From assembly GCF_040207125.1 (NCBI RefSeq), contig NZ_CP157940.1:2976001-3040000 (forward strand): DNA of 64,000 nt, read 5' to 3'. The DNA is from Lacrimispora sp. BS-2 (GTDB taxonomy: Bacteria > Bacillota > Clostridia > Lachnospirales > Lachnospiraceae). The position numbers were made by a program, and so were the translations under genes. Shown in pieces: positions 1 through 64,000 of the stretch. The notes beneath the pieces were generated by a model. The model searched no databases. It had not been told where the DNA came from and saw nothing but the letters and a program-made list of their open reading frames with translations. Within the stretch, counting starts at the first letter, position 1. The number at the start of each line of letters is the position of its first letter.

Positions 1-216
1 GTTGATCCAATTGCTAAAAAACATCATCGCCATACGGGAGGTTCCGTTTTTCCCAAACTCCCCCTTCGCATTATAGGAATCGAGACAAAAAAGCATAATA
101 TGTTTGATGATATCCGGCGGAATCTGTTCTCTGGTAAAGAGATAGCTCATTGCATTAAGTAATGTGGTGGGGCCGCAGTCGTATTCCGTGACCTGATAGT
201 TTAGTGGATTTTTCAT
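1..216 (-). CDS. C39-like peptidase-family protein, N-terminal part (cut by window edge)
   Basis: Seventy-two codons are visible from an ATG at 216 with an AGGAAG ribosome binding site; the frame runs open through base 1. Near the N terminus is YDCGPTTLLNAMSYL, a Cys-Gly-Pro/Ala helix start typical of papain-fold C39-like cysteine peptidases, in which the Cys is the nucleophile. The His and Asp of a triad would lie outside the window, so activity cannot be judged. No signal peptide is seen, so the protein is probably cytoplasmic. Family assignment is inferred from this one motif; the reading frame itself is well supported. Confidence 0.6.
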   Translation of the reverse strand, partial: MKNPLNYQVTEYDCGPTTLLNAMSYLFTREQIPPDIIKHIMLFCLDSYNAKGEFGKNGTSRMAMMFFSNWIN

Positions 217-573
217 ATTGGGTTCACTTCCTTTAAAATTTTCATACACGGTTACCCGCCATATGTTAAAAATACCGGATATCCCTTTAATCGTTTCTTA
301 CTATTACAGGAGCCAGACAATCTTCCTTAATAACCTCATATACCATCTTTCTTATAAGCATTATTTGTATCATTTTAACACACTGTTGTCAATATAATTC
401 CATCTCAATTAATACCCTTTATATCCTGCCGTCATAATGCTTAAACCTTTTTGCCGGCTGATGATTGTTTCTTTCTTGGCAGATCGTATGGCTGGTTCAC
501 TATAACATTGTGCCACAAATTTTAACCCTTATTACATAAATGTAATTCATTCCTTTATAAATTCCATATATAA
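217..573. other. Intergenic region
   Basis: AT-rich stretch without a supported gene. It holds the candidate promoter of the C39-like gene (364-392) and about 150 nt of its leader. Nothing else was recognised in it. Confidence 0.5.
364..392 (-). promoter_or_regulatory. Candidate sigma-A promoter of the C39-like gene
   Basis: On the minus strand: TTGACA, 17-nt spacer, TACAAA. The -35 box is perfect and the -10 box is weak. It points at the gene starting at 216. Confidence 0.45.
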
Positions 574-612
574 AAAAGACCCCATGAGAAAACTCTCAGA
601 GTCTTTTCTTAC
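574..612 (-). terminator. Intrinsic terminator after the methyltransferase gene
   Basis: On the minus strand AAAAGAC (607-601) pairs with GTCTTTT (580-574), with an inner TGAGA/TCTCA stem, followed by TTTTTTATAT. It closes the transcription unit that starts near 1832. Confidence 0.7.
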
Positions 613-639
613 CCTGCAATTTACAGGCAATCCTTATCT

Positions 640-711
640 TCAGGAAAATAGCTGGGAGGTTGGAAGTTGCTTTTCCAGCTGTTCACTTAGTTTTTGCTTG
701 GTCTTCTCCAT
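640..711 (-). CDS. Possible 23-residue ORF coupled to the methyltransferase gene
   Basis: An ATG lies five bases after the stop codon of the upstream gene and opens a 23-codon frame rich in Lys, Gln and Leu, ending at TGA before the terminator. A GGAAG sits about 13 nt upstream, which is far for a ribosome binding site. It could be a real leaderless or coupled micropeptide, a decayed C terminus, or chance. I do not recognise it. Confidence 0.2.
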   Translation of the reverse strand: MEKTKQKLSEQLEKQLPTSQLFS

Positions 712-716
712 ATGAT

Positions 717-1832
717 TTATTTTCTTCCGTATGTAATAAGTAATCCCTGCACCTTTAAAAATGATTTTCGTCTTTCCGTATTTCTAAAATATTCCGCTAT
801 TTTAGATTGCATATTTATATAAGCTTCCGCCTCAACACGATCCATCCCTCTATTCATTAATAACTCAATGGTATTTTCCCTATCGGATATGTCAGAAGAT
901 TTATCCCAGCCATGTATTTCAATAAAATCCTGTACTTTCTCCTCATAATCCTGCATATCAGGATTTACATATATGATTCTGTCATTCATGCGGATATCGA
1001 TATTACGCAGCCCTATTTGTTCCATATAAAATGGTAACCGCATTCCGATAGCATAATCTCTGCCTTCACATTCCAGTTCTTTCTTCCATACCTTATGAAA
1101 ATCAAAAGCCCTGCAAAGATAATCATAGCTAATGTCATCAAAGTATAATCCAACATTTTCCAACTCCCGATTGACATCCATACAAACAACAAGGCCATCT
1201 TTTTTAACAGACTCCACCATTTTCTTTAATACTTCCATTGGCTTGTTCATATGACGTAATCCTACCTGGCAAATAGCTATGTCATATTTTTTATTTGTTT
1301 TAAGAGAGTATATATCTGATACAATAAAATTTATATCAAATCCCGTGTTATTAAAGTTTAATTTAGCTCTATTAGTAAAATATTCATTATCAACCCCTGT
1401 ATAAGTACTTCCTGCAGGCAGATATTCAAGCAACTGCATTCCTAAGCAGCCTTCTCCACATCTTAATTCAATAACATCTACTGGTCTATCTACGTGCCAG
1501 ACATTCTTCAAAAGAAAATTCAGGTAGTCATCATTCCAAAAATATTTTCTATTCTTATAAAGTTCATTAGTCTTTCCATTCCAATTATCACGATAATCTG
1601 TATTACGTGGTATGTAAGCTTGTTGGCGCAGTGGTTTAAGGCCTAATAGTTCATCTACAGAAACATTAAAGTACTCAGCAATGCCTGGCAGCAAGGTTAT
1701 ATCGGGCATCGTTGTACCAGTTTCCCATTTGCTGACTGATTGAAAAGACACACCCAATACATTTGCTAACTCCTGCTGGCATATCCCTTTATTCTTTCTC
1801 AATTCTGCAATTTTAAATTTAACTGCTGTCAT
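717..1832 (-). CDS. XRE-family HTH regulator fused to a SAM-dependent methyltransferase
   Basis: 371 residues from the ATG at 1832, chosen because GGGAGG lies 7 nt upstream; a longer frame to 1898 has no such site. Residues about 6-62 form an XRE helix-turn-helix (QQELANVLGVSFQSVSKWE). A class I methyltransferase domain follows, with a motif-I-like strand (VIELRCGEGCLG), an acidic strand end (GVDNEYF) and a motif-IV region (YDIAICQVGLRHM). Known: such fusions occur in Firmicutes, often as stand-alone regulators of unknown substrate. Inferred: DNA-binding protein with SAM binding or methyl transfer. It lies alone between a terminator and the cyclase gene. Confidence 0.8.
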   Translation of the reverse strand: MTAVKFKIAELRKNKGICQQELANVLGVSFQSVSKWETGTTMPDITLLPGIAEYFNVSVDELLGLKPLRQQAYIPRNTDYRDNWNGKTNELYKNRKYFWNDDYLNFLLKNVWHVDRPVDVIELRCGEGCLGMQLLEYLPAGSTYTGVDNEYFTNRAKLNFNNTGFDINFIVSDIYSLKTNKKYDIAICQVGLRHMNKPMEVLKKMVESVKKDGLVVCMDVNRELENVGLYFDDISYDYLCRAFDFHKVWKKELECEGRDYAIGMRLPFYMEQIGLRNIDIRMNDRIIYVNPDMQDYEEKVQDFIEIHGWDKSSDISDRENTIELLMNRGMDRVEAEAYINMQSKIAEYFRNTERRKSFLKVQGLLITYGRK

Positions 1833-1967
1833 ATAATGACCTCCCATAAATTTATAACTGAATTTTAACACACAATTCCAGTCAAACCCATAACGCAACA
1901 GGCGAATTTACTCGCATTTAAGTTGAGAAATTAAATTTTATAAGAGGACGGGTATTATTGGGTTTGT

Positions 1968-2543
1968 TCATTTTTCACCAATATCCACCACCACTTTACA
2001 CCGTAGTCCGGTAGCAACCGGATCATCAAACCAAAGAGTATAGACCTGTAAGGTATCTGTACCTAATAATTGATTAAGACCACTAAGATTCTCAATAACG
2101 AAAATTCCACTCTTCTCCAGCATTCTGTCAGCAGGCTCATGCTCTTCTCCACGGCGTATCCCCGAACAGTCAATTCCCAAAAAGCGAATTGGCTGATTCG
2201 AAAGCCACTGAATCAACTCGTTAGATAACTGGGGGTGTTCCTTAAAATAATCAGGTGTACCATACTTTTCTTTCTCACTTCGGCCAGTGCGTACTAGAAG
2301 AAATGCATTTTCAGGTATATTTAAATTCTTAATATCGGAAAGGGAAATTTCACGGTTTTCTGCAATATCTGATACATCCCAAAGAATGCCTGGGCAGGTC
2401 ATGTACTCCAGCGGGATAACACTTTTCTCATAGGTGTCTAAATGCGTACCCACATGTCCTGTGGCTAAATGGCGGTTTTCCTGTGTGGAGAGCCATTGTT
2501 CCATGAAATGCGGGTCCACTTGTGTTGTTAAGTCATATTTCAT
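1968..2543 (-). CDS. Cyclase-family (kynurenine-formamidase-like) metal hydrolase
   Basis: 191 residues. HVGTHLDTYEK near residue 30 matches the HxGTHxD metal-binding signature of the cyclase family (Pfam Cyclase), and HEPADRMLEKSGIFVIENL near the end matches the conserved C-terminal part. Family members include arylformamidases that open N-formyl amides and enzymes of unknown substrate; which applies here cannot be told. Its ATG overlaps the TAA of the MarR gene by one base (TAATG), so the two are translationally coupled and the substrate is probably linked to the MarR ligand. Confidence 0.8.
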   Translation of the reverse strand: MKYDLTTQVDPHFMEQWLSTQENRHLATGHVGTHLDTYEKSVIPLEYMTCPGILWDVSDIAENREISLSDIKNLNIPENAFLLVRTGRSEKEKYGTPDYFKEHPQLSNELIQWLSNQPIRFLGIDCSGIRRGEEHEPADRMLEKSGIFVIENLSGLNQLLGTDTLQVYTLWFDDPVATGLRCKVVVDIGEK

Positions 2544-2992
2544 TATGATTCCTCCTGTATTTTTGCTTGCAGGTAGTTATTAAATTTCTGAAGAAAGTCA
2601 AGGATTACTTCTTGATCCTTTATTGGAACAGAATATAAAAAAGCAATATCTCGTTCTTCCCATTTTATATGAGCAACCTCATGTTCCTTATAAAGAACCT
2701 CTCCTTTCGAGGTCAGCCGATAGTAAATTTCTTTTTTATTATCAGGCAGAACATAACGTTCTATAAGGCCGTCCTGCAGCAATCGTTTAGCCAGCCTCGT
2801 AACTGCCCCCCGGGTCATCGAGAGAATTGCAGCGAGCTGCACTCCATTTGGGTGATCAAGCTTTCCGATTACTTCAATACAATGCAATTCAGAATTACTA
2901 TATCGTGAATTTAAACCACTATTTATAAGGTTGCTAAGCATGTCCTGATTGTTATAAAGCTGTGTAAACTGTTGAAGTATTTCTCGCTCCAT
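2543..2992 (-). CDS. MarR-family transcriptional regulator
   Basis: 149 residues with a central winged helix: helix-turn-helix GVQLAAILSMTRGAVTRLAKRLLQDGLIER and wing DNKKEIYYRLTSKGE. Length and layout fit the family, which acts as dimers that release DNA on binding small ligands. First gene of a two-gene operon with the cyclase-family hydrolase. An 18-bp perfect dyad covers its -35 box (3048-3065), so autorepression is likely. ATG at 2992 follows AAGGAG at good spacing. Confidence 0.9.
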   Translation of the reverse strand: MEREILQQFTQLYNNQDMLSNLINSGLNSRYSNSELHCIEVIGKLDHPNGVQLAAILSMTRGAVTRLAKRLLQDGLIERYVLPDNKKEIYYRLTSKGEVLYKEHEVAHIKWEERDIAFLYSVPIKDQEVILDFLQKFNNYLQAKIQEES

Positions 2993-3028
2993 TTTTTATC
3001 TCCTTATTGTTTCCTGGTAAGCAATAAT

Positions 3029-3057
3029 ATAATAGCATGGTTAAATATTGTTGTCAA
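3029..3057 (-). promoter_or_regulatory. Sigma-A promoter of the marR-cyclase operon
   Basis: Minus strand TTGACA, 17-nt spacer, TATTAT. Near-consensus. Confidence 0.8.
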
Positions 3058-3065
3058 GTCAACAA
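3048..3065. promoter_or_regulatory. Candidate MarR operator dyad
   Basis: TTGTTGTCAAGTCAACAA: perfect 6-bp arms around a 6-nt centre, lying over the -35 box. Size and position fit a MarR dimer site; regulation by the adjacent MarR protein is inference. Confidence 0.65.
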
Positions 3066-3073
3066 AAAACAGA

Positions 3074-3138
3074 ATAAAAAATGAGCTGGATTTTGATTAC
3101 GTTTTCATTTTATCATCGTAATCATAAATCCAGCCCAT
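3074..3138 (-). terminator. Intrinsic terminator of tdh-kbl
   Basis: Long inverted repeat (about 20 bp with few mismatches) built from GGGCTGGATTT...ATTACG and CGTAATC...ATCCAGCTCAT on the minus strand, followed by TTTTTTATT. Sits just after the kbl stop codon. Confidence 0.85.
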
Positions 3139-3145
3139 TGGTTTC

Positions 3146-4330
3146 TTAAATCCCCATCTCTTCCTTTACGCATTTAAAGCATTCCACCGCAAAATCCAAA
3201 TCCTCCCTGGTGTGGGCGGCAGATATCTGAGTACGGATTCTGGCTTTTCCTTTTGGCACCACCGGATAACAGAAACCGATGACGTATACGCCACGTTCCA
3301 GCATCCTTGCTGCAAATTCCACAGCCGTCTTTGCATCATACAGCATAATCGCCACAATCGGATGATCACTCTCTATAATATCAAATCCCACCTCTTTTAT
3401 CTTTTCCCTGAAATAACGGGTATTTTCATGAACACGGTCCCTGTATTCCGTACTCCGCTCCAGAATTTCCAAGGTCTTTATGGCCCCGCCGGCGATTGCA
3501 GGAGCTACGGTATTGGAAAACAGATACGGTCTGCTCTTCTGGCGGAGCAAATCCACGATTTCCTGTCTGGCGCTGGTATATCCGCCGCTGGCTCCACCCA
3601 GGGCTTTGCCCAGTGTACCAGTGATGATATCCACCCGGCCCATGACGCCGCAGTGCTCGGGTGTGCCTTTACCAAGTCTTCCCATAAATCCTACCGCATG
3701 GCTATCATCCACCATCACCAGCGCGTCGTACTTGTCAGCCAGATTGCAGACTGCTTCTAAATCAGCCACAATGCCGTCCATGGAAAATACACCGTCCGTG
3801 GCAATCAGGCGTATCCTGGCATCCTGGGAATCCTTTAAGCACTGTTCTAACTCCTCCATATTATTATTGGCATAACGATAGCGCTTTGCCTTGCATAAAC
3901 GTACGCCGTCAATGATGCTGGCATGATTTAACGCATCGCTGATCACCGCATCTTCCTCCGTCAGCAGTGTCTCAAACAGGCCTCCGTTTGCGTCAAAGCA
4001 GGAGGAATACAAAATCGTATCATCCATGCCCAGGAAGGAGGAGATTTTTGCTTCCAGCTCCTTGTGTATCCCCTGGGTTCCGCAGATGAAACGTACGGAA
4101 GACAATCCGTATCCCCATGTATCATAAGTAGCTTTGGCAGCTTCTATGATCTCCTTGTTATCAGAAAGTCCAAGATAATTGTTGGCACACATATTGATGA
4201 CATTTTCTGTCTTCGTAGTATTGATTCTGCTTCTCTGGGGAGTTGTGATTATGCGCTCTTCCTTGTATGTTCCGTCTCCTTTGGCCTGCTCCACCGCATC
4301 TTTAAAATAGTTTAATGCTTTTTTCATCAT
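3146..4330 (-). CDS. kbl: Glycine C-acetyltransferase (2-amino-3-ketobutyrate CoA ligase)
   Basis: 394 residues, the usual length. PLP enzyme of the alpha-oxoamine synthase family that cleaves 2-amino-3-ketobutyrate with CoA to glycine and acetyl-CoA. Seen: NNYLGL near the N terminus, [20 protein letters not shown], and the PLP-lysine region [15 protein letters not shown]. It follows tdh by 79 nt in the same direction, the standard threonine-degradation pair, so the specific name is safer than the family name. A terminator follows directly. Confidence 0.95.
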
Positions 4331-4409
4331 ATTACCTCTCTCCTATGTTTTATTATCTATGTCAAACTAAATAAACTTATCCTTGTCAATCTGTTCTTCC
4401 CTTCCTCTT

Positions 4410-5456
4410 TCAGACCTGCGTCCAGTCCAGAACTACCTTTCCGCACTGCCCGCTGTTCATTACGTCAAAGCCCTTCTGGAACTCCCGGAAATCGAATTTG
4501 TGTGTGATAATCTTTTCTATCTCAAGACCGCTGTTCAGCATTGCCATCATCTTATACCAGGTTTCAAACATTTCCCTTCCATAAATTCCCTTTAACTGCA
4601 GACAGTTAGTCACGATCTTATTCCATGGCACCACGGTATCACTTCCCTGAAGTCCCAGAACCGCAATCTTGCCGCCATTGTACATATGGTCAATCATGGA
4701 AGTAAATGCCTTACCGTTGCCGGACATCTCAAGTCCGATATCAAAGCCCTCCTCGATATGAAGCTCCCGCATCTTATCATCTAAGCTCTCCCTGGCTACA
4801 TTGACAGTATGGGCATCGCAGATTTCCCGGACCAGGTTCAGCCGGTAATCATTGACATCCGTGATCACCACATGTTTAGCTCCCACGTGGCGGCAAATCG
4901 CCGCAGCCATGATGCCGATAGGACCAGCTCCTGTGATCAGCACATCCTCTCCCACCATATTAAAGGACAAAGCTGTATGCACCGCATTGCCCAGTGGATC
5001 AAAGGATGAGCATAATTCCTCGGGAATTCCCGGCTCACAGATGATGACATTGGTCTGCGGAATCACCAGATACTGTGCAAATGCTCCGTCACGGTTTACC
5101 CCTACACCCACGGTTTTTTTGCAAAGATGGCGCTTTCCTGCTTTACAGTTACGGCAGTGCCCACATACGATATGCCCCTCTCCCGATACGATATCTCCGA
5201 TTTTAAATTCCTTCACCAGGCTGCCCTTTTCCACGATCTCACCTACAAACTCGTGTCCAATGGTCATCGGCGGTTTTATGGTTTCCTGAGACCACTTATC
5301 CCAGTTATAGATATGTAAATCCGTACCGCAGATTGATGTGTAGTGAATCTTGATCTTTACATCATTTTCTCCTGTCTCGGGAATGGGGACCTCTCTAAGC
5401 GCCAGACCACTGGCCGCCTGCTCTTTTACAATTGCATACATCATTCTTTCTTTCAT
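4410..5456 (-). CDS. tdh: L-threonine 3-dehydrogenase, zinc-dependent
   Basis: 348 residues. Oxidises L-threonine to 2-amino-3-ketobutyrate with NAD+, feeding Kbl. Seen: catalytic zinc region [15 protein letters not shown] and GHEFVGE; structural-zinc cysteines in [16 protein letters not shown]; Rossmann motif [11 protein letters not shown]. The HIYNWD segment is characteristic of threonine dehydrogenases among medium-chain dehydrogenases. Start at 5456 chosen for GGAGG six bases upstream; ATGs at codons 5 and 6 lack an equal site. Transcribed from the promoter at 5558-5586. Confidence 0.94.
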
Positions 5457-5557
5457 TGTAAACCTCCACCTTTCTTATCATTTTATATGTCTTTGTGAGA
5501 CGAAAAATGTCTTTTCAGTGCAGACACTTTTCCTTTTAATGTCTCCCCCTCAGGGAC

Positions 5558-5586
5558 ATAATAGCATGAATGATGGTAGATTGCAA
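5558..5586 (-). promoter_or_regulatory. Sigma-A promoter of tdh-kbl
   Basis: Minus strand TTGCAA, 17-nt spacer, TATTAT. It gives a leader of about 95 nt in which AGACA/TGTCT-type motifs recur. Confidence 0.75.
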
Positions 5587-5899
5587 TCCTTTTTCTTATG
5601 ATTTTCGTTGGGAAATTTAGCGAGAAAAAACAAAAGACCAGGACAATTGATCAGGAGGTTTTCACGAAAAAAACTTTGCCTGCAGGACCTCCTCCATGCC
5701 GGGTAAATTAAAAAGGAGAGGGGTTGCTTCGTCCTTTTACGCCTTATTTATTACACCCTTGTGTGTACTGTCTGCCACGCTGATAAGATTTTTTTCTATG
5801 TCGATACCCCTTAGAATAATCTTCTGATAGTTCTATGGTTCTCTGTGTGCTCTGTGTGTTCCCTAAATTAGTTTTTTGTGGTTTTTCACACCTACCTGA

Positions 5900-5938
5900 A
5901 AATAAAGAAAACCCCGAAAGTATAAGCACCTTCGGGGT
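5900..5938 (-). terminator. Intrinsic terminator of rplM-rpsI
   Basis: Minus strand ACCCCGAA pairs with TTTCGGGGT across a short loop, then TTTTCTTTATTTT. Lies about 30 nt after the rpsI stop. The 5587-5899 stretch between it and the tdh promoter holds no gene I can support. Confidence 0.85.
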
Positions 5939-5966
5939 CTTCGCTGTTTTAAATAATTTGAATTTA

Positions 5967-6359
5967 TTATCTCTTTGAGAACTGTGGAGCACGACGAGCT
6001 GCTTTTAAGCCGTACTTCTTTCTTTCTTTCATTCTTGGATCTCTTGTTAAGAAGCCTGCCTTCTTAAGAATCGGACGATACTCTGTATCTGCCTGAAGTA
6101 AAGCTCTTGAGATACCGTGTCTGATTGCACCAGCCTGTCCAGTGAATCCGCCGCCGTGAACGTTTACAAGAATGTCAAACTTATCAACTGTCTCTGTAGC
6201 AACTAACGGCTGACGTACAACAAGCTTTAATGTTTCAAGACCTAAATACTGGTCAATATCTCTCTTATTGATGGTGATCTTACCTGTACCTGGTACTAAA
6301 TATACTCTAGCGATAGATTTTTTTCTTCTACCTGTTCCGTAAAATTTTGCATTAGCCAT
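5967..6359 (-). CDS. rpsI: 30S ribosomal protein S9 (uS9)
   Basis: 130 residues, full length. Starts [20 protein letters not shown] and ends with the conserved basic tail RRAPQFSKR, which in known ribosomes reaches the P-site tRNA. Second gene after rplM (28-nt gap), the usual pairing, followed by a terminator. Confidence 0.98.
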
Positions 6360-6387
6360 GATAACTTCCTCCTTTCAGCGCCTCTGA

Positions 6388-6822
6388 TTAAAATTTGAAC
6401 TCTAAAACTTCTGGTTTCTGAGCAGCATTGTTATGTTCTGCACCTGCGTATACGTGAAGTTTTGTTATCATGCTTCTACCTAAAGGTCCCTTTGGAAGCA
6501 TACCTTTAACAGCCAGTTCAATTACTTTTTCAGGCTTCTTAGCCATCATTTCTCTTAAAGTTGTTTCTCTCATACCACCCACATAGTCAGAGTGATTGTA
6601 GTAGATCTTCTGATCTAATTTCTTACCGGTTACGGTAATCTTATCTGCGTTTACAACGATCACATAATCGCCGCAATCCATATGCGGTGTGTAGATCGGT
6701 TTATTCTTACCTCTTAATACTTTAGCTACTTCTGAAGCCAAACGTCCTAATGTATATCCTGTAGCGTCAACTACGTACCATTTTCTTTCAATTGTTGCTG
6801 GACTAGCCATAAAAGTCTTCAT
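6388..6822 (-). CDS. rplM: 50S ribosomal protein L13 (uL13)
   Basis: 144 residues. [19 protein letters not shown], the [13 protein letters not shown] strand and the [11 protein letters not shown] loop identify uL13, an early-assembly 23S rRNA binding protein. GGAGG lies upstream of the ATG. Co-transcribed with rpsI from a consensus promoter at 6927-6955 through a short structured leader. Confidence 0.98.
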
Positions 6823-6920
6823 TGGACAACCTCCTGTAAATTATGGTGTTTTTAAGCATAACTATATTACAAAATGCTCACTCCGGGGCTTTGGCTGAAC
6901 ATTTTCGTCTAACGTCACAG
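6823..6920 (-). promoter_or_regulatory. Structured 5' leader of rplM (L13-leader candidate)
   Basis: About 100 nt between the start of transcription and the rplM ATG. It contains AAAATGTTC ... GAGCATTTT, a 9-bp stem with one G-U pair. Known: an L13 leader autoregulated by ribosomal protein exists in low-GC Gram-positives. That this is the same RNA is inference; a covariance-model scan would decide. Confidence 0.45.
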
Positions 6921-6926
6921 TTATAC

Positions 6927-6955
6927 ATTATATTACATTCAGCCGGATGTGTCAA
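6927..6955 (-). promoter_or_regulatory. Consensus sigma-A promoter of rplM-rpsI
   Basis: Minus strand TTGACA, 17-nt spacer, TATAAT: perfect boxes at ideal spacing. Confidence 0.92.
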
Positions 6956-6987
6956 CCTCTTTTCCCATAAAATCAAGGTTTTTCGGC

Positions 6988-8013
6988 TTATTTTTGCGTC
7001 ACGCACCACTCATGGTTTTCAGGATCAGCCTGAAAAGTATAAAATCCATAAGGCTTTCCCAAAATGATCCTTCCATCCTTTTCCTCGTCCCGTACAAAAA
7101 TGGTTTTAGCACCGTTTTGCACTGCCTGATGGACCACACGGATCAAAAGCCTTTCAAAGTCTTCTTCCCTGCACCGGTGAATATGAAGCCAGGCCTTTCC
7201 TTCCGAAACAATCTTATCCTGGAAAAGAGTATAGCTCCATTCCTTATTCTCTCCCTGGATCTTTTTCTTAAGTTCCTTTTCATAATCAAGGCTTACCAGA
7301 GTAAGCCCCTTTGCCGCAGCCTTTGGCCCGGCCACCATCCGGTCCCTGGCATCGAGGATCTCTTCCACATGGGCCGGCGGATACACTCCCATGCCGACCT
7401 TCATCAGGGTCCCGGCAATGATCCTCACCATGTTGTATAGAAAACCGCTTCCCTTGATGCGGATTGTAATGAGATCCCCGGTCTTTTCAATGTCCAGGCT
7501 ATAAATGGTACGTACGGTTTCTTCCGCCTGTCCACGGGCCGTACAGAAGCTTTTAAAATCATGTTCTCCCACCAGGTAAGCCCCGCCTTCCCGCATCCGC
7601 TCCACATCCAGGGGGAAATAGCAGAAATAGCTGTAAAGCCTCATGGTAGGCACTTCAATTTTCCGGTTCATGATTTTATATTCATAGGTTTTAACGCAGT
7701 TCTGTTTTCTCGGATGATAATCCGGCGCTACCTCCTCAGACTGCAGGATCCGGATATCATCCGGCAGCCTTTGGTTTAAGGCAAAGCATATTTTGTCGGC
7801 AGGCATTCGGTTTTCCGTATCAAAGACTGCTACATTGCCCTCAGAGTGAACCCCGGAATCGGTTCTGCTTGCCCCGATTACGGTTATAGGCTCCTTTAAA
7901 AGACAAGTCAGCTCCCTGTTAAGAACCTCCTCAATGGTGATTCCGTTTTTCTGGATCTGCCAACCGCAGTAATTGGTACCATCATAGGCCACAATCATTT
8001 TAACCCGTTTCAT
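6988..8013 (-). CDS. truA: tRNA pseudouridine38-40 synthase with C-terminal extension
   Basis: 341 residues; bacterial TruA is usually about 245-260. Residues 1-246 are a normal TruA: catalytic Asp52 in ASRTDSGVH, YDGTNYCGWQ near the N terminus and FLYNMVRIIAGTLM. It makes pseudouridine at positions 38-40 in the tRNA anticodon arm. Residues 247-341 are an additional domain that I do not recognise (charged, predicted alpha/beta, ending near HEWCVTQK). Placed after ecfT (24-nt gap) in the standard clostridial ecfA1-ecfA2-ecfT-truA order. Confidence 0.93.
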   Translation of the reverse strand: MKRVKMIVAYDGTNYCGWQIQKNGITIEEVLNRELTCLLKEPITVIGASRTDSGVHSEGNVAVFDTENRMPADKICFALNQRLPDDIRILQSEEVAPDYHPRKQNCVKTYEYKIMNRKIEVPTMRLYSYFCYFPLDVERMREGGAYLVGEHDFKSFCTARGQAEETVRTIYSLDIEKTGDLITIRIKGSGFLYNMVRIIAGTLMKVGMGVYPPAHVEEILDARDRMVAGPKAAAKGLTLVSLDYEKELKKKIQGENKEWSYTLFQDKIVSEGKAWLHIHRCREEDFERLLIRVVHQAVQNGAKTIFVRDEEKDGRIILGKPYGFYTFQADPENHEWCVTQK

Positions 8014-8037
8014 ACATCCTCCTATTTTATGGGAACC

Positions 8038-8838
8038 TTATCCCATGATCCGAAGTCCTGCGATAGCGGCCAGATATACCAGAAACACCAGATAGGCGAT
8101 CCCGTCCTGCTTCCCGTACCGGAGAGGCTTCATTTTAGTCCTTCCCTCTCCGCCCCGGTAGCATCTGGCCTCCATGGCCATTGCCAGATCCGTGGCACGG
8201 CGGAATGCGGAAATAAATAAGGGAACAAGGAGAGGAATCATATTTTTTGCCTTCTGAATCAGATTCCCTGTTTCAAAATCAGCTCCCCTTGCCATCTGAG
8301 CCTTCATGATCTTATCAGTTTCTTCCACAAGGATGGGAATGAATCTTAAGGCAATAGACATCATCATGGATACTTCATGGACCGGAACTCCCACTTTCTT
8401 TAAAAATCCCAGGCTCTTTTCCAGGCCGTCGGTCAGCTGGTTCGGTGTGGTGGTAAGAGTCATGATGGAAGAACCGACCACCAGGTAAATGAGCCGGACT
8501 CCCATGAAGAGCGCCGTTTTCACACCTTCCCTTGTCATTTTCAAGAAGCCCAGCTGGAAGATGGGCTCTCCCGGAGTCAGGAACAGATTAAAGCTGACAC
8601 TGATGAGCAGCAGAAATACAATTGCCTTTAACCCCCGTACCATGAACTTAAATGGAACCTGACTGAAACGGATTGCTGTGATAAGAAAAAAAGTGGCGAT
8701 CAAATACGCCCATATATCATTTGCAATAAAAAGGGATATGATGAAAACCATAGTCCCAAACAGCTTTGTCCGGGGATCCAGCCTGTGCAGCTTTGAGTCC
8801 ACCGGATAATACTGTCCTAACGTAATATCTTTAAGCAT
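8038..8838 (-). CDS. ecfT: ECF transporter transmembrane scaffold EcfT
   Basis: 266 residues from the ATG at 8838, chosen for GGGAGA just upstream; a longer frame begins with TTG inside ecfA2. Several hydrophobic segments, the typical N-terminal DPRTKLFG, and two Ala-Arg-Gly-type coupling motifs (ARGAD and EARCYRGG) that grip the ATPases. It forms the energy-coupling module with EcfA1/A2 and is shared by vitamin-specific S components encoded elsewhere. 13 nt after ecfA2. Confidence 0.94.
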   Translation of the reverse strand: MLKDITLGQYYPVDSKLHRLDPRTKLFGTMVFIISLFIANDIWAYLIATFFLITAIRFSQVPFKFMVRGLKAIVFLLLISVSFNLFLTPGEPIFQLGFLKMTREGVKTALFMGVRLIYLVVGSSIMTLTTTPNQLTDGLEKSLGFLKKVGVPVHEVSMMMSIALRFIPILVEETDKIMKAQMARGADFETGNLIQKAKNMIPLLVPLFISAFRRATDLAMAMEARCYRGGEGRTKMKPLRYGKQDGIAYLVFLVYLAAIAGLRIMG

Positions 8839-8851
8839 AATATCTCCCGAT

Positions 8852-9700
8852 CTATTTTCCAAGAAGCCGTAAAATCTCGTCTCTGGCTTCTTCTACGGTT
8901 GTAATGTTATCATCAACAGGAACTCCGTGATCCCGCAGCGAATGGACCACATAGGTGATCTGAGGCGCTGCAAGACCAATGGCTTCCAGCTCCTTATAAT
9001 GCTTGAACACTTCTTTTGGAGTATCATCAAACACCTTTTCCCCGTGATTCATAACCAGAATCCGGTCCACATACCGGGCAATGTCCTCCATGCTGTGGGA
9101 AACCAGAATTATGGTCATATTCCTTTCCTTATGAAGCCGCTCAATCTGGTCCAGAATCTCGTCTCTTCCCCTTGGGTCCAGGCCGGCAGTAGGCTCGTCC
9201 AGTATGAGCACCTCCGGCTCCATAGCTAAAACCCCTGCAATGGCAACCCGCCTTTTCTGCCCTCCGGAAAGCTCAAAGGGCGAACGGGCATAAAAGCTTT
9301 CATCAAGCCCTACCATAGTAAGTGCTTCCCTTGCCCGTTTCTCAGCATCTTTTCTGGAAAGCCCCTGATTCTTTGGACCAAAGCAAACGTCCGTAAATAC
9401 ATTGATCTCAAAAAGCTGGTGTTCCGGATACTGGAATACAAGTCCTACCTTGCTTCTTAAAGCCCGCAAATTGTATCCTTCCTCATAAATGTTTCTTCCA
9501 TTATAATAGATGGCGCCGTCAGTGGCTTTCATCAATCCGTTTAAATGCTGGATCAGGGTGGATTTTCCGGAGCCTGTGTGCCCGATAAGGCCAACAAATT
9601 CCCCATCCTTTATTTCCAGATTCACGTCCTTTAACGCGCGCTGCTCAAAGGCTGTTCCAAGCCCGTAAACATAATTCAAATGCTCTGCTTTAATTGCCAT
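8852..9700 (-). CDS. ecfA2: ECF transporter ATPase EcfA2
   Basis: 282 residues. Walker A GHTGSGKST, signature LSGGQKRRVAIAG, Walker B VLILDEPTAGLD, H-loop LVSHSME. Assigned as A2 from its place after A1 and the N-terminal VYGLGTAFEQRAL type sequence. Overlaps the end of ecfA1 by 11 bases, with the ribosome binding site GGAG inside that gene. Confidence 0.93.
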   Translation of the reverse strand: MAIKAEHLNYVYGLGTAFEQRALKDVNLEIKDGEFVGLIGHTGSGKSTLIQHLNGLMKATDGAIYYNGRNIYEEGYNLRALRSKVGLVFQYPEHQLFEINVFTDVCFGPKNQGLSRKDAEKRAREALTMVGLDESFYARSPFELSGGQKRRVAIAGVLAMEPEVLILDEPTAGLDPRGRDEILDQIERLHKERNMTIILVSHSMEDIARYVDRILVMNHGEKVFDDTPKEVFKHYKELEAIGLAAPQITYVVHSLRDHGVPVDDNITTVEEARDEILRLLGK

Positions 9701-10595
9701 CTTTTACTCCATTCTCCAGGGTTACCTTTCCGGGAAAACGCTCTGCAAACTTTGGCAGAAGATTTTCCATCAGCTCTTCCAGTGTCAGTATCCCATCCGG
9801 TAAGTCCACACCATTCTTTTGAAGCTCATAGGAAAGCTCTGTTACCTGGGGAACATCAAGACGGTAGGATTTAAGCTCTTCAACCCTTGAAAAAATATCC
9901 TTTGGAGTTCCGTCCATGACCACCTTTCCGTTGTCCATGACAATGACCCGGTCTGCGTCTGTGACCTCCTCCATATAATGGGTGATCAGCAGGACCGTGA
10001 TTCCTTCCTTCCTGTTTAATTCCCTGACCGTTTTCACAACTTCCTTCCGTCCGTTAGGATCCAGCATGGCTGTAGGCTCGTCTAAAACAATGCACTGAGG
10101 CCGCATTGCCATAACGCCGGCAATGGCGACCCTTTGCTTCTGGCCTCCGGAAAGCTTATTGGGGGACTTTAAACGAAATGCAGCCATTCCAACACTTTCC
10201 AGGCTGTCATTCACCCGTTTCCATATCTCTTCCGTAGGAACACCCAGGTTCTCAGGCCCAAACCCTACATCTTCCTCTACGATATTTCCAATGATCTGAT
10301 TGTCCGGATTCTGGAATACCATTCCGGTCTTTTTCCGGACCTCCCACAAATTCTCTTCCACGGAAGTGTCCATTCCCTGAATCCACACGGTTCCATCCGT
10401 TGGAAGCAGGATCGCATCCAACTGCTTTGCAAAGGTAGACTTCCCGGAACCGTTGTGTCCAAGAATGGCTACAAACTGCCCTGACTTAATATCCAGGCTG
10501 ACGCCGTCAATGGCACGCTTAATTTCTTCAATATTTTCTTCCTCATCTCTTCTGATATAATCATATATCAGCTTTGAAGTTTTTATTATTCCCAT
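9690..10595 (-). CDS. ecfA1: ECF transporter ATPase EcfA1
   Basis: 301 residues from the ATG at 10595 (AAAGG upstream); a longer frame to 10625 lacks a site. Walker A GHNGSGKST, signature LSGGQKQRVAIAG, Walker B IVLDEPTAMLDP, and H-loop LLITHYMEE. First gene of ecfA1-ecfA2-ecfT-truA with its own promoter at 10640-10668. Powers uptake of vitamins and similar trace nutrients together with separate S subunits. Confidence 0.93.
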   Translation of the reverse strand: MGIIKTSKLIYDYIRRDEEENIEEIKRAIDGVSLDIKSGQFVAILGHNGSGKSTFAKQLDAILLPTDGTVWIQGMDTSVEENLWEVRKKTGMVFQNPDNQIIGNIVEEDVGFGPENLGVPTEEIWKRVNDSLESVGMAAFRLKSPNKLSGGQKQRVAIAGVMAMRPQCIVLDEPTAMLDPNGRKEVVKTVRELNRKEGITVLLITHYMEEVTDADRVIVMDNGKVVMDGTPKDIFSRVEELKSYRLDVPQVTELSYELQKNGVDLPDGILTLEELMENLLPKFAERFPGKVTLENGVKDGN

Positions 10596-10639
10596 AACAG
10601 ACCTTTCTCTGATAAATTCAAACAATCATATGCCACATA

Positions 10640-10668
10640 ATTTTAGATGAATATTCCACAACAGTCAA
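10640..10668 (-). promoter_or_regulatory. Sigma-A promoter of ecfA1-ecfA2-ecfT-truA
   Basis: Minus strand TTGACT, 17-nt spacer, TAAAAT. Confidence 0.8.
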
Positions 10669-10763
10669 GCATCGGCGCGAATCTTTTGCAAATTCATGTT
10701 GATAACAAGGCAATATAATGAAGGTTCTGGTGGATTACTGCTGAAGAAAGGGGAATAAAACGG

Positions 10764-10801
10764 GTAATAAAAATAGCACAGATGCCTGTGCCATTTTTAT
10801 T
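10764..10801. terminator. Bidirectional intrinsic terminator
   Basis: AATAAAAATxGCACAG, short loop, CTGTGCxATTTTTATT; A- and T-tracts on both sides. Overlaps the stop codon of the wall-binding gene that ends at 10800 and separates it from the ecf operon. Confidence 0.85.
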
Positions 10802-11825
10802 ACGGAATCCAAAGCCCGGAAGCGTCAATTTGGTAAATACCATTGACCTTCGTATTCACTGCCAGGCTGCCGTCACTATAGAGATAATACCACTTTCCAG
10901 GCTGCGGCTGGATCCAGCCGATAGCCATGTCACCTTCAACGTTTAAATAATACCACTTTCCGTTTATCTGCTGCCATCCGATCATCATCTGGGCGTTTGC
11001 TCCCATATAATACCATCTGTCACCTATAAACTGCCAGCCAACAACTGCGTAGCCTTCTTTATTAAAATAGTACCATTTTCCGCTGACCATCTTCCATTGG
11101 CTGACAACATAATTGCCGTCCTCACCCCTGTACTTTTTCCCGTTCTGATACTCAGCCCAGGTTCCCGAAGTATCTCCCAGTTCCTGAACCACGGAATCAT
11201 CAGAAGTAGTCACTTCTCCTTCTTTTAAATAATCTTCCTCAGAAGAATCCTTTGGGATTGCCTTTACGGTATAGTAGTATTTATAACCACCCTCCATATA
11301 CTGTAAAAGGTCCACAGAAGTAGATGAGGTGGTCAGGCTCTTGATCCAGATGCCGCCTTCCTTATAAAGGACTACCTGATACCTGGATGCAAAAGGAACC
11401 TTTTTCCAGGAAGCCTTTGTTTTTGCGCTGTCACTCCAGCCTGCCCTTTCCGGGCATTCCAGCATTGCTACCGGAACATAGGAGACCTTTATTTCGGTTT
11501 CCCCATCCTTTGCGTTTACAGAAACCAGCTTTCCACCATAAATAGTGCAATCGGATCTGGTAAACGTGCCGTTTACTGTTATGATGCCGGTAATCTTCTT
11601 ACCGGGAACCCAATCATCTGTATCATCCTTGCTCCATTCCGGACTTATCTCGGAATAGTTGGCGGTTACATCCGGAACCTGTATTCCTGCCGTCCAACTG
11701 GTCCTGCTCCCATGATCCAGACGGATCTTCAAGCTTCCGGAAGCCGGTACAGTCATCCCTGTTCCAAGAACCATGAAAGCGCATAAAAGCACCAGCCACT
11801 TCCTTTTCCCCTGCATCCATTTCAT
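10800..11825 (-). CDS. Secreted cell-wall-binding-repeat protein with FN3-like domain
   Basis: 341 residues. Signal peptide (KRKWLVLLCAFMVLGTGMTVPASG). A middle region near residues 120-205 looks like a fibronectin-III-type fold (ASWKKVPFASRYQVVLY...YYYTVKAIP). The C-terminal third has about five aromatic repeats of the GWxxxxGKWYYLNxxGxMxxGW kind, related to choline/glucan-binding repeats. No enzymatic domain is seen. Paralogous and probably co-transcribed with the gene at 11850-13076 (24-nt gap). Likely a surface protein; ligand unknown. Confidence 0.85.
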   Translation of the reverse strand: MKWMQGKRKWLVLLCAFMVLGTGMTVPASGSLKIRLDHGSRTSWTAGIQVPDVTANYSEISPEWSKDDTDDWVPGKKITGIITVNGTFTRSDCTIYGGKLVSVNAKDGETEIKVSYVPVAMLECPERAGWSDSAKTKASWKKVPFASRYQVVLYKEGGIWIKSLTTSSTSVDLLQYMEGGYKYYYTVKAIPKDSSEEDYLKEGEVTTSDDSVVQELGDTSGTWAEYQNGKKYRGEDGNYVVSQWKMVSGKWYYFNKEGYAVVGWQFIGDRWYYMGANAQMMIGWQQINGKWYYLNVEGDMAIGWIQPQPGKWYYLYSDGSLAVNTKVNGIYQIDASGLWIP

Positions 11826-11849
11826 TGATATCTACTTCCTTTCCTCCTA

Positions 11850-13076
11850 TTACTTGCGCCAGATGCCGTTGCCATCTACCGGGAAACCACTGATCGTGGT
11901 ATTGACAGCTTTTGAACCTTCTCCTGGATAGAAGTAGTACCAGTTTCCGTCTACCTGCCTCCAGCCTTCCTGCATGGCTCCGGTGGAATCCGTATAATAC
12001 CATTTGTTATTGTAATTGATCCAGCCAATGAGCATGGCTCCCTCTACTCCGCTTGTAGTAGATGGATTTAAATAATACCATTTGTTATTAGAAACAATCC
12101 AGCCGGTCGTCATTGCACCATCGTTGTTTAAGTAATACCATACATTATTTCTCTGCTGCCAGCCAGTCACCATAGCGCCGTTAGCATCAAACAGGTACCA
12201 CTTATTATTGATCTTCGCCCAGTTGTTCTTTTGATAGGTTCCATCAGGATAGCGGTAATACCAGACGTTTCCGGTCTTGATCCAGCCAACCTGGCCGTTT
12301 GCTACAGCGCTGTCATCCTGGCCGCTTCCATCGGATACCTTTTCCTGAGGTACATATACTTCGTTAGATTCTGTCCAGTCACTGTTCTTTCCATACTTCT
12401 GCTCGCTTTCTGTATATGCTACGGTACGGACTTTAAAGCTATAGGTACCCGCTTTCGTCATATAAGGATAGAAATTGTAGCTGGTGGCCTTAAGCTTCTC
12501 CACCTTCTTTACCACACTGCTTCCGCGGTACAAATAAACATCATAGGCGCCTGAACTATTATCTACAGAACTCCACTTGGCACTGCCGTATCCGGACTCT
12601 CTCCAAAAAGCATCCTCCGGTGAATCATAAGTGCCCTTTATTGGCTTAAAGGTAAAAGTAACATATAGAGTATCTGATCCTGAACGGCTGGCAGAAACAT
12701 AGGTTCCTCCCTTAATGGATACGTTACTGGACTGATAGCCGCCCTTAAAAGCATATTCATCAGAGTTTGTCGCTCTTAAAGTTACCTTCATCTTTGGTTC
12801 AGAACCAACCTTCATTTCCTTGGTATCAGATGTGACCCAGTCCAAATCCGTCACTTCGTATCTGTCGTTATTGGTATAAACGTAATTTCCAGTTCCTTTA
12901 TTCGTCTCAAAACTACTCTCCGCTGGCAGAGTCTCTCCTGAGTCAATCTCCTCCAGTCCTGCGTAAATGGTCACTGATGGTATGGTCTTTACAGCAGCCA
13001 GGGATTCAAATGGGATACTAAGTCCCAGAAGGCTCACCATAGAAGCCAAAGCAACCAACCGTTTAAAATGTCTCAT
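11850..13076 (-). CDS. Secreted cell-wall-binding-repeat protein (paralogue)
   Basis: 408 residues. Signal peptide (KRLVALASMVSLLGLSIPFESLAA). An N-terminal beta-rich region with a GGTYVSASRSG segment comparable to GGKLVSVNAKDG of its downstream neighbour, then an FN3-like stretch (SYNFYPYMTKAGTYSFKVRTV), then about seven aromatic repeats (NNKWYYLNxxGAMxTGW type). Binding of teichoic-acid choline or other wall polymer is inferred from the repeat class. Own promoter at 13142-13171. With 10800-11825 it splits rplQ from ecfA1. Confidence 0.87.
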   Translation of the reverse strand: MRHFKRLVALASMVSLLGLSIPFESLAAVKTIPSVTIYAGLEEIDSGETLPAESSFETNKGTGNYVYTNNDRYEVTDLDWVTSDTKEMKVGSEPKMKVTLRATNSDEYAFKGGYQSSNVSIKGGTYVSASRSGSDTLYVTFTFKPIKGTYDSPEDAFWRESGYGSAKWSSVDNSSGAYDVYLYRGSSVVKKVEKLKATSYNFYPYMTKAGTYSFKVRTVAYTESEQKYGKNSDWTESNEVYVPQEKVSDGSGQDDSAVANGQVGWIKTGNVWYYRYPDGTYQKNNWAKINNKWYLFDANGAMVTGWQQRNNVWYYLNNDGAMTTGWIVSNNKWYYLNPSTTSGVEGAMLIGWINYNNKWYYTDSTGAMQEGWRQVDGNWYYFYPGEGSKAVNTTISGFPVDGNGIWRK

Positions 13077-13141
13077 AAAAAAAACCTCCCACTATAAATT
13101 AACGTAATTTGACAAAACAGTCATCTACTTCTACTACTGAC

Positions 13142-13171
13142 ATTATATCCCTAAAAGCAATTATCCGTCAA
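13142..13171 (-). promoter_or_regulatory. Sigma-A promoter of the two wall-binding genes
   Basis: Minus strand TTGACG, 18-nt spacer, TATAAT. Confidence 0.75.
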
Positions 13172-13220
13172 CTTACGATATTCTTTCTTTATTCTTGCGC
13201 TTCTGTATGGATTAGAAGAA

Positions 13221-13262
13221 AAACAAAAAAATCCCGGTATTGGGGGTGTCCAATACTGGGAT
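13221..13262 (-). terminator. Terminator of the alpha (rpmJ-rplQ) operon, inside repeat copy A
   Basis: Minus strand ATCCCAGTATTGG pairs with CCAATACCGGGAT, then TTTTTTTGTTTTT. It takes the place of the third hairpin of the structured repeat. Confidence 0.88.
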
Positions 13263-13365
13263 GGGGCATTCGCCCTATGAATAAAGGCCCGATATAACTT
13301 TCTTATGTGCGAGCACAACGAAAATTATATCAGACCTTTATTCAACACTGCTCATTGCTTTCGTG
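13231..13365 (-). repeat. Structured repeat, copy A
   Basis: Begins two bases after the rplQ stop codon. Head CACGAAAGCAATGAGCAGTG (13365-13346); long stem TGAATAAAGGTCTGATATAA paired with TTATATCGGGCCTTTATTCA (two G-U pairs); loop TTTTCGTTGTGC, two bases, GCACATAAGAAA; small hairpin GGGCGAATGCCC (13275-13264); then the terminator hairpin as third stem. The closing GCACTGC of copies B and C is absent. See copies at 34746 and 36241. Confidence 0.85.
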
Positions 13366-13367
13366 GA

Positions 13368-13904
13368 TTATACGAGTTCAAGCACAACTGCCATTGCTCC
13401 GTCACCCTTACGCTGGCCGATCTTAACGATACGTGTGTAACCACCGTTGCGGGATACGTACTTTGGTGCAACTTCATCAAACAGTTTCTTTGGCAGATCA
13501 ACAGATTTTGTATTTTTCTTTCTTCCTGCAGCCTGTGCGGGAACTTCTGTTACATCGTAAAGAACTTTTAACATCTGTCTTCTTGCGTGAAGTCTGGAAG
13601 GAAGGTCTTTCTTGATCTCTTTCTCTACTTCATCGTATACGGTAACTTTCTTGCCGTTAACAACTTCTTTTACTCTCTTGCCGTCTTTATCTTTACGTGC
13701 AACCTTTGCGGTAACTTTAACAGTCTCAAAGTTGTCTTTTTCTTTTACCGCTAAAGCGATGAGGCCTTCAGCCACCTTGCGGATTTCTTTTGCTCTTGCC
13801 TCTGTTGTCACGATTTTGCCATTATATATTAATGCAGTTACCTGGCTTCTGATTAATGCTTTTCTCTGGCTGGAAGTTCTTCCCAGCTTTCTATATCCTG
13901 CCAT
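13368..13904 (-). CDS. rplQ: 50S ribosomal protein L17 (bL17)
   Basis: 178 residues from the ATG at 13904 (GGAGG upstream); E. coli L17 is 127. N terminus AGYRKLGRTSSQRKALIRSQ and the end GGYTRIVKIGQRKGDGA are canonical. The extra length is a lysine-rich insertion in the middle (around VKEVVNGKKVTVYDEVEKE and the VPAQAAGRKKNTKS stretch), seen in clostridial relatives from memory. Last gene of the alpha operon; repeat copy A with its terminator follows. Confidence 0.97.
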   Translation of the reverse strand: MAGYRKLGRTSSQRKALIRSQVTALIYNGKIVTTEARAKEIRKVAEGLIALAVKEKDNFETVKVTAKVARKDKDGKRVKEVVNGKKVTVYDEVEKEIKKDLPSRLHARRQMLKVLYDVTEVPAQAAGRKKNTKSVDLPKKLFDEVAPKYVSRNGGYTRIVKIGQRKGDGAMAVVLELV

Positions 13905-14002
13905 TTTAATATTCCTCCATTTGTGGAACACAGGTACACGCTTCTTCGGACTTACTGTACCAGTGCTTAATCTCCATAAATTACCTGCTTCAAGCGGTCC
14001 AG

Positions 14003-14971
14003 TTATACACCGGCATCATCGCTTGGGTTAAGCTGCAAGCCTAACTCTTTTAATTTGGCCAACACTTCTTCTAAAGACTTGCGGCCCAGGTTACGAACCT
14101 TCATCATGTCTTCGGAGGTACGGTTACACAGTTCTTCCACTGTATTGATACCGGCTCTCTTCAGGCAGTTGTATGAACGGACAGAAAGCTCCAGTTCATC
14201 AATGTTCATCTCCAGAACCTTTTCCTTTTCATTATCCTCTTTTTCCACCATGACTTCTGCAGTCTTAGCGTTCTCAGATAGATCAATGAACAGGTTCAAG
14301 TGCTCGCTGAGCACCTTTGCGGCAAGGCTGACCGCCTCATCCGGTGCCGAAGTACCGTTTGTAAATACATCTAATGTCAGCTTATCATAATCGGTAACCT
14401 GACCTACTCGGGTGTTTTCTACCGTCATATTGACGCGCTCGACTGGTGTATAGATAGAATCAACGGCAATTACGCCAATCGGTAAATCTTCACTCTTATT
14501 CTTGTCTGCGCTTACATAGCCACGGCCTTTGGTGATAGTAAGTTCCATATAGAATTTGCTGTCAGTGCCGCCGCTGAGTGTTGCAATGATCTGCTCCGGA
14601 TTCATAACCTCAATATCCGGATCCGCCTGAATGTCCGCAGCCGTTATTACGCCTTCGCCTTCAAACTCAATGTATGCAACCTTTGCTTCGTTGGTATCGC
14701 TGTTATTTTTAATAGATAAGCTCTTGATGTTCATGATGATCTCAGTCACATCTTCCTTAACACCTGGAATAGAACTGAATTCATGCAAAACGCCGTCGAT
14801 TTTTACCTGACTGACTGCAGCGCCCGGTAAGGAAGAAAGCATGATTCTTCTTAAGGAATTTCCTAAAGTCGTGCCATAACCTCTTTCAAGCGGTTCAACT
14901 ACAAACTTGCCATATTTCTTGTCTTCTGAGATTTCAGCAATCTCAATGTTTGGTTTTTCAAAATCGAACAC
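14003..14971 (-). CDS. rpoA: DNA-directed RNA polymerase subunit alpha
   Basis: 322 residues from a GTG at 14971, chosen because AGGAGGGG lies six bases upstream and the product then starts at the family's usual [10 protein letters not shown]-terminal assembly domain ([24 protein letters not shown]), an acidic linker, and the C-terminal domain ([28 protein letters not shown]) that binds UP elements and activators. Sits between rpsD and rplQ as in all alpha operons. Confidence 0.98.
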
Positions 14972-15024
14972 TAATAGCCCCTCCTTTTGGGTATTTTGTA
15001 TCGAGGGTCTTATACTCAAACCTT

Positions 15025-15047
15025 GCCCAGGGGGGGAACCCCCGGGC
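15025..15047. other. GC-rich hairpin between rpsD and rpoA
   Basis: GCCCAGGGGGG, AA, CCCCCGGGC: a near-perfect G/C stem with no T-tract after it, about 50 nt before the rpoA start. Possibly a processing or attenuation element; function unknown. Confidence 0.5.
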
Positions 15048-15077
15048 GAAAGCCGGCTTCAATCAACAGACTTTCAA

Positions 15078-15671
15078 TTATTTGGAGTACAACTCGACGA
15101 TAAGCATTTCATTCACCGGAACATCAATCTCATCTCTTGTTGGTAACTCTTTTACAGTACCACGTAAATTCTCATGGTCAACATCAAGCCATGCCGGAAC
15201 CATACGTCCTGCGGTTGATTCCTGAACACTTTTGAATCTTGAATTGGCTTTGCATTTCTCTTTAACTTCGATCACATCTCCAGCCTTAATTAAATAGGAA
15301 GGAATGTTTACGCATTTGCCGTTTACAAGAATGCTCTTATGGTCAACCATCTGTCTGGTCTCTCTTCTTGTTCTTCCGAATCCCATACGGAATACTACAT
15401 TGTCAAGTCTTCTCTCCAGAAGGATCATCAGGTTTTCACCTACCAGACCATTCATTCTGGAAGCCTTTGCATAGTAGTTACGGAAAGGTTTCTCAAGAAC
15501 TCCGTAGATGAATTTAGCTTTCTGCTTTTCTCTAAGCTGAATGCCGTATTCACTCATCTTTCTGTTAGCTCTTTTTAATTCTCTGTTTGATTTTTTATCT
15601 ATTCCTAAATAGATTGGATCAAGACCAAGGGATCTACATCTTTTAAGAACAGGAACTCTATCAACTGCCAC
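15078..15671 (-). CDS. rpsD: 30S ribosomal protein S4 (uS4)
   Basis: 197 residues. S4 RNA-binding domain in the middle (LERRLDNVVFRMGFG, MVDHKSILVNGKCVNIPSYLI). The N-terminal region has a single Cys, so this is the zinc-free form. A primary 16S rRNA binder and, in known species, autoregulator of the alpha operon. 17 nt after rpsK. Confidence 0.97.
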   Translation of the reverse strand: MAVDRVPVLKRCRSLGLDPIYLGIDKKSNRELKRANRKMSEYGIQLREKQKAKFIYGVLEKPFRNYYAKASRMNGLVGENLMILLERRLDNVVFRMGFGRTRRETRQMVDHKSILVNGKCVNIPSYLIKAGDVIEVKEKCKANSRFKSVQESTAGRMVPAWLDVDHENLRGTVKELPTRDEIDVPVNEMLIVELYSK

Positions 15672-15687
15672 TGTAATTACCTCCTAA

Positions 15688-16089
15688 TTAGACTCTTCTA
15701 CGTTTTGGTGGACGACAACCGTTATGTGGAACCGGGGTTACATCCTTAATGCTGGTTACCTCTAATCCGCATGCCTGAAGTGCACGAATAGCTGCTTCAC
15801 GGCCTGAACCAGGACCTTTAACCATAACGTCTACTGATTTTAAACCATGCACAAGAGCTGCCTTAGTAGCAGTTTCTGCCGCCATCTGAGCTGCATATGG
15901 AGTAGATTTCCTTGAACCTCTAAAGCCAAGACCACCAGCACTTGCCCAGGATAATGCGTTACCCTGTGTATCTGTTAATGTCACGATCGTGTTATTAAAA
16001 GATGACTGGATATGTGCTTGTCCGCGTTCAACGTTTTTCTTTACGCGCTTTTTTGTCACTTTTTTAGTAGTGGACATTTTTTTAGCCAT
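15688..16089 (-). CDS. rpsK: 30S ribosomal protein S11 (uS11)
   Basis: 133 residues with a lysine-rich start; [18 protein letters not shown] and the C-terminal [15 protein letters not shown] are diagnostic. Part of the 30S platform. Between rpsM (108-nt gap without visible features) and rpsD. Confidence 0.98.
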
Positions 16090-16197
16090 TTTAAACTAAC
16101 CTACTTTCTTTTTACTTGCATCTGAATCCTGTTATTCCTGTTTTTAAAACATGTAACGTGATTCGCTGTTATTGGGTGTGGATATTCTTATCCCTGC

Positions 16198-16566
16198 TTA
16201 TTTCTTCTTGTTTGCTACAGTCTTTCTAGGACCCTTGCGAGTTCTTGCGTTGGTCTTTGTCTTCTGACCACGAACTGGCAGGCTCTTTCTATGACGGATT
16301 CCGCGGTAGCATCCGATTTCCTGAAGTCTCTTGATATTCATAGCGATCTCTCTACGTAAATCACCTTCAACGATCTGAGATTCAGTAATTACTGTTGAAA
16401 TTCTCTTTACTTCGTCGTCTGTTAAGTCCTTAACACGAGTATCAGGACTAACGCCAGCCTCTGTCAGAATGCGGTTTGAACTTGTTCTGCCGATACCGTA
16501 GATATAGGTCAAGCCGATCTCAACACGTTTTTCTCTTGGTAAATCAACACCTGAAATACGAGCCAT
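16198..16566 (-). CDS. rpsM: 30S ribosomal protein S13 (uS13)
   Basis: 122 residues. [20 protein letters not shown] and the C-terminal [20 protein letters not shown] are diagnostic; the basic tail contacts P-site tRNA in known ribosomes. 27 nt after rpmJ. Confidence 0.98.
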
Positions 16567-16593
16567 TTGTGTATTACACCTCCATTAATTTTT

Positions 16594-16707
16594 TTAACCT
16601 TGTCTCTGCTTATGCTTAGGATTTTCACAGATTACTCTGATACTGCCTTTTCTCTTGATGATTTTGCACTTTTCGCAAATTGGTTTGACTGATGATCTAA
16701 CCTTCAC
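16594..16707 (-). CDS. rpmJ: 50S ribosomal protein L36 (bL36), zinc form
   Basis: 37 residues. Starts with GTG at 16707, with AAAGGAG seven bases upstream. Sequence begins [14 protein letters not shown] and ends HKQRQG; Cys11, Cys14, Cys27 and His32 form the zinc ribbon. Too short for routine ORF calling. First gene of the alpha-operon segment, behind its own promoter and a long leader. Confidence 0.96.
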
Positions 16708-16935
16708 AGCAATTCTCCTTTCCGTTATGCGCCCTTTCCCACTCAGCATTTACCGTCTGTCTTTCAGACGTTTCCGCACAAAAGCGCTCCCACACCCGTC
16801 CGGCTCTTTTACGAGCCTGGTGGCGATGGAGCTCTTTTTAGAAAGAGCCTTCTGAGTATACCCGCAGTGTGTTTTATCGTAAAACCAGTGCTGCCCGTAA
16901 GGGCATAATACACCCAGTATTTCAACAAAGTCGCT
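16708..16935 (-). promoter_or_regulatory. Long structured leader of rpmJ-rpsM-rpsK-rpsD-rpoA-rplQ
   Basis: About 230 nt without a gene. On the minus strand it carries successive hairpins: GCCCTTACGGGC; GTTTTACGATAAAAC; GGCTCTTTCTAAAAAGAGC; GGCTCGTAAAAGAGCC; CGTCTGAAAGACAGACG. Such a leader suggests autoregulation (S4 in known alpha operons). The identity of the regulator is inference. Confidence 0.6.
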
Positions 16936-16940
16936 ATAGC

Positions 16941-16969
16941 ATTATAACACTGTTTATTTTAAAATGCAA
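16941..16969 (-). promoter_or_regulatory. Strong sigma-A promoter of the alpha operon
   Basis: Minus strand TTGCAT, 17-nt spacer, TATAAT, located between infA and rpmJ. Confidence 0.88.
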
Positions 16970-17051
16970 GCACTTTTTCCTATATAATTATTAACCCTTT
17001 ACCCTGGCGTGTCGCGCCTGAGAAACAGGCAGTGTTTTATGAAACAACGCC

Positions 17052-17270
17052 TTATTTGTCTCTCCAGATAATTCTTCCCTTGCTTAAATCATAAGGGGAC
17101 ATCTCAATGGTCACTTTATCTCCCGGTAAAATACGAATGTAGTTCATGCGAAGTTTTCCGCTGATGTGAGCAAGTACCTGATGGCCATTCTCCAGTTCTA
17201 CCTGGAACATGGCGTTGGGAAGCTTCTCCACAACGGTTCCTTCAATTTCAATAACATCTGCTTTTGACAT
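17052..17270 (-). CDS. infA: Translation initiation factor IF-1
   Basis: 72 residues, standard length: an OB-fold ([51 protein letters not shown]). Binds the 30S A site during initiation. Follows the KOW-protein gene by 5 nt. After its stop comes a hairpin region (16995-17045, GGCG...CGCC with inner GCCTG/CAGGC) without a T-tract, then the rpmJ promoter. Confidence 0.98.
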
Positions 17271-17275
17271 AAAGC

Positions 17276-17557
17276 TTACCTCCTAACAACCTGTTCTTCT
17301 CTTTTGAAACATCTGATGAAATGTTTGATTTCTTCATCGGTGACTGATTTATTTTCCCGGATCTTCACTCCGGGAGAATGCTTCTCCCATAAAAGGGCTT
17401 TCACATGCTTTTTCTTTTTCTTCTTCGGGCAATTGAAACGTCTGCTTTTTCCGTCCACCAAATATATATATTCGCCTTCTTCCCGCAATATGAAGAAATA
17501 ACCGCCTTTATCGTGTCCCGCCGTAGATTTCACCAATGCCCCGGTACTTAATTCCAT
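17276..17557 (-). CDS. KOW-domain RNA-binding protein (L14e-like)
   Basis: 93 residues from the ATG at 17557, chosen because GAGGAA overlapping the map stop codon lies six bases upstream; earlier in-frame starts sit inside map. Starts [18 protein letters not shown], a KOW-type beta start, then a run of six lysines ([14 protein letters not shown]). Small KOW proteins at this place between map and infA are common in Firmicutes. Inferred: RNA or ribosome-associated; exact role unknown. Confidence 0.8.
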
Positions 17558-17567
17558 GGGCATTTCC

Positions 17568-18332
17568 TCAGCGGACATGGGAAACCAGACTAAGAATCTC
17601 CGGTTCACCCTCCGTAATCAATACGGTATTTTCATAATGAGCAGAAAGGCTTCCATCCTCTGTTACCACGGTCCAGTCATCATCAAGCCATACGACCTCC
17701 GGTGTTCCCCCATTGATCATGGGTTCGATGGCCAGGGTCATTCCCGGCTTTAATTTGATTCCCCGTCTTTTCCGTGCAAAGTTCGGCACCTCCGGCTCCT
17801 CATGGAGATGAGTGCCGATTCCATGGCCTACCAGATCCCGGACAACTCCAAATCCAAATTTTTCTGCATGGATCTGGATTGCAGCAGATATATCATTGAG
17901 ATGATTGCCAGATTTTGCAAATTTAATCCCTTCAAAGAAACATTGTCTTGTCACTTCTATGAGCTGCCCTGCGTGGGGAGTGATCTCCCCGATTCCGTAA
18001 GTCCTTGCCGCATCGGAATGATATCCTTTGTAAATAACCCCGGCATCCAGGCTTACGATATCGCCCTCCATTAAAACCCGTTTTTTACTTGGAATCCCAT
18101 GAACCACTTCATCGTTTACAGAAACGCAGATGGAGGCAGGATAACCGTTATAATTCAGGAAAGAGGGTGTACAGCCGTAGCTCCTTATGATTTCTTCTCC
18201 CAGATGATCAATATCCCAGGTTGTCATCCCCGGCTTCAAGGCTTTTGAAAGTTCTTCGTGAGTTTTACAAAGAATCCTTCCCGCCTCTCTCATAAGTTCT
18301 ATCTCTCTTGCAGATTTAATCGTAACTGACAT
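17568..18332 (-). CDS. map: Methionine aminopeptidase, type I
   Basis: 254 residues. Removes the initiator methionine from new proteins. Metal ligands visible: Asp in SLDAGVIYKGYHSDAART (two Asp), His in GHGIGTHLHEEP, Glu in AIEPMIN and Glu in SAHYENTVLIT. Lies four bases after adk. Confidence 0.97.
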   Translation of the reverse strand: MSVTIKSAREIELMREAGRILCKTHEELSKALKPGMTTWDIDHLGEEIIRSYGCTPSFLNYNGYPASICVSVNDEVVHGIPSKKRVLMEGDIVSLDAGVIYKGYHSDAARTYGIGEITPHAGQLIEVTRQCFFEGIKFAKSGNHLNDISAAIQIHAEKFGFGVVRDLVGHGIGTHLHEEPEVPNFARKRRGIKLKPGMTLAIEPMINGGTPEVVWLDDDWTVVTEDGSLSAHYENTVLITEGEPEILSLVSHVR

Positions 18333-18335
18333 AAA

Positions 18336-18980
18336 CTATGCTCCTAATAGGACAGCGATGTCCGAGAACACCTTGTTTAATTCCTGTGTTCCATCAATAT
18401 TCACCAACACACCGGCTTCCTTATAATATTCGATCAGAGGCTTTGTCTGATCATGGTAGACCGACAAACGCTTTTTAACGGTTTCCGGTTTATCATCATC
18501 CCGCAGAACAAGTCCTGCTTTGCACACGTCGCATACATCGGGAACCCTGCTTGGATTATACACAATATGGTATGTAGCTCCGCAGGCAATGCAAGCACGA
18601 CGGCCTGCCATTCTGTCTATAATTATCTCATCCGGTACATCCACATTAATCGCAAAGTCAACCTTCTGTCCCATCTCTGAAAGCGCCTTTTTAAGGCTTT
18701 CCGCCTGGGGAATGGTTCTTGGAAAACCATCCAGCACGTATCCGTTTTCACAGTCATCATCCTGAATACGGTCCATCAGCATGCCAATGGTCAGTTCATC
18801 CGGCACAAGAGCGCCCTGATCCATGTATTCCTTTGCCTTCCTGCCTAACTCTGTTCCTTCTTTAATATTGGAGCGGAAAATATCTCCAGTAGAAATATGG
18901 GGAATCTGATACTTTTCAGCAATCTTTTTTGCCTGGGTACCTTTGCCGGCACCAGGAGCACCTAACATGATAATTCTCAT
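18336..18980 (-). CDS. adk: Adenylate kinase, zinc-lid type
   Basis: 214 residues. P-loop GAPGAGKGTQ, AMP-site segment HISTGDIFR and DGFPRT. The lid has four cysteines (CIACG and CDVCKAG), the structural-zinc form typical of Gram-positives. Interconverts ATP + AMP and 2 ADP. Between secY and map as in most spc operons, but separated from secY by a 193-nt gap full of hairpins. Confidence 0.97.
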   Translation of the reverse strand: MRIIMLGAPGAGKGTQAKKIAEKYQIPHISTGDIFRSNIKEGTELGRKAKEYMDQGALVPDELTIGMLMDRIQDDDCENGYVLDGFPRTIPQAESLKKALSEMGQKVDFAINVDVPDEIIIDRMAGRRACIACGATYHIVYNPSRVPDVCDVCKAGLVLRDDDKPETVKKRLSVYHDQTKPLIEYYKEAGVLVNIDGTQELNKVFSDIAVLLGA

Positions 18981-18989
18981 AAACAGTCC

Positions 18990-19170
18990 CTCCCTTACAT
19001 GAAATACGTAACTTTCTTAAGGTTAATGATAAGAAACATGCTATGCGGGCTTCTTATCATTACCGCGGCAGTGGCCTCATGGACATGCAAGCATGCTCAT
19101 TGGGCTCGTTGCACGCGTAAATAACACAAATTCCAAGAGAAACACGCCGTGCGTGTTTCTCTTGGTTTGT
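18990..19170 (-). repeat. Hairpin cluster between secY and adk (possible dispersed repeat)
   Basis: Minus strand order: perfect 14-bp hairpin CCAAGAGAAACACG/CGTGTTTCTCTTGG (19165-19133), GCATGC-TT-GCATG stem with the preceding ACGAGCCCAATGAGCA (19110-19096), then perfect 12-bp hairpin TAATGATAAGAA/TTCTTATCATTA (19062-19024). No T-tract follows. The ACGAxxxCAATGAGCA string matches 13 of 16 positions of the structured repeat's head, so it may be a distant relative; this is weak. Confidence 0.5.
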
Positions 19171-19173
19171 CCT

Positions 19174-20496
19174 CTAATCGTTTAAAAATCCTTTATAATA
19201 GCGCACAAGCATCTGAGATTCAATCGCCTTCAACGTCTCTAAGACTACACTGACGATGATGATTAAAGATGTACCTCCAAAGGATAAATGGCTTACATTG
19301 AATAAGCCGGAAACCATGATCGGAATGATACAGATGATCGTCAAGCCGCATGCGCCTATAAATACGATATAGTTCAAAATAGAATTGAGATAATCACTGG
19401 TTGGTTTTCCTGGACGGATGCCCGGGATAAAACCGCCGGATTTTTTCATGTTATTCGCAACTTCAAGCGGATTAAAGGTGATTGATGTATAAAAATAAGC
19501 GAATATAATGATAAGTGCTACGTATACAAGCAGACCAATGGTATATAAGGGTCTTTCCGGTTTGAACCAGCTGGAAGAATTCAGTGCCGTTAAAATGTGG
19601 CCTCCAATGCTGTTGTAGTTGATCTTAGTCCCAAAAAACTGGGAAATCACTACTGGGAACGACATAATGGAGGAAGCGAAGATAACCGGGATAACACCGG
19701 CTGTATTCACCTTTAACGGAATGTTGGTGGCTTGACCGCCGACCATCTTCCGTCCCTGCATCTTTTTGGAATACTGCACAGGAATTCTTCTCTCACCATT
19801 CTGAAGGATAACAACAAATACAACTATGGCTACGATAACAGCTACGATAATAATGGCTGCAACTGCTGCTACGGCAACCGCTTTTCCAGAGATAAATCTG
19901 GTATATAAGGTTGACGCATCGGACGGAAAGCTGGAAATAATGTTAAAGGTCAAGACAATGGAAATACCATTTCCCACACCTTTTTCCGTAATACGCTCAC
20001 CGATCCACATCAGAAGAGCACTACCTGCCGTCATGGTTGCAACAGCAATGATAATACTTAATACGTTAAATTCTTTTAACAGACCCTGGCCGCCGAATCC
20101 AATCGCCATAGCGACGGACTCGATTAAAGCCAGACCAACTGTTACGTAACGGGTGTATTCTGCAATCTTTTTTCTCCCATCTTCCCCATCGCGCTGCATT
20201 TCCTCAAGCTTTGGAATCGCTATAGTCAAAAGCTGCATAATAATGGAAGATGTGATGTAAGGGGTAATGCTCAGTGCGAATACTGACATGTTGGTAAAAG
20301 AACTACCTGTCATAGCGTTGAAGAATCCAAACGCGTCGTTATTCTGCCGAGCAAAAAAATCTTTAAAGAAGCTTGTTTCAACTCCTGGAATCGGCAATTG
20401 AGAACCGATCCTAGTAACCACCAGCATCATGAACGTATAGATGAGTTTCTTTCTTACGTCCTTGATCTTGAATGCATTACGGAGTGTTTTTAACAT
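19174..20496 (-). CDS. secY: Protein translocase subunit SecY
   Basis: 440 residues with about ten membrane segments. RIGSQLPIPGVETSFF near the N terminus and GGFIPGIRPGKPT in the C-terminal half are SecY landmarks. Forms the protein-conducting channel with SecE/SecG. Directly follows rplO (one base between them). Confidence 0.98.
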   Translation of the reverse strand: MLKTLRNAFKIKDVRKKLIYTFMMLVVTRIGSQLPIPGVETSFFKDFFARQNNDAFGFFNAMTGSSFTNMSVFALSITPYITSSIIMQLLTIAIPKLEEMQRDGEDGRKKIAEYTRYVTVGLALIESVAMAIGFGGQGLLKEFNVLSIIIAVATMTAGSALLMWIGERITEKGVGNGISIVLTFNIISSFPSDASTLYTRFISGKAVAVAAVAAIIIVAVIVAIVVFVVILQNGERRIPVQYSKKMQGRKMVGGQATNIPLKVNTAGVIPVIFASSIMSFPVVISQFFGTKINYNSIGGHILTALNSSSWFKPERPLYTIGLLVYVALIIIFAYFYTSITFNPLEVANNMKKSGGFIPGIRPGKPTSDYLNSILNYIVFIGACGLTIICIIPIMVSGLFNVSHLSFGGTSLIIIVSVVLETLKAIESQMLVRYYKGFLND

Positions 20497-20497
20497 A

Positions 20498-20938
20498 TTA
20501 GATCACCTCGCAGGTTCCACCTAAAGCCTCGATTTTGGTTTTTGCGCCTTCGCTGAAAGCATCTACCTTTACTATAAGCTTTTTGGTTAATTCTCCATTT
20601 CCAAGGATCTTAACACCGTCACGCGGATTCTTAACAATACCGCTCTCTAATAAAGTTTCAACAGTAATAACTGCACCATTGTCAAAGCACTCTAAAGCAC
20701 TTACATTGATACCGATAATTATTTTTGTATTTCTATTTGTAAAGCCTCTCTTAGGAATACGTCTGTATAAAGGCATCTGACCGCCTTCAAAACCTGGTCT
20801 GGTTGCACCGGAACGTGCTTTCTGTCCCTTATGACCTTTACCTGCTGTCTTGCCGTTACCTGAACCATGTCCGCGGCCTCTTCTGAAGTTGTCGCTGTGT
20901 TTGGAACCTAACGCAGGCTGTAAATTTGATAAATCCAT
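20498..20938 (-). CDS. rplO: 50S ribosomal protein L15 (uL15)
   Basis: 146 residues from the ATG at 20938 (GGAGG eight bases upstream); a GTG three codons earlier sits on the site itself. [14 protein letters not shown], the Gly-rich [20 protein letters not shown] and [14 protein letters not shown] identify it. Confidence 0.98.
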
Positions 20939-20964
20939 CGCTTGCACCTCCTTACTGTATTCTC

Positions 20965-21147
20965 TTAAATCTCTTCAACTTTTACTAAATGACGCACGCT
21001 GGCGATCATACCTCTTACCGCGCCATTGTCCGGCATCTCAACTGTCTTGTGAAGCTTTTTTAAGCCTAATGCTTCAACGGTTGCTTTGTGCTTCGGAACA
21101 GCGCCGATCGGGGATTTCACCAATGTGATTTTTAATTTATCTGCCAT
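20965..21147 (-). CDS. rpmD: 50S ribosomal protein L30 (uL30)
   Basis: 60 residues: [43 protein letters not shown]. Normal spc order, 13 nt after rpsE. Confidence 0.97.
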
Positions 21148-21160
21148 CTTCTTATCCTCC

Positions 21161-21670
21161 TTAGCCTAAAATCTCTTCTACAGATTTGCCGCGAAGCTTT
21201 GCAACTTCCTCAGGAGTTTTTAATCTAGTCAATCCTTCAATTGTAGCCAGAACTACGTTAGTCTTATTATTGGAACCTAAAGACTTTGAATGGATATTCT
21301 TAATTCCTGCAAGCTCTAAAACCGCACGTGCAGGGCCTCCTGCGATAACTCCTGTACCTTCGTTCGCTCTCTTAAGAAGTACGGATGCACTTCCAAATTT
21401 GCCGATCAGGTCATGAGGAATACTGTTGTTCTCATCCATGGGGATTGCAACCATGTTCTTAACTGCAGCCTCTTTTCCCTTACGGATTGCTTCTGGAACT
21501 TCACCGGCTTTGCCAAGACCTGCACCTACGTGGCCGTTGCCATCACCTACGACTACTAAAGCAGAGAATCTCATGGTACGTCCACCCTTAACGGTTTTAG
21601 ATACACGCTTGATAGCAACTACTCTGTCGTTTAACTCTAACTGATTTGCATCAAAAATTGTACGTTTCAC
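21161..21670 (-). CDS. rpsE: 30S ribosomal protein S5 (uS5)
   Basis: 169 residues. N-terminal double-stranded RNA-binding fold ([41 protein letters not shown]) and C-terminal domain ([21 protein letters not shown]). Helps decoding accuracy. Confidence 0.98.
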
Positions 21671-21690
21671 GCTGTCATTCTCCTCTCTAC

Positions 21691-22059
21691 TTAGAATTCC
21701 AGACCAGCTTCTCTGGCTGCGTCTGCTAATGCCTGAATCTTACCATGATATATAAAACCGCCTCTGTCAAAGACAACTTCCTTAATTCCTTTTTCAAGGG
21801 CTCTCTTTGCAACTACGGTACCTACATATGCTGCAGCATCAACGTCGTTAGTTTTCTCTAATTCTGCCTTTACTTCTTTTTCTACTGTAGAAGCAGCGAC
21901 TAAAGTCTTACCAACTGTATCGTCAATAATTTGAGCATACACATGATTATTGCTTCTAAACACAGCTAAACGTGGTCTTTCTGCAGTGCCTGCAAAACGG
22001 TTACGTAATCTGTTGTGTTTTTTAACGCGAACTTCGCTTCTTGACTGTTTGCTAACCAT
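21691..22059 (-). CDS. rplR: 50S ribosomal protein L18 (uL18)
   Basis: 122 residues; [15 protein letters not shown] start after a short basic leader, [20 protein letters not shown] and [26 protein letters not shown] at the end. Binds 5S rRNA. Confidence 0.98.
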
Positions 22060-22076
22060 CTTTACACTCTCCTTAA

Positions 22077-22619
22077 TTATTTCTTACCAGTCTTACCAAC
22101 TTTACGTCTGATAACTTCGTCAGCATACTTGATACCCTTGCCCTTATACGGTTCAGGTCTTCTCTTATCTCTGATTTCAGCAGCGTACTGGCCAACTTTT
22201 TCTTTATCGATACCTTTAATAATGATGACGTTCTGTCCTTCCATGGTAGATTCGATTCCTTCCGGATCTTCCATCTCTACCGGGTGGGAATAGCCCAGAG
22301 AAAGAACAAGCTTCTTGCCCTGCTTCTGTGCTCTGTAACCAACACCATTGATCTCCAGTTTCTTTTCATAACCGTTCGTAACACCAACGATCATGTTGTT
22401 TACTAATGTTCTTGTCAGACCGTGTAAGGATTTCATTTTCTTTAAATCATTCGGTCTTGAAACAACGATATGACCATCTTCTTCTTTGATTGTCATCTCA
22501 GATGGCAACACTCTTTCAAGAGTTCCCTTAGGACCTTTTACAGTCACTTTGTTATTTTCTGCGATTGCAACAGTTACGCCTGCCGGAATCGCGATAGGCA
22601 TTCTTCCTATACGTGACAT
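22077..22619 (-). CDS. rplF: 50S ribosomal protein L6 (uL6)
   Basis: 180 residues. [16 protein letters not shown] and the C-terminal [19 protein letters not shown] are diagnostic. Near the factor-binding site in known ribosomes. Confidence 0.98.
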
Positions 22620-22685
22620 GCCGTCTACCTCCTTAAATTTTCGGAAAAAGCTCTGCGCTTCTTCTGTTTTCAGATGTTTCGTTAA

Positions 22686-23087
22686 TTACCAAACAAACGC
22701 CAGTACTTCTCCGCCGATGCCGATGGTGCGCGCTTCCTTATCGGTAATAACGCCCTGGTTTGTGGAGATGATAGCAGTTCCTAAACCGCCAAGTACTCTC
22801 GGTAACTCTTCCTTGTTTGCGTATACACGTAAACCTGGCTTAGAGATTCTCTTAATACCTGTGATGATTTTCTCATTTTTATCTTTACCGTATTTTAAGG
22901 TGATCCGGATGGTCTGGAATGCACCGTCTTCTACGAGATCGTATTTCTTAATGTATCCCTCTTTTACAAGGATATCAGCAATAGCTAATTTCATCTTAGA
23001 TGAAGGTACATCTACTGTATCATGTTTTGCAGTATTTGCATTACGGATTCTTGTAAGCATATCTGCGATTGGATCGCTCATTGTCAT
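22686..23087 (-). CDS. rpsH: 30S ribosomal protein S8 (uS8)
   Basis: 133 residues. [20 protein letters not shown], and the C-terminal [20 protein letters not shown] loop. In known species S8 represses the spc operon; no S8-like target hairpin was identified here. Confidence 0.98.
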
Positions 23088-23111
23088 TTTGAAATTGCCT
23101 CCTTCCTTATT

Positions 23112-23297
23112 TTACCAGCTTGCTTTTTTAACGCCTGGGATCTGGCCCTTGTATGCTAATTCACGGAAGCAGATTCTGCAGATTCCGTATTTTCTCAAAT
23201 AAGCATGTGGACGACCACAGATTCTGCAACGATTGTATTCTCTTGTGGAGAATTTTGCAGGTCTCTGCTGTTTGATCTTCATTGAAGTCTTAGCCAT
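23112..23297 (-). CDS. rpsN: 30S ribosomal protein S14, zinc (type Z)
   Basis: 61 residues with [20 protein letters not shown], the two Cys pairs of the zinc-binding form. 15 nt after rplE. Confidence 0.97.
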
Positions 23298-23312
23298 GGA
23301 TTATTCCTCCTA

Positions 23313-23852
23313 CTATTTTGCAAATGGCATATTGAATAATGTCAAAAGTTCACGGGCTTCTTCGTCTGTCTTAGCGGTAGTAACGAAAATAATGTCCATA
23401 CCTCTTACCTTGTCAACTTTATCGTACTCAATCTCAGGGAAAATAAGCTGCTCCTTGATGCCAAGAGCGAAGTTTCCTCTGCCATCAAACGCATTAGGAT
23501 TTACACCTCTGAAGTCACGTACACGAGGAAGTGCAAGGTTGATCAGGCGATCAGCAAATTCATACATTCTCTGGCCGCGTAAGGTTACTTTACAGCCGAT
23601 CGGCATACCTTCTCTGATCTTAAAGTTAGCAACTGACTTTTTAGCCTTTGTTAAGACTGCCTTCTGACCGGAGATGATTTCTAAGTCTCTGACTGCAGAG
23701 TCTAAAATCTTGGCATTTTCCTTTGCTTCACCAATACCCATATTGATGACAATCTTATTTAACTTCGGTACTTCCATGATGTTCTTATATCCAAATTTCT
23801 TGATCATAGCTTCTACGATCTCTGTCTGGTACATCTCTTTTAATCTAGCCAA
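23313..23852 (-). CDS. rplE: 50S ribosomal protein L5 (uL5)
   Basis: 179 residues. [37 protein letters not shown] and [17 protein letters not shown] identify it. 5S rRNA binding; contacts P-site tRNA. Confidence 0.98.
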
Positions 23853-23873
23853 TTTTTATTCCTCCTCTCCGAA

Positions 23874-24179
23874 TTAATCAATTACTTTACCGGTTGCTTT
23901 TGCAACGCGGACTTTTTTGCCGTCTTTTACCTCAAAACCAACTCTGGTTGCTTTTCCGTCAACAACAAGCATTACGTTAGAGATATCAAGTGCAGCTTCT
24001 TTCTGAACGATACCACCCTGTGGGTTTCCCGGGCCTGGTTTCACATGCTTTGTGATCATGTTAACACCTTCCACTACCACTTTGCTATTCTTCGTATCTA
24101 CGTGAAGAACTTTGCCCTGTTTGTCTTTATCTTTTCCTGCGATAACCTTTACCAGGTCGTCTCTTTTAATTTTATGCAC
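23874..24179 (-). CDS. rplX: 50S ribosomal protein L24 (uL24)
   Basis: 101 residues with a KOW motif (KRDDLVKVIAGKDKDKQGKV). Assembly-initiator protein of the 50S subunit. Confidence 0.97.
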   Translation of the reverse strand: MHKIKRDDLVKVIAGKDKDKQGKVLHVDTKNSKVVVEGVNMITKHVKPGPGNPQGGIVQKEAALDISNVMLVVDGKATRVGFEVKDGKKVRVAKATGKVID

Positions 24180-24193
24180 AGTCCGATACCTCC

Positions 24194-24562
24194 TTATAAT
24201 ACTTCCGGAGCTAAGGAAACAATTTTCATGAACTGTTTCTCTCTTAACTCTCTGGCAACCGGTCCAAAGATACGAGTTCCTTTTGGAGTCCTGTCATCTT
24301 TGATAATTACGGCAGCATTCTCATCGAACTTGATATAGGAACCGTCTTTGCGGCGTGCGCCCTTAACAGAACGTACGACAACGGCCTTTACAACGTCGCC
24401 CTTCTTCACAACACCACCAGGTGTTGCATCTTTTACGCTGGCAACGATAACATCACCAATATTAGCATATCTTCTTGTAGATCCGCCCATAACACGGATA
24501 CAAAGAAGCTCTTTTGCACCAGTATTGTCGGCAACCTTTAATCTGGTCTCCTGCTGAATCAT
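24194..24562 (-). CDS. rplN: 50S ribosomal protein L14 (uL14)
   Basis: 122 residues. [41 protein letters not shown] and [13 protein letters not shown] are diagnostic. Confidence 0.98.
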
Positions 24563-24586
24563 GCCTGTTACTCCTTCCTGGATATA

Positions 24587-24841
24587 TTATTTCGCTCTCT
24601 CGATAATCTCAACAAGTCTCCATCTCTTGTCTTTGGACAGCGGTCTTGTTTCCATTACTTTAACTGTATCGCCCATGTTGCAGTCGTTGTTCTCGTCATG
24701 AGCTTTTAATTTATACGTTCTTTTTACGATCTTGCCGTATAAAGGATGTTCTACATGGTCTTCAATAGCCACAACGATGGTCTTATCCATCTTGCTGCTT
24801 ACAACCTTACCAGTACGGGTTTTTCTAAGATTTCTTTCCAC
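24587..24841 (-). CDS. rpsQ: 30S ribosomal protein S17 (uS17)
   Basis: 84 residues, an OB fold: [39 protein letters not shown] 93-nt gap to rpmC follows upstream; it holds the palindrome ACACACAC-TC-GTGTGTGT at 24894-24911, role unknown. Confidence 0.97.
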
Positions 24842-24934
24842 GTTCGGTATTCTCCTTTCGAGTTTTGGCCCTGGCGGCCGAATCTATAAGTTTACACACA
24901 CTCGTGTGTGTCATGCTTTTTAAAAAACTGCAAC

Positions 24935-25147
24935 TTAAGCTAATTTAGCCTTCTCAGTTATAACAGTCTGAATTCTGGCAATGTTCTTGCGAACCTCTTT
25001 GATCCTGCTTGTGTTGTCAAGCTGGTTGGTCGCGTTCTGGAATCTTAAGTTGAAAAGTTCTTTCTTTGCAGCTACTAATTCTTCATTCAGTTCTGCAGCT
25101 GATTTTCCTTTTAATTCTTCAACATACTTATTAATTTTCACTGTCAT
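24935..25147 (-). CDS. rpmC: 50S ribosomal protein L29 (uL29)
   Basis: 70 residues, two helices: [36 protein letters not shown]. Its ATG overlaps the rplP stop (ATGA), so translation is coupled. Confidence 0.97.
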
Positions 25148-25569
25148 TCACCGCCTTCTAAATCTGCTTTAGCAGCAATCTTACACTTGCACGGTAACTT
25201 ATGCATAGCAAGACGTAAAGCTTCACGTGCTGTTTCTTCAGGTACTCCAGCGATTTCGAATAATACACGGCCTGGTTTTACTACTGCTACCCAGTATTCC
25301 AGAGCGCCCTTACCGGAACCCATACGGGTTTCTGCTGGCTTTGCTGTTACAGGTTTATCCGGGAAAATCTTGATCCAGACTTTACCGCCACGCTTGATAT
25401 AACGGGTCATGGCAACACGGGCTGCCTCGATCTGGTTAGATTTGATCCAGCATGGTTCTGCAGCGACTAAACCGAATTCACCATAGCTGATCACATTGCC
25501 TCTTAAAGCTTTACCAGCCATGGATCCACGGAACTGTTTACGACGCTTAACTCTCTTAGGCATTAACAT
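25144..25569 (-). CDS. rplP: 50S ribosomal protein L16 (uL16)
   Basis: 141 residues. [55 protein letters not shown]. Start at 25569 overlaps the rpsC stop by one base (TAATG); a second ATG two codons on is possible but farther from the GGGAG site. Confidence 0.98.
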
Positions 25570-26225
25570 TATTTATCGCTCCCTTCCTTGTTTCCTTTAG
25601 TTGGAAGTACTTCGCCATTGTAGATCCATACCTTTACACCAATCTTTCCAAAGGTTGTATCTGCTTCAGCGAAACCATAGTCAATATCAGCTCTGAGTGT
25701 CTGTAACGGAATGGTTCCTTCGCTGTAGAACTCGGTACGAGCCATATCAGCGCCGCCAAGACGTCCTGCAACTGCAGTCTTGATGCCCTTTACGCCAGCC
25801 TTCATGGAACGGCCCATGGTGGACTTCATAGCCCGGCGGAAGGATACACGGTTCTCTAACTGCTGTGCAATGGATTCAGCTACTAACTGAGCGTCTTTAT
25901 CAGGTCTTTTGATTTCCTTGATGTCAACAAATAACTTTTTATCTGTAAGCTTCTGAACTTCAGCTTTTAATTTTTCGATCTCAGATCCGCCCTTACCGAT
26001 TACAACACCTGGTTTTGCGGTGTGAATTGTAAGCTTCACGCGGTCAGATGCTCTCTCAATTTCGATACCGGAAATGCCAGCGCTGTATAATCTCTTCTTA
26101 ACGTACTTTCTGATAGCATAATCTTCTACCAGGTTATCTGCGAAATCAGCTTCAGCATACCATTTTGAGTTCCAGTCTTTAATAACACCGACTCTTAAGC
26201 CGTGTGGATTAACTTTCTGTCCCAT
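25569..26225 (-). CDS. rpsC: 30S ribosomal protein S3 (uS3)
   Basis: 218 residues. [22 protein letters not shown] domain with [15 protein letters not shown]-terminal [21 protein letters not shown]. Part of the mRNA entry channel. Confidence 0.98.
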
Positions 26226-26236
26226 TATTTGCCTCC

Positions 26237-26623
26237 TTATCTTTCATTAAGCACAACGGTGATGTGGCTCATTCTCTTTTCGATCCTGTAAGCGCGGCCC
26301 TGTGCTCTCGGTTTTACTCTCTTCATTGTCGGTCCCTTGTTTGCAAAGCATTCCTCTACGTAAAGTTTTGCAGGGTCCATACCGTTGTTATTCTCAGCAT
26401 TAGCGATTGCTGACTTTAATAACTTCTCTATTAAAGTAGAAGCATATCTGGGATTGTAAGTTACAATACCAAGTGCTGTCATTACATCTTTGCCTCTGAT
26501 GGCATCTAATACGAAGCATGCTTTCTGAACAGAAACCCTAGCATAGGATAACTTTGCTGATGGTCTGGTGTCCTTCACGGCATTTCTTTCTCTCTTAATC
26601 TGGCTTCTATGTCCCTTAGCCAT
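26237..26623 (-). CDS. rplV: 50S ribosomal protein L22 (uL22)
   Basis: 128 residues; [23 protein letters not shown] and the C-terminal [19 protein letters not shown] beta-hairpin that lines the exit tunnel, the site where macrolide-resistance changes occur in other species. Confidence 0.97.
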
Positions 26624-26693
26624 TGGTGAATCCTCCTTTCAACTTAAACGCCCCTGGGAATCCGGAAGAATACCCGGAGGAGTTTGTTTCTAT

Positions 26694-26975
26694 CTACTTA
26701 CGGCCTGATTTTTTCTCGTCCTTACCATGTCCTCTGTAGGTTCTTGTGGCAACGAATTCACCCAGTTTATGTCCAACCATATCTTCTGTAACATATACCG
26801 GAACGTGTTTTCTGCCATCGTGAACTGCAATTGTATGTCCAACCATCTGCGGGAAGATTGTAGAACGGCGAGACCAGGTCTTTATTACCTGCTTCTGTCC
26901 TGCTGCGTTCATAACATCTACTTTTTTCAGTAAATGAGCATCTGCAAATGGTCCTTTTTTAAGTGAGCGAGCCAT
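26694..26975 (-). CDS. rpsS: 30S ribosomal protein S19 (uS19)
   Basis: 93 residues. [56 protein letters not shown]. 70-nt gap to rplV. Confidence 0.98.
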
Positions 26976-26994
26976 AGATTCTAACCTCCTTCAA

Positions 26995-27843
26995 TTATTT
27001 AACGGTCTTTCCATCTCTTCTTCTAACGATCAGTCTGTTAGACTGCTTGTTTTTCTTTCTGGTCTTTAAGCCAAGCGCTGGTTTGCCCCATGGTGTACTT
27101 GGACCTGGGCGTCCGATACCAGTCTTGCCTTCACCACCACCGTGAGGATGGTCATTGGGGTTCATTACGGAACCACGTACAGTAGGTCTGAAGCCCATGT
27201 GACGTTTTCTACCAGCTTTACCGATATTGATCAGGTTGTGATCGCCGTTGCCTACAACGCCGATGGTAGCTCTGCAGTTGATTGGAACCATTCTCATCTC
27301 GCCGGAAGGTAAACGAAGAGTTGCATATTTGCCTTCTTTTGCCATTAACTGAGCAGAATTTCCTGCAGAACGAACTAACTGTCCGCCTTTTCCAGGATAA
27401 AGCTCAATGTTATGAACCTGAGCACCAACCGGAATCTTGCTTAATGGTAAGCAGTTGCCGACTTTTGCTTCTGCCGTCTCACCGCTCATAACCTTCATGC
27501 CGTCTGTTAAACCAGCAGGAGCAAGGATATAAGCCTTTGTACCATCTTCATAGCAGATCAGTGCGATGTTGGCAGTTCTGTTTGGATCGTATTCGATACC
27601 GATAACAGTTGCTGCAATTCCGTCTCTGCTGTTTCTCTTAAAATCGATGATTCTATATTTTCTTTTAACGCCGCCTCCGCGATGTCTTACCGTGATCTTA
27701 CCCTGGTTATTACGGCCGGCTGTCTTATTGATCGTTTTGCTGATTAAGGACTTCTCAGGAGTTGACTTTGTGATTTCACTGAAATCAGAACCAGTCATGT
27801 GTCTTCTGGAAGGGGTATATGGGTTATACTTTTTAATTCCCAT
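26995..27843 (-). CDS. rplB: 50S ribosomal protein L2 (uL2)
   Basis: 282-codon frame from the ATG at 27843 (AAAGGAG upstream); a longer frame to 27873 lacks a site and adds a non-conserved tail. [20 protein letters not shown] at the start, and the C-terminal [20 protein letters not shown] loop near the peptidyl-transferase centre. Confidence 0.98.
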
Positions 27844-28056
27844 GATATTTCTCCTTTCTTCTTTACTGTCCAAGGGTTTTGGACATAAAGGGATGCCCTT
27901 GGCGTTTCTGCTTTATTCCCCGCGTTCTCAGGGTTAAAGGTCAGTACTTCAACGCCGCCTGGCGTATCTCAATTATCGTGATATAATGTTCATCACATAG
28001 AAAACTGAAAACCGTTTACGCCGGGTTTGAATAAATTCTCACCAAGCGTCCCGATC
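27844..28056 (-). other. 213-nt gap between rplW and rplB
   Basis: Unusually wide for this operon. Holds CCAAGGG ... CCCTTGG (7 bp, 27871-27903) near rplB and a CGCCAGGCGGCG motif. No gene and no convincing promoter was found; it may be an internal regulatory or processing site. Confidence 0.4.
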
Positions 28057-28356
28057 TTACAGTCCTTCGAAGATTTCGATGTCTTTGCTGTCTGCTGTCA
28101 GCTGAACGATGGCCTTCTTTGTCTTAGAGGTCTTTCCAAAGGTCATACCCCTTCTTTTTGTCTTACCATCTAAGTTCATAGTGTTCACTCTGGCAACCTT
28201 TGCACCTGGGAACATCTTTTCAACAGCTTCTTTGATCATAGCCTTATTAGCATCTGTGTGCACAATAAATGTGTACTTTTTGGACGCCATAGCGTTCATG
28301 CTCTTCTCAGTTACTACAGGCTTCTGGATTACGTCGTAATACTTAATATCTGCCAT
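28057..28356 (-). CDS. rplW: 50S ribosomal protein L23 (uL23)
   Basis: 99 residues; [58 protein letters not shown]. Sits at the tunnel exit, docking trigger factor and SRP in known ribosomes. One-base overlap with rplD. Confidence 0.97.
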
Positions 28357-28976
28357 TATGCGTACACCTCCTCGATTGCTGCAACAGCAGTCTTGGTAGC
28401 AACAACTGTGTTGTACTTTAAGATATCGTATACGTTGATGGTGTTAGCAAAAGCGGTCTTAACAGCAGCGATGTTTCTTGCGCTCATTACTGCATTTGCG
28501 CTGTCGTCGCCAACAACTACAAGAGCTTTGGATACCTTTAAGTTATTTAATACAGTCTGGAATTTCTTTGTCTTGATCTCATCAAACTTTAACTCGTCAA
28601 CAACGATGAACTTGTTGTCATTTACTCTGCTGGTCAGAGCAGACTTAAGAGCAAGTCTTCTTTCCTTCTTGTTAAGTCTGATTGTATAATCTCTTGGTGT
28701 AGGAGCAAAAACAACTCCACCGCCTGTCCACTGGGGAGATCTTGTTGAACCCTGTCTTGCGTGACCGGTTCCTTTTTGCTTCCACGGTTTTCTTCCGCCG
28801 CCAGATACTTCTGCACGTGTCTTTGCTTTCTGTGTTCCCTGGCGCTTATTTGCAAGCTGGCTTACGACTGCCATGTGTACGAGATGCTCATTTACATCTA
28901 CGCCAAACACTGCATCGTTTAACTCTAATGTGCCAACTTCTTTACCTTCCATATTGTAAACAGATACGTTTGCCAT
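28356..28976 (-). CDS. rplD: 50S ribosomal protein L4 (uL4)
   Basis: 206 residues. The extended loop is seen as [19 protein letters not shown] and [14 protein letters not shown]. In other bacteria L4 represses its own S10 operon through the leader RNA, which makes the structured leader at 30231-30455 of interest. Confidence 0.98.
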
Positions 28977-29005
28977 CTGTATGATCCTCCTTTCTTATAA
29001 AAGCA

Positions 29006-29641
29006 TTAGTTAGATGCCTTTACTGTTTCCTTGATTGTTACTAAAGACTTCTTAGGTCCTGGTACGGCACCCTTAACCAGAATCAGGTTGTTTTCTGCAT
29101 CAACCTTAACGATTTCAAGGTTCTGGATTGTAATCCTCTTGTTACCCATCTGGCCAGGCATCTTTTTGCCCTTGAATACCTTGCTGGGATCAGAAGCAGC
29201 ACCGTTGGAACCTGCATGACGGTGGAACTTGGAACCGTGAGCCATAGGTCCTCTGGACTGTCCGTGTCTCTTAATAGCACCCTGGAAACCTTTACCTTTG
29301 GAGATTGCGGTTGCATCGATCTTGTCGCCTGCCGCGAAGATCTCAGCCTTGATTTCATCTTTTACAGAATACTGATCAGCATTCTCAAGCTTAAACTCTC
29401 TTACATATCTTTTGTAAGATACACCGGCCTTATCAAAATGGCCTTTTACTGGCTTGCTGACAAGTTTTTCTCTCTTATCAACGTAACCAACCTGTACTGC
29501 ACTGTAACCATCGTTCTCTACGGTCTTTACCTGTGTTACTACACAAGGACCAGCCTGAAGAACTGTTACCGGAGTTAAGACTCCGTTTTCATTGAAGATC
29601 TGTGTCATTCCGACTTTGGTAGCTAAAATACCCTTCTTCAT
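29006..29641 (-). CDS. rplC: 50S ribosomal protein L3 (uL3)
   Basis: 211 residues. [19 protein letters not shown], and the loop [20 protein letters not shown] close to the peptidyl-transferase centre. Preceded by a 271-nt gap with hairpins rather than the usual short spacer to rpsJ. Confidence 0.98.
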
Positions 29642-29912
29642 GTTTTTACCTCCTGTTTGTTAATTCTACAGCGGATTGCTTTCGCAATCATCCTAGAACA
29701 GCCCAATATACGTGGAACACTATGACTCCGTCTGACGGTATCATGATCGCACTGCAATCATGATCACCATTCGCCGCTGACAGAAAGTGGTAACACTCTC
29801 TTCTCGCTTTTGCTCATGGAGATGTTGATTCCTTACAGGAAAAAGTGTTGCTTCTATATTAAAACCCTTCAGGACATGCATGGAATAGTTTCCATAATGG
29901 TTCTGATGAAGA
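29642..29912 (-). promoter_or_regulatory. Structured spacer between rpsJ and rplC
   Basis: 271 nt without a gene. Contains GATTGC-GAAA-GCAATC, a stem capped by a GNRA tetraloop (29689-29674), and a pair of ATCATGAT palindromes around 29739-29767. No clear promoter was found. It may be a second control point for rplC onward, or mRNA processing. Confidence 0.45.
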
Positions 29913-30230
29913 TTATTTATTCTTCATCTTGATATCGATATACACACCTGCCGGCATTTCCAGTCTGGATAATGCATCAACAGTCTTCTGGCTTGGTGTA
30001 ATGATATCAATGAGTCTCTTATGCGTTCTCTGCTCGAACTGCTCTCTTGAATCTTTGTACTTGTGAACCGCCCTTAAGATGGTTACCACTTCCTTCTTGG
30101 TTGGTAACGGCACCGGTCCACTCACTTTTGATCCTGTCTTTTTTACAGTGTCGATAATTTTACCTGCAGACTGATCAACCAACTGATGATCATACGCTTT
30201 TAATGTGATTCTCATTACTTGACTTGCCAT
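29913..30230 (-). CDS. rpsJ: 30S ribosomal protein S10 (uS10)
   Basis: 105 residues; [48 protein letters not shown], and [26 protein letters not shown]. First gene of the operon; also the NusA/NusB partner NusE in antitermination. AAAGGAGG upstream. Confidence 0.98.
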
Positions 30231-30455
30231 AAAAAAAGTCGCCTCCTTTTCGCACTTAGTAGAAGTACGACAAGCGGTGACTGTACACGTTCCCGTGTGT
30301 GTCCTATAGGATCACACACTGACTTCCTGTTTAGATAAACAGAATTTTAAATTGTACAGTGACTTGTCGCCAGTTTCCTAACTTGACATTCGCTCCACGG
30401 AAAACCTGCTTTTATAAGCAGCAACCTCACGCTTCACAGCTATCCTGCCACAGCC
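30231..30455 (-). promoter_or_regulatory. Structured leader RNA of the S10 operon
   Basis: About 220 nt from promoter to rpsJ. CGACAAG/TGACTGTACA near 30268-30286 pairs with TGTACAGTGACTTGTCG at 30353-30369, enclosing two perfect hairpins: GTGTGTG/CACACAC (30295-30319, loop with CCTATAGG) and CTGTTT/AAACAG (30327-30342). This makes a cruciform-like fold. L4-mediated control is known for S10 leaders elsewhere; here it is inference. Confidence 0.65.
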
Positions 30456-30460
30456 TTTGT

Positions 30461-30489
30461 ATGATAACATATTTTTTTTTACATTGCAA
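30461..30489 (-). promoter_or_regulatory. Sigma-A promoter of the S10 operon
   Basis: Minus strand TTGCAA, 17-nt A-rich spacer, TATCAT. Confidence 0.87.
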
Positions 30490-30500
30490 GCATTTTTTTC

Positions 30501-30541
30501 AAAAAAATTGGCGTAAAACCTGATTTTCCAGGTTTTACGCC
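30501..30541 (-). terminator. Intrinsic terminator of the wall-binding gene upstream of S10
   Basis: Minus strand GGCGTAAAACCTG, short loop, CAGGTTTTACGCC, then AATTTTTTT. It insulates the S10 promoter just downstream. Confidence 0.92.
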
Positions 30542-30557
30542 ATAAATCGCTCTTTTC

Positions 30558-31910
30558 CTAATTCCATGCCGGTTCTGTGGGGGTTCTGCCTTCTCCGCTT
30601 GGGTTTTCATCATCTACCTTTAATAAATTCCCGTTGCTTCCGGTCTTATACTTCACTCCCTCAGAGTTCTTTACCGTGGTATTTTTGGCTACCTTGCCGG
30701 AAGTATTCACCACATAAGTAGTGGTGGTGCTTCCTGTCGGAATGGCAATGGCTTCATATTTGGTTCCTTCATCCGCACATTGAAGCTTTCCCATATAATA
30801 CAGGGAACCATCCTTAACTCCGGTATAACCGCGGCCGCTGTCACTGAAATAATAGGTGGCATCGCTTCCGTCTCCCTCGATCACCTTTACCCTTCCCTTT
30901 TGCATGGTGCTGGTTTTCTTATCTCCGAAATAAAATGCCGTATATTCTGAAGAATTTCCAATCATCACCTTCTGCAGTCCATATACAGGGTTGCCCAGGT
31001 TGTTAAACAGATAGGTTTTATCATTAATTTTAGTTATATTCTGAGTGGTGGCCTTTCCTTCCTTTGGACCGGTCTTTGGAACACCGGAATTTGAAAAATA
31101 AAACCATTCTACGCTCTCTTCATAGCCGGAAATATCCTGAGGCGGTTCCACAGAATACCAGCCCACTCTCAGTTTTCCATTGCTGTCATAATATTTATAA
31201 TTCTGGATATCATACTCGGCAGTTTCAACTCCAACGTTCTTCCAGCCGGTCTGAAGCGCTCCCTCTGAATCAAAGCAATAGGCTACTCCGTCAATCTTAT
31301 AGGAAGCATAATCCCCGGACATATCCCTTGGTGTATACTTTTTCCCGCTGTCATTAAAGTAATACCAGTATTTTCCATCGTCGTTATCCCCAGGAGTGAC
31401 ACGGTCACTGTCGTAATTGCTGTCCGGGGAGAAAAGCTTCTGCCAGCCGGTACGCATGGCTCCATCGGTTCCGCAGTAATACAGATTATCAAGGACCCAG
31501 CCGGTCTGCATCTCGCCATTGGGATCAAAGTAATACCACTTGTTATTGATCTTGGACCAATTATCCATAATGGCTTTTCCGCTGCTGCCAAAATAATACC
31601 ACTTGTACTGAGAGCTGCCTGAATCCTGGAATTTCATCCACTTATCCGTGACCAGGATTCCGTTGGAGTCCATATAATAAGTATTTTCCACCCAGGTATT
31701 TACGGCCATCTCACCATTGCTGTTTAAATAACGCCAAAGGTTGTCCGCTCCCTTTTTCCAGGTATTTGTAACTCTGTTCCCACTATCATCTTTATAAATC
31801 CATGCATTCCCCGAACCAGACTGTTCCCAACCAGCCCAAGCGTCCATGGATGAAGTACCAATTGCCAGCATAGCCGCAGCAGCTAACACAATGAGACCTT
31901 TTCTTTTCAT
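30558..31910 (-). CDS. Secreted protein built of cell-wall-binding aromatic repeats
   Basis: 450 residues. Signal peptide (KGLIVLAAAAMLAIGTSSMDAWA), then almost entirely aromatic repeats such as NKWYYFDPNGEMQTGW, DNLYYCGTDGAMRTGW and YYMGKLQ, of the choline/glucan-binding class. No catalytic domain is visible; the tail is Pro/Glu/Thr-rich (GEGRTPTEPAWN). A third member of the type found at 10800-13076, though lacking the FN3-like part. Own promoter and terminator, so a single-gene unit. Likely wall-attached; ligand unknown. Confidence 0.85.
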   Translation of the reverse strand: MKRKGLIVLAAAAMLAIGTSSMDAWAGWEQSGSGNAWIYKDDSGNRVTNTWKKGADNLWRYLNSNGEMAVNTWVENTYYMDSNGILVTDKWMKFQDSGSSQYKWYYFGSSGKAIMDNWSKINNKWYYFDPNGEMQTGWVLDNLYYCGTDGAMRTGWQKLFSPDSNYDSDRVTPGDNDDGKYWYYFNDSGKKYTPRDMSGDYASYKIDGVAYCFDSEGALQTGWKNVGVETAEYDIQNYKYYDSNGKLRVGWYSVEPPQDISGYEESVEWFYFSNSGVPKTGPKEGKATTQNITKINDKTYLFNNLGNPVYGLQKVMIGNSSEYTAFYFGDKKTSTMQKGRVKVIEGDGSDATYYFSDSGRGYTGVKDGSLYYMGKLQCADEGTKYEAIAIPTGSTTTTYVVNTSGKVAKNTTVKNSEGVKYKTGSNGNLLKVDDENPSGEGRTPTEPAWN

Positions 31911-31951
31911 ATCCTCACTCCTTACAGGGATTTCCTTTTTTGCTATTATTT

Positions 31952-31980
31952 ATTTTAACAATTAATCTTAGATTATTCAA
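31952..31980 (-). promoter_or_regulatory. Sigma-A promoter of the 450-residue wall-binding gene
   Basis: Minus strand TTGAAT, 17-nt spacer, TAAAAT. Confidence 0.78.
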
Positions 31981-32231
31981 CTGTTTTAATCTTTCAATTC
32001 TATTACGAAATTATTTCCCTCTGCCTTTTTTACGTCTTTACCTTAAAAAGAGCAGTCAAAAATATTGAAATATTTGATTTACTGAGTTTATTTACTGAGT
32101 TTCACATCAACTCGAAAAAAGAAATGCAAACTAATAGGACTGAGTCCTGTACAATACAGAATCCAGTCCCATAAAGCTGCTTAATGAAATGATGCCCTGC
32201 ATAGAATCCTCAAACAAGAATTCTTTTTAAG
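31981..32231. other. Intergenic region with one hairpin
   Basis: AT-rich. The only structure seen is GGACTG...CAGTCC with inner CTGT/ACAG at 32137-32169, probably the terminator of the Cys-rich gene, though its T-tract is poor. Confidence 0.5.
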
Positions 32232-32447
32232 CTAATTGCAGCGATTGTTACAGCCCCAGCTGCCACAGCATCTATTGCACCGGTTGCAGCAGCCCCGATT
32301 ACAGCAATTATTAAAGCCGCTGCTCCAGCCCCAGTTACATCCATTGTTCCAGCCCCAGTTACATCGGTTGCAGCAGTTATTATTGATTCCCCAATTCCAG
32401 CCGCAGCCGCAGTTACCGGCAGTAAATCCTATATTAAAACAACACAT
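32232..32447 (-). CDS. Small Cys/Asn/Trp/Gly-rich repeat protein
   Basis: 71 residues, of which roughly a quarter are Cys. Begins MCCFNIGFTAGNCGCGWNWG and continues as degenerate CNRCNWGW / NNGCNWGW / CCNRGCCNRC repeats. GAGGTG stands before the ATG and TATAAT-like sequence further up (32475-32480). No family recognised. Composition recalls spore-coat, metal-binding or adhesive Cys-rich peptides; no evidence chooses between them. The opposite strand also has an open frame, a by-product of the repeats. Confidence 0.6.
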   Translation of the reverse strand: MCCFNIGFTAGNCGCGWNWGINNNCCNRCNWGWNNGCNWGWSSGFNNCCNRGCCNRCNRCCGSWGCNNRCN

Positions 32448-32657
32448 AAATTTTACACCTCACAATTTGGAATTATACTATATTATATAGGACAAAAGAC
32501 AAGGTGTGATTATAGCCCTTTTTCCATCGATTTTCCCGTACTTGACGCTCCCGGCTCTATCCAGTATAATCAAGGAAGTTCAAATTGCCTTTGGCTCATT
32601 GAACGGATCATTTGAGAAAACTACTATTAACTATTTATGGAAAGGGCGGCACCAATT

Positions 32658-33524
32658 ATGTGGATTGCAGACGGCTGGAAAGATTATGAAGTGATAGACT
32701 GTTCAGAAGGAGAAAAGCTTGAGCGCTGGGGAAACTATCTCCTTGTTCGTCCTGACCCACAGGTTATCTGGTCCACTCCCAAGAAAGAAAAAGGCTGGAA
32801 GAAAATGAACGGCCACTATCACCGCAGCGTGAAGGGCGGAGGCGAGTGGGAGTTTTTCGATCTTCCGGAACAGTGGACAATCAGTTATAAGGATTTAACC
32901 TTTCAATTAAAGCCTTTCAGCTTTAAGCATACAGGACTCTTTCCGGAGCAGGCAGCCAACTGGGACTGGTTCAGTGAAAAAATAAAACAGGCCGGACGGC
33001 CTGTAAAAGTGCTGAACTTATTCGCCTACACCGGAGGTGCTACCCTGGCAGCGGCAAAGGCCGGAGCTTCTGTCACTCATGTTGATGCGTCCAAGGGAAT
33101 GGTCGGCTGGGCCAAGGAAAATGCCCGCTCCTCCAATTTAGAATCCGCTTCCATCCGCTGGATCGTGGATGACTGCGTGAAATTCGTTGAAAGAGAGATC
33201 AGAAGGGGAAACCATTACGATGCGATCATTATGGATCCTCCTTCCTACGGAAGAGGGCCAAAGGGCGAAATCTGGAAAATAGAAGATGCCATACATCCTC
33301 TCGTTCATCTGTGCGCCCAGCTTTTATCCGAAAAACCACTGTTTTTCCTCATCAATTCCTATACCACAGGCTTGGCTCCTTCTGTATTAACCTATATGAT
33401 ATCCATTGAGGTGAAACAAAAATACGGCGGTGTTGTAGAGTCCGGGGAAATCGGGCTTCCAGTCACAAGCACCGGTCTTCTCCTGCCCTGCGGCGCATCC
33501 GGCAGATGGTCGGCAAACGCGTAA
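32658..33524 (+). CDS. SAM-dependent rRNA methyltransferase-like protein (RlmI/RlmK type)
   Basis: 288 residues from the ATG at 32658, giving the family-like start MWIADGWKDYEVIDCSEGEKLERWG. A small N-terminal beta domain precedes a Rossmann methyltransferase: motif I VLNLFAYTGGATLAAAKAGA, acidic end HVDASKGMV, and catalytic-loop motif DPPSYGRGPKGEIW. DPPSY/F is typical of RlmI/RlmK 23S rRNA cytosine-5 or guanine-7 methyltransferases. The exact site is not known. No strong ribosome binding site is visible, so the start is uncertain by a few codons. Confidence 0.82.
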   Translation: MWIADGWKDYEVIDCSEGEKLERWGNYLLVRPDPQVIWSTPKKEKGWKKMNGHYHRSVKGGGEWEFFDLPEQWTISYKDLTFQLKPFSFKHTGLFPEQAANWDWFSEKIKQAGRPVKVLNLFAYTGGATLAAAKAGASVTHVDASKGMVGWAKENARSSNLESASIRWIVDDCVKFVEREIRRGNHYDAIIMDPPSYGRGPKGEIWKIEDAIHPLVHLCAQLLSEKPLFFLINSYTTGLAPSVLTYMISIEVKQKYGGVVESGEIGLPVTSTGLLLPCGASGRWSANA

Positions 33525-33531
33525 GACCCGT

Positions 33532-34569
33532 TTACCTTCCACCGTTTAACAGACACCACAGGCCCGGAAGGAAACGCCTTAACAACCGCCCTATCTGATA
33601 ACTGAAGAAGACACAAAAAAGCGGCATGAGCAGAAACAGGCCAAACGGCACTGCAGAAACAGTCGGGAGCAGCAATGCTCCCGTTTTGTTCATCAGCCTC
33701 ACCATGGCAAAGTGAGTTGCATAAAGGAAAAAGTTCTGCTTCATCCATTCCTTTGCCTCTATCAGATGCTTCTCCGGTACCATGAGCCATAATCCCACCG
33801 GAACAAGAAGCCGGAAACATACGTCAGAAGCTGCCATCTCCCCTTTGATATCTCCTGGAAAATCAACCCAGTATAGAAAAAAGGCTGCTATAAGAACCGC
33901 GGCACCTGCCTCAAGGTATTTTAAATTCCAGGGCCCTTCTACGATCTTTTTCCCATGAATGGCTGCAAAGGCCCCGAAAGAATAATAAAACAGGGCATCC
34001 AGATTCAAAAAAGGAAGCACCGCTCCCATATAGATTGCTGCCAAAATTCCCGCAAGAAATAAACAGCCCGTTTTCTTCCGCTTTACAATGATATAAATAA
34101 GGGGGGCCAGAAGGATCAGCTGGATCAGTTGGTTCAAATACCAGAATACATAATTATACTTATAATGAAGGACCGATTCAGCTGCCATGGTAATTGTAAA
34201 AGGCACTTTTCCCTTTCCTATGATATCAGAAAGCACCGGAATCCGGCTGCCGACGACATATCCAAGATAGTAAAGGAAATTCCATACAATATAGGGAACC
34301 AACACGCTCCGTATCCTGGAATTCCACTTTACCATGAGGCGGTCCAGAGTAAAGCCTCGAAAGAAAAGATAGGAGGAAATCAGGAAGAAGCCCGGTACGG
34401 CAATCTGCGCCACCGCGCCACCTAAAAACCGTTCCATCCAGTCTGTCTTATAGGCCAGCCTTGTGCTGCCTAAGAACAATACCGCATTGTAGGAGTGGAC
34501 CCATATGACCAGAAAACTATATAGAAATGTAAACCATGTGATTTTATTTCGAAAATATTTTTCTTCCAC
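33532..34569 (-). CDS. Membrane acyltransferase, acyltransferase-3 family
   Basis: 345 residues from a GTG at 34569, chosen for AGGAGG six bases upstream. About ten membrane segments; the first contains WVHSYNAVLF with the conserved His of the family, followed by FFLISSYLFFRGF. Members O-acetylate peptidoglycan, polysaccharides or lipids at the membrane; the substrate here is unknown. Convergent with the methyltransferase gene, only seven bases apart and without a visible terminator. Confidence 0.85.
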   Translation of the reverse strand: MEEKYFRNKITWFTFLYSFLVIWVHSYNAVLFLGSTRLAYKTDWMERFLGGAVAQIAVPGFFLISSYLFFRGFTLDRLMVKWNSRIRSVLVPYIVWNFLYYLGYVVGSRIPVLSDIIGKGKVPFTITMAAESVLHYKYNYVFWYLNQLIQLILLAPLIYIIVKRKKTGCLFLAGILAAIYMGAVLPFLNLDALFYYSFGAFAAIHGKKIVEGPWNLKYLEAGAAVLIAAFFLYWVDFPGDIKGEMAASDVCFRLLVPVGLWLMVPEKHLIEAKEWMKQNFFLYATHFAMVRLMNKTGALLLPTVSAVPFGLFLLMPLFCVFFSYQIGRLLRRFLPGLWCLLNGGR

Positions 34570-34736
34570 GAAAGCCCTCCTCTCTGCATTTTTATATTTT
34601 ATCACAGGACAAGAAGCTTTATCAAACTATTTTCACCAAAACGATTCTGATTGGTCAAATGAGGCATTACTACCAAAATAAGGAAAATTTTCAAAATTTT
34701 CACATGTTTTTCCACCCTACTGCGTAGGGTATATGG
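34570..34736. other. Intergenic region upstream of the subtilase leader
   Basis: AT-rich, divergent space between the acyltransferase and the subtilase leader. It contains the dyad at 34714-34730 and no gene. Confidence 0.5.
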
Positions 34737-34742
34737 TATAAT
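34714..34742 (+). promoter_or_regulatory. Subtilase promoter with operator-like dyad
   Basis: TATAAT at 34737-34742 with no good -35 box at 17 nt. Instead a perfect dyad ACCCTAC-TGC-GTAGGGT (34714-34730) sits six bases before it. This fits an activator-dependent or repressed promoter (a MerR-like dyad between the boxes is one option). The regulator is unknown. Confidence 0.65.
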
Positions 34743-34745
34743 ACA

Positions 34746-34890
34746 CACGAAAGCAATGAGCAGTGCGAAACAGTCCATGACAAGATTTTCGTTGTGCCTG
34801 CACATAAGAAAATCTTGTCATGAACTGTTTCATAGGGCGAATGCCCGTGAGCTGGTAAAACCGCAGGTTTTACCAGCTGCACTGCGGACC
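34746..34890 (+). repeat. Structured repeat, copy B (5' leader of the subtilase)
   Basis: Head CACGAAAGCAATGAGCAGTG (34746-34765), right at the expected transcription start. Long stem GAAACAGTCCATGACAAGAT (34767-34786) pairs with ATCTTGTCATGAACTGTTTC (34812-34831), one mismatch; loop TTTTCGTTGTGC, CT, GCACATAAGAAAA; hairpin GGGCGAATGCCC (34835-34846); third hairpin AGCTGGTAAAACC/GGTTTTACCAGCT (34850-34878); closing GCACTGC (34879-34885) pairs with GCAGTGC of the head. Confidence 0.88.
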
Positions 34891-34946
34891 TATGGCATAA
34901 TAAAAACAATTTCAAAAATTGTTTTATATATAAGGAGATAGAAACC

Positions 34947-36248
34947 ATGAAAAAAACAACTCGCGCTGCCTGTCTGATCCTAGCCCTCCTTCTCGCAGGC
35001 CTGCCCTTTATTAACAGCCCTGATCCCGGAAAAGCCCCCCAAAAGACCTTGACCAGCGCACTTCAAACATATTCTTCGGACAGCGGACAAGCCTTGCGGA
35101 CTATGGCCCTTGGCCCGGGCCTTGTAAACTTATCCCCCTCGGATGAATTTTCCACTTACCAGTGGGGACTAAAAAATGACGGAGAATTCCACCTTATAGA
35201 GTTAAAATCCAGATTTAAATCCGTTGATAATATTTACGATGGGAGGAAATCAAAAGATGGCGCATTAAAGCCCGGCCCCGGAGATTATGAATCTACAGTA
35301 ATCGGCGCTGTCACGGGAATTGATATTAACATACAGCCTGCATGGAAACTTTATGACCAGGCTGAAAACAAGCGTTCCGTTATTGTTGCCATTATCGATA
35401 CCGGCATTGATATCAATCATCAGGAGCTTAAAGATGCCATATGGACCAATCCCGGCGAGATTGACGGGGATGGGATCGATAACAACGGCGACGGATATGT
35501 GGATGATATTCACGGTTGGAATTTTTATTCCGGAAACAACCAGGTCTTTACCGGCAGTGAGGACACCCATGGAACCCATGCGGCAGGAACCATCAGTGCT
35601 GCACGGGGAGCCTACGGCATTGCCGGAATCACGGATAATAATTACGTTAAGATCATGCCCTTAAAGGCCCTTGGAGGCGAAGACGGACTGGGATCCCCGG
35701 AGGCAGTAATCCAGGCTATCCATTATGCCGAAGCACATGGTGCTTCCATCTGCAATCTGAGCATGGGCACCACTGCTTACAGTGAAGAACTGGCCCTGAC
35801 CATAAAAAATTCCAGGATGCTGTTTGTGGTTTCCTGCGGAAACGGCGGAATCTCCGGACTTGGATATGATACAGACATCTACCCTGTTTATCCGGCTTCC
35901 CTGCCTTATGACAACATCATTTCCGTGGCAAACCTCCTGTTTGACGGAAGCTTGGGCAAGGATTCCAACTATGGCGCAAACAGTGTTGATATAGCCGCCC
36001 CTGGCAGCTACATATTAAGTACTGTTCCAGGAAATGCCTATGGCTTTATGAGCGGCACTTCCATGGCAGCTCCCATGGTAACAGGCGTAGCCGCTATGCT
36101 CTATTCCTACCGGCAGGATATATCCCTGTCTGATGTAAAAAATATTCTTTTAAGCTCCAGCAGGAAGCTGGATACCCTGACAGGAAAAATGGTAAGCGGA
36201 GGCCTTTTAGATGCCCACGCCGCCCTGACATGGCAACATTCACGATAG
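34947..36248 (+). CDS. Secreted subtilisin-like serine protease (S8 family)
   Basis: 433 residues. Signal peptide (TTRAACLILALLLAGLPF). Catalytic triad visible: Asp in VAIIDTGIDINHQEL, His in DTHGTHAAGTISA, Ser in GTSMAAPMVTGVAAML; the oxyanion Asn is in VVSCGNGG. A DGDGIDNNGDGYVDD loop resembles a calcium site. There is no clear pro-domain; residues about 50-110 carry the QWGLKN...AWKLYD segment common in clostridial S8 proteases. AAGGAGA before the ATG. The gene lies between repeat copies B and C, and its last codons and TAG lie inside copy C. An AAAACAATTT/AAATTGTTTT hairpin (34903-34925) precedes the ribosome binding site. Confidence 0.93.
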   Translation: MKKTTRAACLILALLLAGLPFINSPDPGKAPQKTLTSALQTYSSDSGQALRTMALGPGLVNLSPSDEFSTYQWGLKNDGEFHLIELKSRFKSVDNIYDGRKSKDGALKPGPGDYESTVIGAVTGIDINIQPAWKLYDQAENKRSVIVAIIDTGIDINHQELKDAIWTNPGEIDGDGIDNNGDGYVDDIHGWNFYSGNNQVFTGSEDTHGTHAAGTISAARGAYGIAGITDNNYVKIMPLKALGGEDGLGSPEAVIQAIHYAEAHGASICNLSMGTTAYSEELALTIKNSRMLFVVSCGNGGISGLGYDTDIYPVYPASLPYDNIISVANLLFDGSLGKDSNYGANSVDIAAPGSYILSTVPGNAYGFMSGTSMAAPMVTGVAAMLYSYRQDISLSDVKNILLSSSRKLDTLTGKMVSGGLLDAHAALTWQHSR

Positions 36249-36385
36249 CAATGAGCAGTGCGAAACAGGACAGGAAAAGATTTTCGTTGTGCTTGCACAT
36301 AAGAAAATTTTTTCCTGTCCTGTTTCATAGGGCGAATGCCCGCGAGCCAGCGAATCTGCAGGATTCGCTGGCTGCACTGCGGACT
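36241..36385 (+). repeat. Structured repeat, copy C (overlaps subtilase stop codon)
   Basis: Head CACGATAGCAATGAGCAGTG (36241-36260), one base different from copies A and B, and that difference creates the subtilase TAG. Stem GAAACAGGACAGGAAAAGAT (36262-36281) pairs with ATTTTTTCCTGTCCTGTTTC (36307-36326), one G-U. Loop TTTTCGTTGTGC, TT, GCACATAAGAAAA; hairpin GGGCGAATGCCC (36330-36341); third hairpin AGCCAGCGAATC/GATTCGCTGGCT; closing GCACTGC (36374-36380) pairs with head GCAGTGC. Confidence 0.88.
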
Positions 36386-36401
36386 TACGTCACACTGAAC
36401 A

Positions 36402-36455
36402 ATAAAAAAAGTCTGTACCCCCCAGCTTTCACCAATGGTTACAGACTTTTTTATT
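36402..36455. terminator. Bidirectional terminator between subtilase and mupG
   Basis: AATAAAAAAAGTCTGTA pairs with TACAGACTTTTTTATT, T-tracts on both strands. Serves the plus-strand subtilase/copy C transcript and the minus-strand mur operon. Confidence 0.85.
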
Positions 36456-36477
36456 ATAATTTTTTAAAGGAAAAGAA

Positions 36478-37527
36478 TTATACCAACTTCACCCCAAGCC
36501 CCTTTTGAATAAAAGGCAGATATTTCATATGAGAATCATGTACCTGTCCTATGACATTTACCCTGACCTCACCAGGCAAATCAACTCTGGCAATTTCCAG
36601 TTCTCCCATATACCTTAAATAATGAGCATTGGACATGCAGACACTTCCCCGCTTCCTCACTTGTGACTGATTATCAGTATCAGGCTTAATATCCTGCCTA
36701 TATTGTCTTGATTCCTGGGAACGAAAAACATATTTGCTGGAATCCGGCCTGTCATGATGAATAATATCCCTTACAAATTCACAGGAAGGAAGTATGTCCG
36801 CCTTAAGCTCCACATAATCGTGGCTTAAGCATTGAATATCCTTCCAGTCCTTTTCTTCCACATCCACATCGCCGATCAGAACCACATCGCAGGAACCTTC
36901 ATAATAAAGCTCCAGCATGTTCAAAAGCACCTGGTCTTTCCTCTCCCGGTGTTCCTCCACCGTGGGAAGGCCTTCAAATAAGGGACCTCTAAGCTCCAGA
37001 TTCCCAGGCACAAAAGCCATGGTAGTAAATCCAAGATATTGAAGCCTCTGATTCATTTCCCTAGTCCGTTTTAAGGACAGGGCCGTAAACTGCTTGGGAT
37101 AAAAATTATGGCAGGCTGCAAATCTGGTAAAATCAGCCCCATACTTTTTCCACTCCAAAAGTTCCTCCTCCATAATGGTGGAGGCATTAAACACCACATG
37201 AAAATCCTTGGAAATCTCTACCGTTTCTTTTGCATCAAAGCCATAATCAAGGCGGACATGGGTGATCCCAAGCTCTTTCAGCTCTGCAATGCTTTCTGTT
37301 CCAAGCTTTTCAAGGGTCTCCGGGCCAACATCCACAATGAGATTTAACCCGCCTTCCCTGCACATGCCCAGGAGCTTTTGCACATCCGAACGGTAATCGA
37401 CTCCTGTCTCCTCCGGAATGTGGAGTGAAGTAAATGCATACTTCACTCCGCTCTTTACCGCTTTTTTTATTAAGCGTTCATTTTTTTCCATTCCGTTTGA
37501 AAAATAGATTGAAATTCCTGTATTCAT
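36478..37527 (-). CDS. mupG: 6-phospho-N-acetylmuramidase, MupG family (DUF871-type TIM barrel)
   Basis: 349 residues. Starts NTGISIYFSNGMEKNERLIKKA, with GVKYAFTSLHIPEE, typical of the MupG/DUF871 proteins; C-terminal cyclophilin-like part with HDRPDSSKYVFRSQESRQY. Known for B. subtilis and S. aureus MupG: cleaves MurNAc-6P-GlcNAc delivered by the PTS. ATG follows the PTS stop codon directly. Last gene of murR-murQ-PTS-mupG. Confidence 0.88.
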   Translation of the reverse strand: MNTGISIYFSNGMEKNERLIKKAVKSGVKYAFTSLHIPEETGVDYRSDVQKLLGMCREGGLNLIVDVGPETLEKLGTESIAELKELGITHVRLDYGFDAKETVEISKDFHVVFNASTIMEEELLEWKKYGADFTRFAACHNFYPKQFTALSLKRTREMNQRLQYLGFTTMAFVPGNLELRGPLFEGLPTVEEHRERKDQVLLNMLELYYEGSCDVVLIGDVDVEEKDWKDIQCLSHDYVELKADILPSCEFVRDIIHHDRPDSSKYVFRSQESRQYRQDIKPDTDNQSQVRKRGSVCMSNAHYLRYMGELEIARVDLPGEVRVNVIGQVHDSHMKYLPFIQKGLGVKLV

Positions 37528-38958
37528 TTATTCTCCATATACCTCATTAATTCTGTCTTCATCCACTCCAAAGAAATAGGTTACCAGGAAGCCGCCTGCA
37601 TAAGCAATGAGCATGGATAGTATATAGCCGATCTGCTGACCTGGCTGGACAATCAATAAGCCAAATAAACCGGATACTCCCTGAGATACGGTACCAAGGT
37701 GCATCAGTGCTGCAACAGCTCCTCCAAATCCTGAGCCAACACAAGCGGTAATAAAGGATTTGCCAAGAGGCAGGGTTACTGCATACATCATGGGCTCTCC
37801 GATTCCAAGAATCCCTACTGGTATAGAATCCCGGATATATCTCTTTAATTTTACATTTTTAGTCTTTACATACAATGCAATACCGGCACCCACCTGTCCG
37901 CCGCCTGCCATCATAAGGATGGGAAGGAGATAGTTGATTCCTTTTGTTGCTCCTTCCGGATCATTTAACAGGGCATGGATGGGGGTTAAGGCCTGATGTA
38001 AGCCTACCGCTACCAGCGGAAGGAAACCTGCTGATAAAATGTATCCGCCTACAACGCCCATTTTTTCATATACAAAATTTAAAACAGCAAAAATCACCTT
38101 TGTTAAACCTGCACCCAGAGGCTGGATTACCAGCAGTGCAACGATACCGCCGATGATAAGCACTAAAAGAGGGCTTACAAAGGTATCAATTAAGTCAGGC
38201 ATACGTTTTCTGATATTCTTCTCAAGGAAGGCAAAAAACGCACCTGCGATCAAAGCTGCTAAAAGTCCGCCGGAAGCCGGATTAAATACCGTATTGGTTA
38301 TAGGCAGAAGAATCTGGGCATCATTTACCTTTGCAAGCAGAGGCATACCCGGATTGGCAATGGACATGGCGCCTGCAATGGCTCCAAGAACTCCTGAACC
38401 GCCGAATTCCTTTGCCGCATTGTATCCAACCAGAATGGGCAGATAAGCAAACAGTGCCCAGCCCATAGTCCGGATGCATTGATACCACCATACTCCTGAA
38501 AAAGCTCCGCCTGTAGAAACATTAATAACATTACAGATACCATTAATTAAGCCTGCTGCAATGATGCCGGGAAGCAGTGCTACGAAAATATTGGAGATCT
38601 TCTTCAAAAATCTTTGTACCGGCTTATCATATTTCGCCTTCTGAAGAGCCTTGTTTTCCTTTGCAACCTCATTGATCCCCTGGTCCGGGCCATTCTCAGC
38701 CTGTCCCTTTGCAAGCCCTGTAAGCTTATAAAATTCATCTAATACCTTATTTACTTTCCCCGGTCCAAATACAATCTGGATCGTGTCACTTTCAACTACT
38801 CCAAGAACTCCCTCTACCTTTTTCACACCTTCAATATCTGCCTTGGATGTATCCCTTAAACCGACACGAAGCCTTGTCATGCAGGCAGCATTGGAAGTTA
38901 TGTTCGCTTTTCCCCCAAGCAGAGTTAATAATTGTTCACTGATTTGCTTGTAATTCAC
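37528..38958 (-). CDS. murP: PTS EIIBC component for MurNAc / MurNAc-GlcNAc
   Basis: 476 residues from a GTG at 38958 with AGGAGG six bases upstream. EIIB domain at the N terminus (ITSNAACMTRLRVGLRD with the phosphorylated Cys), then an EIIC domain of the glucose/sucrose class (about ten membrane segments; GIGEPMMYAVTLPL). No EIIA domain, as in MurP proteins, which borrow a general EIIA. Specificity for N-acetylmuramic acid is inferred from the flanking murQ and mupG. Confidence 0.87.
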   Translation of the reverse strand: MNYKQISEQLLTLLGGKANITSNAACMTRLRVGLRDTSKADIEGVKKVEGVLGVVESDTIQIVFGPGKVNKVLDEFYKLTGLAKGQAENGPDQGINEVAKENKALQKAKYDKPVQRFLKKISNIFVALLPGIIAAGLINGICNVINVSTGGAFSGVWWYQCIRTMGWALFAYLPILVGYNAAKEFGGSGVLGAIAGAMSIANPGMPLLAKVNDAQILLPITNTVFNPASGGLLAALIAGAFFAFLEKNIRKRMPDLIDTFVSPLLVLIIGGIVALLVIQPLGAGLTKVIFAVLNFVYEKMGVVGGYILSAGFLPLVAVGLHQALTPIHALLNDPEGATKGINYLLPILMMAGGGQVGAGIALYVKTKNVKLKRYIRDSIPVGILGIGEPMMYAVTLPLGKSFITACVGSGFGGAVAALMHLGTVSQGVSGLFGLLIVQPGQQIGYILSMLIAYAGGFLVTYFFGVDEDRINEVYGE

Positions 38959-39016
38959 GATTATCCTCCTTTTAAAATATAATGATGTTGCTTAAAATGC
39001 TTTTAAAACCCCTTTT

Positions 39017-39910
39017 TTATCTTAAAGCCTTTCGGATCTTTCCTCCGGCCTGCGATAACTTTTGTTTTGCATCCTCTGGATCACAGTCCAGCAAAATCAT
39101 GGTAACAGCAGTTTTAACATGCCCTTCTGCCTGTTTTAATACCTTTTCGGCCTCTTCTCTGGTACAGCCTGTTGCGGCTATCACAATGTTCTGTGACCTG
39201 ACCACCAGCTTTTCGTTGCTCTGCTTTACGTCAACCATGAGATTTTCATAGGCTTTTCCGATTCCAACCATGCTTCCCGTTGAAATCATATTGAGGATCA
39301 TCTTTTGTGCTGTTCCTGCCTTTAATCTGGTTGATCCTGTCAATACCTCAGGTCCGGTCACCGGTTCAATGGCAAGTTTCGCTTTTTTCCCTACATCAGA
39401 TCCTTTATTACATGCAATGGCTACGGTATGACAGCCTGTTCTATTCGCATAATCAAGGCCGTAGATTACGTAGGGCGTTCTGCCGGATGCCGCCAGGCCG
39501 ATCACAATATCCTTTGAGGTAAGGCTGATTTCCTTTAAATCCGCCTCACATAAGGTCTCACTGTCCTCAGCTCCTTCTACCGCCTCTACAAAAGCTTTAT
39601 CTCCCCCTGCAATCAGGCCTACTACCAGTTCTCTGGGGACACCGAAGGTAGGTGGACATTCTACCGCATCCAGTACTCCCAGACGTCCTGATGTTCCTGC
39701 ACCAATGTATATGATACGGCCTCCTGCTTTTAAGCTGTCCGTCGCCCATTCAATTGCTGTGGCAATCTGGGGGAGGACTTCTTCTACGGCTTTTACGGCT
39801 CTTTCATCTTCCTGGTTCATAATGGCCGCAATTTGAAGTGGTGTCATTTCATCCAGGTTCATGGTATCCGGATTACGGGACTCTGTTGTCAGCACTGACA
39901 AATCAATCAT
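39017..39910 (-). CDS. murQ: N-acetylmuramic acid 6-phosphate etherase
   Basis: 297 residues. Removes D-lactate from MurNAc-6P, giving GlcNAc-6P. Seen: SIS fold with GRIIYIGAGTSGRLGVLDAVE, CPPTFG, and VIGLAASGRTPYVIYGL; the Glu in VEGAEDS lies in the region of the catalytic acid. AGGAAG precedes the ATG. 18 nt after murR. Confidence 0.95.
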   Translation of the reverse strand: MIDLSVLTTESRNPDTMNLDEMTPLQIAAIMNQEDERAVKAVEEVLPQIATAIEWATDSLKAGGRIIYIGAGTSGRLGVLDAVECPPTFGVPRELVVGLIAGGDKAFVEAVEGAEDSETLCEADLKEISLTSKDIVIGLAASGRTPYVIYGLDYANRTGCHTVAIACNKGSDVGKKAKLAIEPVTGPEVLTGSTRLKAGTAQKMILNMISTGSMVGIGKAYENLMVDVKQSNEKLVVRSQNIVIAATGCTREEAEKVLKQAEGHVKTAVTMILLDCDPEDAKQKLSQAGGKIRKALR

Positions 39911-39928
39911 GCTCTGTACTTCCTTTCC

Positions 39929-40813
39929 TTAATTATTGTCCATGCTTTCTGGACGTAGAGGTATCCCTGAAGGGGGTTTCTTCTGTATATAATTTTTAGT
40001 GAATTTACTCATACATACCTCATAATTTCTATTAACATAAGCAGTAAAAAAAATGTCTATTACATTTAATTGTGAAATACGGGAAGACATGGCGCCGCTT
40101 CTGTGTATCAGCTCTGTTGCCGCAACGGGAAGGACGAAATCAGCCTCCGAAGCAAGTTCTGATTCCACTGCCCTTGTTATGGCAATCACCTTTGCCCCAT
40201 TTCCTTTTGCTTCTTTCACACATTGAAGTATTTCTTCCGTAAGTCCTGAATAGCTGATGGCAATGGCTAAGTCATCTTTTCTTAAATTTCTGGCAGCCAG
40301 CAGTTGTGTATGCCAGTCATCGCAGACATTGCACAGCACATCCGCCCGAAGGAGCTTTAAGTATAAATCTCTTGCCGCCAAAAGGGAGGTCCCCAGTCCA
40401 AATAAGGTAACACTTCTGCAGTTTTCCAGCAGCTTCACACATTCTATTACAACCTTAGGTTCAATAAGCTTTTGGGTAGTTTCCAATGATTCAATATTTT
40501 TCTTTGTGACCTTATAAATAATATCCTCTATGGAGTCTTCCCGTGTGATCTTCTGAAACGCAATTTTCCTGCTCTCCTGGAATAATGCCACCTCATAAGC
40601 AAGGGTATTCTGAAAATCCTTATATCCCTTACAGCCCAGCTTCTTGCAAAGTCTTACAACGGTTGCCGGAGAGGTATAAGTTTCTTTGGCAATCTCCTTA
40701 ATACTCTTTCGAAGGACAGATTCAGGATTTTTATGCAGCCTTTTTATCAGCTCTTTTTCCGCTTCTCCAGCCTCCTGGAGATAGCTGTCAATTCTTACAA
40801 GTAGACCCTTCAT
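39929..40813 (-). CDS. murR: RpiR/MurR-family transcriptional regulator
   Basis: 294 residues. N-terminal HTH_6 domain (SIKEIAKETYTSPATVVRLCKKLGCKGYKDF) and C-terminal SIS domain (TLFGLGTSLLAARDLYLKL, DLAIAISYSGLTEEILQCVK) for sugar-phosphate sensing. First gene of the operon. A dyad upstream of its promoter (40917-40933) is a likely binding site. Known MurR represses mur genes and is relieved by MurNAc-6P; the same is inferred here. Confidence 0.9.
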   Translation of the reverse strand: MKGLLVRIDSYLQEAGEAEKELIKRLHKNPESVLRKSIKEIAKETYTSPATVVRLCKKLGCKGYKDFQNTLAYEVALFQESRKIAFQKITREDSIEDIIYKVTKKNIESLETTQKLIEPKVVIECVKLLENCRSVTLFGLGTSLLAARDLYLKLLRADVLCNVCDDWHTQLLAARNLRKDDLAIAISYSGLTEEILQCVKEAKGNGAKVIAITRAVESELASEADFVLPVAATELIHRSGAMSSRISQLNVIDIFFTAYVNRNYEVCMSKFTKNYIQKKPPSGIPLRPESMDNN

Positions 40814-40872
40814 GCATTTCTTCTCCTTTCTTTAAAGCCAGAAGAAATTTCACATATCTTTTACCTGATATC

Positions 40873-40901
40873 ATTCTAGCTTTATTGCATTATTTTTTCA
40901 A
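40873..40901 (-). promoter_or_regulatory. Sigma-A promoter of the mur operon
   Basis: Minus strand TTGAAA, 17-nt spacer, TAGAAT. Confidence 0.78.
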
Positions 40902-40916
40902 TATATCCAATGTTTT

Positions 40917-40933
40917 ATGAAACTTTTTTTCAT
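40917..40933. promoter_or_regulatory. Candidate MurR operator
   Basis: ATGAAACTTTTTTTCAT: arms ATGAAA/TTTCAT around a 5-nt centre, 16 bp upstream of the -35 box. RpiR-family sites often are TGAAA/TTTCA dyads. Position upstream of -35 leaves activation open as well. Confidence 0.5.
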
Positions 40934-41055
40934 ATTATGATGCTTTAAAAAGAAAAAGCAAGTTGGAAAGCGGATTGCGAATGTCCGCTTCCCCAGATAA
41001 TTAAAACGCAAAATGGAGGCGGAAACATTCCGTTCCCACCTGTTTTTAATATGCA

Positions 41056-41090
41056 GAAACCGCCTTTAAAATAATTTTAAAGGCGGTTTC
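41056..41090 (-). terminator. Hairpin after the glycosidase-like gene
   Basis: GAAACCGCCTTTAAAAT and ATTTTAAAGGCGGTTTC form a perfect 17-bp palindrome with a tiny loop. T-tract is weak on both sides, so termination is likely but not certain. Confidence 0.65.
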
Positions 41091-41131
41091 ATGCTTAAAA
41101 AGCTAAATATTCGTTGCGCAATTTGCTATTA

Positions 41132-42805
41132 TTATTTCTCCAGAGATCTCCACCGGAAATTTGGAACGACATCAGACCATTTCTCAATTCCTATGATGGA
41201 TTTGGCGAATTCCGTTGATTCCAGCGTGTATTTCTTTTTATCAATATCCCTGAATACCTGCCAGATTTTACGGCGCCTTGTGGCTACAATGTCATCTCCC
41301 CGGTCCATGGAACATTCCCAAAGTCCGAAGGATAAGCCGCTCCTCACTTCCAGAGGGGCATCCACCTGACGGCTTAAGATATAAGCATCAATATAAGGAT
41401 TGCTGTCAACCATGTAATAGGAATAAGCATAAGCGGCCGCCTGAATCTGAGCTACATTGCCTCTTGTCTGGCTTGTTGCCGTAAATCCCTGTTCTGTCAG
41501 AATGATGTGGCGCACATGGCCGGCAGGAGATTTTAAGGGATCCTGAGCCATGTAATCGGTCAATGTGGTTAAGTTTTTGAAGTTAATGACCGGAGAGTTG
41601 AAATCATTGGTGATCAATCCGGTCTGTTCATCATCCCAGAATTCCGGTTCTGTCATAGGACAAGGATAAGGATGATAGGATAACCCCCAATCCATCTGCC
41701 CCTGTTCATTGGCAATGGAATTAAAGGTATCTACAATTGCTCTTCCACCGTACTTCAGCTTATTATCGATTTCATTATTCCAGTTATAATCCAGGGAGTA
41801 ATATACCCGGTCATTGGCACTGGTGCTCTTAATGGCTGTGTAGAAAATCCGGAACGCATCCTGGTAAGCCTGTACGTAGCTGTTAATATCCTTAGGCCCC
41901 ATGTAATTCCACTGCTGGTTGTTGATCTCATTACCAATGATCCAGTTGGATATCTTTCCATGGTTTGGATTGGTACCATTGTACCGCTCCGCTAAGAAAG
42001 CGGCAATGGCTCTTGTCTGGTCCAGCCCTTCCTGGGTCGCCGGATTGAACATGTAATAAAATGCATTGGCATTTTTCTTTGTTCCCGGATAGATCAGATT
42101 CGGCTCGGCATCATTCCACCCATTTAAAATAATGGCTGTTACCGTCATTCCCTTGCCGGATAAAGCGCTGATCGTCTCATCATAGCTTGCGATGGCATTC
42201 TTATCAAAATGATAGGTCTTTCCATCGTACTGGTAATCAATTCCCTGGCCCAGGATCTGATGGAAAGAGATATTGGTGGCAACGTGCTTCACGCCTAATT
42301 CAAAAGCATCACCAAGCATGTTGAGCTGAATGTTTAAGCCCTTCTTGGTAAGAGGATCATTAAATGGCTGGGTATTTGCCGCAACCATTTCAGGGTTTGT
42401 AATATAATGAGGTTTGCTGATTTCAATATATTTTGTTCCATCCCAGACAGCAATGACGAATTTGCTGTAAAGTCTGTCCTGGTCCGTATTACGGTTTAAT
42501 GGAAATGTAAAGGTAACCCTGCTTCCCGGTGCTGCAGAAGCCGCATAATCCGTTCTGCCGTCCAGATTGTTCTGGTAAGGCTGAAGCTCTACCAGGTAGA
42601 GAACGCCATCTGTTCCTGCCATATTCGCATTGCTTTCTGCCTGAACCGTCACGCTGTTCTTGTCAGAATTGACCAAACAGGACTGAATCGTTGCCTGTAC
42701 ACCGGCTGCGCCTACATCTGCCAGCGCAACAAAGGCAGAGGCACAGCATAAAAATGCAGCGGTAAAAAGTCCGGTCATGACCCTGCCTATATTTATTTCC
42801 TTCAT
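41132..42805 (-). CDS. Secreted glycoside-hydrolase-like TIM-barrel protein (DUF5722 type)
   Basis: 557 residues from the ATG at 42805 (GGAGGG upstream); a longer frame adds a non-signal leader. Signal peptide (VMTGLFTAAFLCCASAFVALA), an N-terminal beta domain, then a barrel with WIIGNEINNQQWNY (candidate acid/base Glu) and ILTEQGFTA (candidate nucleophile Glu), the layout of clan GH-A retaining hydrolases. Substrate unknown; polysaccharide cleavage at the surface is inference. Single-gene unit with its own promoter and hairpin. Confidence 0.8.
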   Translation of the reverse strand: MKEINIGRVMTGLFTAAFLCCASAFVALADVGAAGVQATIQSCLVNSDKNSVTVQAESNANMAGTDGVLYLVELQPYQNNLDGRTDYAASAAPGSRVTFTFPLNRNTDQDRLYSKFVIAVWDGTKYIEISKPHYITNPEMVAANTQPFNDPLTKKGLNIQLNMLGDAFELGVKHVATNISFHQILGQGIDYQYDGKTYHFDKNAIASYDETISALSGKGMTVTAIILNGWNDAEPNLIYPGTKKNANAFYYMFNPATQEGLDQTRAIAAFLAERYNGTNPNHGKISNWIIGNEINNQQWNYMGPKDINSYVQAYQDAFRIFYTAIKSTSANDRVYYSLDYNWNNEIDNKLKYGGRAIVDTFNSIANEQGQMDWGLSYHPYPCPMTEPEFWDDEQTGLITNDFNSPVINFKNLTTLTDYMAQDPLKSPAGHVRHIILTEQGFTATSQTRGNVAQIQAAAYAYSYYMVDSNPYIDAYILSRQVDAPLEVRSGLSFGLWECSMDRGDDIVATRRRKIWQVFRDIDKKKYTLESTEFAKSIIGIEKWSDVVPNFRWRSLEK

Positions 42806-42845
42806 CTTCGCATCCCTCCATGTTGTCTTAATCAGGTTCCATACA

Positions 42846-42874
42846 ATAATAACCAATTTTCCTACTTTTTACAA
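42846..42874 (-). promoter_or_regulatory. Promoter of the glycosidase-like gene
   Basis: Minus strand TTGTAA, 17-nt spacer, TATTAT. An AATAACGTTTTTATT motif (42873-42887), distantly cre/LacI-like, lies at its -35 side. Confidence 0.68.
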
Positions 42875-42934
42875 TAACGTTTTTATTACGTATTCGTAAA
42901 AAAACCGTAAGGACCAAAAAATCCGCATTGAATA

Positions 42935-42963
42935 CTTGACAAATTAAATATCACCTGCTAAAC
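42935..42963 (+). promoter_or_regulatory. Promoter of the tetR gene
   Basis: TTGACA, 17-nt spacer, TAAACT. Confidence 0.7.
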
Positions 42964-42993
42964 TGATAATCACATTATCGATAATTCAATTAT
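42964..42993. promoter_or_regulatory. Overlapping TetR-type operators
   Basis: Three chained dyads share half-sites: GATAATCACATTATC (42964-42978), ATTATCGATAAT (42973-42984) and GATAATTCAATTATC (42979-42993). They lie directly after the -10 box, where a bound repressor would block transcription. Binding by the adjacent TetR protein is inference. Confidence 0.75.
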
Positions 42994-43019
42994 CAATTCT
43001 GTAACAGGAGGTAACATAG

Positions 43020-43631
43020 ATGGCCAGACCTGATCATTCCATTGATCCCCGAATTCTAAACAGCGCTAAAAAGGTATTTTTAACACATGGGTTTCAGAAC
43101 GCATCCTTAAAGGAAATCTGTGAGGATGCCGGTATCACTACCGGTGCCCTGTATAAGCGTTACAAAGGAAAAGAAGCCTTGTTTAACGCCGTAACGGCGG
43201 ATACGGTTGCTGCACTTGATGACTTTTTAAAACAGCGATGCACTGTGGAGGCCGGATTGTTGTCTGATGAGGCACTGATAAAGGCATGGGATATGGACGA
43301 AGAATACATGTTGGGATATTTTCGATTCTTACAGGAATACCGCGACGGTTTTATTCTTCTCATAAAATGCGCAGAGGGAACGGCGTATTCCAACTTCCAG
43401 CACGACTGGGTTGAGAAAATGAGTGTAAAGACCTACGAGTATTTTCTGGAAACGCAAAAACGAGGACTGACCCACAGAAGCATCTCCATGGAAGAGCTGC
43501 ATATCCTGCTTTCCGCATTCTGGACGACGATCTACGAGCCGTTTATCCACGACTTCACATGGGAACAGATAGAAGCCCATTCCAAACTCATCTGCGGTCT
43601 GTTTAACTGGTATCAGGTTTTGGGGTTTTAG
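43020..43631 (+). CDS. TetR-family transcriptional regulator
   Basis: 203 residues. N-terminal helix-turn-helix ASLKEICEDAGITTGALYKRYKGKEALF; the rest is a helical ligand-binding region with many aromatic residues, no specific ligand evident. AGGAGG upstream of the ATG. First gene before two ABC half-transporters and a broken MATE gene, so it very likely controls them and itself through the dyads at 42964-42993. Confidence 0.92.
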   Translation: MARPDHSIDPRILNSAKKVFLTHGFQNASLKEICEDAGITTGALYKRYKGKEALFNAVTADTVAALDDFLKQRCTVEAGLLSDEALIKAWDMDEEYMLGYFRFLQEYRDGFILLIKCAEGTAYSNFQHDWVEKMSVKTYEYFLETQKRGLTHRSISMEELHILLSAFWTTIYEPFIHDFTWEQIEAHSKLICGLFNWYQVLGF

Positions 43632-43721
43632 CACCCTGCCTCCCCTCCCATGGAGGGGTTCCTATTTGCTCGTTAGTTAGTCAAAGCTAACTTACATAAA
43701 ATCATAAAGGAGGTAACGATC

Positions 43722-45473
43722 TTGTTTCAAAAAGTACTGGAATATGCCGGTGATTACCGCAAAACAACCTACGGGGCCATTGCCGCCATGCTGGTTGGCA
43801 TGGTCATGAACGTACTGCCGTTTTGGTTCATTTACCAAATCATCCGTCCGCTGCTGATGGGGGAAAATATGACGGCAGCGTATGTTGCCTGGCGCATTGC
43901 CGCCATCGCAGCCTGTGGACTGATGTATGCCGTGTTCTATCTCTGGGGCCTTTCCCTCTCCCACCTTTCAGCCTATAATACGTTGAAAAATCTGCGCATC
44001 TCCCTGCAGAGCAGGCTGGAGAAGCAGCCCCTGGGTGCTATTCAGGAAAAAGGCGTCGGCACCATCAAAAAAATGTTTATTGACGACATTGAGACCATTG
44101 AGCTGCTGCTGGCCCACGCTCTCCCTGAGGGGATTGCCAACCTGGCCATCCCGGCACTGGTATTCGCCGGAATGTTCCTTGTAGATCCCAAGCTGGCACT
44201 TCTGGCCCTGTGCTCCCTGCCACTTGGAATGATCGCCATGATGGTGATGTACCGGATCGGCATGAAAGACATGGGCAATTACTATGGGGCGGCGCAAAAG
44301 ATGAACAATACCATTGTGGAGTATATCAATGGCATGGAAGTCGTCAAGGTGTTCAACCGTGACGGCGAATCTTACCACCGGTTCGAAGGGGACGTAAAAA
44401 GCTACCGGGATTTCACCCTGGCATGGTATAAGGCCTGCTGGCCCTGGATGGCACTTTATTCCAGTCTTGTTCCCTGTGTGGCACTTTTTGTCCTGCCTGT
44501 GGGTTCCTATTTTGTCATTCAGGGGTATTCAACGCTGCCGGATCTGGCACTGGTTTTGTGCATGTCCTTCGGGGTGGGGGGACCGCTTCTAAAGGCCCTT
44601 AGCTTTATGTCTACCCTGCCTCAGATCAATCATAAGATCTCCGGCCTGGAGCAGATGATGAACACGCCGCCGCTTAAACAGTCCGACAAGCCCTTTTCCG
44701 GAAAGAATCATGGAGTGCAGTTTGAGGATGTGCGGTTCGCTTACAAAGATACCCAGGTACTGCACGGCATCACACTGGATGTGCCGGAGGGCACTCTGAC
44801 CGCGCTGGTAGGGGAATCGGGCGGCGGCAAGTCCACCCTTGCCAAGCTGCTGGTGCATTTTTACGATGTAACAGGAGGTTCGGTCAAAATAGGCGGGCAG
44901 GACATACGCAGCATGAGCCTGGAAGCACTTAACGACCAGATCTCTTATGTTGCCCAGGAGCAGTTTTTGTTCAACATCAGTCTGCTGGAAAATATCCGCC
45001 TCGGCAAGCCGGAAGCAACGGATGCTCAGGTAATGGAAGCAGCAGAAAAAGCACAATGCGGTGAATTTCTGGCCCGGTTTGAAAAGGGCATTCACACCAT
45101 GGCAGGCGATGGCGGAAAGCAGCTTTCCGGCGGTGAACGCCAGCGTATCTCCCTTGCCCGCGCCATTTTAAAAAACGCGCCCATCATTGTTCTCGATGAA
45201 GCCACGGCCTTTATGGATCCGGAAAATGAGGAAAAGATGAATGAAGCCATTGCCCAGGTCATCCAGGGGAAAACCGTCATTGTTATCGCCCACCGCCTCC
45301 ACTCCATTATGGATGCGGATCAGATTTGTGTTATGGATTCCGGTAAGCTGGCTGCCGCCGGAACCCATGAGGAGCTGCTTAAGAGCTGCCCCGCCTATCA
45401 AAAGCTATGGCAGGCCGCTGAAGGCAGCGCCCAGTGGACAGTCAGCACGGCGAAAGGAGGAAATGTACAATGA
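43722..45473 (+). CDS. ABC transporter half-protein (membrane domain + ATPase), first of pair
   Basis: 583 residues. Starts with TTG at 43722, with AAAGGAGG eight bases upstream. Six membrane segments, then ATPase: Walker A GESGGGKST, signature LSGGERQRISLARA, Walker B IIVLDEATAFMDPE, H-loop VIAHRLHS. Type IV (exporter) fold. From memory it resembles the YbtP/YbtQ/IrtAB siderophore-transport group as much as drug exporters, so direction is open. Overlaps the next gene by four bases. Confidence 0.9.
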   Translation: MFQKVLEYAGDYRKTTYGAIAAMLVGMVMNVLPFWFIYQIIRPLLMGENMTAAYVAWRIAAIAACGLMYAVFYLWGLSLSHLSAYNTLKNLRISLQSRLEKQPLGAIQEKGVGTIKKMFIDDIETIELLLAHALPEGIANLAIPALVFAGMFLVDPKLALLALCSLPLGMIAMMVMYRIGMKDMGNYYGAAQKMNNTIVEYINGMEVVKVFNRDGESYHRFEGDVKSYRDFTLAWYKACWPWMALYSSLVPCVALFVLPVGSYFVIQGYSTLPDLALVLCMSFGVGGPLLKALSFMSTLPQINHKISGLEQMMNTPPLKQSDKPFSGKNHGVQFEDVRFAYKDTQVLHGITLDVPEGTLTALVGESGGGKSTLAKLLVHFYDVTGGSVKIGGQDIRSMSLEALNDQISYVAQEQFLFNISLLENIRLGKPEATDAQVMEAAEKAQCGEFLARFEKGIHTMAGDGGKQLSGGERQRISLARAILKNAPIIVLDEATAFMDPENEEKMNEAIAQVIQGKTVIVIAHRLHSIMDADQICVMDSGKLAAAGTHEELLKSCPAYQKLWQAAEGSAQWTVSTAKGGNVQ

Positions 45474-47257
45474 TCGCTTTAATGAGACGCATTCTGGCTG
45501 TTTCCGGGGATTATCAGGGCAGGATCAAACTGGCCTTAGTATTTTCCTTTTTTAAATCAATTCTGGCAAAGGCTCCCATTGGCTTTGCATTTTTTACCCT
45601 GGCCTCCTTTTATCACGGTACGGCGACGGCAGAAATGTGCCTGCGGATCGGTTTTGCCTTGGCCGCCTGCCTGTTGGTGCAAATGCTGTTCCATCACATT
45701 GCCGACCGTCTGCAGTCGGCGGCAGGCTTCCTGTTGTTTGCAGAGAAGCGCATGGAACTGGGCAGGCATCTGCGCAAAATGCCTATGGGGTATTTTACCG
45801 AGGGCAATATCGGAAAAATCAGCTCGGTACTTTCCACGGACATGGTATTTATCGAGGAAAACTGCATGACAGTTCTGGCGGATATGATGAGTTATATATT
45901 CGCACAGGGCATTATGCTCCTGTTTATGCTGTTGTTCAATGTATGGCTTGGACTTGCGGCCATTGGGGTTGTGGTGATTCTGCTTCTCACGGCAAGGGGG
46001 CTGGAAAAAGAGGCTCTGGCAGATTCCGCCATCCGCCAGGAACAAAGTGAAAACCTGACCGAAGCCGTTCTCGACTTCACCGAGGGAATCGGAATCATCA
46101 AAGCCTATAATCTGATGGGCGAAAAGTCAAAGGCGCTCTCCGACAACTTCCGTGAGACCTGCCGTACCAGCATTGCATTTGAAGAAAACCACGCCCCCTG
46201 GCAGCGCCGGCTGAATATCCTCTATGGGTTCGGTGCAGCCGCCATTATCACCCTTTCCATGTACTTAAATTCCCGTGGTCTGCTGGATGTGACCTTCCTC
46301 GTTGGCATCATGCTCTTTGTATTCGATCTGTTCGGTCCTTTGAAGGCGCTGTACGGCCAAAGTGCGCGGCTCACTGTCATGAACAGCTGTATGGATCGCA
46401 TTGAAGCGGTATTTCGGGAACCGGAACTGCCGGACAATGGTACAGACATCATCCCGGAAGCCGGAGATATTCCTGAGGTACAGTTTCAGCATGTCAGCTT
46501 TGCCTATGGGGAGAAAGAGGTGCTGCATGACATCTCCTTTGACTTATCAAAAAATCAGATGCTGGCGCTGGTGGGCCCATCCGGCGGCGGAAAATCCACC
46601 ATCGCAAGCCTCCTGACCCGATTTTGGGACGTTAATTCCGGCAAGGTTCTGATTCGCGGCAAGGATGTGAGGGAAGTGAGCTTAAGCGAACTGATGGATC
46701 ATATCAGCATGGTGTTCCAGCGGGTATACCTGTTTCAGGACACAATCTACAACAATATCAGCATGGGGCGGCCTGCTGCCAGCCGGGATGAAGTGATTGA
46801 GGCGGCAAAAAAGGCCAGGTGCTACGACTTTATTATGGCACTGCCCCTTGGCTTTGACACCGTGGTGGGCCAGGGCGGTGCAACCCTTTCCGGTGGTGAA
46901 AAGCAGCGCATCTCCATTGCCCGCTGCATTTTAAAGGACGCCCCCATTGTAATTCTGGATGAAGCCACCGCCAGTGTCGATGCGGACAACGAAAGTTACA
47001 TCCAGCAAGCCATCAGTGAGCTGTGCGCAGGAAAGACCCTGTTAGTGATCGCCCACCGGCTGAATACTATCCGCCATGCCGACAAGATACTGGTGATCTC
47101 GGACGGCCGTATTGCACAGCAGGGAACCCATGAAGAGCTGATACAAAAAGGCGGCATCTACAAAAACTTTGTAACAGCCCGGGAGAATAACAGGGGGTGG
47201 AGCAGGAGAAATTCACATATATGCATTCAAAAGATTGGCAGAGAGGAATTATCATGA
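45470..47257 (+). CDS. ABC transporter half-protein (membrane domain + ATPase), second of pair
   Basis: 595 residues from the ATG at 45470 (GGAGG upstream), overlapping the first half-transporter (ATGA). Six membrane segments; Walker A GPSGGGKST, signature LSGGEKQRISIARC, Walker B IVILDEATASVDAD, H-loop VIAHRLNT. Both halves keep catalytic Glu after Walker B, so both sites look active. Expected to form a heterodimer with the preceding protein. Its stop overlaps the start of the broken MATE gene. Confidence 0.9.
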   Translation: MIALMRRILAVSGDYQGRIKLALVFSFFKSILAKAPIGFAFFTLASFYHGTATAEMCLRIGFALAACLLVQMLFHHIADRLQSAAGFLLFAEKRMELGRHLRKMPMGYFTEGNIGKISSVLSTDMVFIEENCMTVLADMMSYIFAQGIMLLFMLLFNVWLGLAAIGVVVILLLTARGLEKEALADSAIRQEQSENLTEAVLDFTEGIGIIKAYNLMGEKSKALSDNFRETCRTSIAFEENHAPWQRRLNILYGFGAAAIITLSMYLNSRGLLDVTFLVGIMLFVFDLFGPLKALYGQSARLTVMNSCMDRIEAVFREPELPDNGTDIIPEAGDIPEVQFQHVSFAYGEKEVLHDISFDLSKNQMLALVGPSGGGKSTIASLLTRFWDVNSGKVLIRGKDVREVSLSELMDHISMVFQRVYLFQDTIYNNISMGRPAASRDEVIEAAKKARCYDFIMALPLGFDTVVGQGGATLSGGEKQRISIARCILKDAPIVILDEATASVDADNESYIQQAISELCAGKTLLVIAHRLNTIRHADKILVISDGRIAQQGTHEELIQKGGIYKNFVTARENNRGWSRRNSHICIQKIGREELS

Positions 47258-48312
47258 GTGACGCAATCAAAGAAAAACAAAAACAATTTATTCTGACCGG
47301 AGAGCTGTGGAACGTTATGGCCCAGCTTTCATGGCCGGCGGTAGTGGCAATGGTGCTTTATGGATTTAATACCATACTGGATGCCATTTTTGTAGGGCAA
47401 TTTGTAGGCGATGTTGCCGTTGCTGGAGTTTCCCTGGCTTATCCCTCATATGCGCTGTCCTATACATGCTCATAGCCTTTACTTTTGCAAAACCCCTCAT
47501 TGCCATGATGGGCGGAACGGGCGAGGCTCTTGCCTATGGCGTCAGCTATTTCAGAATCTGCACTGTGGGCGCTTTCTTCTGGATTTATGGGCTTGCAGGC
47601 AATATGATCATCCGCGCTGAGGGCAGGATGAAAACAGCGGCATGGATGATGGGCACGGGTCTTGTGGTAAACGCCATCCTCAACTACATTTTTATGGGGA
47701 TTTTTGATATGGGCGTGGAGGGTGCAGCCTAAGGAAATCACAACCTCTGTTTTGCGCCTTGGCATGTCCTCGCTAATCATGTCGTTCATGTCTCTGATTC
47801 AGGGCCTGGTGGTGTTCAATGCTCTGGCACGTTACGGCACAACGGCGGATGTGGCTTTTTACGGGGTGGTTTACCGGGTGTTCCAATTCCTGCTTACGCC
47901 CATCTTCGGACTGATGCGCGCCCTGATCCTGACGCTGCCCTTCTGGCTTGCCTCACTTGTTGTACCAGGTCCGATTCTTGGCATGATGCTTAAAGAACAG
48001 GTATTTACAGGCGCTCACTTCCTGTATTTCAGGGTGTATATGGTGATTCTTCCTGCCTTATCCTTTATTTTCATGGCCATGACCTTATTCCCGTCCATTG
48101 ACAAGGGCAAGCCAGCAATGATTATAGGTTTGGCAAGGCAGTTTGTGTTCTACATACCGGTGATGGTGCTGCTGCCAAGGTGGATTGGCGTGAGTGGCGT
48201 ATATTACGGTTCCCTGGCGATCGACGCCGTAATCGTCCTGTGGACGATAATTATGGTGAAGAAGGAATTTAACCGCTTAAGGCACAGGCCGGCAATGGAA
48301 GCCGCCACCTGA
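47254..48312 (+). pseudogene. Decayed MATE-family efflux gene
   Basis: Start ATG at 47254 overlaps the ABC stop (ATGA) after GAGGAA. Frame 1 reads a normal MATE N terminus (ELWNVMAQLSWPAVVAMVLYGFNTILDAIFVGQF) and stops at about 47475. Similarity resumes in another frame (KPLIAMMGGTGEALAYGVSYFRI, then RAEGRMKTAAWMMGTGLVVNAILNYIF) to about 47732, then in the first frame again (EITTSVLRLGMSSLIMSFM ... AIDAVIVLWTII) to 48312. Total 353 codons against about 450 normal: frameshifts plus missing stretches at both joins, and probably near LMRALI/LTLPFW. Not functional as read. Confidence 0.85.
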
Positions 48313-48376
48313 AGCGGCCACCCAAAATATATAGAATTACTGCAAAAAAACAGTCATTAAGAAGCACTTCTATTCT

Positions 48377-48418
48377 AAAAGGCGGATGGGGCATTATTTA
48401 TACTGCCCTATCCGCCTT
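48377..48418. terminator. Bidirectional terminator
   Basis: AAGGCGGATGGGGCA pairs with TGCCCTATCCGCCTT (one mismatch). T-rich on the minus-strand side (CCTTTTAGA) and on the plus side after a short gap. Between the MATE remnant and the LTA-synthase-like gene. Confidence 0.8.
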
Positions 48419-48454
48419 AATTATCTGATTTTTCCGGTGACAATCCACCCTGGT

Positions 48455-50323
48455 TTATTTATCGGTTTCCAGGGAAAACATTTCCTTACACTTTTTCCCA
48501 TCAAAAATGTGGTTATACACCAGATATTCATAGTTCATGATCAAGTCCCTGTACGGACTTTCCGGATCCCGCAAAGCCTCCCAGGAATAGTAGGTTCCTT
48601 CTTTATTAAAGCAGCCGATGGGGTGTACCACTGGAAAGGTCTCTTCCATTGTCAGCAGAAACTGCTGATAAGGCGTCATATTGACTCTGGCTCTCTTTAA
48701 CAGCTCTGAGGAGAGATAAATAGCCCCCATTTCCCCTTTTTCCTCTGCCTGTGTTTCATAATTAGTCCAGATCATAAACGGGGTCTGGTACCACATCAGC
48801 CGGTCCTTATTCTTCACAAGATTGCTGGGTGTCCCTGAAATATCATCAAAAAATTCATCTTCCACACTGGGCTGATGATCCCCAAAAAGAACGATCATGG
48901 TAGGCTCCTGGCTTTTCTCAAAATAAGAGATCAAATATTCCAGCGCTTCATCCGACCGTTTCATAAGAGATAAATACTGATCAGCCTTAGGATATTTTCC
49001 CTTCAGCCTTCCGGTCAGCCATACTTCCTGGTCAAAATTATCATACAGGGTTTCATAGCCTCCATGGTTCTGCATGGTCACATTAAAAAGGAACAGCTTA
49101 TCCTCCGGATTCTCCTTGGATTCCACCTTTTCTATCAGCTTTTCGTAATCTGCCCGGTCACTGACATAGTTTCTAAGCATCTCACTGCCTTCATAATCTT
49201 CTATATCTAAAAATTCATCAATCCCCATGTTCCGGTAGCACTCCTGACGATTCCAGTTTTCTTTTGGATAAGGGTGCATGGCAACTGTCTCATAGCCCTG
49301 AGATTTTAAAGTACTCACAAGGCTATATGTATTAGGCTTCACATTAAACTGGTAAGCAATACTGTTAGCCGGAAGCAGGGAAATAGAATCTCCCGTAAGA
49401 AATTCAAACTCAGAGTTGCTGGTCAAAGAGCCGAATACAGGAACGCTAAGGCTCCCCTTCACCGTATTTTCCTTCAAACTGTTTAAAAAAGGAAAATATT
49501 CCTGGTTTGTTTCAAATTCTCCTGCTACTTTTAAATCGGAAAAGCTTTCATTCATAATGCATATAATATTGACCGGCGTTGTATTGCCTTCTCCCTCTAC
49601 GTCTACATCTCCGGCAGAAGCCAGAAGAACCTGATTGTCCGCTATCACAGAATCATAAATCTGCTTTACTTTTGAAAAGCTGTAGCCCTTCGGCTTTTTC
49701 TTCACCGCATAATTAAATGAAACAGCCGTTGAAAGCACATATCCGTATTCCTGATAGGTCTCACCTACCTCCCACATATTGATTTCAAGACCTTTGTTTG
49801 GGATTAAGCAGGTATAAAACCATAAAATAAAGCTTAAGACAACACCTGTACTTCCCCCGGCAAAAACCAGACGTTTGTTCCTGCCCTTTACCCTTTTAGG
49901 GAATATCAGGGCAAAGATGCAGATTGCCTGGACTCCCAGACAGGCAAGGTACATTTCTTCCGTCAAAACAAATTCATAATTTCCTGCCACACTCATGGCG
50001 GTACGCAGAGCCAAAACGTCCCAGATCATGATGGGCCTTCCACGAAAACCTGCAACCAGATATTCTGCTACGGATACAGCATACAGAAAAACTGCTGTCA
50101 GAGGGATCCCTATTCTGGTGCTTCCGCTGACAGCAAAAGCAGTAAGATACAGCAGGTAGATCCAGCCTATGTTTAAAACAGCCATGGACATGGGGATTGT
50201 CGGCAAATTGCCGGTCACATATTCAAACAGAATATAAGATGCGCAGGGAATCAAAAGCATGATGACAGTGGTCATAAATATCCCTGCAGTTTTACACCAC
50301 TTAAATAGCCGTTCTCTTATCAC
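48455..50323 (-). CDS. LTA-synthase-like phosphoglycerol transferase (sulfatase fold)
   Basis: 622 residues from a GTG at 50323 with GAGGA upstream. About five N-terminal membrane segments, then an extracellular sulfatase-fold domain: NIICIMNESFSDL (metal Glu), SLTSNSEFEFLTG (the Thr at the LtaS nucleophile position), and LFGDHQPSVEDEF (Asp/His metal ligands). Known relatives polymerise or transfer glycerol phosphate from phosphatidylglycerol to wall polymers or glycans. Whether it makes lipoteichoic acid or decorates another glycan is open. Confidence 0.88.
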   Translation of the reverse strand: MIRERLFKWCKTAGIFMTTVIMLLIPCASYILFEYVTGNLPTIPMSMAVLNIGWIYLLYLTAFAVSGSTRIGIPLTAVFLYAVSVAEYLVAGFRGRPIMIWDVLALRTAMSVAGNYEFVLTEEMYLACLGVQAICIFALIFPKRVKGRNKRLVFAGGSTGVVLSFILWFYTCLIPNKGLEINMWEVGETYQEYGYVLSTAVSFNYAVKKKPKGYSFSKVKQIYDSVIADNQVLLASAGDVDVEGEGNTTPVNIICIMNESFSDLKVAGEFETNQEYFPFLNSLKENTVKGSLSVPVFGSLTSNSEFEFLTGDSISLLPANSIAYQFNVKPNTYSLVSTLKSQGYETVAMHPYPKENWNRQECYRNMGIDEFLDIEDYEGSEMLRNYVSDRADYEKLIEKVESKENPEDKLFLFNVTMQNHGGYETLYDNFDQEVWLTGRLKGKYPKADQYLSLMKRSDEALEYLISYFEKSQEPTMIVLFGDHQPSVEDEFFDDISGTPSNLVKNKDRLMWYQTPFMIWTNYETQAEEKGEMGAIYLSSELLKRARVNMTPYQQFLLTMEETFPVVHPIGCFNKEGTYYSWEALRDPESPYRDLIMNYEYLVYNHIFDGKKCKEMFSLETDK

Positions 50324-50475
50324 TTAAAACATCCTCTTTTTCCTAATTTAGAATGATTTAATGGTACCACAAAGTGGCCTGGCCAGCAATATACAAATTA
50401 TGACACAATTCCCTTTTATTGAACCATATTTACTGCCTGCCCTCCAGGGTACCGGTGTAGTTGTCATCTCTGCTA

Positions 50476-50523
50476 CGCCAAAAGCAGCGCCCTCGTCCTG
50501 TTAAGATGAGGCGCTGCTTTTAG
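50476..50523. terminator. Terminator of the amylase gene
   Basis: AAAAGCAGCGCC ... GGCGCTGCTTTT, 12 bp, with T-tracts on both strands; lies just after the amylase stop on the minus strand. Confidence 0.88.
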
Positions 50524-50535
50524 CGATCAAATCAT

Positions 50536-52521
50536 TTACCAATCAAATGTTACCTGACCTGCACCCGCCTGCGGAACGGTATAGGTATGGTTATTTCCCC
50601 CTTGCCAGATCACCTTTCCTGATCCGTCTTTCTTGATTGCCTTAAACTCTATGGCCGTTCCTGGCATAAGGCTGACCGTAAGGGTCCATGCAGGATAATT
50701 CGGACAGGCTGCCGGGCCTGCTCCTGCAGCCGGGTTCCAATTTCCAAGTTCTGCACAGTTTCCGGCAATATAGATGTTTTCTCCCCAATTTGTCTTTGCA
50801 TGATTCACTGTAAATGTAACCGGAATCATTGTCTGTGCATTTTCATCTACCTTATAAATCTTAGAATTATTTCCGGTAAGTGAAATTGTAATCTTTCGGT
50901 CTTGGGTTACCGTAATCTTATCATTTGGATTCATCACATTTACCAGTGTGGTTCCTGCCGCAATACTGCTTTCTGCCCTCAGGGACATAGTTGTGCTTTC
51001 TGTCCCTTCCGCATTGTGGAAGGCGCATATCAGCTCCTGTCCTTTGTCCTCACCTGAATCTACCCGTCTGGAAAAAGCATACGTGTGCATCGACGTCCAC
51101 ATTTCTCTCTGAGTTCCATCTGCCAACGCCCGATACCGGCTCCTTAAATCATTCAATTTGGCTATTAACTGATAAGTATCGGTTGAGGTGTTAAAATAGT
51201 CATGAAGCACATTCCCGTTCCCATCCTTTGTTACCATAGACCAACGATTCCAGGTATCTGCAATCCCACTGATCACCTGGCCATTTGCATTCCCCCGGTT
51301 CTGCTCTGTTCCCTGGAATACAACCGGGACTCCCCGTGCTGTGAATAAGAAGGTCAATGCATTATGAAGCTTATCCTTATTTCCCCCAGCCTCTGTCAGG
51401 AACCGGTTCCTGTCATGATTATCGATGAATGTCACCATGTCATTTACATGGGAACCATACAATTCATCCTGATCAAGAATGGCCTGAATGGATATCTCTG
51501 AAGTATTGTTGAAATTCTTTCCATAGGCGAAATCATTGACAATGGCCTGAAAGAGCGGAAAATCAAGCATGCCTGTTTCCGCATTCGCACCAACCCAATC
51601 CTTCACGAAATCGACATGCATATCAAAGTTTTCTCCAAAGGTTGCCACACTTAAATACTCCTGCAGTTCGTGGATGTCCGATGGCTTCATACACTTTGCC
51701 GCATCGACCCTGGCTGCATCTGCACCTGTATAGGTAAACCAGTTCTTTATGGAATCAAATACTGCTGTCTTTGCTTCTGCATTGTCAAAATCGATGTCAT
51801 CTAAACCTCCAAGGTCGTGATCTTCCAGCATCCGGGTACTTGAAGGGGTATGTGGATGTTCCAGATCCCAATTAATATCGCCATTATTATGATACCACTG
51901 GATATTATTAAATGGTGCAGCGGGCTGTACCTGTGAGCCTGGTTTTAGTCCTGTATTCGTAATATAATGTGCACTGCTTCCGGTTCCCTGCAAATAGTCG
52001 CCTACGTGGTTAGGAACAATGTCAAAAATGACCTTAATACCATTCTCGTGGCAAACATCTACCAGTTCTTTTAGCTTTTCCTTACTTTCTTCCGGGTCTT
52101 CCGCTCCGAAATACCGGCTTGCCCGGTTGGGATCATACATATTATACCCATGATATGCAGTGGGCCATTGCCTGCCATTGGAATCAGGGACACTCCATAG
52201 CTGAGGATCCGTTACCGGAGAAATCCAGATAGCGGTATACCCCATATCCTTGATATAGGATATCTTATCAATAATCCCCTGCCAGTCACCGCCATGCATA
52301 TACCTGAAATCATCCTGTGAGTTCTCAGCATAACGGAAGGCCTCTCCGGTTGCATTATTTGATGCATCACCGTCATAAAAGCGGTCTACCATGATCTGAT
52401 AAATCGATTCTCCCCGCAGGCTGTCCGCCGCCGAGGCAGTTACCGGAGGGATTACCGATAAGGATACAACTGCACACAGTGCAGCAGCCCATATTCTTTT
52501 TAACACTCTTTGCAATTTCAT
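50536..52521 (-). CDS. Secreted alpha-amylase/CGTase-like GH13 enzyme with CBM20
   Basis: 661 residues. Signal peptide (RIWAAALCAVVSLSVIPPVTASA). GH13 barrel: FDIVPNHVGD; nucleophile Asp in AARVDAAKCMKP; acid/base Glu in FGENFD; FIDNHDRNRF. A beta domain follows, then a C-terminal starch-binding CBM20 (TFTVNHAKTNWGENIYIAGNCAELGNWNPA) ending at GQVTFDW. Domain order resembles cyclodextrin glucanotransferases and maltogenic amylases but is shorter. Divergent from the LacI regulator. Degrades starch outside the cell for the importer at 55.5-58.5 kb. Confidence 0.92.
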   Translation of the reverse strand: MKLQRVLKRIWAAALCAVVSLSVIPPVTASAADSLRGESIYQIMVDRFYDGDASNNATGEAFRYAENSQDDFRYMHGGDWQGIIDKISYIKDMGYTAIWISPVTDPQLWSVPDSNGRQWPTAYHGYNMYDPNRASRYFGAEDPEESKEKLKELVDVCHENGIKVIFDIVPNHVGDYLQGTGSSAHYITNTGLKPGSQVQPAAPFNNIQWYHNNGDINWDLEHPHTPSSTRMLEDHDLGGLDDIDFDNAEAKTAVFDSIKNWFTYTGADAARVDAAKCMKPSDIHELQEYLSVATFGENFDMHVDFVKDWVGANAETGMLDFPLFQAIVNDFAYGKNFNNTSEISIQAILDQDELYGSHVNDMVTFIDNHDRNRFLTEAGGNKDKLHNALTFLFTARGVPVVFQGTEQNRGNANGQVISGIADTWNRWSMVTKDGNGNVLHDYFNTSTDTYQLIAKLNDLRSRYRALADGTQREMWTSMHTYAFSRRVDSGEDKGQELICAFHNAEGTESTTMSLRAESSIAAGTTLVNVMNPNDKITVTQDRKITISLTGNNSKIYKVDENAQTMIPVTFTVNHAKTNWGENIYIAGNCAELGNWNPAAGAGPAACPNYPAWTLTVSLMPGTAIEFKAIKKDGSGKVIWQGGNNHTYTVPQAGAGQVTFDW

Positions 52522-52587
52522 ACATTCATTCCTTTTTTCAAAATTATATTATTCTATGAATTACTAAATACCGATATTTGTATCATA

Positions 52588-52615
52588 ATTATAACAATTT
52601 ATTTGTGTAAAACAA
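52588..52615 (-). promoter_or_regulatory. Promoter of the amylase gene with dyad at -35
   Basis: Minus strand TTGTTT, 16-nt spacer, TATAAT. A dyad TTTGT-GTAAA-ACAAA (52602-52616) covers the -35 box and could be an operator. Confidence 0.65.
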
Positions 52616-52647
52616 ACTTTTTTTATACAATTTGCTTGATTTTTTTA

Positions 52648-52662
52648 GGTAAACGTTATACC
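52648..52662. promoter_or_regulatory. LacI-type operator candidate
   Basis: GGTAAACGTTATACC, an imperfect dyad with the AACGTT core of LacI/CcpA-type sites, 43 nt before the lacI start. A better palindrome with the same core occurs at 58680-58691. Confidence 0.5.
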
Positions 52663-52704
52663 ATAAATGGCATAAAGCTTAAAAAGAAGAAAGTAGAGAG
52701 TTGT

Positions 52705-53730
52705 ATGTCTATCACAATTAAGGATGTGGCAAATGAGGCAGGTGTTTCGATTGCAACTGTGTCAAAAGTAATCAATAACAGGCCTTCCATATCAGAAGCT
52801 ACAAGGCAGCATGTTCTTCAGGTCATGGAGCATCTAAATTACCGGCCCAATGCACAGGCCAGCAATTTTGCAAGAAAGAGATCTGAAAATATTATTTTTC
52901 TTGCCGTCACAGAAGCGCATACCCCTTACCATAACCCCCATATGTTTGAAATTCTCTGTGGTGCACAGAGCAAAATCAGGGAAAAGAAATACAATTTCAG
53001 TTTTATCGGTTCCCCGAATAAAGAAATTGCTTACAAAGAAGTGGAAGAGATTATTGGCAGAAAAGCAGCCGATGGACTTTTGATCCATGGTTCCACTACG
53101 TCACGTCCTCTTGCCTCCCTGCTTACCAATACCGGCTTCCCCCACGTAATCATCGGCAGGCCCCCTTTTTCCAACACCACCTGCTGGATTGACATCAACA
53201 ACCATGTCTCCGGGGAGATGGCAACAAAACACTTAAATAACTGCGGCTACTCAAAGATTGCCTTTATCGGCGGCCCGGCTGATGATGAGATATCCAGACA
53301 CCGCCTGAAGGCCTTTGTTTCTTCCATGAATATCAACGGCTTTTCGGTACCTGACTCTTTTATCAAATATGGAACCTACAGCAAAGCAAGCGGTTTCGCC
53401 ATGATGGAGGAGATTCTCCGGGGGGATCATCTTCCTGATGCGGTAATCTGCGAATACAATCAGATTGCCATGGGGGCTGTCAGTGCCATTAAAAAACGCG
53501 GACTGTCAATCCCTGAGGATATTGGGGTAATTACCTTTGATGATTACCCATTATCCCAATTAATTGACCCTCCGCTGACAGTGGTAGACATTGATGTACA
53601 TGAAATGGGACGGTATGCTGCTTCTATATTATTAAAGAAAATCAAAAACCCGGCATTGCAGATTCAGTCTTTTGCCATACTTCCATCGCTGATTGTCCGT
53701 TCTTCCACGCGAAATCAGAAAACAATTTAA
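52705..53730 (+). CDS. LacI-family regulator of maltodextrin genes
   Basis: 341 residues from the ATG at 52705, where the family start MSITIKDVANEAGVSIATVS begins; the much longer open frame upstream is not coding. HTH plus hinge (YRPNAQASNFARKRSENIIFL), then a periplasmic-binding-like sugar sensor ending in DIGVITFDDYPLSQLIDPPLT. Lies between the divergent amylase and the convergent GH13 gene, so it probably controls the starch/maltodextrin genes. Weak GAGAG site before the start. Confidence 0.9.
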   Translation: MSITIKDVANEAGVSIATVSKVINNRPSISEATRQHVLQVMEHLNYRPNAQASNFARKRSENIIFLAVTEAHTPYHNPHMFEILCGAQSKIREKKYNFSFIGSPNKEIAYKEVEEIIGRKAADGLLIHGSTTSRPLASLLTNTGFPHVIIGRPPFSNTTCWIDINNHVSGEMATKHLNNCGYSKIAFIGGPADDEISRHRLKAFVSSMNINGFSVPDSFIKYGTYSKASGFAMMEEILRGDHLPDAVICEYNQIAMGAVSAIKKRGLSIPEDIGVITFDDYPLSQLIDPPLTVVDIDVHEMGRYAASILLKKIKNPALQIQSFAILPSLIVRSSTRNQKTI

Positions 53731-53735
53731 AATAC

Positions 53736-53772
53736 CCTGGTTCTGCTTCCATACTTTCAGCAGCACCAGGGA
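53736..53772. terminator. Hairpin between convergent lacI and GH13 genes
   Basis: CCCTGGT ... ACCAGGG with inner GCT/AGC. T-tracts are weak. Shared terminator is likely. Confidence 0.65.
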
Positions 53773-53783
53773 CTTAAAACCTC

Positions 53784-55547
53784 TTATTGCGTCCGACAGA
53801 TAAGGTATCCATTTTCTTTCAAAACTCCTTGTCCGTATCCTTTTTCCATCAGCACCTTCCCATTCCCAAACTCTGGTATTTCTTTATCGAGCCCGGCATT
53901 TATAATAACCATGATTTCCTTTTCCTTATTTTTCCGGCAAAACGCAAATGCCCCATCCCCAATCATGTGCCACAGCGGCCGGTAATCCGTTGATATATCA
54001 ATGTAATCCTTTCGAAGCCGAATCAGCTTTTCTATGAATTCACAGAAATTTTCCTTTTCCTCCCAGATCATTGCCTGCCGGTATTCTGACTCTGTTGCCC
54101 CCATCAGTCCCTGCTCATCCCCATAAAACAGGCTGGGCACGCCCGGCATCAGCATTAGCAGAATACATGCCTGTTTCCATCTGTCCGTATCTCCCCGGCA
54201 CAGGGACAAAAAGCGCGGCACATCATGACTGTCCAAAAGGTTCAGCTGCCCATTTACGATATTGGTGGGGTATCTAAGCCGCAACTGTTCAAATTGATAA
54301 GCAGCAGCCATTGCATCAGGGGCATCTGATGTAAGGTATTCCCTGCAGATCCGGCGGAAGTCGTAATTCATGACCGAATCAAAAGCATCCCCCCGTAACC
54401 AGGTCTCAGCATTTTCCCATACTTCGCCGATCAATACTGCCTCCGGGTTTTCTTTTTTTACCGCAGACCGGAATTGTCTCCAGAAATTCCGGTCAACCTC
54501 ATTTGCCACATCCAAGCGCCAGCCGTCCACATGGTATTCTTTTATCCAGTAGACACCTACATCTGCAAAATACATCTGCACAGTCTGCTCTCCCGTATTA
54601 AGTTTGGGCATTTTCCTTTCGTAGGCAAAACAGGTGTATTCCGGTATTGTATCGGGAGTTTCCGGCTTCCTTACCGGAAATTCCAGGTTGTAAAACCATT
54701 TGCAGTAACGGGATTCTTTTCCCTTTGCAATTACATCTTCAAATGCAAAGAAATTCCAGCTGCAGTGGTTGAATACCCCATCGATAACGATTTTCATTCC
54801 CCTTCTGTGGAGTTCTTCCACAAGCTCCCTAAACTCTTCTTCCGTTCCCATACAGGGATCGATATGATAATAATCCATCACATCGTATTTATGGTATTCT
54901 CCTCCCACAAAAATCGGATTCAGGTAAATACATGTAAATCCCATTTTCTGTATATAATCAAGGTTTTCGGTGATCCCTTTGATGGTTCCTCCAAGCCTCC
55001 CACGGCATGCCCTTCCATCCTCCAGATACTGTATCTTCTTTTCCTTACACAAGAACCTTTTCTCACTTGCAAAGCTGTCCGGGAAAATATTATAAACCAC
55101 CGCTGTCTTAAACCAGTTTGGAACATCCGGTATTTCTTCCCTTAAAATAAACGGATACTGATAATATTCGCTTCTCCCGTCCACAAGCTTCCCATCCACA
55201 TAAAAATCCGGCAGGCTTTGTGTAAACCGGTCTGCATAATAGTAAATCCACTCCTGCCCTTTCACCAGCTTAAAATAATAACAGATCCGGCTGTAAGAAG
55301 ATTCTACCTTTGCTTCGAAGTATTCAAAATACTCATCTTCTGCACAAACCTGCATTGGAATCTCTTGAAATTCAATGGGGGTCTTCCTGCAGACACGGTC
55401 TGCATAGTATAAAAGGCACTTGGACAAATCCTTCTTTTTTGCCCTGATGCGGATGATCAGACTGCATTCCGACTCTGCAAACGCATACTGAGATAAGGGG
55501 ATATGTAACACTGCCCCACGGTCTATTTTTTCTTCTGTACCAATCAT
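53784..55547 (-). CDS. Cytoplasmic GH13 alpha-glycosidase (neopullulanase/cyclomaltodextrinase type)
   Basis: 587 residues from the ATG at 55547, which overlaps the permease stop (ATGA) with GGAGG nine bases upstream. No signal peptide. N-terminal beta domain, then barrel: IVIDGVFNHCSWNFF, nucleophile Asp in GWRLDVANEVD, Glu in LIGEVWENAETW, LLDSHDVPRFL. The N-terminal domain and GVFNHC motif are typical of enzymes that hydrolyse cyclodextrins and maltodextrins after import. Last gene of the SBP-permease-permease operon. Confidence 0.9.
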   Translation of the reverse strand: MIGTEEKIDRGAVLHIPLSQYAFAESECSLIIRIRAKKKDLSKCLLYYADRVCRKTPIEFQEIPMQVCAEDEYFEYFEAKVESSYSRICYYFKLVKGQEWIYYYADRFTQSLPDFYVDGKLVDGRSEYYQYPFILREEIPDVPNWFKTAVVYNIFPDSFASEKRFLCKEKKIQYLEDGRACRGRLGGTIKGITENLDYIQKMGFTCIYLNPIFVGGEYHKYDVMDYYHIDPCMGTEEEFRELVEELHRRGMKIVIDGVFNHCSWNFFAFEDVIAKGKESRYCKWFYNLEFPVRKPETPDTIPEYTCFAYERKMPKLNTGEQTVQMYFADVGVYWIKEYHVDGWRLDVANEVDRNFWRQFRSAVKKENPEAVLIGEVWENAETWLRGDAFDSVMNYDFRRICREYLTSDAPDAMAAAYQFEQLRLRYPTNIVNGQLNLLDSHDVPRFLSLCRGDTDRWKQACILLMLMPGVPSLFYGDEQGLMGATESEYRQAMIWEEKENFCEFIEKLIRLRKDYIDISTDYRPLWHMIGDGAFAFCRKNKEKEIMVIINAGLDKEIPEFGNGKVLMEKGYGQGVLKENGYLICRTQ

Positions 55548-56389
55548 CCTTTCACACCTCCTGCTGTCAGTCCCGATATCATATACTTTTGAATGCAAAA
55601 GAAGACAATCAGAAGTGGAATCGAAACCAGTATCGCTGCCGCCGAAAACAGCGGCCAGCTTGTACTGTAATCATTAGACTGCAGCTGATACAGTCCGGCT
55701 GCCAATGTATAGTTGCTTTGATTCATCATAAATGTAGTGGAGAACAAATATTCATTCCATACAAAAATCAACACCATCACTGCCGTCACAATGATGGCAG
55801 GTCTTGCAAGGGGAAGCACCACCTTAAGCAATATCTGGTTCCCGCTCGCTCCATCGATCCGTGCTGCTTCTTCAATTTCCACCGGTATGGTGTCAAAATA
55901 TCCTTTCATATTCCAGATACCGAAGATACACATGCTGCCCGCATACGCAATAATCAGACCCACGTAAGAATTTAACAGATGAAAGGTCTTGAACAGACGG
56001 AATATGGCAAACATGGACAATATCTGGGGAAATGCATTTAGTATCAGTAACATCTTCAATACTCCATTCCTTCCCTTAAAACGATATCTGGAAAATGCAT
56101 AAGCAGCAGTGATGGCGGTCCCCATGGCAACCACCATCGTCCCACCGCTTAAGATAGCTGAGTTTTTGATCCATAACATAAATGGTTCATCCAGTAAAAT
56201 GGCAGAATAATTTCTAAACATCACCTCTTTTGGCCAAAACAAAAGCCCGGAACCAAGTGCGGCGTTCCCGTTGCTCAAAGAAAGGGAAACCGCATACAGA
56301 ATCGGAATCAATGCAACAATGCAGATAACGGTAAACAGTACATTTAAGGCAGTAAGTCCCACCACATGTCTTATTTTCTTTATACTCAT
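55544..56389 (-). CDS. malG: Maltodextrin ABC transporter permease (MalG type)
   Basis: 281 residues with six membrane segments and the EAA loop IEEAARIDGASGNQILLKVVLPL that contacts the ATPase. No ATPase gene is in this operon, so a shared MsmX-like ATPase encoded elsewhere is expected. ATG overlaps the malF stop by four bases. Substrate inferred from neighbours. Confidence 0.88.
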   Translation of the reverse strand: MSIKKIRHVVGLTALNVLFTVICIVALIPILYAVSLSLSNGNAALGSGLLFWPKEVMFRNYSAILLDEPFMLWIKNSAILSGGTMVVAMGTAITAAYAFSRYRFKGRNGVLKMLLILNAFPQILSMFAIFRLFKTFHLLNSYVGLIIAYAGSMCIFGIWNMKGYFDTIPVEIEEAARIDGASGNQILLKVVLPLARPAIIVTAVMVLIFVWNEYLFSTTFMMNQSNYTLAAGLYQLQSNDYSTSWPLFSAAAILVSIPLLIVFFCIQKYMISGLTAGGVKG

Positions 56390-57273
56390 GGCTCCTCCTT
56401 AATTCCCCGGTTCATAAATAATGAAAAGATAATAATAAAGCCGAAAACAACAATGGAAACTGCCGAGGAAAGTCCATAATTATTTGATACAAAGGCATTT
56501 TGATGTACGTAAGTAATAATCGTCTGAAAGGTGGATCCTGACAAAGCCCCCTTCTGCATCGTCAACAAGTATACAATATCAAATTGTTTAAATGTCGTAA
56601 ATGTTGTCATGATAATCGCGGGAACCAGCATTGGCTTTATTGCCGGAACCGTAATATACCGGTTTTGCTTCCAGAATCCAGCTCCATCAAGCTTTGCGCT
56701 TTCATAATAGCTCCTGTCTACACTCTGCAGCGCCCCGTCCATCATCATGATCATAAACGGCAGCGCCATCCAGAGATTCAATACCATACAGGAAATAAAA
56801 GCCTGGATATTGCCCGCCAGGAAATTTATTTTTCCAACTCCCATTGCCGCCAATATCTTATTAAAGAACCCGAATTCCGTATTGAACATCCCCACCCGCC
56901 ATAATAATATGGAAACATATGCAGGCATTGCCCACGGAAACATCAGCAGGGTTTTATAAACCCTGGCAAGTTTAAGCCCTTTGGCATTTAACCCAAGTGC
57001 AATGAAAAAAGCCACGCCAACCTGTATCACTATATTCAAAACAGTCCAGATAATCGTTGCCATAAGTGCGCTTAAGAACCCATAATCCACCTTCAGCAAA
57101 GCCCGCCTGAAATTCTCCAGCCCGATCAGATGGTAGTTATCCCAATGGTACATATTCATGTTGGTCAGCGATATGTATCCTGTATACAGGATTGGAAAAA
57201 TCACAATCACCCCCACTAAAACCAACCCTGGCAGGATGTACAGCCATGGGAGAAATTTATGTCTGCTCTTCAT
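56386..57273 (-). CDS. malF: Maltodextrin ABC transporter permease (MalF type)
   Basis: 295 residues, six membrane segments, EAA-type loop YYESAKLDGAGFWKQNRYITVP. Lacks the large periplasmic loop of E. coli MalF, as in other Gram-positives. GAGGGAG before the ATG. Between the binding-protein gene and malG. Confidence 0.88.
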   Translation of the reverse strand: MKSRHKFLPWLYILPGLVLVGVIVIFPILYTGYISLTNMNMYHWDNYHLIGLENFRRALLKVDYGFLSALMATIIWTVLNIVIQVGVAFFIALGLNAKGLKLARVYKTLLMFPWAMPAYVSILLWRVGMFNTEFGFFNKILAAMGVGKINFLAGNIQAFISCMVLNLWMALPFMIMMMDGALQSVDRSYYESAKLDGAGFWKQNRYITVPAIKPMLVPAIIMTTFTTFKQFDIVYLLTMQKGALSGSTFQTIITYVHQNAFVSNNYGLSSAVSIVVFGFIIIFSLFMNRGIKEEP

Positions 57274-57298
57274 TCTTTGTTCTCCCTCTCTCCATATA

Positions 57299-58549
57299 TT
57301 ACTTCATATTCGCAATTGCTGCTTCCGCTTCTTTCTGATACTGCCCTGCAGAAGAATCCAAATCTTTATCCGATTTGTTTACCGCTGCCAGCAAGGCTTC
57401 TGCCGGTCCCCACATAACACTCATCTCCGGAATGTTGGGCATGGGCTCTGCTGTTTCTGCTGTTCGTTTCATGGCCACAATCATTTCATCCTCAGTAACG
57501 GTCTCTGTTTCATACGATTTTTGATTTGCTGGTGTACAGCCTGCCTTTTCTGCAAGTGCAACTCCCACCTTCGGATCTGACAAAGCTGTAAGCACCTTGC
57601 CTACGGCATCCTTTTTCTTTTCAGCCGCATGTTTTAAGACACCGATTCCCTGAACACCAGAATACGGTGCCAGTTCCTTTCCATTTGGCAATGTGAAGTC
57701 TGACAGGGACTTGATGCCCAGTTCGATTCCCGCATCTCTGATACCGGATACCAGCCATGGCCCGCCGATAATGGCTGCCGCCTTTCCTTCGTTGAACAAT
57801 GTGGTTACTGTGTTATAATCCCCATCTGCCTGAAGCTTGGCGAACTTCTTATTATATTGGATTCCTTCCATGGTTTTTTCATTATTCAGTCCTGGATTTG
57901 CATCTTTATCAATAATGTATCCACCAAATCCATTGATAAACGGAGCTACATTATATGCCGTTGAATGCTGGTTCACAAGTGCATAGGTACCTGCTGCAGT
58001 ATCGGTATGTTCCAGCATATAGGCATATAAATCTTCAGTTGTAGAAGGAACCTCTCCTTCCCACAGATCTTTGTTATACATAAATAGCAGTGTTTCAAAA
58101 TAAACCGGCAGCAAATACTGTTCCTTATTATATTTTCCTGCCTCTTTCGTCATTGGAAGCATATCCTCATACACGCTTTCATCAACTAAATCTGTAATCG
58201 GCGAGAGCACCCCCATCTCTACAAACATTCCCAGAGAATCATGTGCGTACATATAAAGATCCGGGCCGTCTTTCTCATCGTTCCCATATAATTTTATCTG
58301 ATCTGTCAGCCCGCTCCTCTTTTCAAATTTTACGGTAATACCATCGTCCCTAAGGGATTCATTTACTTGTTCCTCAATCACGTTCATAATTGCCGCATTC
58401 CCATCATGCCAGATGCTGATTTCCTCTTTACCCGAAGAATTCCCATAATCAATGCTGCTGTCAGAACCTGCTTCTTTTACCGGCCCACAGCCGGCAAACA
58501 AGGTTGAAACCATTACCATACTAAGGACCACTGCGATTTTTCTTTTCAT
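57299..58549 (-). CDS. malE: Maltodextrin/cyclodextrin-binding lipoprotein
   Basis: 416 residues. Lipoprotein signal with lipobox LFAGC (VVLSMVMVSTLFAGC), then an extracellular solute-binding fold (EEISIWHDGN, AAIIGGPWLVSGIRDAGI, ALSDPKVGVALAEKAG) of the MalE class. First gene of the operon; GGAGGAGG before the ATG. A perfect operator-like palindrome lies 131 nt upstream. Confidence 0.9.
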   Translation of the reverse strand: MKRKIAVVLSMVMVSTLFAGCGPVKEAGSDSSIDYGNSSGKEEISIWHDGNAAIMNVIEEQVNESLRDDGITVKFEKRSGLTDQIKLYGNDEKDGPDLYMYAHDSLGMFVEMGVLSPITDLVDESVYEDMLPMTKEAGKYNKEQYLLPVYFETLLFMYNKDLWEGEVPSTTEDLYAYMLEHTDTAAGTYALVNQHSTAYNVAPFINGFGGYIIDKDANPGLNNEKTMEGIQYNKKFAKLQADGDYNTVTTLFNEGKAAAIIGGPWLVSGIRDAGIELGIKSLSDFTLPNGKELAPYSGVQGIGVLKHAAEKKKDAVGKVLTALSDPKVGVALAEKAGCTPANQKSYETETVTEDEMIVAMKRTAETAEPMPNIPEMSVMWGPAEALLAAVNKSDKDLDSSAGQYQKEAEAAIANMK

Positions 58550-58712
58550 GCAACCTCCTCCATTCCTTAAATAAACTTTTCCTTTTTCATATTTTTACCA
58601 AATAGATGCCTTGGGTAATTTTTATCATATACTGCTGATAAATTCAAGAAATACGGTATATCTCTCCTGGTAAAAGTGAGAAAACGTTTTCCTTATAAAC
58701 TTCTCCCGGATG
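58550..58712 (-). promoter_or_regulatory. Control region of the malE operon
   Basis: Contains the operator palindrome at 58680-58691 and a weak promoter candidate (TTGAAT with a TATGAT or TAAAAA box nearby, 58595-58650). The exact promoter is unclear. Confidence 0.4.
58680..58691. promoter_or_regulatory. LacI/CcpA-type operator
   Basis: GAAAACGTTTTC, a perfect 12-bp palindrome with the CG centre of LacI-family sites. The local LacI regulator or CcpA could bind it. Confidence 0.65.
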
Positions 58713-58758
58713 CAAAAAAAGAGCCGAAGCCTTTAAATAGAAAAGGCTTGGCTCTTAG
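58713..58758 (-). terminator. Intrinsic terminator of the nucleoside operon
   Basis: Minus strand AAGAGCCAAGCCTTTT pairs with AAAGGCTTCGGCTCTT, followed by TTTTTTT. About 70 nt after the cdd stop. Confidence 0.9.
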
Positions 58759-58826
58759 TTTTAATGATTCAAGGATAAAAAATAACTCTTATCAGGATCC
58801 TTGGCAATCCCATAAATGCGGTGATT

Positions 58827-59291
58827 TTATAGATTTTTCGGTCCGAATCCCATGGGCAGCAGCTCCTTCAGATAAAATATCTTATACTCTTCTCTGCCGG
58901 ACGCTAATATAATCCGAAATGTTTCCGGATCGCAAAACTCCATCATCACCTGACGGCAGACACCGCAGGGAGCCGTAAGCCCTGTAGGGATCCCCTCTTT
59001 TCCTCCAACGATGCAAATTGCTCTAAATTCCTTTTCGCCTTGGCTGACTGCCTTAAAAAATGCCGTTCGTTCCGCGCAGTTACTGGGAGTATAGGCTGCA
59101 TTTTCGATGTTGCAGCCCTGATATAAAGTGCCGTCAACAGATAATAATGCCGCTCCCACCTTAAATCCTGAATATGGAGTATATGCCCTGCCCATAGCCT
59201 CAAATGCCTGATCGATCATTTTCTTTACAGGAAGCTCTGTTCCGGCCAAATTCCCGCTCCGCCCAGCACTTTTCATGGTTTCTTCTTTCAT
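58827..59291 (-). CDS. cdd: Cytidine deaminase
   Basis: About 154 residues from the ATG at 59291; GTG at 59312 and ATG five codons later are alternatives, none with a strong site. Converts cytidine to uridine. Zinc motif: NCAERTAFF (Cys-Ala-Glu) and PCGVCRQVM; substrate region YTPYSGFKVGAAL, GCNIENAAYTPSNC. The N-terminal extension of about 20 residues is unusual for tetrameric Cdd. Last gene of the cluster. Confidence 0.93.
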   Translation of the reverse strand: MKEETMKSAGRSGNLAGTELPVKKMIDQAFEAMGRAYTPYSGFKVGAALLSVDGTLYQGCNIENAAYTPSNCAERTAFFKAVSQGEKEFRAICIVGGKEGIPTGLTAPCGVCRQVMMEFCDPETFRIILASGREEYKIFYLKELLPMGFGPKNL

Positions 59292-59347
59292 TTCCAACCT
59301 ACTGGCCACCACCCTCTCCTAAAACCGGAGCCATATTTTTCTGCAAT

Positions 59348-60055
59348 CTACAATTCCAGGGCGATTTCTATCATTTTTCCAAATCCAAGCTGCCTCTTCT
59401 CTGCGCTCAGTTTCTCCTCTCCAAAAACAAGATCGGAAATCGTCAGCATGCAGAGAGCCTTTTTACCGGCCGCAGCCGCATTCATATATAAAGCCGCTGT
59501 TTCCATTTCAACGGCCAGAACTCCCATATTGCGCCACTTGTCATTCACTCCGCTGTCAGCATTATAGAAAATATCACTGGAAAGCACATTGCCCACAACC
59601 GCTTTCGTTCCCTGCTTTCCGGCCGCTTCTGCCGCTCTAGCCAGGAGCTCATAATCAGCAATAGGCGCAAATGTACCCGGAAGTCCATATTGGTAAGCAT
59701 AATTGGAATCCGTGCAGGCCCCCATGGCGATCACCACATCCATAAGCTCTACTTTATCCTGAAGGGAACCGGCGGAACCGATGCGGATAATCTGGTCCAC
59801 ATCATAAAAATTGTACAGCTCATAGGAATAAATTCCCATGGACGGCATTCCCATTCCGCCTCCCATAACGGAAATTTCCTTCCCCTTATAGGTTCCGGTA
59901 AATCCAAGCATGTTCCGGACCGACGTTACCTGAACCGGATTTTCCAGATACGTTTCCGCAATATACTTTGCCCGTAAGGGATCCCCCGGCATTAAAACTG
60001 TTTTTGCTATTTCACCTTTTTTTGCCCCATTATGGGGAGTTGGTGTTATCTCCAT
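59348..60055 (-). CDS. deoD: Purine nucleoside phosphorylase, DeoD type
   Basis: 235 residues. Phosphorolysis of purine (deoxy)nucleosides. Seen: ITPTPHNGAKKGEIAKTVLMPGDPLRAKYIA, MGGGMGMPSMGIYSYEL, IIRIGSAGSLQ, and VEMETAALYMNAA; the Asp in TISDLVFGEE is the family's catalytic acid. 16 nt after the uridine phosphorylase gene. Confidence 0.95.
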   Translation of the reverse strand: MEITPTPHNGAKKGEIAKTVLMPGDPLRAKYIAETYLENPVQVTSVRNMLGFTGTYKGKEISVMGGGMGMPSMGIYSYELYNFYDVDQIIRIGSAGSLQDKVELMDVVIAMGACTDSNYAYQYGLPGTFAPIADYELLARAAEAAGKQGTKAVVGNVLSSDIFYNADSGVNDKWRNMGVLAVEMETAALYMNAAAAGKKALCMLTISDLVFGEEKLSAEKRQLGFGKMIEIALEL

Positions 60056-60071
60056 TTGATCTCCTCCTCTT

Positions 60072-60848
60072 TTATGATTCTTCCTGACGTATCATTAGCC
60101 GAATGGCTTCTACGGCTGTTCGTATGGCCCCATCCGTATCATGGACGATCGGATTTTCAAGACCAAGTCTTGCCCGTTCCTGGTTCGCTAATACAAGGAA
60201 TATAGAACCGACCCTCACCTTAAGCGCACTGGCTGCAACAAACAGAGCCGCGGACTCCATCTCCGAAGCCTTGCAGCCCAGCTTCATCCAGGCTTCCCAT
60301 TTGTTTAACAGTTCATGGGATACTGGCTTTGTTTCCGGAGAATGCTGCCCATAAAAGGAATCCTTACACTGGACAACTCCTACATGACAGGTCTTATTAA
60401 GGGCCTTTGCCGCAGCCGCCAGGGCTCCTGTTACTTCAAAATCCGGGACTGCCGGAAACTCAATGGGCGCATACTCCCGGCTGGTTCCTTCCATGCGGAT
60501 GGCTCCGTTCGCAATGACTAAATCCCCGCTTTTTACCTCCACATCCATTCCGCCGCAGGTACCGACGCGGATGAAAGTATCTGCTCCGGACATCACCAGT
60601 TCCTCCAGGGCAATGGCCGCCGAAGGACCGCCGATCCCCGTAGATGTGACGCTGACTGACTTACCGTCTAACGTACCGGTATAGGTCACGTACTCCCTGC
60701 TGTCTGCGATCAGTCTGGGATTGTCAAAATACTTTGCAATAAGAGCACAGCGCTTGGGGTCTCCGGGCAAAATGACATATCTGCCCACATCCCCTTTCCC
60801 AACCTGGATATGATACTGTTTTCCTTCTGTTTCTGAATAATTTGTCAT
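60072..60848 (-). CDS. udp: Uridine phosphorylase
   Basis: 258 residues. [62 protein letters not shown]: nucleoside phosphorylase family I, uridine branch ([13 protein letters not shown] in the pyrimidine-recognition region). Produces uracil and ribose-1-phosphate. AGGGTGGA before the ATG. Confidence 0.9.
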
Positions 60849-60865
60849 ACTTAATCCACCCTTCT

Positions 60866-61585
60866 CTATATCTCATTCTCATCGATTTTTTCTGCAACCA
60901 CGGCCTTAATCCGCCGGTACTGCTCTTCATCGATAATAATGGTCCTTCCTTCCCTGGAAATGTACCCTTTTTCCTCCATCTGGCTGACGCACCGGTTCAC
61001 GGTCTTTATGCAAAGACCGGTACTGTTTGATAAGTCTTTTCTTGCAAGCTGTATGCGGCAGGTCCCACGGTGGGATGATTTCCGGTATATCTCCATAAAG
61101 AGCAGGAACAGCCTGTCGCTTCCCTGCAAAAACAAAAACAGACGTTCCTTCCTGACCTGCTCTAAAAGATAGACCCCCATGGCCTTTACTTGTTCTAAAA
61201 CCGCATGGATATCCGAAAGCATCCAGCGGCTGAACTGATCCTTGGATACACAGAGGAACCGGCAGTCCGTTTCTGTCACCAGAGTGGTCCGGTATAAGTC
61301 AAAGCCCATGAGAAATTCCATGGCTCCAAACACCTCCACCGGATAGAATCTGGTATAGTCGTAGGCGATTTCCTGAACCCGGTAATCCGTAGCCTTTACG
61401 ACACCTTCCACCAGAATATATATGGTGTCCACGTTTTCATTTTCGTGAATAAAGGTGGTGCCCTTTTTTAGGTTTACTATCTTAAAGGCTTCCAGGAGCC
61501 ATTTAGGCGCATTGGCCAGATAATTATTTAAGTATTCCCGCGGCTCACTGTGAAGTTCATTGATTAAAGACATGGCATCGTTCAC
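60866..61585 (-). CDS. Crp/Fnr-family transcriptional regulator
   Basis: 239 residues from a GTG at 61585 with AAAAGGAG upstream. N-terminal cyclic-nucleotide-binding-like barrel ([27 protein letters not shown]), long central helix, C-terminal HTH_Crp ([30 protein letters not shown]). No Cys cluster, so not an Fnr oxygen sensor. Lies between the importer and the phosphorylase genes; a role in nucleoside-gene control is inferred from this place. TATGAT at 61622-61627 may be its -10 box, without a good -35. Confidence 0.87.
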
Positions 61586-61671
61586 GATCTTGCTCCTTTT
61601 CCTTTCTTTCTCTTTGATTTCATCATACCATATTTATGATCCGCCGGGAATCATTACTTGTCTCTAAACGC

Positions 61672-62589
61672 TTACCTTGCATCCTTTTCGTATGGCTGCC
61701 CGCTGGCTTTCGGCGCAGAGGATTTGCCCACAAACAGAATCAGGATCATAATCGTAATAAGATACGGAAGCATAGCCAGAATGGAGGAAGGAACTACAAA
61801 TCTTCCCCCTCCCAGGGTAACGGTAAGGGCCTGGGCCGCTCCGAATAACAGGCAGGCGCCATAAGCTCCGTGAGGAGTCCATTTTCCAAAAATCACTGCC
61901 GCCAGTGCAATAAATCCCTGCCCGCTGATGGCGGTGGGCGTAAACTGGGGGATAATGGCCAGGGTCATGGACGCACCGCCCAGCCCGGCTAAAATGCCGG
62001 AAACCAGCACACAGATATACCTGATTTTATAAACGTTAAGTCCCATGGTATCTGCTGCCGCCGGATGCTCTCCCACTGCCCTGATATGAAGTCCCCACTT
62101 TGTTTTATAAAGAAAGAACCAGATAAAAACAGCCAGTACAAACGCGATTACAACCGTCACATCCACATTTAAATTCTGAAACGCCTTTGAGTTTAAACTT
62201 CCAAATACCTTTGGTATCTTATGAGGCACCGGCAGGGACATGGTGGCGCCGTCAAAAAGCAGGCGGCAGACAAACAGAGCCACGCCGGGGCCGATCAAAT
62301 TGATGGCAATGCCGGAAATCGTCTGGTCCGCCTTGCATGTAATTGACGCAAAGGCATGAAGAAGTGCAATAACGCCTCCTGCCAGACCGGCCGCAAAAAA
62401 TCCTGCCCAGGCACTTCCTGAATAATAGCCCACAGTAGCCCCTGTAACCGCTCCGATGGTCATCATTCCTTCAATACCAATGTTGGTAACGCCGGACCGC
62501 TCCGACACCACTCCACCCAATGCTGCAAATACCAAAGGAGTGGAATACATAAGTGTAATGCCCACAAATAGCATCAGACTGTTAAGCAT
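61672..62589 (-). CDS. nupQ: Nucleoside ABC transporter permease (NupQ type)
   Basis: 305 residues, eight to ten membrane segments, BPD_transp_2 family (VFAALGGVVSERSGVTNIGIEGMM, VGEHPAAADTMGLNVYKIRY). Known homologues import guanosine and other nucleosides. Overlaps the preceding permease by eight bases. Ends about 85 nt before the Crp-family gene. Confidence 0.88.
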   Translation of the reverse strand: MLNSLMLFVGITLMYSTPLVFAALGGVVSERSGVTNIGIEGMMTIGAVTGATVGYYSGSAWAGFFAAGLAGGVIALLHAFASITCKADQTISGIAINLIGPGVALFVCRLLFDGATMSLPVPHKIPKVFGSLNSKAFQNLNVDVTVVIAFVLAVFIWFFLYKTKWGLHIRAVGEHPAAADTMGLNVYKIRYICVLVSGILAGLGGASMTLAIIPQFTPTAISGQGFIALAAVIFGKWTPHGAYGACLLFGAAQALTVTLGGGRFVVPSSILAMLPYLITIMILILFVGKSSAPKASGQPYEKDAR

Positions 62590-63706
62590 GTTTCTTACCT
62601 CCCTTCGAAAAACGGTCCACCAGCGGCGGAATGATACGGGTCAGCGCCACAAAAAATACGATGACACCAATAACGATGTTGATAATTTCTGACGGGGCTC
62701 CCACCTCGTACTGCAAAGACTGGCCGCCATAAATCAAACCGCCAAAGAGCAGTCCCGCAAAAATACAGCCGATTGGTGAACTTGCCGCAATCAGACAAAC
62801 GGATAATCCGTTAAAGCCCGTGTTTTCAAAGGCTGCCAGTGTGGCAATCCCGTGAGGAGAATTTCCGGTAATATAAAGAGATGCAGCCAGCCCGCAGATA
62901 GCTCCGGAAATAAGCATGGAGTGCAGGATATTTCGGTTTACATAAATCCCGGAAAATTCCGCTGCGCTCTTGTTGAAGCCTACCGCTCTCAGTTCAAATC
63001 CCTTAGCGGTTTTATATAGAAGGAACCAGATAAACACAGCCAGAATGACTGCAATAATAATTCCCACGTTTACATCTGTTTTCAGAATGGTGCTGCGCAG
63101 AAATTCGTTCTGTGCAAGGGCCGCCTTCCCTGCCTCCGTTGTCTTGTAATTTCCCAGAATCATCGTATAGCCGGAACGGTTGATGGGGTAGGTCCCAATG
63201 GTATCCGGCTTATGGAACCGGTTTAAGGTGCATATATAATTGGAAAAGTAAAGCGCGATCCAGTTCAGCATAATGCTGGTAAGAACCTCATGGATGCCGA
63301 ACTTCGCCTTTAAGAAACCTGCAACTCCGCCATACACTGCCCCGGCTGCCACACCTGCAAGGACAACGAGAGGAACCTGGATCACCGGAGGAAAATCAAA
63401 CAGAATACCGACCACAGTAGATGCCACACACCCCATAATAAACTGGCCTTCTGCTCCAATGTTGAAAAGTCCGGTCTTAAATGCAAATGCAACGCCGATT
63501 CCCGTGAGAATAATAGGCGTACTTTTGATAATTACATTGGAAATGTGTTTCGGACTGGAAAAGACTCCGTCAAATAAAACGGCTAGTGAATGAACGGGCG
63601 GATATCCCGCCGCCGCGAGTATGATCCCCGCTACGATAAATCCAAAGAAAACAGCGATCAAAGTCATTGTTAATGGTTTTTTTAATATCTTTATCACTTT
63701 ATCCAT
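62582..63706 (-). CDS. nupP: Nucleoside ABC transporter permease (NupP type)
   Basis: 374 residues with about ten membrane segments; TGLFNIGAEGQFIMGCVASTVVG and KAKFGIHEVLTSIMLNWIALYFSNYI are family landmarks, and KGFELRAVGFNKSAAEFSGI is the coupling loop. Overlaps the ATPase gene by eight bases. Confidence 0.88.
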   Translation of the reverse strand: MDKVIKILKKPLTMTLIAVFFGFIVAGIILAAAGYPPVHSLAVLFDGVFSSPKHISNVIIKSTPIILTGIGVAFAFKTGLFNIGAEGQFIMGCVASTVVGILFDFPPVIQVPLVVLAGVAAGAVYGGVAGFLKAKFGIHEVLTSIMLNWIALYFSNYICTLNRFHKPDTIGTYPINRSGYTMILGNYKTTEAGKAALAQNEFLRSTILKTDVNVGIIIAVILAVFIWFLLYKTAKGFELRAVGFNKSAAEFSGIYVNRNILHSMLISGAICGLAASLYITGNSPHGIATLAAFENTGFNGLSVCLIAASSPIGCIFAGLLFGGLIYGGQSLQYEVGAPSEIINIVIGVIVFFVALTRIIPPLVDRFSKGGKKHA

Positions 63707-64000
63707 GATTCTTTCCTCCTGCCATTAACAGACCGATGGTATTTTCATCTACGGTTCCCTGTTGAAACGTATCTTGAATTTTTCCGTCGTAAATCACCGC
63801 TATGGTATCAGAAACATTCATAACCTCGTCCAGTTCAAAAGAGATTAAAAGCACAGCTTTTCCTTTATCCCTTTCACGGATCAGGGTCTTATGCACGGTT
63901 TCAATGGCTCCTACGTCAAGTCCTCTTGTGGGCTGTACCGCAATCAGTATATCCGGATTCATGGCGACTTCACGTCCGATAATAACCTTTTGCTGATTTC
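63699..64000 (-). CDS. nupO: Nucleoside ABC transporter ATPase, C-terminal part (cut by window edge)
   Basis: The visible 100 codons carry NQQKVIIGREVAMNP, the signature region of the second ATPase domain in sugar/nucleoside-type double ATPases, then QPTRGLDVGAIE (Walker B region) and LISFELDEVMNVSDTIAVIYDG. Two bases short of the edge the frame stays open. First visible gene of the importer; the N-terminal domain lies outside. Confidence 0.87.
   Translation of the reverse strand, partial: NQQKVIIGREVAMNPDILIAVQPTRGLDVGAIETVHKTLIRERDKGKAVLLISFELDEVMNVSDTIAVIYDGKIQDTFQQGTVDENTIGLLMAGGKNHG

Follow-up and report, generated by a model that had tools for sequence, protein, structure and literature searches.

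The window, a stretch of 64,000 nucleotides from Lacrimispora sp. BS-2, carries three members of a family of hairpin elements at the places where an earlier note had put them. Copies B (34746..34890, plus strand; 166.5 bits) and C (36241..36385, plus strand; 167.5 bits) are full elements of 145 nt, and flank a gene for an S8 (subtilase) peptidase (34947..36248, plus strand; PF00082, E 6e-41). Copy B lies in the putative promoter of this gene, with an extended -10-like box (TGGTATAAT, 34734..34742, plus strand) 3 nt upstream of it and a -10-like right end (TATGGCATAAT, 34891..34901, plus strand) behind it. Copy C overlaps the end of the same gene, and its head (CACGATAGC) provides the TAG stop codon (36246..36248, plus strand). 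Copy A was shorter than claimed: it is a 3'-truncated member of 103 nt (13263..13365, minus strand), cut after the GGGC-GAAT-GCCC hairpin. It starts 2 nt past the stop codon of its host gene, rplQ (ribosomal protein L17; 13368..13931, minus strand; PF01196, E 1e-28), and has longer orthologues in genomes G001, G005, G007, G008, G011, G013 and G014.

The element is about 145 nt long and consists of a closing stem, GCAGTGC/GCACTGC, that encloses three hairpins. The first is a long hairpin with an invariant 19-nt tip (copy A, CGTTGTGCTCGCACATAAG, 13302..13320, minus strand; copy B, 34790..34808, and copy C, 36285..36303, plus strand). It is followed by a short GGGC-GAAU-GCCC hairpin and then by the third hairpin. 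The three copies do share the head, the tip loop and GGGCGAATGCCC, and copies B and C adopted the fold and closure ascribed to them, with predicted energies of -76.5 and -83.0 kcal/mol. Full copies terminate in GCACTGCGGACT or near it. The two ends, CACGAAAGC and GCACTGCGGACT, showed no inverted-repeat relation in 39 aligned copies, and the right end varies.

A third covarying hairpin had also been assigned to copy A. This hairpin is the native terminator of the rplQ operon (CATCCCAGTATTGG..CCAATACCGGGATTTTTTT, about 13224..13262, minus strand), outside the element, and a counterpart was present in all 16 element-free genomes read. Since it stands in the empty sites, it could not be counted as covarying.

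A search with the loop pattern (up to three mismatches, truncated copies included) found 24 copies in the same genome, and the reversed pattern, used as a control, found none. The 51 raw covariance-model matches in this genome were rejected as a copy number, because many model matches on examined loci were antisense matches to the hairpin. Across the family, the model matched 150 of 397 Lachnospiraceae genomes. By the loop pattern, G008 had 21 copies and G014 had 13. Of the 34 Lacrimispora loci, 21 each occurred in at least two genomes, so many insertions are old. One such copy, with a PucR-like regulator on one side and an ftsE-like ABC gene on the other, was found in 16 of 25 genomes of the genus and in one genome of another genus. 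Behind full copies there were also 5'-truncated tandem partial copies, several of which begin near the hairpin tip.

Filled and empty sites were compared at five loci. The element was present in 8 and absent from 16 of 24 genomes at rplQ. At the trpS promoter there were 7 filled and 16 empty sites and one contig edge (24 genomes), and at groEL 6 filled sites, one remnant, 17 empty sites and one uninformative case (25 genomes). A second promoter locus gave 6 filled sites, one with an internal deletion and 17 empty sites (24 genomes), and a second stop-codon locus 7 filled and 18 empty sites (25 genomes). The presence of the element in some species and of an empty site in others showed, by parsimony on these sequences, that the copies arose by insertion. 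The proposal of a structured family that is dispersed and has been mobile on an evolutionary time scale was supported. No clear target-site duplication was seen at the five loci, where the right junction has diverged. At trpS and the second promoter locus, a -10 box (TACAAT, TATGAT or near) stood in the empty sites read, so a -10 box encoded by the element is not general. The T at -2 may be element-borne.

The left end was placed with precision. Among 98 distinct, de-duplicated sites, 51 had a -10-like hexamer exactly 3 nt upstream, against a mean of 1.9 per spacer at spacers 9–39. Spacers 1 (19 sites), 2 (5) and 8 (16) were also raised, at least partly through overlapping matches to one box. 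The 56 sites with spacers of 2–4 gave an extended -10 logo, TRTGnTATAAT, and 11 of them had a -35 match of at least 5/6, compared with 1.6% in shuffles. In 35 of the 98 sites the stop codon of the upstream gene lay at -4 to +15 of the left end (7 of these were also in the promoter class), and 14 sites, counted by hand, belonged to neither class. The opposite strand gave no placement peak (at most 6 of 84 sites at any spacer). These results showed that at most sites the left end, in sense orientation, lies 3 nt past a -10-like box or at the upstream stop codon. With this placement, an mRNA would start with the element, or the element would directly trail a coding region. Positions 1–3, CAC, were conserved in promoter copies, and from the -10 spacing they should precede the transcript start. 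Of 34 Lacrimispora loci, 10 had a -10-like pattern at the right end, against 1 of 48 elsewhere; in control windows the counts were 2 of 34 and 4 of 48, respectively. A right-end copy of the -10 box as the cause of target choice was therefore rejected as a general rule.

The compensatory change noticed in three copies was borne out in the larger alignment. Of 52 pairs in 39 aligned copies, 30 had changed on both sides; 94.8% of the cells were paired, compared with only 35–53% when the structures were slid along the alignment. There were 273 two-sided cells versus 83 in shuffled alignments, and none of 500 shuffles reached any of five covariation measures, a control that can be inflated by the relatedness of the copies.

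The Lacrimispora copies contained 6040 Watson-Crick, 105 G-U and 99 A-C pairs. G-U made up 1.7% of standard pairs, versus 7.4% (66 of 894) for 41 tRNAs from this genome; this control gives the G-U share only, as ARAGORN brackets formed pairs and the zero A-C count there is uninformative. The scarcity of G-U means that covariation alone is no proof of RNA function, and suggested that much of the stem pairing may be kept at the DNA level. The claim that structure rather than sequence is kept is, taken alone, no sign of an RNA. Outside Lacrimispora, G-U exceeded A-C by 87 to 41 in 63 sequences; these include some that score low or belong to other types with the tip, and only 86–90% of their cells were Watson-Crick. 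Within the genus, the two most diverged bins gave 171:72 and 110:50. The excess of G-U in other genera favoured some selection at the RNA level and weakened a strictly DNA-only reading of the stems. The element would also offer a case for testing covariation as DNA-level palindrome correction versus RNA selection.

The apical stem was the most conserved part (0.7–2.5% divergent); the short hairpin diverged by 4.6–6.0% and the pooled unpaired positions by 5.9–11.7%. In four divergence bins, the element had 7, 30, 49 and 74 indels, versus 22, 136, 258 and 373 in the 130-nt downstream flank. The upstream flank (185 nt, often coding) had 2, 8, 40 and 91, which at short range was no more than in the element. 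At the shortest range the stems diverged no less than the downstream flank. Length and pairing have been retained in most copies over species divergence, and some copies are degenerate.

No Rfam family matched the window above its gathering cut-off, in agreement with the earlier note, which knew no named family of this kind. That statement needs a qualification: the nearest family, Clostridiales-1 (RF01699), has exactly the same tip. Copy C, its only match in 34500–36600, scored 40.7 bits where 48 are needed. The best match in the whole genome by that model was 30.8 bits in a separate search, again with none above the cut-off, and 20 loci of other genera gave no gathering match. Of 14 loci picked by the exact 19-nt tip, CGTTGTGCTYGCACATAAG, 6 had passing Clostridiales-1 matches. 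Both families have a closing stem round hairpin arms, the first of them long with the identical tip; they differ in head, middle arm and third arm, and the Clostridiales-1 third arm (GATTGnGGGAG..) was absent from the 39 aligned copies. Clostridiales-1 comes from Clostridia, with the human gut as one source, and a table in a paper of 2010 gives it as a probable RNA that is unlikely to be cis-regulatory (PMC2864571).

We interpreted the family as probably one of non-autonomous mobile hairpin elements across the Lachnospiraceae, largely kept intact after insertion. A trans-acting factor would recognize tip and stem, most likely in the form of a hairpin of single-stranded DNA, and would insert the element beside a TATAAT/TAA-like target or where a strand is exposed. 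The palindrome might then be kept partly through template-switch correction in replication and partly through selection on the transcribed structure, which could act as an exonuclease block at mRNA ends. If so, a mobile element has added a layer of regulation to genes of a major family of gut bacteria: an inserted hairpin, uniform in length, that sits exactly where the message starts or just past the stop.

A structured RNA that serves the host, similar to Clostridiales-1 and acting in 5' leaders, in 3' UTR modules or as processed small RNAs, would duplicate only occasionally and be retained for its function. The one-stranded placement sense to transcription, the conserved apical stem, the low number of indels relative to the downstream flank, the old PucR-like/ftsE-like copy and the G-U excess in other genera are all consistent with it. 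We consider it unlikely, though the strongest of the rivals, from the independent insertions into unrelated genes, the conservation of CAC outside the expected transcript, the near equality of G-U and A-C in Lacrimispora, and the stem divergence at shortest range. The same CAC argues against a SINE-like retroelement, in which the transcript of a promoter copy would be reverse-transcribed in trans and then inserted. The left end, close to where the transcript should start, and the 5'-truncated partial copies would suit such a route, but by eye these partial copies resemble their own local full copy and so look like local tandem duplications, which left it very improbable. Intrinsic terminators or attenuators, hinted at earlier, are hardly credible: the real terminator behind copy A, with its U-run, belongs to rplQ, full copies have no U-run directly after a hairpin, and promoter copies such as that at trpS separate a promoter from its own gene.

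Mobilization by a Y1 (HUH) transposase, as a REP or an IS200/IS605-derived miniature element, appeared rather improbable. REP/BIME palindromes are dispersed, extragenic and present in many copies together with RAYT transposases, in systems with a GTAG-type foot. The element is likewise dispersed, extragenic, palindromic and multicopy, but it is 145 nt long with several arms, is sharply placed at promoters and stops, and has no established Y1 partner. IS200/IS605-derived miniature elements have subterminal hairpins, ends that are not inverted repeats and no target duplication. The element resembles them in its hairpins a few nucleotides inside such ends and in the lack of a clear duplication; it differs in its long promoter-like target context, and no autonomous relative was found at the loci searched. 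Its ends and the lack of a clear duplication also set it apart from a classical MITE, which has terminal inverted repeats and a short target duplication. Y1 transposases were present in 20 of 25 genomes of the genus, including 5 of 7 element-rich ones, but were not found in the element-rich G008 and G014, and one HUH-like motif had no match in ORFs of at least 110 residues at 407 loci near copies. A Y1 partner was therefore not supported, although Y1 may have been lost from G008 and G014 after the element had spread. Viral contigs gave no tip or body matches, plasmids no copy-B matches and phages no copy-C matches. Ty3, a eukaryotic retrotransposon that encodes its own enzymes, also inserts at transcription starts, those of Pol III; no kinship is claimed.

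A literature search recognized no paper describing the element family, and four short tip and head strings were in none of the full texts searched, a scope outside which subscription journals and preprints lay. The tip does recur in an unnamed palindrome family beginning GTTACTATTCAC, which accounts for 38 of 121 tips, carries the tip on a long, variable stem, differs from the element in its ends and right-hand part, and gave no Rfam gathering match at six loci tested. With one tip common to at least three architectures, the mobile-element reading can be taken further, tentatively and at somewhat less than even chances: the machinery would read promoter DNA in its open state, or a TATAAT/TAA-like target there, and write a fixed, RNA-ready sense hairpin at message ends, at transcription starts and translation stops, and Clostridiales-1 would join the same mobile, tip-sharing superfamily. 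In the GTTACTATTCAC family, the stop codon of an upstream ORF lay within 11 nt in 7 of 38 cases by hand count.

The three copies of the self-pairing repeat claimed by the earlier note were all found at their positions in the window. Copy B (34746-34890) folded into a closing stem, a 24-bp hairpin, a GGGC-GAAU-GCCC hairpin and a 13-bp hairpin, and copy C (36241-36385) folded into the same figure; in both, the 24-bp hairpin bore a 4-bp apical stem. The stop codon of the S8 peptidase gene lay at least partly inside copy C. Copy A (claimed at 13231-13365, minus strand), by rplQ, consisted of only the first 103 nt of the element; the third hairpin was missing, as was the 3' half of the closing stem. 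Of the 24 genomes of the genus in which rplQ was matched, 16 lacked the element, and there the stop codon was followed by a terminator like the one behind copy A. The stretch after copy A is therefore the terminator of the rplQ operon, not the third hairpin of the element for which it had been taken.

Allowing up to 3 mismatches, a search for the loop pattern gave 24 copies in the window's genome, and its reverse gave none. At up to 2 mismatches it was present in 14 of 61 genomes (60 relatives and the own genome). In the genus, 13-24 matches were found in 7 genomes, the own one among them, 1-2 in 6 and none in 12. One of the 12 same-family genomes had a match, without recognisable head and tail, and the 24 same-order genomes had none at up to 2 mismatches. 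A covariance model built from 39 copies was run, as the earlier note had proposed, on other Lachnospiraceae (E 0.001 or better, 8 candidates scored per genome). It matched 150 of 397 genomes (137 of 334 genera), which is not a clean count, as weak matches may drop out and some of the weaker hits may belong to other types that bear the tip. Since the long hairpin is hit on both strands, raw model counts exceed the true number of copies. By eye, the best match in most of 28 loci from other genera shared its head, tip and GGGC hairpin with the family. The element family is real and widespread and, as far as Rfam and literature searches reach, unnamed. One Lacrimispora genome carried about nine loop matches in tandem at 140-bp spacing (locus L258, G011:C1:4100129-4101314), with a strong model match only for the first unit.

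The sites of the family are unusual and sharply defined. The 109 sites collected (34 Lacrimispora loci, 28 other-genus loci and 47 named) were reduced to 98 without near-duplicates. A -10-like hexamer stood exactly 3 nt upstream of the left end (head side) at 51 of the 98, against an average of 1.9 for spacers 9-39; spacers 1, 2 and 8 held 19, 5 and 16 sites, in part at least because one box can match at overlapping positions. The 56 sites with a spacer of 2-4 gave the extended -10 logo TRTGnTATAAT. A -35 match of 5/6 or better was present at 11 of these 56 and at none of the remaining 42. At 35 of the 98 sites an upstream open frame of at least 80 codons had its stop at -4 to +15 relative to the left end. 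These stop positions peaked at -4 (7 sites), +7 (7) and +8 (10), and 24 of the 35 stops lay at least partly within the element. By hand count, the 56 promoter sites and 28 further stop-codon sites made up 84 of the 98. Of the 14 sites left over, 3 had a T run ahead of the element. The same count at the right end, read on the opposite strand, gave no -10 spacer above 6 of 84 sites, and stops there were scattered. Judged from position alone, the first structure in a message, or the first one behind a coding region, would be the element, which might protect mRNA ends, bind a protein or have no effect.

Filled and empty sites were read by hand from printed stretches. The rplQ locus was filled in 8 and empty in 16 of 24 genomes, and the trpS promoter filled in 7, empty in 16 and at a contig edge in 1 of 24. 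The groEL end was filled in 6 of 25, with 1 remnant, 17 empty and 1 uninformative. A second promoter locus was filled in 6 of 24, internally deleted in 1 and empty in 17; a second stop-codon locus was filled in 7 and empty in 18 of 25. A -10 box was present in the empty sites read at both promoter loci. None of the five loci showed a clear target duplication. The 125 full sense copies among those fetched represented 34 loci, and 21 of the 34 were common to at least two genomes, so many insertions are older than the splits between those species. Degenerate copies were copy A, L005, L021, L022, L050, the groEL remnant of genome G007 and the deletion in G013. Indels were rarer in the element than in its downstream flank (130 nt), by a factor of about three to five; over four divergence bins the element had 7, 30, 49 and 74, against 2, 8, 40 and 91 in the upstream flank, which is often coding. 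One old copy (L161 and orthologues, L254, L093), flanked by a PucR-like regulator gene and an ftsE-like ABC gene, was read in 16 of the 25 genomes of the genus and in a single genome from a different genus; compensatory changes had occurred in place.

Partial copies truncated at the 5' side stood in tandem behind a full copy at L166, L167, L170, L172, L087, L090, L098 and L105, several starting near the hairpin tip. They matched the local full copy by eye and likely arose by local duplication. At L229, L212, L197 and L024, copies were followed by short tandem tails of the last arm and GCACTGCGGACT-like units.

The compensatory change that the earlier note had seen in the stems held in the larger alignment: among 39 copies, 30 of 52 pairs had two-sided change and 94.8% of cells were paired; two-sided cells numbered 273, compared with 82.8 after shuffling. 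Pairs in 124 distinct Lacrimispora copies were 6040 Watson-Crick, 105 G-U, 99 A-C and 187 other mismatches. Among 24 orthologous copy pairs whose flanks were 97% or more alike, the one-sided differences comprised 16 G-U, 22 A-C and 31 of transversion types, and 10 differences were two-sided. Over five bins of rising divergence, whose copy pairs are not independent of one another, two-sided changes per copy pair were 0.4, 2.3, 3.2, 3.6 and 8.2 (10/24, 143/63, 211/65, 365/101 and 278/34), and one-sided changes 2.9, 3.3, 3.2, 3.7 and 6.7. At the closest range the two long stems were 4.0% and 5.3% divergent, not below the downstream flank (2.7%); further out, the longest stem was 12.2, 12.8 and 13.0% divergent, against 14.5, 23.7 and 26.0% for that flank. 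At short range the pattern resembles free emergence of mismatches followed by later correction, as by template switching in replication. PMC8794818 argues that hairpins can be maintained by such switching.

G-U exceeded A-C in the two most diverged bins (171:72 and 110:50). The same excess in 63 sequences from other genera (87:41) means that RNA-level selection may also act on the element. Most likely, a putative trans-acting factor acts on the hairpin as DNA. CAC is conserved at the left end and, by the -10 spacing, should sit just upstream of the transcript start; that it is kept, though expected outside the transcript, speaks for a DNA terminus. A Y1 transposase as the mobilising enzyme was not supported; Y1 genes were present in 5 of 7 element-rich genomes. 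At about -3 of the promoter, the left end falls within the region melted in the open complex, and at several stop-codon sites a TAA is in register with that of TATAAT. Targets could thus be chosen through exposed DNA or through a short TAA-like sequence, and either could account for the placement.

The named loci retrieved contained the exact tip CGTTGTGCTYGCACATAAG 121 times. By crude rules, its bodies were 52 of this family, 38 palindromes starting GTTACTATTCAC, 10 Clostridiales-1-like arms and 21 unassigned, several of which resemble Clostridiales-1. Among the matches listed, named records with the exact tip in any architecture came from Lacrimispora, Hungatella, Hespellia, Enterocloster and Blautia. 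The family is akin to Clostridiales-1 (RF01699) by this tip, but the window copies did not reach the Rfam cut-off of 48 bits, which 6 of 14 exact-tip loci tested passed. That unlike bodies carry an identical tip suggests shared descent or a binding factor that they have in common. At L317, L359 and L403 the tip stood on a lone hairpin with long arms that were almost complementary, and a Clostridiales-1 match lay directly downstream of a T-box leader (L387:2124-2588, minus strand).

Elsewhere in the window, 30364-30445 (minus strand) matched the S10-Clostridia ribosomal protein leader (RF03136) at 92.6 bits. Degenerate direct repeats, presumably of the type seen in cell-wall-binding repeat proteins, lay at 10861-12289 and 31242-31580, and those at 11994-12289 fell within an ORF.
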